DNA from: Geosiphon pyriformis | Taxonomy: Eukaryota; Glomeromycota; Glomeromycetes; Archaeosporales; Geosiphonaceae | Length of the DNA: 64,000 bases | Direction of reading: 5' to 3' | NCBI GenBank assembly: GCA_016748015.1 | Contig: JAAOMT010000516.1 | Location: 25,133-89,132 of the forward strand | In this document: positions 1 to 64,000 of the stretch, piece by piece | How positions within the stretch are numbered: the stretch's first letter is position 1 | How the letters are laid out: every line of letters begins with the position of its first letter | The notes under the pieces: generated by a model | Seen by the model: the letters and a program-made list of their open reading frames with translations, nothing else | Told to the model about the DNA's origin: nothing | Databases searched by the model: none | Translations under genes and position numbers: made by a program

Positions 1-1238
1 CCCGCTGCTTTTAAATAGAGTTCAAATGCTTTTTGGATGTTTTTTGTGGTTCCCCATCCATTTTGATAACACCATCCTAGGTTATATTGTGCATTTTGAT
101 TTCCTGCCCCTGCTGTTTTTAAATAGAATTGAAATGTTTCTTCTAAATATTTCACTATTTCCCATCCCTTTCGATGATACGTTCCAATACTGGTTTGTGG
201 ACTCGGATTTCCCTCTTTTTCCAGATCTTCCGTTATTTCTAATCGAGTTCGATGATATACTCTAAGAGCGATTTGTCCAAGTAAATCTCCCGCCTCTGCA
301 GCTTTTGAAAAAAGTTCAAATGCTTTTTCTGAATCTTTTGTCGTCCCTTCTCCATTTAAATAACAAAGTGCAAGATTATTTTGTGCATTTAAATGTCCCG
401 CCTCTGCAGCTTTTGAAAAAAGGTCAAATGCTTTTTCTGAATCTTTTGTCGTCCCTTCTCCATTAGCATAACAAAATGCAAGATTGTATTGTGCATCTAA
501 ATCTCCCGCCTCTGCAGCTTTTGAATAAAGTTCAAATGCTTTTTCTGAATTTCTCATCGTCCCTTCTCCATTAGCATAACAAACTGCAAGATTGTATTGT
601 GCATTTAAATGTCCCGCCTCTGCAGCTTTTGAAAAAAGTTCAAATGCTTTTTCTGAATCTTTTGTCGTCCCTTCTCCATTAGCATAACAAAATGCAAGAT
701 TGTATTGTGCATCTAAATGTCCCGCCTCTGCTGCTTTTGAATAAAGTTCAAATGCTTTTTCTGAATTTCTCGTCGTCCCTTCTCCATTTAAATAACAAAC
801 TGCAAGATTGTATTGTGCAAATGCATTACCCGCCTCTGCAGCTTTTGAATAGAGTTCATATGCTTTTCCTTGATCTTGAGAAGTACCCGTTCCAGTATCA
901 TAACAACGTCCCAAGAAGAATTGTCCAAGAGAATCTTTTGCGTTCGCTGCTTTCTGATATTTTAAAAATGCTTTCGTTAAATTAGGGATAGTTCCAATCC
1001 CATGTTCTAAAGAAAAGCCGAGTAAAATATTGTCTATCCAACGCTTTGGATTATTCAAGCAATCGAATAAATTTTCAGGTGTTTTCTGATTGCGCACAAG
1101 ATATTTTTTCACTAATTCAGCAACTTTTGAATATTCAGTAGCTGGGAAAATGGCCAAATTTTCTTTGGTAACAAGCAATGTTCCTTCAAGCCAGTCGAGG
1201 GTTGAAGTTGCGTTTGCAGTTGATGAATTTAAAGACAT
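1..1238 (-). CDS. Sel1-repeat protein, intact copy, truncated by the window edge
   Basis: The ATG is at 1238 (complement), and one frame stays open to base 1, giving at least 412 codons. The first ~80 residues are a helical N-terminal region beginning MSLNSSTANAT. About eight 36-residue Sel1 (TPR-like) units follow, with the pattern EKAFELYSKAAEAG / AQYNLAxCYANGEGTT. One divergent unit (GQIALRVYHR) and one last unit (AQYNLGWCYQNGWGTTKN) end the visible part. Sel1 units form alpha-solenoids that act as adaptor scaffolds. The second copy in the right arm of the inverted repeat reads on from the same last unit into zinc ribbons and a kinase domain. This copy therefore probably continues into a kinase outside the window, which is inference. 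No frameshift or stop was seen. The start is supported by the same ATG context in the right-arm copy. Confidence 0.85.
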   Translation of the reverse strand, partial: MSLNSSTANATSTLDWLEGTLLVTKENLAIFPATEYSKVAELVKKYLVRNQKTPENLFDCLNNPKRWIDNILLGFSLEHGIGTIPNLTKAFLKYQKAANAKDSLGQFFLGRCYDTGTGTSQDQGKAYELYSKAAEAGNAFAQYNLAVCYLNGEGTTRNSEKAFELYSKAAEAGHLDAQYNLAFCYANGEGTTKDSEKAFELFSKAAEAGHLNAQYNLAVCYANGEGTMRNSEKAFELYSKAAEAGDLDAQYNLAFCYANGEGTTKDSEKAFDLFSKAAEAGHLNAQNNLALCYLNGEGTTKDSEKAFELFSKAAEAGDLLGQIALRVYHRTRLEITEDLEKEGNPSPQTSIGTYHRKGWEIVKYLEETFQFYLKTAGAGNQNAQYNLGWCYQNGWGTTKNIQKAFELYLKAA

Positions 1239-3277
1239 GATTTTCAAACAAAACAAGAACAGTATTAAGCCTTGAATATTTTGTATGGGTAAAGAAAGAG
1301 TTTGTCTTGTTAATAAATAAGGATTTCAACCTCTAATCACATTCCTGAAAAGGCTAGGCCTTGAAGAAATTAGAAACGTTGGAAAGTTCTGAAAACACAC
1401 AACCTCTCAGCCAGATTGATTAAACGGGTAGAGATTGTCTAGGAACTCAAATGTCATTGTCTTATTGCTATTTTAATTTAAATGAGATTTTTTCGCGTAA
1501 CAACCGAAATGCAGCTTCCAAAAAAAATTCTTAATATCAAGAAAAGGTATATCACTCTAATTTATAAATGATAGGCTTTAATAATAAGTTTAGGCTCTCA
1601 CTGGTGTAAATTTTATCTTGGATTTTTGGCGTGTCGATACACCAATTTAATTAAACATTGTTTAGAAAGCAATTTCAATGAGAATGCGTGAAATATAAAT
1701 TAATTATTTCGAGAAAATCACATTATCAAAAGCTAAAATATTTGCTAAATTTTCGTTTTAGTTAACTCTGAATTGGACAATAATATTTATTAAAAATATT
1801 TTAACATATAAATAATAAAAATAAAAAATATAAGAGTAAATGTGTTAAAACACACATCAAAAAATTATTGATCTGTTGCATTTTGGCAACTAAAATTAAA
1901 TCTGAAGAGTTGACAAAAGATTGTTTATATTATAAAAATATAAAACTAAATTTATGGTGATAAATTATTTTTATTACTTAATACTCTTGAATTAAAAATA
2001 AACTAAAATTTATTACTTTTAAAGATAATTTAAAAAACAAAAAAAACTTATAAAAATTGAAAAATTAATGAGTAATCATTTCAAATGGCTTAAAATATTT
2101 TTGCTTTAATAACTACAATTTATTTATAAATAAACTGTTTTTTATTCATTTTAATTACTTATTAATGTTTTTATCTGGTTTATTGTTATAAAAATTTGTA
2201 TTAGTAAATTTTTTTATATAGTTATAAATAAAACATAAATTGGCTTTTTTGTAAAATTTATTTTAAAATCAAATTTTAGACTTGAGTTTTTACAGTTAAT
2301 TAACCAGATAATTTGAGCACATAACAATAAACTAAGCAACCAAATTAAACAATAAATTAAAACATTAAATTTTTGTTAAAGCCAAAAAAAAACAATTTAT
2401 AATTTAAAGTCAAATTATTGAAAACTTCAACACTATTTTTGCATATAAAATTAATTATCGGGTCAATGTTTTATTTAACAAATTTTTAAAATAAACCCAT
2501 AATATATTAATACAAATCAACTAGTTTAATATAACAGCAATAATTTTAATAAAATATTTTGAGAACATTTTTTAATGTTATTAAAAAATATCCCAAAAAA
2601 AATTACAAAATTCAACAATAACCACAAATTTGGTAATTTTAAATATAATAAAAAAGTAAATTGGCAAGCTTAATTTTAATAACAACATTTAAAAAATTTT
2701 AAACTTTACATAATATTATTTTTAATAACCAATTTAAGACCAACAAAATTAAATTAAAAGTTTTATATTACCTAATTTTCAAAAAACCATTAATTATTAA
2801 GCACCAAAATAAAAATTATTTCTCTAAAAAAATTTCAACAATTGATAATAACTTTTTTAATTATTATTATTATTAAAAAGTGCAACGATATTAGAAAAAA
2901 AGATGTTGATTTAATTTTTATAATATCAATCAGTTTTTTGAAATACATAATACTGTTTATTAATAAAAAAAATACGTATTAAAATATAGCTTGTTTTGCT
3001 TTTATAATTTGTAATAATTAATTAAGCAAATACAATAAAAATTTATTTTATTTTAATTTATGATAAATGTATTATTATTCTTATTGTTTCAATTAAAAAA
3101 ATTATTATTGTTTATTCTTAAATATTTGTATTAGCATAATTAGTACATAATAATTAAATATTAATATTTTTAAATTTAATTTTTTTATTTAATGAACTTG
3201 CACATTTTATTAAATTTTATTGTTATTATTTATTTTATTTTTTAAAAATTTATTGTAAAAATGTTCAAAAAAAATTG

Positions 3278-3592
3278 TTTTTTATAAAAAGTAAAATTGC
3301 TTATTTGGTAAATTAAACTCATATATTTTAGTTTTTAATTTATAAATTTTTGAAAAAATCCTAATGTTTAAAAAAATTATGTTCAAAAATAAATTCTAAT
3401 TTTCGGATTAATTTAAATGAATTTAATAATTTAGTCTTAGATATGTTAAGTGTCAATTTTAATTAAGTCAATTAAATCTTATTTTATTTATTATTAATAT
3501 CAATTTTAAATATATATTTTTATAATTAAAAAACCATCTCTAAGTTCTATTTAAATCTCTGATAGCAATAATTCAAAAATTATCTTGTAAAC
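3278..3592 (+). repeat. Segment in direct, not inverted, orientation relative to the other arm
   Basis: This ~315 bp block begins TATAAAAAGTAAAATTGC and ends near GATAGCAATAATTC. It matches 21033-21368 on the same strand, while the sequences on both sides match in reverse complement. In both arms it is bounded by short inverted TTGTTT / AAACAA sequences. One arm has therefore had this block flipped. No coding potential was seen. Confidence 0.75.
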
Positions 3593-3740
3593 AATTTAAA
3601 AATTCGATTTGGAATTTACAAATTCTAAATAGTTGGTTAGTGTGAATATTAATTTAAGGTTTACAAAAACACAAAATTAATGAAATTTTATAAACTAAAT
3701 TTATATAGATTATTATCACAATTAACGCTGATTTAAAATA

Positions 3741-5480
3741 AAATTCTATTGTTTAGCATATAAAATTTTTCAGATACTATTATAGAACATTAATAATAAG
3801 AGTTATATTGGAATAGAAAATCAATTTTAAATACCAAATAAAAATTTAAAATTTGTTTAAATTAGAAAACTAATTTAATTAACAATAAAAATTATATTTA
3901 AAAAAAAAAATTCTGCTCGAAAAATAAACTATATTAGAAAATAAAATTACATGATAATATTTTCAAATAATAATCATTAGAATATTAAAATATATGATTA
4001 TTAATAAGAGTTAAAAAAATATAAATAATTTTAAAAAAAAATTTATCCAGTGATTACAATAAAAACATTTTAAAATTACAAAAATAAACTGAAACACTGA
4101 AAGATTAAAATATAGACAAAAAACATAAAAACATTTATTAATGTTTTTATAAATGAAAAAAAAACTTAATATTTATCAATAATTAAAGTATTATTAAATA
4201 ATATACAAAAAAACTTTAAGAAATTGATATAAAACATTAGAAAAAACTTTTTATTAAATTGAAAGTCACAATAAAATAACAAAAATTATGCCAAAAAAAA
4301 TTATAAAGAATAACAATTTTATTAATATAGAAGTTAATAAAAGATGCTTTTGTAATAAATAATTAATACACATATACAAAATGCTGCAAAATAAAAAAAT
4401 TGATAATAAGAATTTAATTGATGCAGATTAAAAAAAATCAAAATTTAACATGAAAATTATCAAATAAAAATTCGTATTTACAAAGTAAAATTACAACTTC
4501 ATTTTCAATAAAAAATGTTTATAATAAATTATAATGAATACAAATCTTTTGTCAAAAAGTTTATCAATACTTAATTTAAAATAATTTCAAATCATAATCA
4601 TAATTGACATAAGGAATTTGAAAAATAGCTCTTAATTAATTTTATTTTAATATAAACTAGAAATTGGTTAACTTCATTTTTTGTGGAAAAAAAATTTCTT
4701 GAATAAATAAGATAACATAAAATAAGAAACTTTTAGATTCGGTATCATTATTAATAAATTTTAATTTTGTTATAAATAATTCAAAGTTTATTTATTGTAA
4801 TTTCTACTGAATTTTTAGCTATTTCTCAAAATTACCAATTATTATTTGATTAGAATAGTTTAATTGTTATTAAATTTGATTATTTATAAAGATTTTGTCA
4901 TTAGCAATTGATACTGACAAGAAAAAAGCATTTGTTTTTGTTATATTGTTTTAAGTTTTCTATTTATTATTTAAGGCAAAATAAGATTTTGGTTTTTTAT
5001 AAAACTTTACATCTGTCTAATTTAACTTTATTTAATTTATTTATTAAACATTATCTGTCGGCTTTGATCTAATCCTTATTATATAAACAATTTGATATTA
5101 GGAAATCAAGTAGAGCAAGAAATCAAAACTTATTATAATAATTAAGGGATAATAATATTAAAAAACAATTTAACTGTTTCATTGAGATATAGACTAACAA
5201 ATTCAGTCTTTAAAATAGACTTAATTACCTAAATATCAAAAATTTAATCCCATTTTATGGAAATAATTAATTGCCAGTTATTAGAATTAAAGAATAATAA
5301 TATAGTATTTTTATTTTAAAAATTATATCCATTTGGATAAATTAAGGATTACAAAATAAAAATTGATTAATAACAAAATATTAATTCACAGATTGAATAT
5401 TACCTGGTTCAAATGATCGACAAATGATAATCAAATTTAGCAGTTATACTTATTATAGTTTTTTTTTCATTTTTAAATGT
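3741..5480. other. AT-rich intergenic DNA, nothing recognised
   Basis: This is very AT-rich sequence with homopolymer runs and no open frame resembling a known protein. No RNA gene or tandem repeat was identified. Confidence 0.6.
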
Positions 5481-5489
5481 TCTGTCTTT

Positions 5490-8400
5490 CTTAACATTTG
5501 TCATAATATGGCTCAAAGTCAACAATATACTGTAAATCTTCTTGACAAAGATTTTATTATTTTTAAAACACATTATAGTTTGTTTACTCGGAATTGGTGG
5601 ATTCAAAAACAATTTAAAAATGAGATTTTACTATATTTTATCAACTATATATGCATGTTTGTTTTAAATTAAACAAATAACAGTTTATAATAACAATAAT
5701 AAACCAAACTAATTGTTAGAAACATGGCTTTATTTGTACTAGTGGTTTAGAATTTAGTAATATTGAAAATTCATCTTTGACTACAATTAATACTTTGTAT
5801 TAAAGTATATTTAGTGTTAAGACAGAATACTCAGGTCTTTCAATTTTTGGTTTTAATAATAAAGCTTTTGTTCAGAAATTAACAAAAAACATTTTATTTG
5901 TACCATTGTTTCTGAAAGTTGACAAACATATAAGTGTTATTAATTCAATTAAATGTTTATCTTTCAAAAATTGCTATAGTGCAAAAACAGGATATATTTC
6001 AACAATAATAACAAAGATAAGTAAACAACAACAACTCATTGTACAAAAAATTAACAAGTCTATTTGTTATTTATATATATATAAAGATGAAACATATATT
6101 AGATTAATTAAAAGTAAAACACCCAATAACATTTGGAAAAAATTAGGAATTCTTACCAAATACAATAAAAAAACTCTTTTTGGTATCAAACATTTTGATA
6201 TATAATTCTTATTCCAATCAATGAATTATAAAAAATTATTTGTATGTATATTAAATAAATAGAGTAATGAAAATATACTAAAAGGCATTTTTGATAAGCA
6301 GATTAAGTTAAAAAAAATCTCTATGTAAATATTAGATTGGATGACTTTGTTTTATGAATAGTATAATTAAAAGAGGAATATTGTTTAATTTTTAAAAATA
6401 TTGGAAAAATTTATCTGCCAGATTATACTATATCAAAAAAAAATTATCTGCTTAGCAAGCCATATTTCAAAATTATGGATATTATGAAATTACTCCATAT
6501 AGTAAAAAAAATAGCAAACATAGAATTTTAGACTAAATTAAACATACTTGATTATAATAAAAATATTTTAGAAACATTATATAATATTGGTTTTTTATGC
6601 ATAACATCATGTGAACCAATAATTGTTAATAATTTAAAAAAAGTAGTTACTTTTTAGGAAAGTTTTAAATTAACTTACAAATCTAATATTGATAGAATAT
6701 ATAATAAGATTAGAATTTTGTCTATTATTGTAGAAAAGTTTCCTTATTTAGTATTAAAACAACAGCTTAAAGTAAGAAATCAAGATCTTTATAATATGTT
6801 ATATTCTAATACTTACTATAAAATTAGATTGGATCAGATACAATAAATGCTGCAAGAAAACATGCAAAATTATATAGTTCTGGATTATTTTTTTTTAAGA
6901 AACCAAAATGTACTTGCCAAAAGATGTCTGAAATTAAAAAATTGCAATTCATTGAATTTTTTCTAGACAAAAATTATGTCATTATGAGTTCTTACAAAGT
7001 AGATTCAAAATCAAATTTGCTTGTCTTGTATATAAAAAACCAAAAAAAAGCTTTGTGGAAAAAATTTTCTAAAACTTACTTAAATGAAATGAAAAAAACT
7101 TTATTTATAAAATGATTGGCTAATAATACACACATTCATTATCATAAAAATCTGAGTGGTTTGTGTTAAATATACAATGATTATAATTACAAAGCATTCT
7201 CAATTTAAAAAAACTGGCATGCAGAATCTTTACTAACAAAGAAATCAGAGTTAGTATATATTGTGTTTTATAATTAATATTATTTACTTACTTAAATTTT
7301 TAGAATAATATTTTGTCACATATTGAAAAGCTACACTAACATATAAAACAAACTTATGAAAATAAATTGACAATTAATGCTAATAGTATGATATTATACA
7401 ATAATTGTATTGATTATTGCTTGTTATATGCTTTTGAAAAATGTGATAAATCACATTTCTTACATTTTCAAGAGTGCCAAAAATATTTTGAATTGTTTAA
7501 ATTCATAAAACTTTATGTTAGCTTAAATGAATTTTCACAGTATGCAGAAATTAAAGATAGACTTTAATATTTTCTTGCACATTAAATAAGAAAAGTTTAT
7601 CTAAATGCACAATTCAAAGCTGTGTTGAATCAGTTAGATAAAAATAGTGCTATAATCATAACAGATTATAAAATGCGAGTATTACTTCAATCAGCCAAGA
7701 AAACCAAAGAAGTATTTTTTGGCAAATGAGAATAGACTTTGCATACAATTTTTGTATTTATAAAAAAGCCTAGTGAAAATAAATTGTTTATTAAAGCTTA
7801 TAATCACTGAAGTACAAATACCAAGCAAAATGCTTAATTTACAACTTTATTATTTGAAGCTGTATTTAAAACAATACAAAAAAAACCAAAATAGATTCAC
7901 ATATTTTTTGATAATAGTCCTTATTATCACAATTTTCAGCTTATAGCTATCATAAATCATTAGTGTAAATGATATAATATTCAAGTACTAGGTTGGCAGT
8001 TTTTTAAATCAGGTAAAACAAAGACTATAATAGATTCATATTATGTTTCAGTAAGTAAATATAAAGCTAGATTATATTATTTCTTTACTTACACTAATTT
8101 TATCCAGATTGCCCATATAATTAAATAATATATACGAATTAAATTTGATATTATGGAGGGTAATAACATCATAAAAGCTGGTTAAAACCTTGTTAGCATC
8201 TCTTTTATGAATATAGAACCAGATTGTAATCAAATAAGAGTGAAAAATAAGAGAAAAAAAGTGTCTGTAAAAATTATATCAAGAATTTCCAAGTATTATT
8301 ATTGAGAATGGCCTACTGAAAAACCATTGACAAGTTATATTTGCATGCAGTCACTTCTATATGTTGGTGGTTGAGAGAATTATTTATCAGCAACTATAAC

Positions 8401-9190
8401 AAATTTATATAATACAAAAATTGTTAGACCAAAACCTTTTTTTTTAGAGCATACTAAAAATCTCATTGATTAGAAGATGCAAATGTCATAGATATTAGAT
8501 AGATCTAATATGAAAGTTATTTGTAGCAACAATAATATAAATAATATTAATATTATCTTTAAATTTAATTAAAGAATACTCAAAAAGTAGATGATATTGG
8601 AAATCAATTAATAATAGAACTGACTATTAGAGAGGCCAAAAAAAGATCACAAGGTCAGTGTGTTTTCTTGAATTGATTATAAATAAAATAATAAAATTGT
8701 TTGATATTAATCTTATATTTGTAAAATATAAATTAAGATACCACTGTTTTTAGTCCGAGATAAGTCTTTTTATTGTGTTCACAAAGTTTTATATAGAATT
8801 TTAATCAAAAAAATCATAGCCTGATCAATCAAAAATATTTACTACTAAAAAAATGAGTGCTAAAACATAATCAGAAAATGGGTGGAAAGAGAAAGAGAAA
8901 ACATATGTCAAAAAAGATAAATATGTTGTTGTAAAGTTTCTTATAAATAAAAATTTAAATCTCTAAGATAACATATTAGCAAAAAAAATACAAGTTGAAT
9001 TTATGAGATTTGTAAAATTAGAAAAAATTGTGCAAAAAAACATTCCAAAAATAAATATGATCTAAAATTAGATTGAAAGATTTTCTTGTACTTTTAAAAA
9101 TACTGTAAATAAACAAGCATGACAAATATTAGAAATTGGTAAAACTGGAAGTTTTTTAGGAGATATAATAGTTATAGAAAATAAATAATA
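5490..9190 (+). mobile_element. Decayed DDE-like transposase relic
   Basis: Long stretches read as one protein interrupted by stops. The first is frame 2 from ~5490 through 6205, with one TAA in the middle. Then come ~6545-6845 and 6850-7250 in other frames, and then 7367-8506 in a single frame with a dozen or so stops and no net indel. Recognisable blocks are SEIKKLQFIEFF, HNNCID-like NNCIDYCLLYAF, IIITDYKMRV, FFDNSPYYHN and TKTIIDSYYV. The spaced Asp residues in TDYKMR and DNSPYYH look like a DDE/D catalytic core. A short intron is plausible near 7254-7304 (TTTTAG acceptor). Many stops fall where Trp or Gln would be expected (H-stop-S, NA-stop-F, TF-stop-ES). I know similar multicopy proteins from arbuscular mycorrhizal fungi but cannot give the family a formal name. 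The element ends are not defined and no terminal repeats were seen. Confidence 0.65.
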
Positions 9191-9199
9191 AGGGAAACT

Positions 9200-12100
9200 A
9201 CCTGTAAAATTAATATCATTCTTATTATGTTTTAGTTTTCTTATTTTTGGTCATATTGTTTTCATAAAAAAACTGTTGAACATACCAATTAAGATAATAA
9301 AACAATAAATGAGGGTGTGATTAATTATTTTCCTATGTAAACTTGACAAACAGCTGCCAAGTTATAACAGAAAAACACTTCAATTAACTCTAGTTTACTT
9401 AACAAAAAAGAGAGTATAGATGTAATAAAGCCAATAAAGTGTGCTATAGTTATAAAATCTTTGTAAGCTTTCACACTTTTTCCAAAAAAAGGCATATTAC
9501 TGACTGTAAAAATTTAAATCATTAAATACTGATAATTTTTACTATATGAATGGAGACAAAAATACTGGTTTTCTACATAACAAAAACTGTGAAAAAAAAA
9601 AATTGCTACTATTTTGTGCACGTGTTTTTATTTACTATTTTTGCAGAAGCCTACATATTTGTATCACTAATTGCTTTGATCAATACAGTAGCTGTTAATA
9701 GCATAAAAAACCAATGTTCAGTGTTTCTAATAGTAGATCTGTATAAAATTTTATCATGTGTTACACACCTGATTATAACCAATCTGTGAATTAAAAATAT
9801 TAAGTCATTTCAAAAAATTTAAAATTTTATTGAAAAGACAAACTTTAATTCTTTTAAGATTTTATAAAATATAAAAATAATAAATTGAAATAACTATAAA
9901 ATTTATAAAAAGATAACAAACATTGTATTATCTATTATTATAGCTTATAATTAACTAAGATATGGGCTATTTACAACTGTCAAAGTTTATAGACAAATAT
10001 AGACCTGAATATGCTACCATTAACAATTTTTCTGGAGGTACAGAATTTGAATATTGCTAAAATAATAAATTCAATTAATAATGACATTTTTATTTGCTTT
10101 TTATCAAATTTTGAAGATATAAAAATTATAAACTTACCAAATTTTTATTAGCAGATTTTACATATCTAAAACTCTTAAATTTACTAGATCTAAGAGGTTG
10201 AATCCAGTACTTTAAATCAAAATGTTAATATCCTTGATCTATTAAAAGATTATGTAAAATAACGTCATTGTTATTAACAACTCGTTGTATATTTAGGTTT
10301 TCTGTTACAAGCTATGCAAAAGCTTTATCACTAATATGAAACTATCTAAATATGAACATGTTAAAAGGTTTTTGTCTAACTTTAGAATAAAGTTTCAAAG
10401 CTAAAGCTGTAAATATTGCATATACTAAATAAGAAGCAAATTATACAAAGAAATTATAAAAAGTTATTTAAGCTTCTATTATTCAATCAAAGAACATTAA
10501 AATAAAAATAGTTTTTTTCTCTTAAAGAAATATTTCTATGCTATCATCTGAAACAAATTCAATTATACTTAAAATAAAGTTTATATTTTTCTTTATATCC
10601 TTTGTTATTTTTTTAATCAAATCTTTTTTATTGTTCGAAAAATCTTAAAAAATCCTTGATGAACTTTTGAATTTTGATCATAAGAGTAATTAGTTAATTC
10701 ACTATCACTAATGATATTAGTCACTTGTATAATATTACGGAAATTGTAAAGTATTTCATGGTTTTTTTTATCGAATTTTGCTATTACTAAAGAATGAATA
10801 CTTTGATTAATTAATATAGTAGTAAAAAGATTTTAAAAATTTGATATTTAATTCCAATTAGTACCTTGTATTTAATTGGAAGAATATATCATTTGATTGG
10901 CTTCCAAAAATGTATTACAATAAGCACATTTTTGCAGAGTTTCTATATAATTTGATTGTTTTATCAACTTCATTCAAAATTTTTTTTTTACCTCCTTAAT
11001 TTGAGTTACTAGCAAATAGTGTTCTATTATTTTCAATATTTTGATTTTCAAAGAAAATTTATTTTTCTTTTACAATAATCAAATCGGTCATTAAAACTAG
11101 AAACACATTAAAGTGAATAATCCAGCATGAGACCAAACAACTTAAATATAAATTGCTTAGTTATTTTTTATTCATCACATAGTCATAAATTGACAAGAAA
11201 ATCAATGCCTATTTAGCCAAAAATAGATTTCAGATTGGCCATTCACTGACTAAAAAGATAATTATTTAAACATGTGGATTTTGATATTTTTTTCTTAAAA
11301 CAAGGCCTGTCAAAAATGCGTAAATGGGTGAGAAAAGATAAATAAGAAATAAGAAACATAATAATAAATTTTTTCGATTTCTTAAGTGTAATCTAAGAAA
11401 CAAAGTTTAAGTTTACCACCTTCCGAAGGATTTATTTTTGAATCAAAATTATAATTTTATTTCACAAATGATTTATTATAATAAGTTTACAAATTGGCAA
11501 ATCTGAAATTTCTCATCTTTGGATGCTAGAACTAAAATTAAGAAAATAAAGCCATGGATATTGAAAAATAAGACATTTTTCCAAAATTAAACTATAAAGC
11601 TTCAAACAAGTTTTTATTTTGGGAAATTATTTCAGTATTATTAATAATGCAAAAATTTACCTTTTTATTTTATCAACCTTTGCATATTTGTAGAAATCTA
11701 ATATCAGTTATTCTTGTTTTAGGCTGAATAAAAAATTGCAAATTTAAAGATTTAAATTTATTCAAGTTTAAAGAGTTTTCAATCTTTTCAAAATTAGAGT
11801 TTATAAAAAAAATGATTGGCAAATTCTGTAACCTTAAATTTGTCGGAGATCAAGAACTGGATTCTAAAAAAAAACGGCATTTATCCTGCTACATAATTTA
11901 TACTTTAATATTTTTATTGTAGAAAAAATACCTTTTAATATATAATATTATTTAAAAAATCTTTGTTACAGAGAAATTTAATTGGAAACTGTTTCTGAAA
12001 CAGCATAAGGAAATATCAAGAATTTAAATACAAAAAATATTATTCCTTTGAAAAATTTAATTAATTAGTTTAAAAGTTGTATTGACTAGAATTCTCTTTT

Positions 12101-13753
12101 TTTTCATCAAATAATTGAGAATTAACAGATGAAAGAGATTTTATTATGAATTTTTGGATTTATTATATCTAAATTGTAGTTACAATATTATACTTCAAAT
12201 ATTAAGAAAATTGTTTTTTCCATATAATTTTAGTTTCAAGATTGGAAAAAAATTAAATAAGATGATGAAAAATATTTTTTAAAAATCTTATCAATTTTAT
12301 TAGAGTTTAATCCATTAATCAAATTTGCCTTACTGATTGCTAATTGAATTTGCACAGAAATATTTCTTGGTTTTGTTAATTTTTTAATTCCTTTGGTGAT
12401 GCATTCAATCTGTAATTTTTAAGTTTCAATATATTAATTAAATTGATGGGTTTTAGGTTTCAGCAATTGGAAATTCTTTTTTTTTTTTCAAACCATTTGA
12501 AAGTTTTTTGTTCAGATATAATTCATTCATATTTTTCAAAATAGTTTTTATCAATTTCAATTGACAAAGTTTATTACTTGACATGTAATTACTTTTGTTA
12601 TTATGAAGCTTTACTAAGATTTCTTCTATTAACTGGATACCATATTAGCAGTAAATTTTAAAATCAGTAATACATAATTTCTTAGCACATTAAAAAAGTT
12701 CATTATTAAAAAGATATTTGGATCTTTACAGATTCTGTTAATATATAAAAAATTAATTATTCTAATTCCGATTTTACGATGAATTTCATTAATTTATTTG
12801 GACAAAGATAGAACCTAATAGAATTCTTGGATAAACAAAACATTTATTTAGTTCTTTCAAAGGATTATACTTTAATATAATCTTAAAGAGTCAAACTCGA
12901 ACAAATTAAGTCTTCTAAACCAGAAAATTCTGTTGGAATAGAAAAAAATTATAGTTAATTCTGTAAAAAAAATTTGAAAGGTTAAGACAGTATTCTTTTT
13001 TACAAGTTTTTCTTATTATAATAGAGAAATATGGACCAGTAAAAATTTTAAAATGACAATTCTCTAAATTTAAAAAAAAAACTTATTAAGAAGCTAACCA
13101 TTAAACCCATAGATTTGCTTTATTTGTATAATAAAAATTATCAAAGCAGAATTTCAAATTGAAATCACAAGAAGTCACAAAATGGTAACATGTGTTTAAA
13201 AATAGTTTTATCAGAATGTCTTATGTATTATTATAATAAATTTTTCAATAGACATTCAGTCAAAATAAAAAGTTAAAGATGAACATAGAAAACAGCTCTC
13301 TAATATTATTGAGCATGCTCACAATAAATAAATAAAAATGTTATTTTCTTTAGTCGTAATAGTATTAGTGTCAGAAAAATAGAATAGGTGAAAACTTTTC
13401 TCCAAATTCTATTTCGAAGTTAAGAATGCCAATGGAAGAAAAAATAATTGATTATTAAAAATTTTACCAAAATAAAATGAGTCTTAAAACTACAAAAACA
13501 TTGAAAATATATTTGATTATAATAATAATAATAAAAATATTTAGCTATTTCTGAAGTGAAATATATATTCTTTTAAAATAATTGATATTAAGTAATTTCA
13601 TGTATGCTTATAAGTTAGAATACATTCTGTTCATTAAGACAATAATATAACATATTGAAATCTCTAAGTAGCTTGTTAATCATGTCTTGGCCAGTTATAG
13701 TGAATTACATCTTTTTTTAACATTCTTAAATTAAAATCTAAAGTACATTAAAA
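9200..13753. other. AT-rich region with unresolved coding scraps
   Basis: No confident gene was found. The reverse strand of 12480-12950 holds short readable pieces (for example EFSGLEDLICSSLTL and YGIQLIEEILVKLHNN), separated by stops and frame changes. They could be remnants of a leucine-rich F-box type protein, but the resemblance is weak. An isolated 79-codon open frame at 9550-9789 (+) has no recognisable motif and may be chance. Confidence 0.4.
13165..13250 (+). repeat. Short dispersed repeat, copy A
   Basis: The sequence around ATGTGTTTAAAAA ... TATTATTATAATAAATTT recurs at 19785-19868 in the same orientation with scattered substitutions. Read as protein, both copies give QNV followed by an IIIINFSI-like stretch, so they may be scraps of the same transposon coding region. 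Confidence 0.6.
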
Positions 13754-14033
13754 NNNNNNNNNNNNNNNNNNNNNNNNNNNNNNNNNNNNNNNNNNNNNNN
13801 NNNNNNNNNNNNNNNNNNNNNNNNNNNNNNNNNNNNNNNNNNNNNNNNNNNNNNNNNNNNNNNNNNNNNNNNNNNNNNNNNNNNNNNNNNNNNNNNNNNN
13901 NNNNNNNNNNNNNNNNNNNNNNNNNNNNNNNNNNNNNNNNNNNNNNNNNNNNNNNNNNNNNNNNNNNNNNNNNNNNNNNNNNNNNNNNNNNNNNNNNNNN
14001 NNNNNNNNNNNNNNNNNNNNNNNNNNNNNNNNN
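13754..14033. other. Assembly gap (280 N)
   Basis: This is a run of undetermined bases. Open frames running across it have no meaning. Confidence 0.99.
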
Positions 14034-14581
14034 GCAATTCTTTAAGTATAGGGACAAATATATTAAAAAGTGTTTTAATGTACTCTAATATAGATTTCAA
14101 ATGAAAATGAGAAAAAGATCTTTTAAGGTAAAATTTATTTTCAGTCTATAAAAATTTTCGTTAGCTCATAATCATATATACTCATCTCATTGAAAAATTT
14201 GTTGTAAAAATTCAATCAAATATTCATATAAGATGGAACTCAAATTTAAGTTATCTATTATTGTCTTTTAGCAAAGAAGGTGATACTCTATCAAGAACTT
14301 AAGATCCTTTTGTTTTGATTTGCCGGCAGTAAAATTTCACCGACAGGCAAATACATTAATCATTAAATCTTGATCCATTTAAACACCCTTATTTATTTCG
14401 AAGCTTCTACAGTTTTCGTATTATTTTTCTTTTTAAGATATTTTGGAATATGTGTTTAAAATGGAATAAATTTTTATATTGAAACTGTATTATTACCTTT
14501 GTTCTATCTTAACAATTTATTTATTCTTTTCACTTGATCTACATAAAATTTCTTTTACATATATTTTGAATTATTTTGAGA
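14034..14581. other. Intergenic, upstream of the lipase-like pseudogene
   Basis: This is AT-rich sequence between the gap and the first usable ATG of the lipase-like locus. An in-frame upstream exon carrying a signal peptide may lie here, because the hydrophobic stretch at 14479-14560 (LYYYLCSILTIYLFFSLDL) reads well, but it is in a different frame and lacks an ATG. Confidence 0.4.
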
Positions 14582-15807
14582 ATGATTTTTCAAAAGCATC
14601 ATTTAAAGAAAATCAGTCAACAATCAACAAATTCAGAAATCATATTTGGTCTGAGAAAAAGAAATCAAGGTCTCATTAATCAAATGGGTAAAATATACCT
14701 AGGTCCAGATACACCAAGATATATGGATTTACAACTTTCAGCTCTCTATGTTAGCACTGCTTATTGCTTTAAGGAATCGAAAGATAAAGTTGCTAATAGA
14801 GTTTATGGTAAAAAAAATTTTCTATAAATTCAAACATATCACTTTTTCTTTGACAAAAAAGCATTTAATTGGGGGAAACATTAAAAAATATTATTTTTAA
14901 TAAAAGCTGAACTAATTTTCAATGGTCACAACCAACAAATCATCATGATTTCTTTTAAGACGGATTTTCCTAAAACTTTTGAAGACTGGAGCAGCTAATT
15001 ATTTAATTTCAATTTGAAGTTTGCTGACTCAAATGGTGTAAATTTTGATTCAGAGTTTTATAAAAGGTATAAGTCTCTTGAACGAAGATTAATATCAAAA
15101 ATTGAGCCAATTTTAGAAGAAGCCAAAACACTTTTATTTGATATTGTAGATAGTATTCAAATTGTAGTTCATGGAATGGGTGGAGGTTTGTAAATTAGAT
15201 TTATTTTAGATATCGATATGATGTTTAGAAAAAAATATTGAATTTTTCTCGATATTCTAAACATTCAAAATATTTTTTTAAGTTTTCGCAATATTAGCTG
15301 AGTACCATATTGCTTTGCAACCAAATAATCTATTTAAAGTTATTGTACACACTTTTGGGCAACCTCATATTGGGAATACTCAATCTACATCATTTATTTG
15401 GATATTAATGAATGAAAGAAAAATGGACGTATTGAGAGTTACACATAGCAACAATTATCTACTAAGAATTCCACAAAGCAGTTCGTTTCTACACCCTTCT
15501 TTTGAAATGTGGATTGAATCAGATTGCAATTGTCAGGCTAATAATGGAAATAACAGGATTTACGGTTGCTATGATCTTTTTAAAGAATTCCTTGACGTTT
15601 ATATTGAAAGTAATGTAAGCACAAGGATTCAGTATTTTGTAAACTTCATATGAAAATAAAGAGTTTTGAAATTTATTAATGAAAACTGTTGCAATAATTA
15701 TTTAGGAATGCCTTAATGGGCAACCTACCCAATCTAAAATTGCAAATTTAGGAGCATACTTTCAACATATTATGGGAAAATATCCACATCCAGATTTTGA
15801 AGAATAA
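14582..15807 (+). pseudogene. Class-3 lipase-like pseudogene (alpha/beta hydrolase), four exons
   Basis: Splicing can be read directly. Exons are 14582-14807, 14907-15185, 15283-15614 and 15706-15807, with phases that agree at every junction. The product follows the Rhizomucor-type lipase order: an N-terminal helix ending STAYCFKE, a strand with NQQIIMISFK, the nucleophile elbow, HTFGQPHIGN, RVTHSNNYLLRIP, and a C-terminal exon starting ECLNGQPT. The elbow reads VVHGMGGG where the family has GHSLGG. The expected catalytic Asp position is Asn (HSNNY), and the expected His position is Leu (YDLFKEF). All three triad residues thus appear lost; this is alignment by eye. An in-frame TAA lies at 14996-14998, where the neighbouring sequence (DWSS-stop-LFNF) suggests an original Gln codon. 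The start is uncertain because no signal peptide is in frame. It converges on the paralog to its right. Confidence 0.75.
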
Positions 15808-15809
15808 GT

Positions 15810-16790
15810 TTATAAAAGTAAAAATTTTTCCACTAATTTAAAAAAAATATTTGCATTGATTTTCAAAAGGAATTTTTTCTTTTTTAGGACTTTATCACAA
15901 GTTTTTCAGGCTATGGGATTCATAAACATGAGCCAAATTCGTCATAATATTCTACAGTTCCTCACAACAAGAAACTGAAGATAAAAAAAAGGGGAATTTT
16001 ATATCATGTTATAGAAGAATTGTAGGTGGCCAACAGTAAATAAAATACATTCATTAAAATATTAATGTAATCTTTATTTTGACTATTATTTAAATAAAAA
16101 ATAATATATTCAGTCAGCAAAGAAAAGGATATGAACATAAATATAAATGCTTTAAGACTTTTTTAAATATAAATAAATATATATTTTTCATTATATTCAA
16201 TAGTTTTAAGCCTTTTTTTTATTTCAATTCCTCAGAATTTCTCAAGAAATAAAATTCTGAATATATAGACTGTTAGAAGAAGGATAAACGGTCTGCAAAA
16301 TTATTGTATTAGACCAGATACCTGGTTTCTGTTTTAAAAATTTATAAAAATAAAAAAAGAAATTAAGAGTTTCAATGAAAAACCAAAATCTAGTCATTTA
16401 TGCACCATTTTGTTTTGTTTTTCAAAAAAATTCTATTTTAGTGAAATTTTTTCAACACCAATTCTAAACTTAATTAGAAGTCAATATTTTTTGGTTCACT
16501 TTTAATTAATTTTAAAACATATATATTAATAAAGCAAATTTAAATTGTAAATTAAAAATAAATAACTTTTATAATACTGTTTTTATATGTATAATCTTAT
16601 TAATAAAAAAATAATTTGAATATTGTATCTTAAATTATCTAAAAAATTTGTTTTATTAAAAATAAAAAATAATAATAGCAAAATAATTTATATTATAAAT
16701 TATAAAAAGATTCTGTTAATAATTCAAACCAAAATTTTAAATAAAAATAATCAAGTGAATTCATCTTTACAAAAAAATAATATAAAAAAA
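15810..16790. other. Intergenic between two convergent lipase-like loci
   Basis: This is AT-rich sequence with no gene recognised. The open frame at 16623-16904 on the + strand is low-complexity and overlaps the last exon of the - strand locus, so it is not called. Confidence 0.5.
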
Positions 16791-18114
16791 CTAAAGAGTC
16801 ATCCATGGAAAGTTCTCAGGTGGACATTGCATCATCATCCCAATGTAAGGTCCATTATGCACGGCATAATTACTGGTCATGCATTGGTTGTTACATTCCT
16901 ATAAAAAATAAAGATGAAGATGATAAAATAAATAACCTTTTAAATCTAAGGAGAAATTTTTAGAAATATTTACCGAGCTCTCTTCAACAAAATGATCTGG
17001 CCCTGTTTGTGGTCCTGTACAAGCAAATACCTTTTGGGTAGCACACAAGCAATTATCTGCCTCAATCCAATTTTCTAAAAGTGTGTGAATGTAAAATGAT
17101 TTGGAAACTCTTTCTGGTAGCCTTGGAATATAATCATCCATATTAGTAATCCTATGAATTATAATTTTACTGACAAGTGAATTTACATATTGTGCAAATT
17201 GATAATTCCCAACACGAGATTGTCCATAAGTATAAATTTTTATTTTTTGTTTAATGTTGAGTGTTATTAATTCTAGCATTTCAAGCAAAACATATACTAA
17301 AATTTTAAAAGTATATCGATTTAGTATTTAAAATTAAATATGTTTTTATTTTAAAAAATTCTATAAATCACTTACCACCACCTGAACAATGTCCAATTCC
17401 AATAACCTTTCTAATAACTTCATTTTTAAGTAGACTATCATGAAATCTTTTAAATTTCTGTTATATGCTCTCAAAACGTCTCTTAAACTCTTGATTAATT
17501 TTTACTCCATCAATCTGAGAATAAGGGACCAAAATATTTTGTCTAGTTCTTCAGTATTCCTCGTTTCCTAATGGTTCACCTTTTACCACAATAATTATTG
17601 TGTTATCAACAGCAAAAAATTTCACTACAACAATATCGAAATTGTTCTATTAGGGCAAAATTATTTTTAAAATTATATCTGGTAAATTTCAAATAAAAAT
17701 ACCATAAATTTCTGGCCCAATAGCATACATTTCATTAAGACAATAAGAACCACCAGCAAGAAGTGTAAATTCTTCCAAATAACCATAAGGGATTTTAAGA
17801 TTCCTTTTCAGTAAAAAATGCCCTTTGGCCTTAATTTTATTATTAAAATTTAAGAAATTTATTAGTAATGAGATATTTTTTTCCGTAAAAAAACATTTGC
17901 TTTTTAAATTTGGCCCTAATAAAACTTTCATTTGTTGGACTATAGGATTTTTTTGGGAATCACTTCTTGCTGGAACGAGCCTTGAATGAGCTGATGCTAA
18001 AAGATTGCCAGAATTTGGGAGAATTTCCATATCCATAATATCATTACCTAGACAAATTCTAATACAAAAAGAAATATGATAAAGTAGAACTGAAATATAC
18101 GACTTCCTAACCAT
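16791..18114 (-). pseudogene. Class-3 lipase-like pseudogene, secreted type, four exons
   Basis: Exons on the complement are 18114-17703, 17624-17376, 17296-16974 and 16898-16791, all phase-consistent. The protein starts MVRKSYISVLLYHISFCI, a plausible signal peptide. It contains AGGSYCLNEMYAIGPEIYG, then KFFAVDNTIIIVVKGEP, the elbow GIGHCSGGVYVLLEM, IYTYGQSRVGNY, RITNMDDYIPRLP with the catalytic Asp kept, and TGPDHFVEES with the catalytic His kept. The C-terminal exon begins ECNNQCMTSNYAV and is Cys-containing. The nucleophile position in GHxxGG is Cys rather than Ser. Two in-frame stops lie in exon 2: TGA at 17553-17551, where Trp is plausible, and TAA at 17463-17461. No indel is needed. 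It is a paralog of the locus at 14582-15807, in tail-to-tail orientation. Confidence 0.78.
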
Positions 18115-19611
18115 CTTTTGAAATAAAGTGTTAATTTTTAGTGCTAAAATTTCTTAAATAATGTATTGATGTTATTTTGAATTATTTAATAGCTGTATAA
18201 AATCTTGTAGAACTTTAACTTCATAAATACAATTTTTGATGATTAATTTGTTATATCAATTATTTGATATCCCGGAGAATTTTCTCCCTCTTAAATCCAT
18301 GTGTACATAATGTATATCAAACATTAAATTTTATGCAGAAAATTATCCAATTTTTCTTGATATGATTATAGTATGAAATATGTTTTTAAAGACTTAAAAT
18401 AAAATAAGTAAGATAAACATTATAAATAAAAATAAATAAGATTTAAAATTGAGAGACATAGCATATTGAGTTAAAATATTATGATTGTAATTTATAATGT
18501 TACTAAAAAGACTTTTTTTTAAAAACCATTTTTTAAAAGTATATATATACGTTATAATAATTTCAATGTTTATATCCCTAATTAATTTGTTTTTATTGAG
18601 TCTTCAAAGAATTTTACTGTTAAATTAAAAAAAAAAAGTTTTTTTCATAATTATAATTTTTCTATTGAATTTTTATTCTTAAAAAATATTTATTATAAAT
18701 TAAAATAATCATAATTTATATTATAATAATTTGTTATATATATATTGAAATTTATTAAATTAAAATATATTTATTGTTTAATAATTGGGAAATAAAGTTT
18801 GATTTAAAAAGTTTAAGTTAATAATAATAATAATAATTTTGTAAAAAATATTTTATATGGTTGCAATTAAAGAAAAATATAAATTGTGAAACTTTAAAAA
18901 ATTTATATATATATATATATTTTAAAAACTATTAGTTTATTCAAAGTAATATTTATTGCTTTACTTTTATTTGTTTAAAATTTTTAATTTTTATTATAAT
19001 AAAGATATTAAAATATTTTTTTTGCTATAAAAAGCAATTTCTCTTAATTCTTTAATTTAATTATTATTTATTAATTATTTCAATAATTTAGGTTATTTAT
19101 TTTAATTGCAAAGTGTTTCTTATCATAATAAATAAATAAATAAATCAAACAAACAAACGGTATACTCCCTCAAGTTTACACCTAACGGTAGAATTTCTCA
19201 AAATAATTATGGAAAGATAGAAATATTTCATGTTTATCTTTTTAATTCTAAATAAATTTTAGTAAAAAATATTTGTTTAAACAAGTTCCCTAATTATTTC
19301 CTTGGAATGGAACATTAATTCAAAGGTTTTTTTTTAATTAACTCTGAAAAATAAGTTGGAAAAATAAAATTTATTTTGATATCAATTTATACAGTGATAT
19401 TGGTTTGAATTAAATTCAAAAAGATAAAAAGTTTCTTTAGATTAATAAAAGAATTTCTTCGTTGTAAAAATTTTTTTGCCCCAATCGATAAAAGTTTCAA
19501 ATTAGGATATTTAAATAAAAAAATTAAAAAAAAACTTTTGGTATATACGTGAATTAAAATATGTCAAGAATGTTTAAATGTTGAGAAATAAAAAAGTGTT
19601 ATAATAATCAC
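18115..19611. other. AT-rich intergenic DNA
   Basis: No coding signal was found. The stretch holds an (AT)n microsatellite near 18905-18920 and an AAAT/CAAA tetranucleotide run near 19130-19157. Confidence 0.6.
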
Positions 19612-19737
19612 TCACCATCCTTTCCAACTACATGTCCTAGAAAGCTAATTCATTTTTCCCAAAGAAGCATTTTTCTAAATTTAATTTGAGTCCAGCGTCT
19701 CAAAAACTTGTTGTAAATATTGGAGATAATCCCCAAT
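19612..19737 (-). mobile_element. Ty3-type reverse transcriptase fragment
   Basis: The complement reads DYLQYLQQVFETL, then after one frame change GLKLNLEKCFFWEK, a stop, and ISFLGHVVGKDG. This is the palm-thumb signature of Ty3/Gypsy reverse transcriptases (LKLN-KC-F-FLGHxV). It is an isolated scrap of about 40 residues with a frameshift and an in-frame TGA. No LTRs or flanking domains were recognised. Confidence 0.75.
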
Positions 19738-19784
19738 ATATTCGCTTTATTTGTACATCAAATTAACAATGTAGAAATTTGTAA

Positions 19785-19868
19785 TGAAATCACAATTCAA
19801 AATGCTATTATGTGTTTAAAAAAGGTTTACCAGAATGTTCCAAGTATTATTATAATAAATTTTTCAAT
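19785..19868 (+). repeat. Short dispersed repeat, copy B
   Basis: It matches 13165-13250 in the same orientation. It lies beside the reverse-transcriptase scrap, so it may mark the same relic element. Confidence 0.6.
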
Positions 19869-19869
19869 T

Positions 19870-20889
19870 CAAATGAACAGCATACTCTTAATATTTTCAT
19901 TGTTTAAAAAGCTTAATAAAAGGATTTCAATTTTATATTTAGATGCTATTAAAAAGTGTGCATCTATTGCGCTCGAACTATGTGAGCCAAGAGCCTTAAT
20001 CCCATATGAACCATAATTAAAACCAAATACTTTTATTTGTTGTCTTAACACTCAAATGGACATCATCCACTACAGCACCATTGAATATCACCAGCCCATC
20101 CTTTTAATTAGCCCTGAGCGCAGTGTGAGGAAGCCATGCTCAATCACAATACATGATTAAAAATTTCTTACCAACTCAACAATTTGGAAGTGGTCAACAT
20201 ACAATCCTTGAAGATGAAACCTTTGAAAGCTTTGTCTTTATACTAGAGAATTTGAATCCTTAACTGCTTAAGAATGATCGACTCATCTCAAAATTATTTT
20301 TTGTTGCAATACTTTCTAAACATCTTGTTTTTTTAATTCTTTTTAATAATTTTTAATTTATTATTTGTGTTAAAGCTTATAAAGTTAGTAACAATATTGA
20401 ATTAAAGTATTTATATTTGAATAGTTAATGATTAAATTTACAAATTTTTAAATTAATTAATTAATTTGTTGCAAAAAATAAAAATTTATTATATTATATC
20501 ACTTTCGTATAAAAATGTAACTTTAAACTATACACACATAAAAACAAATATCTCTTTAAGTTAATATGCCTATAATATTTGGATAAATTCAGATCGCAAA
20601 TATGATGATATAATAAATTCTACAATTTGTTATTTTAAAGAAGTAAAACTAATTAAATGGTTAATTAGGTTTATATATTAAAACTTTAAAGTATTTTATG
20701 TTTGATTGAAGTCAAAATTAAAGAAATATTTTCCAATTCAAGTTCGCACTTTGAATATATGATGAAAAAATGCCTTATTGATTAGAATTAAAGTTTGTTT
20801 TCAATTAATTTTATTAATTTTTGCTTAATAGAATCAAACATTTATTTGCTATTATTACAAAAGTCTTTTAAAATTATATCTTAAAATAA
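19870..20889. other. Intergenic, possible transposon remnants
   Basis: The part at 19870-20270 has a less AT-rich texture than its surroundings. It reads on the complement as FGFNYGSYGIKALGSH and GLVIFNGAVVDDVHLSVKTT, in different frames. These fragments were not identified. The rest is AT-rich with nothing recognised. Confidence 0.35.
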
Positions 20890-21032
20890 TTATCAGCGTT
20901 AATTGTGATGATAATCTATATAAATTTAGTTTATAAAATTTCATTAATTTTGTGTTTTTGTAAACCTTAAATTAATATTCACACTAACTAACCAATTAGA
21001 ATTTGTAAATTCCAAATCGAATTTTTAAATTG

Positions 21033-21368
21033 TTTATAAAAAGTAAAATTGCTTATTTGGTAAATTAAACTCATATATTCATAGATAGTTTAGTTTTAAA
21101 TTTATAAATTTTTGGAATAAATCCTAATGTCTAAAATAATTATGTTCAAAAATAAATTCTAATTTTCAGATTAATTTGAATGAATTTAATAATTTATTCT
21201 TAGATATGTTAAGTGTCAATTTAAATTAAGTCAATTAAATCTTATTTTATTTATTATTAATATCAATATTTTAATTTATTTTAAATATATATTTTTATAA
21301 TTAAAAAACAATCTAAGTTTTGTTTAAATCTCTGATAGCAATAATTCAAAAAATTATATTGTAAAAAA
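21033..21368 (+). repeat. Flipped segment within the right arm
   Basis: It is the same-strand partner of 3278-3592, about 20 bp longer because of small indels (for example an extra CATAGATAG-like insertion near 21083). It is flanked by TTGTTTATA on the left and GTAAAAAACAA on the right. Confidence 0.75.
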
Positions 21369-22768
21369 CAATTTTTTTTTGAATATTTTTGCAATAAATT
21401 TTAAAAAAATAAAATAAATAATAACAATAAAATTTAATAAAATGTGTAAGTTCATTAAATAAATAAAATTAACTTTAAAAATATTAATATTTAATTATTA
21501 TGTACTAATTATGCTAATACAAATATTTAACAATAAACAATAATAATTTTTTTAATTGAAACAATAAGAATAATAATACATTTATCAAAAATTAAAATTA
21601 AATTTTTAATAAATTATTACAAATTATAGAAGCAAAACAAGCTATATTTTAATACGTATTTTTTTTATTAATAAACAGTATTATGTATTTCAAAAAACTG
21701 ATTGATATTATAAAAATTAAAACAACATCTTTTTTTCTCATATCATTGCACTTTTTAATAATAATATAATAATTAAAAAAGTTATTATCAATTGTTGAAA
21801 TTTTTTTAGAGAAATAATTTTTATTTTGGTGCTTAATAATTAATGGTTTTTTGAAAATTAGGTAATATAAAACTTTTAATTTAATTTTGTTGGTCTTAAA
21901 TTGGTTATTAAAAATAATATTATGTAAAGTTTAAAATTTTTTAAATGTTGTTATTAAAATTAAGCTTGCCAATTTACTTTTTTATTATATTTAAAATTTC
22001 CAAATTTGTGGTTATTGTTGAATTTTGTAATTTTTTTTGGGATATTTTTTAATAACATCAAAAAATGTTCTCAAAATATTTTATTAAAATTATTGCTGTT
22101 ATATTAAACTAGTTGATTTGTATTAATATTTTATGGTTTATTTGAAAAATTTGTTAAATAAAACATTGACCCGATAATTAATTTTAGATGCAAAAATAGC
22201 ATTAAAGTTTTTAATTATTTGACTTTAAATTCTAAACTGTTTTTTTTGGCTTTAACAAAACTTTAATGTTTTAAGTTATTGTTTAATTTGGTTGGTTGGT
22301 TTATTGTTATGTGCTCAAATTACCTGGAAAAACTCATATTTAAAATTTGATTTTAAAATAAATTTTCCAAAATACAAGATAAAATTTATACCAGTGAAAG
22401 CCAAGGAAATTACTTTAAACTTGTTATTAAAGCCTATCATTGATAAAGTAGAGTGATATACCTTTTCTTGATATTAAGAATTTTTTTTGGAAGCTGCATT
22501 TCGGTTGTTACGTGAAAAAATCTCATTTAAACTAAAATAGCAATAAGACAATAACATTTGAGTTCCTAAACAATCTTTACCTGTTTAATCAATCTGGCTC
22601 AGAGGTTGTGTGTTTTCAGACTTTCCAACGTTTCTAATTTCTTTAAGGCCTAGCCTTTTCAAGAATGTGATTAGAGGTTGAAATTCTTATTTATTAACAA
22701 GACAAACTCTTTCTTTACCCATACAAAATATTCAAGGCTTAATACTGTTCTTGTTTTGTTTGAAAATC

Positions 22769-25700
22769 ATGTCTTTAAATTCATCAACTGAAAATGCAAC
22801 TTCAACCCTCAACTGGCTTGAAGGAACATTGCTTGTTATCAAAGAAAATTTGGCCATTTTTCCAGCTACTGAATATTCAAAAGTTGCTGAATTAGTGAAA
22901 AAATATCTTGTGCACAATCAAAAAACACCTGAAAATTTGTTTGATTGCTTAAATAAGCAATATTCAATATTTTACTTGGCTTTTCTTTAGAACATGAGAT
23001 TGGAACTACTCTTAATTTAACAAAAGCATTTTTAAAATATCAGAAAGCAGCGAATGCAAAAGATTCTCTTGGACAATTCTTCTTAGAATGTTGTTATGAT
23101 ACTGGAATGGGTACTTCTCAAGATCAAAGAAAAGCATATGAACTCTATTCAAAAGCTGCAGAGGCGGGTAATACATTTGCACAATACAATCTTGCAGTTT
23201 GTTATTTAAATGGAGAAGGGACGATGAGAAATTCAGAAAAAGCATTTGAACTTTATTCAAAAGCAGCAAAGGCGGGACATGTAACTGTACAAAATAATCT
23301 TGCAGTTTGTTATGCTAATAGAAAAAAAACGACAAGAAATTCAGAAAAAGCATTTGAACTTTTTTCAAAAGCAGCAGAGGCGGGACATTTAAATGCACAA
23401 AATGATCTTGCATATTGTTATTATAATGGAGAAGGAATGACAAAAAATTCAGAAAAAGCATTTGAACTTTTTTCAAAAGCAGCAGAAGCAGAACATTTAG
23501 ATGCAAAATACAATCTTGCAGTTTGTTATGCTAATAGAAAAAGAACGACGAGAAATTCAGAAAAAGCATTTGAACTTTATTCAAAAGCAGCAGAGGCGGG
23601 ACATTTATATGCAAAATACAATCTTGCAGTTTGTTATGCTAATGGAGAAAGAACGACGAGAAATTCAGAAAAAGTATTTGAACTTTATTCAAAAGCTGCA
23701 AAGGCAGGACATTTATATGCAAAATACAATCTTGCAGTTTGTTATGCTAATGGAAAAGGAACGATGAAAAATTCAGAAAAAGCATTTGAACTTTATTCAA
23801 AAGCTGCAGAGGCGGGACATTTATATGCAAAATACAATCTTGCAGTTTGTTATACTAATGGAAAAAAAATGACAAGAAATTCAGAAAAAGCATTTGAACT
23901 TTATTCAAAAGCACCAGAGGTGGGACATTTAAATGCACAAAATAATCTTGCAAGTTGTTATTTAAATGGAATAGGAACGACAAAAGATTCTGAAAAAGCG
24001 TTTGAACTTTATTTAAAAGCAGCAGAGGCGGGATATTTAAAAGCACAATACAATCTTGCAAGTTGTTATTTAAATAGAAAAGGAACGACAAGAATTCAGA
24101 AAAAGCATTTGAACTTTATTCAAAAGCTGCAGAGGCGGGACATTTAGGTGCACAAAACAGTCTTGCAAGTTGTTATTTAAATGGAATAGGAATAACAAAA
24201 GATTCAGAAAAAGCATTTGAACTTTATTCAAAAGCTGCAGAGGCGGGACATCTAAATGCACAAAATAATCTTGCAGTTTGTTATGCTCATGGAGAAGGAA
24301 CGACGAGAAATTCAGAAAAAACATTTGAACTTTATTCAAAAGCAGCAGAGATGGGAAATTTATTTGGACAAATCGCTCTTAGAGCATATCATCGATATCA
24401 ATTAGAAATAACGGAAGATCAGGAAAAAGTGGGAAATCCGAGTTCACAAACCAGTATTGGAATGTACCATCGAAAGGGATGGGAAATAGTGAAATATTTA
24501 GAAGAAACATTTCAATTCTATTTAAAAACAGCAGAGGCAGGAAATCAAAATGCACAATATAACCTAGAATGGTGTTATCAAAATGGATAGGAAACCACAA
24601 AAAACCTCCACAAAGCATTTGAACTCTATTTAAAAGCAGCGGAAGCAAATAACTTGTGTTATCAAAATGATTTTCCTGATTTGAATGTCCATGACCTTTC
24701 TTTAGAGGACCAAGACAATCTGGAATATATTATTTTACGATTCCAAAATCGAGGCTTTAAATACAGTGATAATTTCCAAGGAGAATTTTTAAATTTTGAA
24801 GCCTTCTTTGACCAGCTTTCAGATGAATTCAAGTGTTTTAAATGTGGCAACTTGGGTATAATCATTAATGGATCTCCTATATGTCCATTTTGTGATACTA
24901 ATAAAAGGGAGGATGTCTTTAAAGCTAGATTGCCGAAATGTCTAGAATGTTATAGAACATTAAAAGATCTACTTTGGTGTGTATTTTGTGAAACATCACG
25001 ATTTTCACAGATTCGGAACACATGGAAAAGTGGAAATGATAATATTGATCAGTATATACTATACACACAGCGAAATTCTGAAAACTGCAGAGGCTGTTTG
25101 GAATGGATTTCTCCTGATGAGATTATATATTTAGATCAGGTAGGAGTGGGAGAATTTGGTACTGTGAAAGAAGGTAGATGGAAGAGAGGCAGAATTCTAT
25201 TTTGGGACAATAAAATCCAAAAGTATGAACGAACTGGTGTTACAAAGATTGCTTTGAAATATCTTAAAAATAGCCAAAATATAGAACATATCAATTCAGA
25301 TGAGGTATTTCCTTTTAAGAAATCTATGTGATTTTTATTATCCCTCTTTCTTTTCTAACACTAAAACTATATTTGTGTAGTTTATTTCGCATTATCAAAG
25401 TGCCACTTGCAAATACATCCTTGAATGCTATGGGATCACAAAAGACATTACAACCGATAATTATGTTATGGTTTTACCATTTGCGGAACACGGGGATCTC
25501 AGAGCTTTTCTCAAGTTGAACGAAGATATTCTTATTTGGGACATGTTTTTTTGTATTCTTTTTCAAATCGCTGGTGAACTATGATTTATCTATGAATCAA
25601 AACTGGTGCATGGGGACTTGCATTCTGGAAATATCCTTGTTTTGAAAACAAACCCCTTAAAAGTTGTCATTTCTGATCTTGGACTCTGTCGTCCTGCAGA

Positions 25701-26392
25701 TGACACTCCACAGTCTGGAAAAATTTATGGTGTTCTTGAGTATCTTGTGCCAGAAATTTTTGAGGAGAGTTCTCATACTAAGTATAGAGATATATACAGC
25801 TTTGCTATCATTTCATGTGAAATTATATCGAGAGAAAGACCTTTTAATAATACAGATCCTATCAACATGGTACATGATGTGATTAAGGGAAAGCGTCCTA
25901 CAATCAAGAAACATACACCTCAATGTATTCAGGAAATAATTGGAAAAAATTGGCAATATGATCCGTCTTGTCGTGATAGTGCAGAAAAACTTCAACAAAA
26001 AGTCATTGCTGCTCGCGATAATTGTCATTTAAATGAACTTGTCCATGAGAAAAGACTTAATTCTGAAGAGGTAAAAGGTGCTCAACATGATGAAACAAGA
26101 TATAAAAGTCAACATATCTTGAACTTTACATGTTCAATGAGTGGTAAGACTTTCATTTATTCATATTTAATGGTGAAGAATTTTTTGATTAAGCGTTTTT
26201 TTTCCAGATCTGAATTCTTCTATTAGCATTAGTTATACGAATAAAAACACACTTGAACAAATCAGTAAGCACTTTCAAATTATTTTAATAATATTATTAA
26301 TTGTTTTTTATCAATATCTAACTATGAAATGGTTTGAAACAGATGAATTATTTGAACAAAGAATTGTTTTTTTAAAAAAATATTATATATGA
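22769..26392 (+). pseudogene. Sel1-repeat / zinc-ribbon / protein-kinase fusion, disabled copy
   Basis: The ATG matches the intact left-arm gene. About fourteen Sel1 units are followed, in the same frame, by a linker and two zinc ribbons (CFKC, CPFC, CLEC, CVFC). A kinase domain comes next: glycine loop GVGEFGTV, ATP-binding Lys in IALKYL, catalytic loop VHGDLHSGN, DFG replaced by ISDLGL, and VPE for APE. Introns can be read at 25305-25380 (GTATTT, branch TTCTAAC), 26144-26207 (GTAAGA) and probably 26265-26342 (GTAAGC). Disabling changes are a net 10-bp deletion near 22950, a 1-bp deletion near 24090, TAG at 24588-24590 (TGG in the left copy) and TGA at 25582-25584. The kinase keeps the main catalytic residues, so the loss is recent. 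Sequencing error could explain the single-base change but not all four. Confidence 0.82.
23113..24586 (+). repeat. Tandem 108-bp Sel1 units
   Basis: About fourteen units of 36 codons each lie here, against about eight in the left-arm gene. Several units carry NRKKT, NRKRT, NGERT or NGKKM where the consensus is NGEGT. These are runs of G-to-A changes on the coding strand. Confidence 0.85.
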
Positions 26393-27700
26393 TTTGATTA
26401 GTTAAGGGAATTTAAAATATATTTATTTAATTCATCTACTCCATTTTTAAATATCAGACTATTATTAATTTTGAACCGTTTTCTTGTCATAACAAATCGA
26501 TATATCTCGTTAAAATTTTTTATTTAAATATCCATAAAAAAAATTATTTATTTGAAATAAAAACTTATTTAATTTAGTATTTTTAAACCATTACTTTGCA
26601 ATGGCAGAAAAGCTTCACCCATCAAAAAATATTTAAATTTATAAAAATCATTACAATTGGAATAAAAATACTCATTTGAAAAATTTAAAAAAATAATTGT
26701 CAAATTATTTTTAAACTTAGAATTTTAATATTTAGAGATAATTTTAAAATTATCTCTAATAAATCTGAAATTTACTATTTTTTGTAAATTTTATAATTTA
26801 ATTAAAAACTTTCTCAGTTCACCAAACACTTTTGTATTTGATTTCTGCTAGTTTCTATAATTATTAAATTAGATCTCTGGTCTGTTGTTTAAATGTAAAG
26901 TTTTTCAAGAAAAAGTTCCATAAACTCAAAAGTGTAAAAGGGCAATAGTATATAATAATAAAATTATTGATAGCTAATTAAACATCAGCCAAATACGGTG
27001 AAAAATATCTAGTTTTTCTTTATCCAAATTTAACACTCTAGAACTTTCCAGGCTGTTCATCCTCATTAATATCTTAAACAGTCGATACAAACGGCCTGGT
27101 AAAAATTTTAAGTTAATTTAATATCAAAAGTTTTATTAAAGACCAAAGAATCGCATATTAAATCTTATATTAAAAAAATCTGTTGCTATAATCTTTCTAA
27201 CAATATGTCTTGGTGGAATTATGATCAATTTTTAAAGGTAATTTTTTGTCAAACTATATATTGGTGAGATAATTTTGCAAGCAATTAATTATTATTCTGA
27301 AGAATAAAATTAAAAAAAATTTGAAAGACAGATTGTGAACTAATGAATCCGAAATTTTTTTTCAAACATAGGCTTCAAACTAATAAAAAAAATAACATAG
27401 ATTTATAAGTTTAAAATTTATTATTTATTTTATATTTGAGCCAATAATACCAAATAGAAAAACCATATTAGCAAAATTTCTCATATATTTAATGATTTTA
27501 TATTTTATACAAAATTTGATATTATATTCCTTATCTTAAATTCACATAAAAATCTAACATTTAAATGAATGAAGAATTATAATAAATCTATTCAAATTTT
27601 ATTTATTTATATACTTGTTCAAATGAGTGTATCTTTTTACTGCTAATGGGCATAAATGTGAATTGCATACTTTTCTATACGTGCTTAAATATCCTGACTT
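26393..27700. other. Intergenic
   Basis: This is AT-rich sequence with no gene. It contains a perfect 28-bp palindrome at 26732-26759. Confidence 0.6.
26732..26759. repeat. Perfect 28-bp palindrome
   Basis: The half-site TTAGAGATAATTTT is followed directly by its reverse complement with no spacer. It lies about 340 bp after the kinase pseudogene. It could form a hairpin or be a palindromic protein site, but nothing else supports a function. Confidence 0.8.
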
Positions 27701-27701
27701 A

Positions 27702-28375
27702 TCAAGACGACATTACATAAAATTTATTCAGTGATAGTATCCTATAATTTTCTACATGAGCAAATATTTTAAATCTGACTCCAAGCTTATCCAAAACATT
27801 CCAATGCTTTATTCTGCAAGGGTTTCGTGCTTCCGTCAGAACCGAATTCAACTCCTCCAATAGACTGCTAATATCCAGTTCAGCCCAATTTCTTGCCAAG
27901 GGTTTCCGAAGTTTGTTGCCAGTGACGAGTAAGAAAAGTCTTTGTTTCATGGTTCACTCCCTTCATCCATGTTTTTGAATCTCTTAAAATGACAAAACCA
28001 CACCAATTTCCCCTTAAACTACTGTCATTGGTTCCATGCTGTATTTAAAATTTTCTTTCTTAGATTCCAGTTGGCTATATATGTGAACACATAGCCAGAG
28101 CTTTCGCTATCACCACACATTGCACATAGTGTGTTTGGATAATTAGCCTTGTAAATATTTTTTTTAGTTGCAGGAAGCCGCCTGTGAATTGCTTTTATCA
28201 AGTATGTGCACATGCCCATTGTGGTCTTGCTTGTGATACCTGTGCTCACCTGACAATTCATGCGCCATAAAGCCAATATCTTGACCCAGTCTATGTTTTC
28301 CATGTTGTCCATTTCCTCAAATTCAAAGGTATGCATATTGTTAACTCTTTTTTTTTTAAACTTTCTATTTAGCAA
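27702..28375 (-). mobile_element. Fragment of a non-LTR-type retroelement (C-terminal part)
   Basis: The complement gives a 116-codon frame with DWVKILALWRMNCQVSTGI, TYLIKAIHRRLPATKK and NTLCAMCGDSESSGYVFTY. A second frame follows with LARNWAELDISSLLEELN. The CxxCG...ES...(V)FxY/C block resembles the zinc-binding tail after reverse transcriptase or RNase H in fungal non-LTR elements (zf-RVT-like); a usual His is Tyr here. The two frames do not join (offset of 2), and stops lie between them, so it is a broken fragment. Its base composition is clearly less AT-rich than the surroundings, suggesting a younger insertion. Assignment is from memory of the family and is moderate. Confidence 0.5.
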
Positions 28376-31300
28376 AGCTTTTTTTTTAACTTAATGTTAA
28401 ATAATTTTAAAACTTATATGTTACTCATTAGATAAATTTTCTATTAATTTATAGCATGCTGCCTGTATGAAGAGAATTTCTTGTATAACAATTCTATTAG
28501 AAATTTTCAAAAAAATCAATAAAAAAAGTATATTTTTTAAAAAAACTGTTTTCAAAATTAAGAATTTAAATAAAGTACCTTATTTTAATTTAATCATGGT
28601 GTATGATAAAATAAATCAACATTTGGAATCATATAATCACATAAAGACTCTTTGCAAAACTTTTATAAGAAAAATTTTTCTTAGCTTTTTTGTTTTATTA
28701 AATGATGCTAATTTTTTCCAAAATAAGGCTGTAAGTTTTTCTAAATAACAATAAATAGTTTAGACACAAATTCTATTTTGGATACAACATCTGAATAATT
28801 TTTTTAAACTGACTATTATGTAATCAAATTTTTTTTCAAGCACCAAAGCAAATATAGTATCCAAAATTATTTCTTTTTCAACATTTTAAGATTTTTGGAT
28901 TTGTTCTCTTTTCAGAATCTCAATTAAAATAATATTTATTGCTTTAAACTTTAACATTTCTAAAACCACATAAAACATATAATTAATGGGTTTTAAAATT
29001 GGTGTACAAAATTCTTCCTAAGCAGAAAATGCAGTTATTGTAATATAAACACATTTAGTTTTTTAATAACTGTCTTTTTCACAAATCTATTTTTAAATAA
29101 TCAATTTTGCTTTCAACTACTTTTTCAAAGTCAAATTTGATAAATAAATTTCTTTAATTGTAAGAGTTTTTTATCAAATATTTATTGAAAAATATTTAAT
29201 TATTAAAATAAGTTAATTTTAGGGGGTTTTCAAAAGAAGGAAGACTTATAGATGAAATTAACAATATATTTAGTAAAAAACTTTGTAAACTTAAATTATG
29301 TTTTTTTTTTAGAATTTTTAGAGTGTTAAAAATAATCTTAAAATTTAAAGTCTACCAAATTTAGACAAGAAAAGCAATTAAAAGTTTTGTAAATAAAATG
29401 AATTATTAATATTTTTATTTTAAGTTTAAACTTAAAAAATTTAAAAATGCTAAGATAAAAAATTTTCTGAAGCAATTTTCTGTTTAATCACATGTTTTTG
29501 GCTTGACTTTTTTTCCAAAATATTATTTGTTTATGAACTTTCGCAATATTCTATGTTTTTTTTCAAACTATAAACTATAATGAAGGTATAATATTCTTAA
29601 AACCAAGAAGATGCTTTTTGAATTGATTTATTTGTTTACAAGTATTACATTCCCAAAAAATTTAAATAAAATCAAATAGTGCAATAATATTTGCAAGTTT
29701 CTGATTTCACTCTTATAGGATGTTGATCATAAAAACTTGTGCTAAGAGAATCTGATAAAAAAATTCTGAATTGTCATCTTAATTCCAGATTCAGCTTTAA
29801 AATTTTTAAATTCATTATATGGTAAATATATTCTAACATCTTAAACTGTTTGTTTAACAGATAATTCTATAATTAAAACACACTTTTAATAATTAAAACT
29901 ACAACTGTAATCTTAATTAGACTATTTTTAAAATCAAAACACATAATAGTACATCTAGTTTAAAAATAGTTAATAATATCACAATTAATTATACAAATTT
30001 TTTTACCAATTAAATTAATAAAATTCTAAAGATTATGAGCAGTTGTGCCCATTAAAAGAATATACAATAAAGTTTTATGTGTATTTTGGCATTTTATAAA
30101 TGCTTATTAACATTAGTTTTGACTATGTAAACTGTATTTTTTTCAATAAGTAATTATTAAATTTTATGATTGTTTTTTGTCACAGTATTACTAATTATAG
30201 TTTGATTGACTTAATTATTTCAAAATCAGTTAAAGCAGTTTATACAGTCTTTATTAATGTTCTTATAAAATTTTTTTTTACTATTATAGCTGAATTTATG
30301 CAATTATTTACCAGTTTTTTAAGATTAATATTTACCATAAAACTGTGATTATTTGTCAAACTGACAGCTGCTATTATTGTTATTTTAGAAGTAAAAAACA
30401 TTTAGATTATTCTACCAAATTTTAAAAAAGTAAAAGTCTTTTTCTTAAAACTATTAACATTAAAAAAAATTCTTAACAATTTTCAATTATTGCAGAGAAA
30501 TTAATATCTAAAGCAAAAGATTTATAAACCAAAATTAAATGAAAATTTTAAAAAAAAGATGAAAAAAGAAAAAAAAGCTGTTTAAGACATTATTTTTATC
30601 ATTATTTTTAACATTAAAGTCAATCTAACTAAAAAGCTTTCTAAATACATGTTTTATAACAATTTTTTAAGTCTTTTAGGTGTTATTTAACATTTTTAAG
30701 CTCTGATTTTTTATTATTTTCCAGCCAAAAACTTGTTTATTCTACAAAAAACTTCTTATTTAAATTGATACTTTTTAATTCAATAGTATTTTTAGCTTCA
30801 AAGCCAGCCATTTTACTGGTTGTGAAAGTATTCTAAAAAATACTAGTACTAGTTACTATAACAAATTTTTTTAAAATACTATTTTTGTGTTTCTTTTTTG
30901 TAGACAAATTTGAAGCCACCAAATCAGTATTAGATTTTTTCTTGGTATTCTTTATAGCTAAACCATTGCTAAAACCAGCAGCTTTGTATTTAAACAAAAA
31001 ATTTTGAAGTATTAAATTAAATAGTGTATAATAAACAAAGACAGAAAAACTTTTTATTAAAATTGACTCTTTAAAAAATTTTTAAAACATAAAAGATAAA
31101 GATATTGAGACATAAATAGTTTAGTTTAATCTTGTATTTAATCTGATTTAATCTATATAACAATATTGCTTGTATATATATAACTAAGTTATATACAATA
31201 ATACAAGTTTTTTATTATATAAAAACAAAAAATTTAAGAGATTGCAAATAATAGTGTTTATTAGAAAAATGTATAAAAAATATATAATAATGGTGTTTAA

Positions 31301-32500
31301 AGTTCTATATTTGTTTATTGGTATTAGTTTTAACAATATATATAAAGTTTTTCTTTATAAAAATTAACTATTTAAAAGCTGCTGAGTTAGTGGCTTTAGT
31401 ATTTTTAAACTCAATTAGTGTTTTTTGCCAAAAACTAATTAACTATATCTTAATATTTTTTACTTATTAAATTTAAATAATGTTAATTTTACTACTAATT
31501 TAGAAAAATTTATTAGAATTTCTTTAACAATAATTTTTTGAAATTAATATTTGCTAAAACTTTTTTTACTAATTGCCAAATTTTTAGTCTGATTTAAATT
31601 CGATTTAAAAATAAATATTAACGAAATTATGTCTTAAAATTTTGAAAAAATAAAAGTCTATCCAAAACAATTTATTTAATAAAAATTTTTTCTAATATAT
31701 TTGAGTTTTTTATTTAAGTTTTTTTTAGCAATTACAACAAAATTAATATTTAAAACAAAAAATTTGATCAGATTAAAACTTTTTTCTTTTTAACTGAAAC
31801 TGTAAATTGTACAATAATCATAACAAATTTTTTTTTATTAATACATTTAATAAGTAAAGCCTAATCACTATATAGTGTACAGAATCAAACTAAGTAACCC
31901 TATAAATATCTATTATAAAAGCATTTTATGAATAAAAAATTATTTGAAGTCTTTTTTTTGTTTTGTGGATCATAAAAGATTAAGATTGAAACCAAAATTA
32001 AATTGAAACAATTTTTTCAAACACGACTATTTTAACCAAAACTCTTAAGTTTATAGATGTTGATTAAAATTGGAATAACAATTTTTAAATAAAGAATATA
32101 TTTTTATCAACAGATTTAATATTCCCAATTTTTTGACTTTAGCATTATTAATAAGTACAAAAACAATAATACATAAACAATTAATTTACATTTTAATAGT
32201 GTAAACATAAATTATATGAAGATAAAAGTTTTTATTCGAATATTTTTAATAAGATATTTTCTTTAGATTAATTTTAATCACAAATTTGCGCTATCTATTT
32301 ATTAAGATACTTTGTCACTCTTTTTTCATAAATTATATGAATTATTCAAATATTTGGACATATGTTTTTCTACATTTTTCTTTTATAAGATTTAAAACCA
32401 AACTTATAATATTAAAAATTATATTTCGCAAAATTTTTTTAGCAATTTAACTTTTATGGTTTGAATTTTTGACTTGCTAAAACTAAAACTACTTATTACT
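28376..32500. other. AT-rich desert
   Basis: No recognisable gene was found. Open frames such as 28467-28748 and 30166-30348 are short and dominated by Phe, Leu, Ile and Lys, as expected by chance at this composition. Confidence 0.55.
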
Positions 32501-32502
32501 TT

Positions 32503-32735
32503 AGCATTTTTCGAATTGAATGAATGAAAAACTCAAAAATATCTACCTGTTTTAAATTTCTACGAGTTTTCTTAATGACTTCATTATATTGTGCATCTTT
32601 CACAAAATTATTATCGATGACGATAAAATAATTTTTAAATTTTTGATTAAATATGCTTTCAAAAACATCCACTTTAATAGTTTTATTATTTAGCTCTACA
32701 TAAGAATTGTTTGCAGAGATATTTTGCCTCAGTTT
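32503..32735 (-). pseudogene. Unidentified coding-like stretch without a start
   Basis: About 77 codons stay open on the complement with a balanced residue content: KLRQNISANNSYVELNN, then KTIKVDVFESIFNQKF, IVIDNNFVKDAQYNEV and RRNLKQVDIFEFFIHS. Upstream, after a possible intron, comes WYNSMLHISIFRIQYQ. That is more protein-like than its AT-rich neighbourhood, but I do not recognise the family. It is probably a remnant exon of a decayed gene or transposon. Confidence 0.35.
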
Positions 32736-35700
32736 TACTAATTATATAAATAAAATCATATTGAATAAACATTTACTGGAAAATACAATTAATACCTGAT
32801 ATTGAATTCTAAAAATGCTAATATGAAGCATAGAATTATACCAATGTTATTTTTTGTTAACAATATAGACTATTTCTCTATCTTCAGATTTTTTGTTACC
32901 TTTTGAAAAGAATAGCGACTGAAATAATTATGAAACTGATTTTATACATTGAATTCTTACTAATTCAATTCGCTCATTAAAGTTGAATTATCTTTTTGAT
33001 TATTTCATTGTTATACAATACTGTTCTTTCTTGCTATCTATTAATTTGTTAATCTAACCATAATATAAAAATGGTGCTCCTTGTAAGATGTTAAATTCTT
33101 AAATTATTCATTATTGTATAGTAATTACTCTTTTCTAATAATAGAAACACAAAATTATTTCATAGTACATAATTAAAATAATCTAGTCTATATTGAACTT
33201 AACCTTCTTTTATCTTGTTTTATTTGTTTTCCGGTTAAAAAACAGTCTAATCAAGAATTTTAAAATTTTTGGAATTGGTTTTTAATTAAACATTTAGCTA
33301 AAGTCTATTCAGTATATATTATTTATTTTTTAATTAAGTATATTTTAAAGAAAATTTTGAAATCCAAGACAATTATATCAACTAATTATTATTTTCAGTT
33401 ATTTTTAGTCAACTTTTTCTTGAATTTGAAATCTTAAATCAACAAATTTATACTTAGATAAATATTTATTAACAAACTAAAATTCTCTTAAGAACTGAGA
33501 ATAAAGAAAGTTATCAAATAGTATTTGTTTTTAAATCTTTTTCAAATGATTCAGACTTTTTATCCCGAATATTTACTCTAGTTAACAAGATAAAACAGAT
33601 ATTTTATTAGTTTTTCAAGACATTTAAATTGTATTAAGTCAAAAAAACATAAATTTTTTATTTTTATTTAAAAGAGACTCTTAAAAACCAATAAAATGGC
33701 TCAAAAACTTTAAAAAAGCTGTTATAGCAAACTAATACAATAATAAATATAAGTTCTAAATAGTAAAAGAATATTTCTGCTATATGTTTTATTCAATAAT
33801 AGAACTGTCCAACATATAATTTAATGATCATTTGAGAATATTAGACAAAATACAACTTTTTTTACTACCAAATTTGAAGAAAAATTTTATACTACAATAT
33901 TAAGATTCAAATTAAAAATAAAATTGAAAAAAAATACAAGATTTCAGAAAATATGTTACTAAATATGTTAAAGCAATTAAAAAATTAATAAAATAAGTTA
34001 ACTTAAAAAAATTAGACAAAAAAACAAAAGATATATTTATTTATAAAAAAATTAAAAACAGACTTATTCTATATTATAAAATTTTTTTTCACAATTAAAA
34101 ATAATTTTATCTTGGATTTAACAATAAAAATAGCACAAAAAATTGAAAACAATTAATGAATATATTTAAAAAACATAATTTTCTTCTAATAATTGCTTTA
34201 ATCTTTATTTTTCTTTCTTAATTGGTTCTTATATTATTTATTGCTTATGTTTAAAATTCAAACAAACAATTAATAAAGAAGTTAACAACAAATTTTGTTT
34301 GATTTTTAGAACTGTTAACTAAAACAGTCTAAAAAAATCAAAAACCTCAAAGACTTTAATTATAATCAGTTAAAAAAGTCTTAATATAATTCAAAATTCA
34401 GAAAACAAAGCTTTTTGTTTGTTATTAATGTAAAAATACTGGTTATCTGGAATAAAATTAAAATAATTTTTTAATGTTTTTTTTAGTTCTAAAAAATAAT
34501 AATCAGAATTTTAATCCAAATACGAATTAGATTTATGTAAAATTTTTTGAAAAAGCTTCTTTAGTCAAAACAACAGAATATTAGTCTTTAAATTAGTAAA
34601 AATATCTTCTAAAAGTAAAAGTACAGACCAAAAAAAAGAAAATTTTTTATTTAGTTTTAATTTAATAAATGATAACACAAATGCAAAAAAACAATAATAA
34701 GTTATTAAGTTACATCAGATTCAAAAAACAAAAAGTAAAATTTGACTTAGATTTTAATACTATTGCTTTAACATCTAACAACAAAAATAAAAATATTTAA
34801 AAACTTACCAATATTAGAATCCTAAAAATCATTTAAAAATCAAGATTTTATTCAATTGTAAAAAATTTAATAAAAAATCTATTTATATCACTTTTAATCA
34901 GCTTATAACACATTTTCAGTTCCAAAAAAATCTTAAAAAATTATTAATATTCAAAAAAAACAATTTAAGACCAATAAACACTCTTAACAAATAATATTAG
35001 TTCTTAGTAACAATGTTATTTTTTTTATTTATAAAACTCAAATTACATAGATTTAATTTTAAATAGTGGTTTATTAGTTAGTATTATAGCCCAGCATTTT
35101 TAGATATAATTAAAAAAAAATTTAATAAATTATTAATTTGATTTATAATTAATATTCATAAAAAAAAAGAAAAATTTAGAAATTGTTAAAGCTATTCTTA
35201 TTTGAATTAATAAAATTTGTATAAAAATTGATATAAAAGTATCAAAAGCAAAAAATTATATTATAATTGTTGAAAATAAATAGTAGAAGAAGGCAAAAGC
35301 TTTTTTTAACTATAAACTTTATAAATTTATACTTTGAAGCAAATTTTAATCATTTGTAGTTAAATATTATTATTGAACTGTTTTTTCTTCTGTAATTCAA
35401 CAATAACAAAATAGTAATAATAATAATTCTAATATGTTAGAAAAATTTTTTTTTCATAAGTTTGTATTTGCATTAACATTAATATAGTCAATACATCAGA
35501 ATAAATAAAATTTAATGTTTTAATACATAAATTTTAATAATATATATATAAAAATAAAGTATTATTTATTTTATATTAAATAAATTTTCAATTACATATA
35601 ATATTAATATTAATTTATTTAAATAAATAATATTAATTTTTACTGTAAAAAAATATGCATAATTTATATATAAACAAAAAAAAACTATTTTTATTAAGCA

Positions 35701-38179
35701 AAAAGTCTAAAAATTAACATATATTTTTTTTTAAACATTTATATTGTATTAATTTTAACTTTAACCAGTTTTATTACTTTTGCCAAAAAATTCTTGATAA
35801 TATATTTACTCTCATTTTATTTTATTAATAATATTATAGTATCTTAAAGCTATATATATATATTTATAAATAAAAATTAAGTTATCAAATATATTATTTA
35901 TAATTTAATTAAGTAGTTATAGATATTAAAGTATTATATTTGTTTCTAATATTTTTTTTAATTTGCTTATAAAGTTTTGTTTATTATTAAAAACTCTATA
36001 TTAAGATTTTTTAATAACTAGTTAAATTAATATATGTTTAAAAAAATTGTATAAAAATTATTTTTGTTATATAGATTATTATTTTAGTTTGTTAATAAGA
36101 TATTGAATTTTTTGTTTGCTTTATTTTTATGCTTAAAATTAATAAGAACATATTTAATATTTGATAAATAAATATTATAATTAATATAATCACATTGATA
36201 AAATTTTTTTAGTTTAGTAAGCAAACTGCATATTGTTATTTATATTGTTTGCTTATTTTTTGGTGTTTAATATTACATGGTTTTTTAATTATATATTTTT
36301 TTGACTAATTTGCTTTAAGATTTAAATAAATCTATAATTATTTTTAATAGTTTATATATAAGCTTTAATATATTGACATGATTATCTTTTTTTTTAAAGT
36401 TATAGAGTTTATTAATTAAAACAATTTTTTTAATATATTTTTTAAAAAAAGTAATAGTAGAATTTTTAAATTGTAGTAACTTATCAAAATAAATTATTTT
36501 AATAAAATAAGTGTTTTTAATGATTATGATTTTAAAATATAAATAATATTAATAATTATCTTAAAAACTGTAAATTAAGTATTAACATTATTTAGATAAA
36601 GTTCTGTAAAAAATTAAAACCAATATTTTATTGCAATTATTAATTACAAAAAAGCAAATAAGATTTTTTGCTATAATATAACAAATTAAAAATTTAATAT
36701 TATTAAAATATAATAACAATTTTGATAAACTTTGTTTTAGAAAAAACAAGCTTAATTATAAATATTAATTTACTTTTTCTATCTATTTTATCAAAATAAA
36801 AATAGTTATAAAGTCGTTAAAACTGGTTATTGTTAAAATAAAATAATATTGTCAATTATAAATAAATTAAGAACAGATAATATTAAAATTAAAATTATAT
36901 TTTTGTAAAATTTAAATAATTAATTATAAAAAGCTTTGTATAAAAAAATGTATTAATAAGATTTAATAACTGGCCAACATAAGTTTGGCAGAATATTAAA
37001 TAGTTAAATAAAATTTTTATACATAAATTTAATATTATTAAGCTTTATTGTTCAAATTGTTAAAAACTGAGAAGTTATTAACATTAAAATATAAATTTGT
37101 ATTAAAAATTACAATATTATTGCATAATTTTTTTGAAAAAAATTCAATTTCTGTAAGTAAAACAATATTTAAGAACATTAAAATTACAAAAATACAATAC
37201 ATATAAGTCTGAATAATTATTCAAAATCATAAATTTTGTCTTTAATATTCAAGTCACAAGTTATAAAATTGTTATCTATCTTAATTATTTTATTAAAACA
37301 TTTGTAGTTTTTGTATCTGTATTTTTCACTTATTTTAATTCTTTTTTTTTTACTTGTTTATTTTTTGTTTTTTATCTATATTCTTTTTTTTTTACGAATT
37401 TTTTTTTAATTTTCTTAATCTATTTTTTTTTTTTATAAACTTTTTTAACTTTTTACCATATTTATTATACTTAATTTTAACTTTTTTCAATACTTGTTTA
37501 ATATTTTTAACATTTTTTATGGTGTTTTGTGTATTGGAAAAATATGACTTAATATATGTTTGGTTTGTATCAAATCTGTATAATTTTATGTTCTATATTC
37601 TATAATTGTTATTATATTATACAATATTTATTCATGTATTTATTAAAATATATTTTTTTGTCATTATTGTTTTATATATTTTAACATTAAAAATAGATTG
37701 CGTTTTATTATAAAATATTGTAAAATAATTTTAAATCTTAAAAATAATATATATTTTAATATTGGTCTTAAAATAAATATTAAATATTTAAATATTTAAA
37801 TATTTAAATGTCAATTTTGAAAATTTTAAATTTAAATTAAGTATATACTATTTGAAATTTGGCCAACTTCTAAACTTATAAGATTGAATTATAGAAATTA
37901 TAAAGAAAATAAAACAGAATAATCTCTTTAAAATCTCAAAATAAAATATTAAATATTTGGACAGAATTTAGACCGAGTAATTTTTAAAAAAATCAAAATT
38001 TTTTTGGTTTCTGTAACTTTTTTATAAATATTAATAGCCTTTAAAATATTATATTGTATATTAATTTTTTTTTATAACAAAAAAAAGTTGGTATTTTATA
38101 TCTAATTTTTTATTTTTGTTGTTTTTAAATAAAGTTAAAATGGTTTTTGTTTATTTTTTGTTGTTTTTTTTCTATTAAT
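32736..38179. other. AT-rich desert
   Basis: No gene was recognised. The open frame at 37354-37605 is a poly-T artefact (Phe-rich). Near 37780-37810 is a short AAATATTT tandem run. Confidence 0.6.
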
Positions 38180-39900
38180 ATAACAAAATGCAAAATTATA
38201 TTGTATTTTTGTATTATTTATCTTTGCTGTTTTAAATAAAGTTCAAGTGTTTTTATTGAATTTTTTATTGTTTTCTTTTTATTTTAATAGTACTATCCAT
38301 AATTATATTGTGTAATGTTTTAATAAATATTTTGCTTTTTATTGTAATAGCACTATTCAAGATTGTATTATGTATTTAAATCTTCTGTTGCTATAACTTT
38401 TAAATAAAATTCCAATGATTTTTCACATTTTTTGTTGTTTCTAATTTATTAAAATTGCAATTTACAAAATTGATTTGTGTATTTAGAATTCTTCTTTTGG
38501 TGCTTTTAGATAACATCATTTAAAAGAGTATTATGCTTTTTTATGTTTTATTTCTGCTGCTTTTAAAAAGAGTTTAAATGCTTTCTTATTATTTTTTATT
38601 GTTTCTTATCTATTATTATAACAAATTGCAAGATTGTACTGTGTATTTTAATTATTCATTTCTGCTGTTATTAAAATAAGTTCAGATGCTTTAACTTTAA
38701 CTTAAAAAGTGCCAATTTTATTGAAGTAATAATGATTCAGAAAAAATGTTTAAGAGAATTCTTTATATTTGTTGTTTTCTGATATTCTAAAAATACTTTT
38801 ATTATTCAATTTTTGTTTAATTCTATATATTAAAGAAAAGCCAAGTAAAATATAGTGAATAGAGCTTTTTATAGCGTTGTTACTTAAGTAAACAAATATT
38901 TTTCAAGTGTTTTTTTATTGCTTTCAAGATATTTTTCACTGTGTTAACAACTTTTAAATAAACATCAAACAAAAAACTTTTTTTGATGATATTGAATGAG
39001 TTATACAATTTATTAGAAAAGCTAAAAGCGTTTTCATGATTAAAATTAGTGGTTGAAATTGGAATCACTAGATGTTTTCTCAAATTCAATGTTTTTTAAA
39101 GAGAAAACTAAATTGCCATTCAATTTCCTTAAGACAATTAATTATTTCAACTATAGATGAGCAAAATTGTGGTAATTTATTTCACATTCAGTGTAAAGTT
39201 AGACATATTTGGCAAAAGTGTTTTAAATTGGTCTTTTTTGAGTTACCTTCAATAATGAAAAATGTCCACCTAATAGCTCCTATAAAAACACTTTCAGTAC
39301 ATATGTATCAAATTTTTTATTTCGTATATATTGAGAATTCCCAGAGCACTATGGTTCAATATATGTTAATTGTCCATAAACCAAAGAAACTTCCACAGGA
39401 AATTTTTTCTAATTTTTAAAAAGCCCAAGATTCACAATTTTATAGAATTATAGTGAACTAGAATATTTAAAGAATTTTTTTTAGGGATTTCAAAAATCAA
39501 AAAGTTAAAAGATTTGATGAATTTATAGTTAAATAATATCTTCTGCTTTTTAATTATATATCTTTTACTTGCCAAATCTCTATGAATAACATTTCTTTAT
39601 GAAGGCAGAAAATCTCTCAGGTTAGCTCTTTTGCAAACCATAATTTTTTTACAACCTTCATTTTAGAGAATTTTGATTTAAGGTATTTATTTATGGTTTT
39701 TCTGTTTGTATATTCTAAAACAAGCATGTATTCCTTTCAATCATTTATTGCAATTCGACAAACTTTTTTTAATATTTTAAAATAAGTTTTTATTTAATAA
39801 CTTAAAAATTGTCTTTTCCCAGAGTTTTTGTGACACCAAAAAAATTCATAATTAGGTTAGACTTCTTAAAAATTGCATTTTTATAAAATGAAGATTTATT
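38180..39900 (-). pseudogene. Fossil kinase-Sel1 gene
   Basis: On the complement, decayed kinase motifs come first: KEYMLVLEYTNRKTINKYL, LW-FAKEL with a stop after it, NVIHRDLASK, LGLFKN (DFG region), YGQLTYIEP-stop-CSG and NKKFDTYVLKVFL-stop-ELL. Then comes a linker beginning around STTNFNHENAF (~39060). Last is a run of degenerate Sel1 units down to ~38200, aligned with the intact gene by motifs such as ATTTAAAGC-type AKAF and the conserved CxxN spacing. Stops sit where Gln and Trp are expected (EPQC, FLWELL). There are several frame changes. The order kinase then Sel1 is the common one in these fungi, and is the reverse of the fusion at 22.8-26.4 kb. Confidence 0.65.
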
Positions 39901-42487
39901 TTAAGAGTTATTTTCTATAACAAATATATTTGAAAGTGATAATATGAAGTGAGTTTATACTTCTTTAATAAACTCTGTCAACTCAGATGTATCGCTTTTC
40001 AAAAATTGTTGTAACTGTTTCAATCCAAATCACAAATCGCTAAAGATAGTTTAGTAATATTTATTAATCAATATTTATCTATATCTTTTATTAAAAAATC
40101 TAAATCTACATTTAAAAAAACTTTAAGGTTTAAAATTTCTATAATGTCTTAATTTTAATTTATTAAAATTTTTCTTCTATCTTAAATTCACAAATCTTAT
40201 AAAGTTATTTAATAAAATTTAATATTAATTATCAACATAAATTATCAATTGATTCATAATTTTATTATATTTTAAGTTTTAATGAAAGCTTTGAAAATTT
40301 TAAACGTGGAATATAAATATTTAAAAATTTATAAAAAAAATTTTAACCCAGACTGAAATTTTAAAATAATTTTTTTGATACAAAATCAAAAAAGTACTAT
40401 AATTGAAATAAAAATTTTTATCACCAGTTTTTTGTTAAACGCTTATAGAAAATAATGTTATTTTAAGTGAATCGAAAATTTTAAACTATTTAACTTGTGT
40501 CTTTAAGAAATTAACTTAAACATTGTGCCCCTCCATTATAAAATCCTTAAATTCTAATAAATTTTTTCGAAACGTTTTTCTGTGTTTCTCTTGACTATGC
40601 TTTAAAGATTCTAATAGAATTTAGGTTAGGACAGTTGGATGGCTAATCAATTAATTTAGAAAAATCACTAAAAGGAATTTTTAGCTTTATGATAAATGTG
40701 ATTCAAATTTTTATGATGTTGGAATTGCCAAAATTTCTTGAATTACCTGATCTAACTGAATTTAAATTAGAAAGAGTATAGCAAATCTTGATCATATGAA
40801 TTTATCCAATAATTTTTTTTACATATTCTATGTTGTTTGTTTTTGATACTAATGAATAAATAATAATATTTTTAACTTTTTATTTATTAAACCTTATAAT
40901 TTGCTAGTAAATCAAATAGTGCTTAATTAAAGAGCATACTAAATTAGGATAAGTTTCTCTAATATTTTTTATATTTAATAATTGCCTCAATTATGATTTA
41001 TTTATGCATTATAGTGCTTTGATTTCGACTACTATAACAAAAAAATTTTTATAGATGATTTTCCGACTATGAAGAGTTAGCTTGTGTATCAGTTTTTTGA
41101 TTTCTTGAGTCTTAAACTTTGGCTGACTAAATAGGCCCTTGTGCTGAATTAATTAATTTTAAAAAATTTCGCCTTTGAAGAAAATTTATTTATATCACAA
41201 ATATAATATTAATTATTCAAAAGTGTATAGCTTATGAAAAATATTAGGATAAAAAACAATCATTTGAGGAGAAAGTTTGTATAAATTAAATAGTTTTTAC
41301 AATTTCGCAAAGTTTAAGAATGGTTTTACAGATTTTTTGATTTTTAATAAAACAAAAGGTGCATATTAATTAAATTAGAATTTTTGCTAAAATTGTATTA
41401 TTCCAAATTGAAGTAACAAGCTAACAGATGACCAAAATAAAAAATAAAATGTAATATAAATAATTTGAAAAGAAATTAATAAAATAAATTCTTTAAACTA
41501 AATGAACTAATGATCATAAAAATTATTTGTTTTCAAAACTATAAAATTAATATTAAATTTTTATGCGAAAAATTAATATATCACGTGTTTATAATATTAA
41601 TCTCTGAATTATTACACCCCCGAAATTTTGAATATATTTCTTTCATTAAATTTAGAAAGTACCAAAAATAATTTGAGCATTAAAAAAATTACTTTTGAAT
41701 AAATAAATAAAAATTCCAGAAATAAAATTATTTTTGATAAAAAAATTTCGTGAAATTTTAATTAATTGAAATTAAACCTAATTTTAAACATTTAGATATT
41801 AGATTTTATATAGCAATAAAACTTTCGTCTATTTTACCCAAGCATTATTGCGTGTGATCGGTTTTGACAATATTATCCTAAGTTATGTCAAAGTTCTCAC
41901 TTGAGCATCAAAAACTTTTGATAACGCCCAAGTAATAAATAAAGATTTTCACATATTTACGATAAGGATCTATTGAATGATCTGAACATGATTTTTAGCA
42001 AGTTCATTTTTTTTTTCGAAAATGCTAAATTTTTCATTCTTAGTTGATTAAATTAATAGATTTCGATAGCAAAGGCAGAGGGTTTTCATTTTAAACGGTG
42101 AAAAAGTATATTAAGTATGCTCAATATTGCCTAAATTTAACCAGTGGTTTAAAAATAAAGTTACTATTGCTTGGACTTAAGCCAATATTAGCAATTCTTA
42201 AAGTTATTACCAAATTATTATTATTTAAAAATACTTATAAAATTATTACAATAGTTTATTATACATTAGATTTCTTAAATATTTTATATCAATCATTTCA
42301 AATTTCTGAATTAATTTTCAATAGACTTAAACAATAAACAGTAAATAATGAGTTTTTATCAAAATTGGCAATATGTGAACAATTTTCGAATTGTAAAAGC
42401 CCTTCTCTGATAACTTTGCTATATACTAATAAAGTTTTATTCTTATATAGACTAGATGGATATAGAAAAGATAATTGACAAATATGG
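39901..42487. other. AT-rich intergenic
   Basis: The N-terminal part of the fossil kinase may extend into 39900-40100, but motifs are no longer readable. Otherwise nothing was recognised. Confidence 0.45.
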
Positions 42488-42607
42488 CTACCCTCTTCTG
42501 CTCTTTATTCTTATAAGAAATTTTTAACTACCATCTCTTAATTTTTATTCTTGTAAGAAATCTTAAACTACCCTCTTCCCACTCTTTATTTTTGCAAGAC
42601 ATAAATA
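42488..42607 (+). repeat. Three 40-bp tandem repeats
   Basis: Units begin at 42488, 42528 and 42568, each opening CTACC(C/A)TCT and containing TTTATTCTTRTAAGAAAT or a variant. Unit length is exactly 40 bp in all three despite substitutions. Confidence 0.8.
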
Positions 42608-45600
42608 ACAGACTAACAATTATCAATTTCTTACTGTCTAACCCTAAAATTTAATTCAGTTATTTGATGATTGATTATTCATGATTTTCTATTTCATATT
42701 TATTGGTTATTTAAATATTGAATTTGAAAATTATTGGCAAAGTGGTAGTTATATTTGAAAGTTGAATTCACGTATTTTTGATTAATAAAACAATTTTTTT
42801 GTCACGAAAAGTAAAATTTTCATCATCTTAAATAACCAGTTTCCCAACTAAATACTTTAATCGATGATTTTTTGGCAGTTTTTCAAAAAAGTGACGTTCT
42901 CAAGAATGATAATTCTGGGTCTATAAAATTCAAAAATTTTGAGTTTCTAAAGGGTGGTTATAAATTTGCCAAATATAAATTTAGAATGCTGCAAATTATT
43001 TAGTGTGATTGTTGGTAAGCGATTTATTAAATGAAAATTGGCTCAAAAAGACAAGGTTAAATTCAGCGCCATGTATTTTATTTTCTGGATGAAAAGAGGT
43101 CTAAAAAAACAAACAGTTACCCATCAGATTGAGGATTTGGTATTCAAAATACATGTAATATAAACATATATAATGCAAGAAAAAGTTTTATTTTGCCACA
43201 AATCAAAGTGGGATACTAAGTTGAAACGAATTTTATAAACTTTATAAACTCATTTTCAAAAGTTTTCTGTTGCCATACATAAAAGTTTTCTGTTGCCATA
43301 CATAAAAGTTTATATATTTTAAACATTTCTAAATTATAAATCAATCCATAATACTTTAAAAAAATCAATTTGTTAATATATCTGCTGTATTTTGGCAATT
43401 GCTGCTGGTTTCATGCTTTTAAAAATCTTTGGCTATAACAAAATGTTTCTCAAAAGTCTTTATATTATTCAACGTAGTTAATTCCAATGACAACAAATTA
43501 TACTGTATCTTTTTTTCAAAAGAATATATTAATTTGATAAAAACTATTTTCAAGAATTTAACAAAAAATATTTGTTCCGAGTCTGAAAATTTGAAATCCC
43601 AATAATTTAAACCAAATTAGTAACTAGTCAACTTTGAAGCTAATAATTGACAGCAGAAAAAAAAAGTAATTTAGTTTTTGTCGATTATATTTGAAGCAAG
43701 AAAATCTGTTTTGGTAAATTCTATTTATTCAAATACATAAATACATGAATACATTTTTCGAAAAATAAACTTTACTTTATACATATTTGAATTGTATTAT
43801 TTTGAGTTTTAACAATAATATTAAAACTATTAGAACAATATATTCAAATTTATTTTATAATTTTAAAAAAATCACTATTATTACAATTCAGTCAATAAAA
43901 AAATGTTTTTAAAATATTATTGAAATTTAGTAATTACTCAATATTAAAATTAAACATAATTTTTTTATGTTTTTAATAAAATTTAAGATTAAATTGAATA
44001 TTTTAATTATTTTATTGCAACATAAATTATTAATTATAACAAAAGAATTGGATCAATTTTATTAATAGTTTTGCTATATTTTCTAATTTTATAAAAATTA
44101 ACAATCAAATTTTTATATAAAATATTTAGAATTATGATGCATATATATTTTCATTATTCATATTTCAAACATATACTTAAATTTTATGGCAAATATATTT
44201 TTGAATCATTTTTTCATAAAAAAATATTTAATTAGTACTATTTTTATATTAAAGAAGATTAATATTCTTAACAAATTTTTAAATATATTAAATTTAAATA
44301 ATTTAGTTTTAGATATTTATTTATTTATTTTGATAAGTTTTAATATTTTTAACAGGCTTTGAAATTTCAGCAAATTTTAATATTTTAACATAATATTAAA
44401 AATTGAAATTTAACTAATATTAATTTTAGTTTTTATATTTTGAAAATTTTATTTTATTTATAAGGCTTAAAAACTATAAAACTTATGCTTTTCTTTAAAA
44501 ACCTGGTATTTTTCTAATCAAAAACATGTTTATTATCTTTTTAGTTATTATTTGCATATTATTTTAATAAATGAATTATTAAAAACACTATTTAAAAAAA
44601 CATAATATTTTTCTTAAACTAATAATATGGTTTTTTAATTATTTTTGTTTAATTTTTATAATTCTGTTTATAGAAAACTTAACTTTACTATACACTAAAA
44701 CAATGTCTTTATTAATAATTAATTAAATTAAAACCACTTTTTTAAACAAAACATTTTAAAACACTTTTAATTATTGGTTTTTGTTAATAATAAAAATTTT
44801 TATATATTTAGCAATTGTCAATTTTGATCTTAAAATCTTTAACAAACTTATATTTATTTATCTTGGTAATTTTCTAAACTTAACCAAAGTTTTTATAAAA
44901 AGATATTTAACTTCACTTTTAATAATCAAAGCTTAATAAACAAGAGTTTCTTTGAATTTAAATTTTATGTATTTAATAATTTTAAATTTCTAGTTTTTAT
45001 TTTTAATTTTTACAGATTTAAGAATTTTAAATATTAAAGCTTTAACTTAAAAAATTTGAACAAGTTTTTGTTTACTAATATCTTAAAACTACAAAAATAA
45101 ATTTGCTTAAAAAACTTCTTAATTAACTTAATTATTGTTAAAAATCTGAGTTTTTCTAAAGATTAGCTTTGGTTAAAGCAAAACCCATAATATATTTCTT
45201 AAATTGGTTTTAATTTTGTATTTTCACCAATTTTGTTAATTTGTTTATATTTTATTTTTATTTAAAAGTCGAAAAATTTTTTCTAGCTTATATTAAATAA
45301 GACAGTACAATAATTATCATTAAAAAAAGCTTTAATTTCATAAATACTATTATTTAAAATTATGTTAAAAAAAATTTTACTAGCCACAATATTGTTAATT
45401 ATTTTAAAACAGCATAAATATTATTTCAAATAGGCAAAATAACTTGAATTTTTTTTAAAATATTGTAAAAACTCAAATCTTAGAATTTTTTAAACTTGTA
45501 CAATGTTTTTTATTATTACAAAAGTACTTTTGTTAACAAATTACAAAACCATATTATTAATTAATATAGATTAAATCAATCTTTTTTTGATAAATGTTTT

Positions 45601-46480
45601 TGCATAAAGTTTAACTATTGAAATTAATAACTTGTTTAAAATATTAATTTAATTACTGAAAGTTTACTAATAGTATTTATTACTTTAAAAACATGGTTTG
45701 TAATACTATTGTCAGTATTTTTTTAAATACAAAGATTTTGATTATTACAATTTTTAAATACTTATAAATATGTTTTATCTTTTAATTTAGTTTTTGTGAC
45801 TATTAAAATAATATTCTCAAAATTTTCATGTTTTTTAATGTTTATTTGCTTAGCAAAATTGTTTATTTTTTTAATATTATATATTACAATTTTTTTAAAA
45901 TAAATAATTATTAAAAATATAATTTACTTGACTTGAAAATAAAACAGAATTATTAACTGATGTTATTAAACTCTTAAATATAATTGTTAATTTCTTAAAA
46001 CTTAACTTAATACTGTTTGACTTGTTTAACCTAAAATTTATAGTAGTTATATTATTAAAAAATACACTTAAATTTATTTACATTACTATATTATTTATTT
46101 AATTTTAATTAAAGAAAGTAATTAATACTAGTAAAAAAAAGTTAAATTTAAGAGACTAACTTCATTCTTAATGAATTTAAGTTTCATGATTTTTGAATAT
46201 TTGCGAAAAATAGGTTTGATTTTTTGAAATAAATGAAGTTTATAAAATTGATTAAACTGGTTTGTTTTTTAAATTTAACAAAAATTGAAAATTTTTATAA
46301 AAGAAAATTAAAGTATTTCATTGTTTTTATTAGATTTTTTAATAATATAATTTAATTAAAATCTAAAATATTAGATTTTCTATCTAAAACTAAAAAGCTA
46401 TTTGATTTTTTTGTTTCTAATGTATCTATTTTAGCAATTTGTATTTATAAAACAAAAATAAAACTCTTTCTTTCGTTAAT
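42608..46480. other. AT-rich desert
   Basis: Apart from the 23-bp tandem repeat, no gene or RNA was seen. Confidence 0.55.
43258..43311 (+). repeat. 23-bp tandem repeat, 2.3 copies
   Basis: The unit AAAAGTTTTCTGTTGCCATA plus CAT occurs twice without change, and a third copy is partial. The short open frame on the complement across it is a by-product. Confidence 0.9.
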
Positions 46481-46947
46481 TTCAGACCATAAAAAGACGA
46501 AAAAACAGAAGAAATGTTGTAATGCTTTTTTCTATGCCCAGTTTATTTCTTAAGCTATCCTTTTAACACATCTTTGTTTAAGAAACTAAAAATAAAAAAA
46601 AATAAAAAAACTTACTTTAATATAAAGAGAAACATTATTGTTTATAAGTTTAATAAGACAGATAAGAATATTAGAAGTTCTAGTATTGGAGTTCTATTTT
46701 TGAAACAACTATTTAATATTATTGAAATAAATGTTTTAATAATAGTTTGTCTTTAAAGAAACTTAATTTTGAGACAGCAAAATAAGTAGTTTTGATGAAA
46801 GTATATGTATAAATTCTAATGTTAAAAAAAATGAAAACTATTCGATTGAAAAAACAAACCTTAATTTGGGTAAGATAAAAAAATTCCTAATAAAACAGTA
46901 AATATAACTTTTAGACTCACCAGAACCAAGCAATTTGTGATTAAAAA

Positions 46948-47172
46948 GCTGAAAAAATTGAATTTGAAGAAAAATATGTAGATATAGTATCTGTTGTACC
47001 AAAAAAAAGAGTTAAGTTTGTCATTAGGAGGCTATTTGCATTGGATATTAAGTTTTTATTAGCGAGTTTAGAGAAGTCTTTATTTTTTTCAAATTCTATG
47101 GTATTATCAAATTATTATTTACTTTTGAATTCTGCTTGACTAAAACTAAATCTATTGTTAAATAAAGTGATG
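46948..47172 (+). pseudogene. Unidentified coding remnant
   Basis: About 75 codons in one frame read AEKIEFEEKYVDIVSVVPKK, RVKFVIRRLFALDIKFL and SNYYLLLNSA, then a TGA and LKLNLLLNKVM. Residue use is more protein-like than the surroundings. Scattered readable pieces also precede it from ~46485 (FQTIKRRKNRRNVVMLFS). No family was recognised; a transposon origin is possible. Confidence 0.35.
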
Positions 47173-47179
47173 TAATAAT

Positions 47180-50120
47180 AAATATCAATTTAAAACATAT
47201 AAATTTTTGCACAATCAGAAAGTAAGTGCCAAAAATATTTTTATTAATACTTTAAAAAAGACCGTATATGTGGCTTTTTTCAAATTTAATAAATTAATAT
47301 CAATTAAAATACAGTAGTTAAAATTACTAATCTAAATTTTCTAAATAATTGTATTTAATAGTTTATTTTGTTAAAATAAGTCTGTATATATGACAAAAGT
47401 AATATTAATAAAAAGTTAAAAAAAAGATATATTTTAAATTCGTTTATATATTTTGCCAATAAATAAAACTGTTCATAATGTATCCAATTTTTGGCATTTT
47501 TTGATAAGAAAACTTGTCATATGAATTATAACTTTGTTACTTTAATAGAGTTAAATATATTACTATTTGTTTTTAATTTAAAATTTTGTTTTTACTAATA
47601 CCGCTCTGAATAAAATAAAATTATTCAATAAAATATTTGCCAATAAAAAACAATATAATAAATTAAGATTGAAAAACTCGAAAATTTTTAATAAAAAATT
47701 ATATTTATTCTATTATATCATATAATAAAAAACACTTATGCGATAATTCTATTTGAAAAATTTAAAGAATTATAAGAATTGAAAAATAAAATGTTACTTA
47801 TGTTATGTGCGATTTTTTAACCGAATATTTAATGTTTATTTGTTATAATTGACTTATTTTACAAAAGATTCAATTAATAAAAATCATTCTATTTGTATTT
47901 CTTAAATAATTATTTAATTATAAAATTCATGTAATGTAATTATATTATGTGATAAATACAACTAAAAGTTATATCAAATAATAAAATAGTAAAAATACAA
48001 AATTATTTAAAAAAATTTCGTGGTGATTCTTTGATAAAAATAAAACTAATAAATTATAAAGTTTTTATAAAAATTTATGATAAATTTTAAGTGTTATAAA
48101 TCTATATACACATTTAAAAATAAAATAAAATTCTTAACCAATTAAAAATGAATAATTAATTAATTAGAATTATGCAATATTTATTTACAACTTCAATTTA
48201 ACTTTGAGCTTAAGCAATAAAATTACATTTTTCCGGCTAAATGAGGAATAAGAACATCTTGTTAATTAAGATTTATTAGAAAACTGGCAATTGAAAATCA
48301 AAAATACCAGGCTGTAAACCATTCAATTAAAAAAACTTAATTGATTATAAAATTGGCAAACAAATCTAAATCCACACATTAATGAGTTTGAAAATTAAAT
48401 ATAGGGATCGGGCTCAATCTTTGAAGCGGAGATTCTCTTCTAATTGAAAAGTCAATTTTTAACACATAAAATACAACCAAAAGTTTAATTAGAAAACAGA
48501 TTGCTGCAAATTCCAGAAATTCAAAATTGAAGGCCTAAAATATATTCCGAATAAATACCTAATTAAAAATAACTTAAAAAATAATAGTTGCTTAACCATC
48601 TTAAAAATCTTATAGATATGTTTAATCAAATTAACACTTATAATAATTGCAACTTCTAAATATAAATAACCAAAATTCAGTCTAAAAATAAACTTTTTAT
48701 CTTTTTAAACTTGTTTATAATTTAAGATTTAATACAGCTTTTCAATTTTATTTTATAATGTTTTCTTGCTTTACAAGATTATTTATTTTCTTTATATTAC
48801 ACCTAATAATTGTTTAAATTAAACTGGTTATTAAAAAAAAATACACAAAATTTATCTTTAGCAAACACAACATTTAATCTTAAAAAACCCAAAATACAGT
48901 CAATTTGGCTTCTAAGTCATCTAATTTAGAGATAAAAATTTTTAAAACACTAAAACTTACCAATATTTTTCTCAAAAAAGATATTTAAAATTATATTCGA
49001 ACCAAAATTTAATGTTAAAGATAAAACAATAGTCTATATTAAAGAAAAAACTAAAAACAAAATATCTAGCTTTAAAGACAACTCAGAATTTTTATTTAAA
49101 AACAATTCAAAATTTTGTTTTAATATATTCAATTTCAATTTTAAAGTAGATAATAAAAACTTAAAAGAGATATTATTCAAAACCATACTAAAAACCTTAA
49201 TATAATCAAATAAAACCATTTAAGCCCAAGACATTTTACTAAAAATAATAAAAATACGTTTTTTTGTATAAATATCAGCTAACTAAATTCAATTTATTAT
49301 TAACAAAATATGCTTAACAAATTTTTTAAATTGGTTTTTGGAAAAATTACATACTAATTTTATATAACTAAAATGTTTACAATTTTATAATATGCCAAAT
49401 TCAATTTAGTCCAAAAAAAATTAAATTTACTTGATATTTTTAATTTTAAACAAATAGTAACAGATTTTATTATATTGCTAATTAAAACAAACCACTTAAA
49501 AGCCAAAAAAATTAACTTAATACAATTCAATAAACTCTACTACAGTTTTTTATTACAGTCCAATTAATTGTAATTAAATTAATATTATTTTGTCAAAATA
49601 AAACAAAGCTAAAATAATTGTTTTTTTAAAAACATTCATAAAAAATTTCCTTAATAATAATTGTTTAATTTAATATTATGCCTGGTTTTTTGAAATTGGT
49701 ATTTACTAAAACATTGTTATTAGTAACCAATACTGTAGTCTTATTTAAATTATATTCTAAAGTAAACATTACAGACCAACTGGATTTTAACATGATAAAA
49801 AAGGCAGATAAAAGAGACATTTTTTTATTATTAATATCATAAACAATTGTACTTAGTAAGAAAACTATCATCTTATCAGTATTCACTATCTCAATAAAAA
49901 AAGATTTTTCATAAAATACTCATAAAATAATTATAATTTGTTTTTTTATCTAAATATATATATTATTTGTTCATAATTTGAAATAATTTTGAGTTGGTTA
50001 TTTTTGCAATACATAAAATATACACTAAATATTTATATAAAAAATAATATTCCATTTTTTGTCCTTTAAAATGAATATTATCAATTTATATTTACAATAA
50101 ATATCCATTACATTTTTTTA
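47180..50120. other. AT-rich desert
   Basis: No gene was recognised. Short frames on the complement (49034-49219, 49665-49886) show no motif. Confidence 0.5.
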
Positions 50121-50126
50121 TTATTG

Positions 50127-53050
50127 TTAATTGTCTATAAAATATATAGCTTTTTTATCAATTATATAATAAGTATAACCAAGTTTTATAAATTCTACAC
50201 AATGATCAATTGCATATACATTAATAAATTTATATAAACTATATTTTGAAAAAGATAACAATCCAATATTATCTTTTTCAATATTAGCAGTCCAATGAAT
50301 ATAAACAAGCATATGAGTTTCTCCATTAAAATTATAAACCAAATAGTATTCAATATTTCCATAAAATTTTTGTGTCACATATTCTGGTTCTTGTTTAGGA
50401 AATAAATCCCATTTGTCTACTTCTATTATAATCTATATAAAATTTATAAGTTAAATATTGCATTAAAAAATTTCGAACCTAATCTTGATTTTTTTTATCC
50501 ATTTTGATCCAATAATATGTCTATTTTTGGTATATAATCGTCCATATTTTGTGCCATATGGAAAAAAAGATTAATAACTATTAATTATCACAAAGTTTTT
50601 AAATTATAAAAAAAATAAAAGCTTACTCTTAATTTTCGATTGTCTATATTATATAGAACAGAAAAATAATCTTTAATTTTTTTTAATTCTGCCTGACTAA
50701 GAATATATTTTTTTGATGGAAAATAAAATTCTTTATTCACTTTAAGTAGAGAAAATATAAGATGTTTTGCATAATTTTTTTTTGTTGAGAAGGAAAAATA
50801 GTCATATAAATAGTAGTATAAAATTTTAGATTAAACATTTTCCAAATATGAACATTATTAATGATGTTTTTGTATGGATAAAAATATGATTGGGCTAAAG
50901 AAACAAGTATTCCATATACTTGTTTTATAGGAAATTGCCCAACATGAACCAGTTTTTTTAATACTATCTACAATGTGTAACAAGTTATAAAAACATAACT
51001 TAATTGTATTGCAGCATTTCTCTTAACCATGATAATAATATCTGTAAAAAAGATCAATTACATTTGTAAATACTTTATATTAAATTAATAAAGCAATAAG
51101 TCTTTATTTATCTTTTATAATAGTTATAAAAGAACCGAAATAATGATCAAATATTATTCATATCTTGTACAGTTAATATTAACTTTTGACACAAGCATAC
51201 AGCTTTAACAAAAGTTGTTTATTTCTCATAATATCTTTGTGGCATTCACCCTTTTAAAAGAGACAAAGAATACATTGTGATCTATGAAGCCTATTCTTCA
51301 GCCTTATATCCATTATAATAAAGAACAATATTGCGTAGGAATTGTCCAAATGAGGTAGGCAGTATTGTTTGATGATAACTCATTTCAATTCCTATTTTTT
51401 TCTATGTATTTTTGTTAAGTACATAGTTTCTATTATTCTGACCACCTTTTTTTAAAAAAAAATTATCTATTCAATGTTTGACCATGTATTTAGAAATGTT
51501 TTTATAAATAAGATGTATTATATCAATTGAAAAAAAATCTGGAAAATAGATTGCTTTCAAATTAAATAATATACTTTGATCTTTTATTTCTATTATTATG
51601 AAAAAAATAAATATTAATAAAAGCAATTAATGCAAAAAATTAATAATGAAACATACCAAATTTTGATATTAATTCTGCTTTGTTTTTTTCTGAACTGGCT
51701 GTTTTTATTTGAAAAATTTGATCTTGAAATTGTTTATAAGTTTATAAGAGTAAATTATCTGAATTATATATTTGATATTAATCCTTTTTTTCAATGAGTG
51801 ATAATATTAGAAAATATATATGATTTGTATAAAGTCTATAGATATCACAAAAGTGACATCTTTTGTATGAATTATGTCCTATAAGACACATTAACTTTGT
51901 TAAATTAGGCATATTACCTGATCATAACAAGACATAGGCATATAATAAAAAAAACTCTTTTTTAAATCCGTCATAGCAGTCAATTTCAACCAGATGCATA
52001 TTATATAATAAAGTTAATATATGTAATTAATGATCTGTTAAATAAGATATTAGAATATTACTTTCTAACTCGTTTAATTCTTGAATTATAGGAAACATAA
52101 ATGAATTAAAATCTTTAGGTTTCTTTGAAACAGATATAATAGTTGTTATCATTAAGTTTTCTTTTTTAACATGCTTCTGTAGACAAATATTGGCATTGAC
52201 TATCAAAACTACTTAGCAATTGTCTGTTTTTTGTCGAAATATTTGGTAACCATTAATAAAACCTGTCAATGCCACATTTTGATCATCTTGAAAAAAGCTT
52301 TTGGACACAAGTTCTTTGTATTTTATATCATTAAATATATCTCCAATTGTGCCATCTGAACTGAAACCTTGATGGCAAGTATAATTTGCATGATATCTTA
52401 TAATTTCAAAGTGTTTTGGATCTTAGTACTGAATTTTAAGATAATCTTTGATAAAAAAATAAGCCATTTGACATTAAAGAACACGTTTTTTTTCTTGGAA
52501 TCTTGGTGTTTAACAGATATTACATTCATCATAATCTTTGTACTTTCTGGTATATGCATGACAGGATTTGATACACATATTAACCCATGTTGGTTTTATA
52601 GGTACTATAGATTTTAATGTTTTTTTTGCTTGGTATAGATTAACAATGCCACCATTAACTGCTATTATAATTTGTCAAAATGCATCATCAGTTAGATTAC
52701 AGCAAGACTTGACCTTAAATAATTTGAGTGCACAAGCCAATTCACTAGATAATTCTCTCTTTTGTTTAATGTCTAATATGAATGGAATTATCAAATTGGT
52801 TTCAAGATAAAAAAATAGGAGAATTTTTAAGTAACTATGAATACCAAATTTTTATACCAGAAATATTATTAAATGATTTGCCTGAGTTAATTAAATCATT
52901 AATTCCAGAATTCAAAGACAATTCATGCTTAATATCCAAATAATCTATAATTTTAGAATTCAAAAAAAATTCGTGTTCAATATCTAAATAGTCCATAATT
53001 TTAGAATTCAAAACCAATTCAGGCTTTATGTCAGAATAATCACTTCTCAA
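50127..53050 (-). mobile_element. Decayed Plavaka-type (CACTA-like) transposase
   Basis: The complement carries the family's characteristic blocks in order. They are NLYQAKKTLKSIVPIKPTWV, MCIKSCHAYTRKYKDYDECN, RFQEKKRVL, YFFIKDYLKIQY and FINGYQIFRQKTDNC; then SKKPKDFNSFMFPIIQELN, a stop in place of Trp before SGNMPNLTKLMCLIGHNSY, KRCHFCDIYRLYTNHIYF, and a C-terminal part with GNIEYYLVYNF and HMLVYIHW. Plavaka transposases are cut-and-paste enzymes of fungi, distantly related to CACTA. Several nonsense codons and frame changes show that it is dead. The N-terminal part (52835-53050) has internal repeats LNSKIMDYLDIEHE / LNSKIIDYLDIKHE. Element ends and terminal inverted repeats were not identified. 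Confidence 0.78.
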
Positions 53051-53639
53051 ATAACTTTAATTAATTATGTTCATACAATCTTCATTTATAATATAATTTT
53101 TTTTAAAAATCAAACTTTTTGGCAATTCATTTTTAGAACTTTGAATTATTGTACTTAATGTTAATACATATCAAAGAAATAAAAATAGGTTTTATATAGA
53201 CATATCCAATGATCAAAATTTCAGAATCATTATCTGAACTTTCTTCAATGTCAAAAATGCTCAAACTTGAGCAACTTTCTAACTTGAGTTGTTTTGTTTA
53301 TATTCTCTTTTATAATGTCTAATTCTTGTAAATTTTACAATTAATAGTCTAAGATTTCTTACATTGTTTTTCCGATATTTTGCACAGGCACAAAAAATTT
53401 GCTTGATCTTATTTTGGGCAGTTTGGGTTTATATTTAGGTCCTAAGTCCAATAAAATAAAAGAATGAATCTTTAATTATTTCATAATTTATGTTATATGG
53501 AAGAGGTAATGACTTCATTGTTTATGCAAATAGTAATGATTTGGACGGATAATTTCATTATTATTATTTATATAGAAAGAGATAATGACTTTATTATAAC
53601 TTGAATGGTTTTATTATTAATGTTATTTTTCCTATTATT

Positions 53640-53795
53640 TGTTTTTTTTATTTTTTTTACCACTATTTGTCCTTTTTACCACTATTTCTCTTCTTTATCA
53701 CTATTTTTCTTTTTCACCATTTCTTTTTTTCGCCACTATTTGTCTTCTTCGCCACTATTTTCCCTCTTTGCCACTATTTGTTCTCTTTACTTGCT
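53640..53795 (+). repeat. Pyrimidine-rich imperfect tandem repeat
   Basis: Units of about 17-19 bp resemble CGCCACTATTTGTCTTCTT and repeat with variation through ACCACTATTT and GCCACTATTT versions. Two overlapping Phe-rich frames across it are by-products. Confidence 0.75.
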
Positions 53796-53883
53796 CTTTT
53801 TAAATCCTAATATAATGCTCAAGTCAAAATTAGTCCAAATCAGTTAATTTTTGAAGGTAAAAAACTTATAGTAAAAATTTTAT

Positions 53884-54230
53884 CATGCATTATTCAACTG
53901 GAAAAAAAAACAAGGTTTTAAAAGCCAAAGCAAATCTAGTTTCAGATGAGTTTAATGACAATGATAATGAATTTGATGATAACTGTAATAAAATATATCA
54001 TATATTATACAAATAACTTTTTTGTATTTAGATGCATGTGTAACCGATTATCTAACCAATCTAAGACAAAAATTGAAGCTCAGTTAAGTTCATTTGTTTA
54101 ACCAATTCTAAGGCCTCCTGCCAAATAAGACCAGTTTACAAATCTGCATTTGAAATTGAATCTCATAAAGAATACATATTCCAGTTATAGGGTACATATT
54201 AATAAGATATATTCCAATTTTTTTTTAATC
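53884..54230 (+). pseudogene. Hypothetical coding remnant
   Basis: An ATG-led exon reads MHYSTGKKNKVLKAKANLVS and continues DEFNDNDNEFDD. A donor GTAATA follows, then a TTTAG acceptor and YACVTDYLTNLRQKLKL before a stop. Another frame continues KASCQIRPVYKSAFEIES. The acidic and Lys-rich content suggests a nuclear or disordered protein, but there is no family match. It could be the 5' part of the next locus. Confidence 0.3.
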
Positions 54231-54558
54231 CACTTTTTTTTTTGTAGAGTGCCTTTTATGACATAGTTGAATACTACATTTCACCCAAAATAAAGTACAA
54301 GCATCTTCTATCATTTACAAGTTTAAAAAAACCAATCTCTGTTTTTTGGCTTGTATTGATAATTAGGTCTTGGTGTATCTTATGTGACATAAAATAAACA
54401 TTATTTGTATGTATACTATTTGATCACATGAATTTTTTTGATGTTTATTAATTCATATTATCTTAAAGGATAACATTTGCCATCATCAACAAGATAAAGA
54501 TAAAGGTAATAAAGAGAGATAAGTTGTTATATGATTATTTATTCTATATAATAATAAA

Positions 54559-55249
54559 ATGGCTATGCAAAATTATTTTGTATTTTTAGATTCAAAAAAA
54601 ACTTTGGTTGTTAGAAAAAAAAAAGTGATTCTTAATGAACAAATGTCTGACAAGAATGATAAGCTTGATAATTTTCTACTACCAATGAACACTAATAAGA
54701 TAATTTCTGATAAACAGGTGTTTGATAGAAATGATGATGATTTTCTATCAAATAACGATGAATGAATTAATATTGAAGAAGATGAAAGTGATACTTTTTT
54801 ACTGGCCAAGACTCCTTCAAAGAACAAGAAAAAAGGAGTTGCAAAAGAAATGACTATTCTGCTGGCCAAGACTCCTCTAAAGAAAATAAAAAAAGAAGAA
54901 ACTAATTTGCTGCCAAAGACTCTTCCAAATAACAAAGAAACAGAAAATACTTTACCGGCCAAGACTCCTCCAAATGATAAGGAAACAGAAGAAACTAATT
55001 TGTCATATGTTAATTAATGATTTTTGTTTTATTTGGGTATTAAGATCTTGTTACTCAGACTCTATTTTGGATCGGACAATTTTGGACATGATCATTGTCC
55101 CGATTTTGGATGATGACTTGGCTATTACAACTAGTGGTCGTAGATCAACTCGCAACAGAAATTCCGAAGAAAAGCGAGAGGAAAAACACTCAAGTTCAGA
55201 AAAACCACTAAAAGTTGTTAAAAAGCACCATTATAATAAAGGTAAATAA
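54559..55249 (+). CDS. Hypothetical low-complexity protein with AKTP repeats (probably broken)
   Basis: An ATG-led frame reads MAMQNYFVFLDSKKTLVV and on to SNNDE. A TGA at 54763-54765 interrupts it, and the same frame then continues to 55014 with four ~18-residue repeats: LLAKTPSKNKKKG, LLAKTPLKKIKKEETN, LLPKTLPNNKETENT, LPAKTPPNDKETEETN. A later frame, reachable through a possible intron (GTTAAT ... TATTAAG), gives SDSILDRTILDMIIVPILDD and a basic tail TSGRRSTRNRNSEEKREEK. Proline/lysine repeats and the basic tail suggest a disordered nuclear protein. Function is unknown. The stop makes a pseudogene possible. Confidence 0.4.
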
Positions 55250-55547
55250 TACATGAATCTAACTTTTGAAATGACCTTGTATATTTCTCATTATATATTT
55301 ATCAATTACAGGTTAATTAACATTTGTTGGACAAATTGTGGCCATATTTAGATTATATTTGTACATATTATAAATAATATTTAAATAATATTTGTATGAA
55401 TTGTAGATAATGTTTGTACAAATTGTAGACATTTTAATCTAATTTAAGGGCTCATTTTTCTCTACATTTCGTGTATATTTTACGATTGTTTATTGTATAA
55501 ATTATGAACATCTGGTGAATATTTAATATGAACATTTATTGAACCTT

Positions 55548-55958
55548 TTATGGACAACTTTTTTTACTGGGTCTCTTAGCCTTTGAAGAGTTTGTTTGGA
55601 AGTCCAAGAGAGCTTTACTTTTACTACTTGCTTTAAATCCATTGTCAACCACCACAGGCCTCTTTATCTCTTCCTCAGAATCAGTCTTCATGTTTTCAAA
55701 CCTGTTAGCATCAGCCAAACTACCACCAAAAGAAGACTTGTTCAAAATAAAAACCGCTTGATTACTGGAGTTCTTGATATTTCCATTCATATTCCTTATC
55801 TTTTGCGTAAAGACACTACCAACAGGGCCATGGATGGCTCCTTTCACTGAATTTTTCATCATCATATTACCGCTAGTATCAGCCGCCAGCTCCAACACAA
55901 AGGGGTTTGTTTCTTTTGAAATAATGAAAGATATAACAGAAAAAACAAAAACTTCTTT
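55548..55958 (-). CDS. Hypothetical low-complexity protein, start not located
   Basis: This is an open frame of 136 codons on the complement with no ATG at its head. It begins after a TGA at 55961-55959 and reads KEVFVFSVISFIISKETNPF, LELAADTSGNMMMKN, GPVGSVFTQKIRNMNG, FGGSLADANRFENM and a Lys/Ser-rich end SKAKRPSKKSCP. Base composition is notably less AT-rich than its neighbours, supporting coding. An upstream exon would be needed to supply the start. No family was recognised. Confidence 0.4.
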   Translation of the reverse strand, partial: KEVFVFSVISFIISKETNPFVLELAADTSGNMMMKNSVKGAIHGPVGSVFTQKIRNMNGNIKNSSNQAVFILNKSSFGGSLADANRFENMKTDSEEEIKRPVVVDNGFKASSKSKALLDFQTNSSKAKRPSKKSCP

Positions 55959-55959
55959 T

Positions 55960-57577
55960 CAAAAAATTAATTCTCTTTGGGGAATTTGGGACGTAGGAGA
56001 AAAAGAAATTTTTTTAACTTAATATTGTTTTTAAAAACTTTATCTCTCTGTTTTAATATATGAAATAATAAACTAAAATAAAACGTTTCAATATTATTTT
56101 AACTTGGTCTTAGTATAATTTTTCTTATTTTCAATTTACAAAATTAATAATTAATCTATTGAATAAATTAAGAAATTATTTAATTGCAAATTATCTTACA
56201 TATTTTTAATAAATTTTATTCTGTTTTCTTATAATTAAACAAATTATCAAAATTATGTACAGGATTTAATCTTTTTAAACATATGCTTTAAAAAACAAAG
56301 CACTGTATCGAGCGATTTTTCTATCTACAACTTATAAATACTCCTTTTCAAAGTTTATTCTATAGTAAATAACTTGAAAAATATGAAAAAACGTAAAAGC
56401 ATTTAAAAGTAGCCATTTATGTTCAACTTCTTTCATCAAAAACCTTTATCCAAGAGGATTGAAAATTTATAAACAATTAGATGTTTTTTTGTTAATGATA
56501 TTGGTTTAATACAAGTAGGGAACCATTTAATAATGCGCAATTTTTTCCCGGCAGAGACACCCTTTTTCTTGAGTGTATCTACCTTTTAATGTTCCTTTTT
56601 ACTAAAATCTTTCAAGTTGTTATTTAATTAAATAGTAAATGAAAAATTTTTTTTTGTTATTTTAAGATGGTGTTTATTTGCTTTCATTTATGCATATCGT
56701 CATATTTACCAAATAAATAAAAACAAATATGATGTTTATCTTATGGAGATTCGAGTTTAATCTAAAATCCTATTTCTTTAACTCTGTATTCAAAACAACA
56801 AAAATTAAAATACAGTGTATCCCAACTATAGTACAAATTCTAATTTTTTCATATTTAGCCAAGCTTATTTGAGAAGTTCATTTAGGCTACTATTATTAAG
56901 ATTCATGTTTTTATTAATAATCAAAAATTTTCCCAAAAAATTTATAGAGCTTTGAACTTTTTTATTTGTGAAGACTTTGTATAATTATCGCGTAAATATA
57001 ATTGATTTATTTCCAAAAATAAATAAACAACTTTTTGTTTTATTCTTTTTCAGATTACTTTTTGTACAGTTTTATGAAATAAAAATTTAAATTATTGAAA
57101 TGAATAATAATGAATTTAAACCTTCAGATATCAAATAATAAAAGTGAAGGTTTCAAAATAAGTGTAAGTTTAAAAATTTGATTAATTCATATTCATTGAT
57201 TTAGATAATAATAAAAGTGATTGCATGGCCAATTAATTTAATTTAGAAATAATATTGTTAATGGTAGTTCTAATTGAATTAACCGAACAATGGTTACCTC
57301 AATACCAAGGCATCATCATCATAATATTAAATATTACTAAAGATCCAATCTTTTTTCATAAATATGTTTTTTTAAAGGCTATTATGATATGGTATATTGT
57401 AAATAAAAAAATAGAAATTGACAGCTAACTCCTAAAGCTCTTTTATTAAATTATATCTTGTTAATTTATAGGATTTTTGAGACCAAAGGGTTCATCTTGG
57501 GTAGTAATAAATATAACTAAAATTTAAAAAAAACCGAAAATTCGGCTATTTAAATATTTCATGCTTTTCAAATATAG
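55960..57577. other. Intergenic
   Basis: This is AT-rich sequence with no recognisable gene. Confidence 0.5.
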
Positions 57578-57720
57578 GCCTTGATCTCTTTGGCAAAATA
57601 TTTGAGGGGACTAAAAATAATGGTGGGAATTTTAAAGACTCAGAATTAATTGATCAATTGATAAACTGCGGATTAACACCTCTGGATAAGTATCAGACCA
57701 CGTGTGAATACCTTACATAA
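57578..57720 (+). other. Possible terminal exon, unidentified
   Basis: After an ATATAG acceptor, 47 codons stay open: LDLFGKIFEGTKNNGGNF, KDSELIDQLINCGLTPLD and KYQTTCEYLT, then TAA. Composition is protein-like. No upstream exon was found. It lies just before the BTB locus, but in another frame. Confidence 0.3.
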
Positions 57721-57760
57721 GGAAAAAAAATTCATTCCCAAGATATATCAAAAGCTACTA

Positions 57761-59285
57761 ATGTCATCCGAACAACACTTTAACGCTTTATCCAATGATT
57801 TCGGGGATCTATTTGACTGTCAAAAGTTCTCTGATGTTAGAATTATAGTTGACGAAGCACCTAATATCAGAAATTTTCATGCTCATTCTCAAATTTTAGC
57901 AGCAAGATCACCATATTTTGCTGTAGCGCTCTCTAGTAATTGGGTTAAAAGGGAAAATAATACCATTATATTCACTAATCCTAATATTTCACCTAAAATT
58001 TTTGAAATAACTCTCAGGTAAGGGATATGTTTGCTTCAAAGTATTTTGGCCGACATAAATTTAAATATTTTTATTTTCCTGCATAGATATATTTATTACG
58101 GCGAGATTTCCCTTAACGAAGATGGAGCACCTATTATTTTAGAATTACTTATCGCCGCTGACGAGCTTATCCTAGAAAATATTATTGATCCTCTTGAAGA
58201 CTATTTGATTGGACATCATTTAAAAGAGCTACAAGAAAATTTCGTCACTTGGCAGAAAACTTCATTTATGCATGATTCTTTCAAAAATTTACAGATTTTA
58301 TGCACAGTAATAATGGCCAACAATCCAGCTATAGCCTTCAACTCGCAAGATTTTACCTCTCTTAGTTGAAAATGCTCTTTCTCAATTTTAACCCGGGATA
58401 ATCTAAATATAGAAGAATCGAGGATATGGGAAAAGATCGTGGAGTGGGGAGTTGCTAAATTGGATGACAATATTCAGACGAAAAAAGTTCTTGACTGGAC
58501 GGATGAAAACTTTAACGCCTTTAAGGAATCCATTTTAAGACTACTACCTTTAATCCGCTTCTTTAACATATCTTCAGTTGACTATTATTACAAAGTAATA
58601 CCATTTGCAAGAATCTTACCTGGAACTTTATATGAAGATCTTTTACATTATTATCTCGTATTGGGTAGTCATCAAGAGTCTGTAGACGCTCAGCCATTAC
58701 GATCAAATTATCATTCAAAGCTTCTTCAATCGCATAATATAAAACAGCTTGATCATTGGATTCAAGGCAAAGACGAAAATACTCCTTTTGAAGATCAACT
58801 TGGAAATGATTTTAAATTGTTACTTCGAGGCAGTCGAAACGGATTCACTCCAGCCGATTTTCATCGATTATGTGATAATAAAGGAGCAACAGTAAGCGTG
58901 ATCAAAGTGAAAGGAACTGGTCATTTAATTGGCGGCTATAACCCACAATCCTGGCACTCTCGGGGTGGAAGATCAGATGGAGAAGGAAGTTTTATTTTTT
59001 CCCTTGGAGACGGCAAAGCTAAAAATGCTAAAATTTAGTAAATTTCTTCATGGATGTGGACCTTATGGTGGATCAAGACCTAATTTTGGAGAGAACAGGA
59101 TTCGATTGTATGTAAGTCTTCTATTTTGTGGCAATGATTTTAGAAAAAAGCCAGGGTGCTCTTGTCAAAATACAAGAGATTATGAGCATGCTATAATGTC
59201 TGGATCAGAAAATCAATGGATAAATTTCTTTGTTGAGGAGTATGAAGTTTTTCAAATCATAAAAAATAAATTCGCTTTTATTTAA
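57761..59285 (+). pseudogene. BTB-BACK-TLDc protein, broken copy
   Basis: The ATG gives MSSEQHFNALSNDFGDLFD. A BTB domain follows (SDVRIIVDEAP, FHAHSQILAARSPYF, YIYYGEISLNEDGAPI), then a BACK region (RDNLNIEESRIWEKIVEWG), and a TLDc domain (LLLRGSRNGFTPADFHRLC, GTGHLIGGYNPQSW, GSFIFSLGDGK, EEYEVFQIIKN). Such proteins are abundant in arbuscular mycorrhizal fungi. BTB parts usually bind cullin-3, and TLDc is linked to oxidative-stress functions; neither is shown here. A clean intron lies at 58018-58086 (GTAAGG ... GCATAG). Two lesions are seen: TGA at 58367-58369 in an otherwise uninterrupted frame, and a frameshift near 59030 inside TLDc, after which the domain continues in another frame to its normal C-terminal motif. 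Confidence 0.82.
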
Positions 59286-60253
59286 TTTGATTATACATTT
59301 TCTGAAGGTCATGCTACCTATCTTGAAAATCTTTAGTGGCAGAATATTCTACAGCCTATTATTATAAGCCCCATAATAAAGTTAAAAGAATAACTTTTAA
59401 ATATCAAAAAACTTTAGAATTAACTTTTTTTGAAGAAATTTGATTTAAGTTCGACTTATAATTTATACCATTTTTAAAAGCAAGAGCATGGATAATATGT
59501 TAGATTATGAAAATCATAATATGCATACAGAAATAGATGTCATCGTTAAAGGCTTGTTGTCATTTTATTAAGGGTTTGTCAAACACAATTAAAATGGTAA
59601 ATTATTCACATCCAAGATTTTCATTATTATTTATTTAAGAGGTGAATTATTCAATTAACCAGAAGCCATAACTATAAAAAAAGACTGTCGTTCTTTCGAT
59701 AACAAAAGTGGGATTTTGAGGATTGGAAAGCTACCAAAAGTTATTAAATCGTTCAGCTCCAATAAATTAATCTATCTTTAATAAATTGCCAAGATTTAAT
59801 GAACAGATGAACGAATGCAAGTGGTGAAATATTTTGTCACCCAGGTTAGACGTGTAATGCAGAACAAAGAAATAACTCTTGTTGATATACATGATTTTGG
59901 TATTGGGAAGTAATTTTAATATCTTCTTTAGTGATTTTATAGAGAACAGGTTAAACTTTTGTGGTTAATCTCCCGACTCACATTTTTATCTTCAATCATT
60001 TTAATTTTTAATTTTTTTTTTTCAGGTGTTATGATGACTTTTGAGAACCACTGTACTTCTTGAGTTTTTAATAACAAATTATTCTATTAAGACTACTAAA
60101 ATTTTAAGGTTGCAAACTATATTGAAATGATTCTTATTATTATAGTTATAATTAATATTTCAATTGATGTTAAGTAAATGGAAAACTCGAATAAACCTAA
60201 AATTGACGTCTTTTTTATTATACATGAATTTTACCTAAACTAAAGTGGAATAT
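59286..60253. other. Intergenic
   Basis: A short open piece at about 59812-59911 reads RMQVVKYFVTQVRRVMQ and NKEITLVDIHDFGIGK and may be a coding scrap. The rest holds nothing recognisable. Confidence 0.4.
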
Positions 60254-62737
60254 TTATAAAAGGCTATCATCACTGACATCACCCACTTCTTGACCGATAT
60301 TGTTTAACCCAGTGGAATCATCGAGAGAACTCGCTTGTTCAAACACATTACCATTTGACTGGTTAGGATCATTTAACTGAGTGGGATCATTGAGAGAACT
60401 CGCTTGTTCAAACATATTATCGTTTAACTGGGTAGCATCGCTGACATCACTCGCTTGTTGAACTGTACTACCGTCTAACTGAGTGGGGTCATTGAGTGAA
60501 CTCGCTTGTTCAAACATATTATCGTTTAACTGGGTAGCATCGCTGACATCACTTGCTTGTTGAACTGTACTATCGTCTAAATTAGTGGGGTCATTGAGAG
60601 AACTCGCTTGTTCAAACATATTATCGTTTAACTGGGTAGTATCACTGAAATCACTCGCTTCTTGAACCATACTATCGTTATTTGAATCATCGGTAACATC
60701 AGCTGAAGCGATTTGTGGGGAATTGTTACTGGCATTCGCAGTTTGTTTACACTTTGATTTGTTGATTGGCATATCCATCCATTTATTATTATCCAAATTC
60801 TTGGTTCCAAGCGCCTCTTTATCTCTAGCACTACAGTTCTACACAATGCAATTAATAAATTTTCAGAATAATCGTATTGTTCAAAGATTTTTATGACTAA
60901 TCAAGAATTTATAGAACAAAACATACGGGATTTACTGTGGGAAGACCCTTTTGACCTGGAGGGGGCCAGGAACACCGGTAAAGCTGTTTACCACCACCCA
61001 TATCCAACTTATTAAACCCGTTAGCTTTTTCTCCATTAAAATATTCTTCAAGAATAGGCACATATCCATGTTCAGGTCCGGGAGATTGAGTTATACGAAA
61101 GTTTGGTTTGGTGAAACGAAATATTTTGCCCGGAAACAGCAAACTGACCAGTGTAGAACCATGCCAGTTAAGGAAATTTGGCGATCCGAACATGTATACA
61201 GCATGGATAACCTCTGGTCCAAAGATTTTGATGAATTCCATAGCTGCTAAAGCAGCATAAACTAGATTTACCGATGTAAAAGAATTAGAGACCATGAAAA
61301 TAAAAAATCGAAGATGGAGAATATTTGCAAATCTTTCTAAATTTTTACCCACCACCAGCTTTTCCACTTCCGATAAATGTAAATAATGGTGAACCTACAG
61401 TACTTTGTACCATACATTTTGCCGAGGCGGCTACTTTTGGCAAGAAACCTCGAAGTTCGTCTGACCACCCGGCATCAACTTTAGCATTTGGTAAACTTGC
61501 AGCTATCTGGTCACCTTGAGGATAGCTTTTCCCAAAGTTCGGCCTGAGAGGCACTAGATCATTACGCCTTCCATTCCAATCAGGTTCCTTTGACGAAAAA
61601 TCGACGGTAAAATCTCGATCTCCTGTTTTCCGAACTCTTGCTTTAAAATTTCATAGAAAATTTTTGGTCACAATCAGTAAATTACATTAGCAGAGCAGAT
61701 GAGTATCAGAGAAAAAATAGAGTTATAAATTTTCAATTTTTACCAGCATTTCCATTTTTATGATTCAAACATTGATTATTAGGAGGAATACATTGAGATT
61801 CTTCTAATTCATAAGCGACTTGAATAAATTTTTTAATATCATTATCATTATTATTTATTAAGAGCATTCCATCCTTGTCTGTTCCAGCTGGAGGAGTTGC
61901 ATAAGGATTTAGTGGCATATCACCCGGTGGATCAGATAGCTTGCCACCACCTATAGATGGCAGAAAAGGGATACCTGGGGCTACTTTTTGGATTAATGGA
62001 GCGGCTTCTTCTATTACTAATGGAACGGCTTCTAGTATTGGCTCCAAAAAAGCCACTTTTTGTTCAGGTTTTGAGTCGGCCAGTTGGTTTGAAGAAGTGG
62101 TTGGTTCATCGGTAGCAATATTTGAGGTATCAATAGAGGAAAGTTTAGCATTTTCTTGGTTACCCGATTGGAGAGTGGAGAAATTGTCAGCTATATTAGA
62201 ATTACTACTAAGATTGTCTAAACTGATTGATTCTGGGTTTTCTTGGCCACCCGATGGGATAGTGGAGAAATTGTCAGCTATATCAGAATTACTACTAAGA
62301 TTGTCTAAACTGATTGGTTCTGGGTTTTCTTGGCCACCTGATGGGATAGTGGAGAAATTGTCAGCTATATTAGAATTACTACTAAGATTGTCTAAACTGA
62401 TTGGTTCTGGGTTTTCTTGGCCACCTGATGGGATAGTGGAGAAATTGTCAGCTATATCAGAATTACTACTAAGATTGTCTAAACTGGTTGATTCTGAGTT
62501 AAATGAATTGTTCAAGCTATCTGTTTCTGGAATAGGATTTCTCTTTATAATAATAATATTATTCTTCTTGTTTAACGGTGAAGCATGAGCAAAAAAACTC
62601 ATGCATAATGTCAACAAAATTATTATTGCCAAAATTTTTGATAAAATATCCCGCAAGGAGAATTTATTTAAAGGTGATTTGTTAGTTGTTGCTATTGATT
62701 TTCTATTTAGTGACTCAGATTGATCGGATGGACACAT
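60254..62737 (-). CDS. Lipase-like (class 3 fold) secreted or anchored protein with flanking repeats, four exons
   Basis: Exons on the complement are 62737-61744, 61640-61353, 61261-60927 and 60838-60254. They are phase-consistent and total 2202 bp (733 residues), with no stop. Residues ~30-52 are hydrophobic (ILAIIILLTLCMSFFAHA), acting as a signal peptide or anchor. Residues 85-200 hold four 29-residue repeats (SLDNLSSNSDIADNFSTIPS...). The core follows class-3 lipase order: IQVAYELEES, WSDELRGFLP, an elbow region GSGKAGGVYAALAAMEF, MFGSPNFLNWHG and FRFTKPNFRITQSPG. The last exon carries 34-residue Ser/Asp/Asn-rich repeats (NMFEQASSLNDPT / STVQQASDVSDATQL). In place of the family's GHSLGG is SGKAGG, so the nucleophilic Ser appears to be Lys, and the Asp position appears to be Asn. 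A non-catalytic role is therefore likely. The intron-2 donor (GTGGGT) is unusual; intron 3 (GTATGT) is canonical. Confidence 0.78.
60340..60660 (-). repeat. About three 102-bp in-frame tandem repeats
   Basis: They lie in the last exon of the lipase-like gene and alternate two sub-motifs, FEQASSLNDPT and VQQASDVSDATQLNDNM. High similarity between units points to recent unit gain or loss. Confidence 0.85.
62138..62485 (-). repeat. Four 87-bp in-frame tandem repeats
   Basis: They encode units starting SLDNLSSNS(D/N)IADNF at residues 85, 114, 143 and 172. The first three copies are nearly identical in DNA and the fourth ends divergently (STLQSGNQENA). They read antisense as an open frame on the + strand (61941-62588), which is only a shadow of the repeats. 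Confidence 0.9.
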
Positions 62738-62809
62738 TTTTAGGTATAAAAATTTATGATGATGAAAATCGAAACTTTTCCCAGCGTGTGTGTGAGCCCA
62801 TTTGTATGC

Positions 62810-62817
62810 CTTTTATA
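62810..62817 (-). promoter_or_regulatory. Candidate TATA box
   Basis: TATAAAAG lies on the coding strand about 73-80 bp upstream of the lipase-like ATG, in a position suited to a core promoter. In such AT-rich DNA a chance match is possible. Confidence 0.35.
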
Positions 62818-62819
62818 AA

Positions 62820-64000
62820 ATATTCGACATTCTCCCTCATTAATACTTTTTTAATGTATGATCGATTTCCGTTTTGTCAACGCTATTTTAAGAATTTTCG
62901 GATATAAAATAAATAATAGAATAGTTTACTTTTAATTTTAACTAGATTGTTAAAAAATTCAATAAAATCCCTTTAACTTTGACCGAATCTCAAAGAAAAA
63001 TATATATACAAATTGGAAAAAATTCAAAATTCTTTATGTCTGAAAAAGTAGATATTCGGAAAAATTGAAAATTATCGCTTATCACGGAAAATTGTGACGA
63101 TGATGAATTTTGAAGTTCGGCAAAAAGGTTTTTATCTATTTCTTTGAAAATTGTCCGTTTTTTTCAGAATAAAATTATTATTATATAATGATTGAAAGTA
63201 GAATTTCACATGGACGCTTTCAAATTTCGGAAGGAACTCATATTTAACTAAGATTGATCCATTAATAAAAAAGGGAAAACTAAAATTTTCCAAGATTTGT
63301 TTTACATAATTTAAAAATTAATAGATATAGTTGTCAAAAAGTCTTTGAATGAATATGTCTTTCCGTTCGGAAAAAGTTGAAGTGAAAATGGGTTCCAAGA
63401 AATCTTTGAAAGAATACGTTTCTAAATCTTGGCAAGATAAAAAGTTCCCAGATGAAATAAATCACACTTCATAAAATAGATTAATCTTTCATGCCTTTAT
63501 TTAGGAATTATTTTTGAAAATCATAGTTTTCCAGTAGAAAGTGAAAAAATTTGACCAAATAATTATTTCAACTTTACTTGTTGGTTATAAGAACGTGCCT
63601 GTAAATTAAGTACTTTTATACTCATATAAATTCCAATAATATCTTTTAAAAATTTTAAAAGTTTTGTGAAATTAATTCTTAAAGAAGCTTTAAATTTATT
63701 AATTTAAAAATTATTTCTTAATAAAAGTACACAAAATCTTTAAAAGAAATTTGAATATTCATATTTTTTTTTTTAGCTAATTTTTTTTACAAATAATTTA
63801 TAGTAAAAATGTTTTGAAAAATATTTCTTTTCTCTTGATAGCTTAAATTCATTAATTTAAAATAATTTTTAGAAAAAAAATCTTTTCTATTTGTTGAATT
63901 AATAAAGTTTAGCATTTTTAGCATTTTATTTTATTTTATAAATAAGACAATTTAATTAAATTAATATTTGAATATTTACTAAAGGTACTTTTAAATATTT
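62820..64000. other. Upstream and intergenic DNA
   Basis: No gene was recognised. The sequence becomes steadily more AT-rich towards the window end. Confidence 0.5.

Follow-up and report, generated by a model that had tools for sequence, protein, structure and literature searches.

A directed, probably methylation-linked C-to-T process in transposons and duplicated genes of a putative arbuscular mycorrhizal fungus

The 64,000-nucleotide stretch of DNA analysed here, referred to throughout as the window (G000:C251:25133-89132), contains transposon relics and gene copies for which an earlier note had proposed C-to-T decay of a RIP-like or methylation-driven kind, and the question is whether this decay is directed and, if so, by what. 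Paralogs of the named relics were searched for in the same genome (124.7 Mb in 406 contigs) and aligned, and substitutions were tallied together with their direction and sequence context. The comparisons draw on about 300 kb of paralogs and adjoining DNA and cover three transposon-like families, one Plavaka-like pair, ten copies of a Sel1-repeat gene and two lipase pairs, and we infer that the C-to-T hypermutation extends genome-wide beyond these sampled paralogs. An arbuscular mycorrhizal fungus is a plausible source of this genome, an assignment that comes from the earlier note and from circumstantial evidence in gene content and composition. The window as a whole has a GC content of 23% and a CpG observed/expected ratio of 0.54, with values of about 0.04-0.2 across several repeat-rich stretches (2-kb bins) and of 0.7-0.8 in the open genes at its right end.

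The most clearly hypermutated element in the window (CpG observed/expected 0.11) is TE1, a 4.4-kb DNA transposon relic at 5385-9790 on the forward strand, with ends established from eight copies, short terminal inverted repeats beginning TTCACAGAT, and TTAA on both sides (5381-5384 and 9791-9794). The TTAA target sites suggest a piggyBac-like element; a Pfam search of its frame gave no convincing match. Eight near-complete sisters are present in the same genome at 85-86% identity, and pairwise comparison of the nine copies gives a divergence of about 13% and transition/transversion (Ts/Tv) ratios of about 15-40, mostly 20-40. Polymorphic columns among the nine copies are overwhelmingly C/T (390) or A/G (475), with just 63 of any other kind. 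Taking columns with only C/T or only G/A as ancestral C or G, we find that 29-37% of the inferred ancestral C:G pairs are gone from each copy, about equally on the two strands, and the mutations are spread over the whole length of the element. In the 3' 1.4 kb, for which eleven copies were aligned, there are 1662 C>T or G>A changes, 16 T>C changes and 29 transversions, such that 97% of substitutions are C-to-T under a counting rule that puts mixed C/T columns to C and so favours C>T, although the transversion count is independent of that rule. Restricting the count to singletons leaves 177 C>T changes, 50 T>C changes and 31 transversions.

The TE1 copies were hit separately. The excess of shared hits is mild and the same in all 36 pairs of copies (1.31-1.54), and there is therefore no tree structure among them; mutation was independent after insertion, the pattern being that expected of a star tree with some sites hotter than others. 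One copy (L010) has half the C-to-T load of its relatives and the same handful of transversions. A strand-run test for patchy, single-cycle RIP in the TE1 copies gave no clear effect (z from -2.0 to 0.9), and clear strand runs are absent even in lightly hit copies. Dating of the C-to-T load by transversions was also attempted and set aside, as the counts are too small to tell a burst from gradual decay.

The decayed coding frame of TE1 (7301-8600, forward strand, no Pfam match), which had been called a transposase with stops at Trp and Gln positions between 7367 and 8506, illustrates the consequences. Among the nine copies, 130 in-frame stops lie opposite a sense codon in some sister, and 128 of these correspond to TGG (53), CAA (48), CAG (21) or CGA (6) in a sister copy, bearing out the description of the stops. 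Since the CpG-type stops are just the six CGA changes in 128, deamination at CpG alone is excluded as the main cause.

The sequence contexts in TE1 are broad but ordered. Per-C rates, with bootstrap 95% intervals, are 0.60 for CpG (0.57-0.63), 0.34 for CpC (0.31-0.37), 0.29 for CpA (0.26-0.31) and 0.27 for CpT (0.24-0.30), and there is thus no preference for the CpA dinucleotide. Outside CpG the 5' base matters, with rates of 0.39 after T, 0.33 after C, 0.23 after A and 0.20 after G, the T and G intervals being non-overlapping. Of the trinucleotides, TCG is the most affected (0.66), and ACG, CCG and GCG are at 0.56-0.59; the process is not restricted to TpCpG, as non-CpG contexts are strongly hit too. 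At 600 scored ancestral CpG cells we observe CG in 17, CA in 233, TG in 213 and TA in 137 (23%), so that about 97% are hit on at least one strand, as compared with 27-34% in other contexts. The TA class fits a second hit on the remaining C, by then in a CpA, at about the CpA rate. Ancestral CpG nonetheless accounts for only 720 of the 2973 TE1 hits, three quarters being outside CpG, and non-CpG C-to-T changes are about two orders of magnitude above transversions. Classical RIP indices in TE1 (TA/AT of 0.9-1.0; CA+TG over AC+GT of 1.2-1.5) are uninformative because the process is not CpA-specific.

Other repeats in the window show the same spectrum to different degrees. TE2 (32750-35449), a second, older and more heavily hit family with more than 20 related places in the genome, has Ts/Tv ratios of up to about 10 against its closest copies; 55-72% of its inferred ancestral C is gone, CG is kept in only 14 of 385 scored ancestral CpG cells, and the ranking of contexts is the same as in TE1, but more saturated. 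A third element (29875-31898), located between repeats at 28460-29891 and 31905-32762, is unequally loaded in its two copies, with 99 C-to-T changes in the L041 copy, 23 in that of the window, and 33 transversions. The two flanking repeats (28.5-29.9 and 31.9-32.8 kb) have little C-to-T excess, which counts against the methylation-linked reading favoured below, though they are old and already C-poor. A relic on the reverse strand at 50579-53001, described previously as a decayed Plavaka element with a stop at 51922, differs from its paralog (L072) by 308 transitions and 36 transversions (Ts/Tv 8.6), with stops in the window copy opposite TGG, CAA or CAG; the C-to-T decay claimed for it is thus well founded, whereas the family name gains no support from Pfam, which gave no convincing match to the frame.

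DNA co-duplicated with a Sel1-repeat gene provides a control for background drift. When this flank (2247-3732) is compared with its counterparts at 20892-22372 and in a third copy (L030), the Ts/Tv ratio is only 0.45-0.83, and each lineage has lost about 3.4% of its C and gained 1.3% transversions. Each TE1 copy, by comparison, has about 0.2% transversions and about 33% C loss, ten times that of the control, and judged by transversions the TE1 copies are younger than the flank. Neutral AT drift is therefore excluded as the source of the pattern, as TE1 has fewer transversions and yet a tenfold C loss. C:G to T:A transitions dominate the divergence between copies of TE1, of TE2 and of the Plavaka-like pair when set against this control, and the claim that the decay is directed rather than neutral held when paralog alignments and flank drift were examined for evidence to the contrary. 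Loads also vary several-fold between sister copies of equal age, both for the third element (99 versus 23) and for the two Sel1 copies in the window (26 versus 2, below), and these differences, together with the half load of L010, indicate that the C-to-T process is locus-specific.

The Sel1 genes extend the pattern from transposons to an expanded gene family. The two copies in the window, W1 (2-1640, reverse strand) and W2 (22369-24646, forward strand), were polarised using the third copy, L030. Within the coding stretch at 22.4-23.1 kb, the moderately hit W2 has 26 C>T (or G>A) changes, 2 T>C changes and 4 transversions, whereas W1, a near-unmutated reference, has 2 C>T changes in 205 C/G sites, 4 T>C changes and 3 transversions. 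The W2 stop codon TAG at 24588-24590 is TGG in the other Sel1 copy, as had been reported, and the replacement of NGEGT by NRKKT is visible in the open reading frame. The co-duplicated W2 flank (20892-22372, reverse strand) is not hypermutated: C>T changes affect 26 of 230 C/G sites (11%) in the gene body and 4 of 124 (3%) in the flank (Fisher p = 0.009; one locus). An inverted stretch of about 340 bp in the W2 flank (approximately 21030-21368, within the part matching 3240-3640) was excluded from this comparison, as the inversion mimics substitutions. At the W2 locus, the one locus so compared, the mutations thus do not take in the whole duplicated stretch, and a hit gene body next to a spared co-duplicated flank is more readily explained by a process that follows a mark than by one that simply senses duplication. 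Other Sel1 copies are far harder hit, with 118 (L037), 98 (L033) and 87 (L031) C>T changes and 1-3 transversions each over about 640-685 bp, under a counting rule that has a floor of about 0.18 even in the least affected copies, such that only increments above it are meaningful.

Two lipase relics point weakly in the same C-to-T direction. Relic 1 (14542-15943, forward strand) shows a mild excess relative to its paralog L071, with 40 C-to-T changes on the window side versus 8 on the other and 22 transversions, and a per-site loss of 26% at CpG and 5-11% in other contexts. Relic 2 (16998-18400, reverse strand), a class 3 lipase (Pfam Lipase_3, E 2e-10), has 35 C-to-T changes on the window side and 11 on that of its paralog, L070. 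Stops in both had been attributed to C-to-T change; that at 17551-17553 is indeed TGG in the paralog, but that at 14996 is AAA, and so arose by transversion. A proposed fossil kinase at 39.1-39.4 kb was recognised neither by Pfam nor in a tblastn search that used the kinase of the window as query, and we do not retain it as an example.

Cytosine methyltransferase genes are present in the genome, with ten PF00145 matches in an exon-by-exon search. Exons of a DNMT1-like gene are at contig C96, and DNMT2-type genes at C346 and C307. A gene at C327 has as its best match a 1456-aa methyltransferase chain (9bap/9baq), which, judging by its length and by published DIM-2 cryo-EM work, is probably DIM-2, and on this reading the gene is DIM-2-like; a gene at C355 appears by eye to be its close relative. 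A short methyltransferase gene at C318 (788 kb) has the motif VI triad ENV, and a decayed paralog lies 32 kb away. An EQT or EET motif VI marks RID (PMC6709928). None was seen here, and the triads that could be read are all ENV, in an exon-wise search that may miss some. Uracil glycosylase exons (ung) are present at C271, and loss of this enzyme is ruled out as the cause.

Together, these data establish a strongly directed C-to-T process that acts in all contexts, at CpG first and with a preference for 5' T, and that hits each insertion independently, as well as some Sel1 genes, but leaves adjacent duplicated DNA untouched. Our favoured interpretation, to which we assign a probability of roughly 0.6, is a methylation-linked, RIP-like hypermutation, active or passive, supported by the C-to-T spectrum, the contexts, the independence of the copies, the spared flank, and the DNMT1-like and DIM-2-like genes. 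Transposons and some genes of expanded families would carry a mark, most likely cytosine methylation that occurs in every context and is densest at CpG, and marked C would change to T far faster than any other substitution occurs. Each insertion would be hit independently after landing, on both strands and over its full length, and decay would proceed until almost no CpG is left, at least a third of the other C is gone, and Trp and Gln stops are abundant. A mark-guided process fits both the spared flank and published data on Rhizophagus irregularis, in which 5mC is very high (32-49% of C by LC-MS; PMC8298701), transposons are methylated, and mCG is enriched in Sel1-like and kinase genes (PMC8647823). 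We infer that methylation guides the process and that conversion is either methyltransferase-linked or proceeds via deamination of 5mC. The size of the non-CpG excess would call for either an active mutator or T:G repair that is unusually poor, and passive deamination does not explain the preference for 5' T; in animals, spontaneous 5mC deamination raises transitions about ten-fold. By analogy, an active methyltransferase-dependent mutator of the Zymoseptoria Dim2 type would lie between methylation-linked decay and RIP.

True RIP, in which a premeiotic homology-sensing system of the RID or DIM-2 type would act in bursts on duplicated DNA with CpG and TpC preference, is possible but doubtful. 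The purity of the spectrum, with few transversions, is what RIP would produce, as are the independent, full-length hits on each copy and the involvement of multi-copy Sel1 genes. Identity within the families is 78-87%, close to the level at which homology sensing would cease, RID and DIM-2 have been reported in arbuscular mycorrhizal fungi (PMC8298701), and a RIP-like pattern of the TpCpG type is known in Microbotryum (PMC5381629). This reading is countered by the sparing of the co-duplicated W2 flank, the absence of clear strand runs, lightly hit copies included, and the motif VI triads, which where seen are all ENV rather than EQT or EET. In addition, a 2025 kingdom-wide fungal screen found RIP-like signatures in ascomycetes only (PMC12543289), and a RIP signature went undetected in Gigaspora margarita, as cited in PMC8647823. 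The outcome works like RIP, but identifying it as RIP proper goes beyond the evidence; in the earlier note's wording of RIP-like or methylation-driven change, the directed C-to-T component stands, whereas strict RIP gains no support from the CpG-first contexts, from the hits confined to the gene body at the one locus compared, or from the exon-wise search, which gave no EQT/EET-type RID.

Slow deamination of transposons methylated at CpG would account for CpG being the most affected context and almost gone from the transposons, and mCG is known on R. irregularis transposons (PMC8647823), but as the sole process it is very improbable in view of the small CpG share of both hits (720 of 2973) and explained stops (6 of 128, CGA-type) and of the height of non-CpG C-to-T change over transversions. 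A TC-preferring, APOBEC-like cytidine deaminase acting on single-stranded transposition intermediates or transcribed DNA would explain the 5' T preference, but is very improbable given that the strands are equally hit with no clear runs, that CpG is strongly preferred and that Sel1 genes are affected too; an APOBEC_N search of the genome, run without a positive control, also gave no match. Neutral AT-biased drift of the relics, although the region is very AT-rich (23% GC), and base-calling or assembly artefacts at methylated cytosines, although long-read callers err at modified bases, are scarcely credible, the first against the flank control (Ts/Tv 0.5-0.9 and about 3% C loss versus about 15-40 and 33% in TE1, with fewer transversions) and the second because a third of all C is affected at sites differing per copy while genes near the decayed repeats (58370-59038 and 61733-62812) remain open.

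The C-to-T signature is extreme in paralog alignments but almost lost on the classical composition indices, since the changes are not tied to CpA and fall in a genome already rich in AT. This invisibility would explain why screens have missed it, and Ts/Tv ratios together with a test for TGG- or CAA-to-stop changes among repeat copies offer a direct route to detection. In the literature searched we found no report of such a C-to-T pattern in an arbuscular mycorrhizal fungus. In these fungi, whose gene families are expanded and whose transposon load is huge, the process would supply both a transposon defence and a force destroying gene duplicates such as those of Sel1, and it bears on the debate over sex among them. 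A tentative and rather unlikely proposition is that an arbuscular mycorrhizal fungus here runs an active RIP-type hypermutation system as a genome defence against repeats, with a CpG/TpC specificity peculiar to it. Were this true and tied to a premeiotic stage, the scars would testify, at the level of the genome, to a hidden sexual cycle in fungi that have long been taken for asexual.

Comparison with known systems reveals partial likenesses to several. As in RIP of Neurospora crassa (RID/DIM-2), C:G to T:A changes fall in repeats and duplicated genes, with stops at Trp and Gln codons and few transversions; but Neurospora favours CpA and takes the whole duplicated stretch premeiotically, whereas here CpG comes first, followed by all contexts with 5' T, one flank duplicated along with its gene has escaped, and the exon-wise search gave no RID of the EQT/EET type. 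The RIP-like pattern of Microbotryum and other Pucciniomycotina (PMC5381629) shares the preference for CpG and 5' T, but is a TpCpG pattern in which each copy has about 1.7 target sites mutated, in contrast to the hits in all contexts and the loss of a third of C seen here. Zymoseptoria tritici Dim2 (PMC8016269) similarly causes C-to-T change in repeats, there methyltransferase-dependent, in methylated repeats, and mitotic, with no sexual cycle involved, although more than 98% of its changes are at CpA and not at CpG, the top target in this genome. Finally, CpG deamination of methylated transposons, as in vertebrates and many fungi, likewise leaves CpG nearly lost and TG about equal to CA, but three quarters of the hits described here lie outside CpG.

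Two copies of the transposon relic TE1 elsewhere in the same genome, L010 on contig C165 and L011 on contig C175, share an internal deletion in which window position 6341 is fused to approximately position 8375, and because this deletion is identical in the two copies, a non-autonomous TE1 derivative has spread. In L010 the C-to-T load is only half that of its relatives, and its 3′ part contains 10 CpG.

The segments 28460–29891 and 31905–32762 constitute a single C-poor repeat family, interrupted by an insertion (29875–31898). The C-to-T excess among copies of this family is small, yet CpG is nearly gone in part; perhaps the family is old and saturated.

In the duplicated flank of the Sel1 copy W2, approximately 340 bp (21030–21368) are inverted relative to the copies at 3278–3594 and at L030. 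A run of 280 consecutive N (13754–14033) may be an assembly gap or sequence that was withheld. Two open frames (60254–60838 and 61733–62812) carry tandem repeats that keep the reading frame, with units of 51 and 87 bases encoding 17 and 29 residues; their proteins are low-complexity and rich in Ser, Asn and Asp.

A short cytosine methyltransferase gene (L018, contig C318, 788280–789372) has ENV as its motif VI, and a decayed paralog (L022, 820713–821336) lies about 32 kb away on the same contig. The L018 gene is a candidate for the RID-type gene reported in AM fungi.
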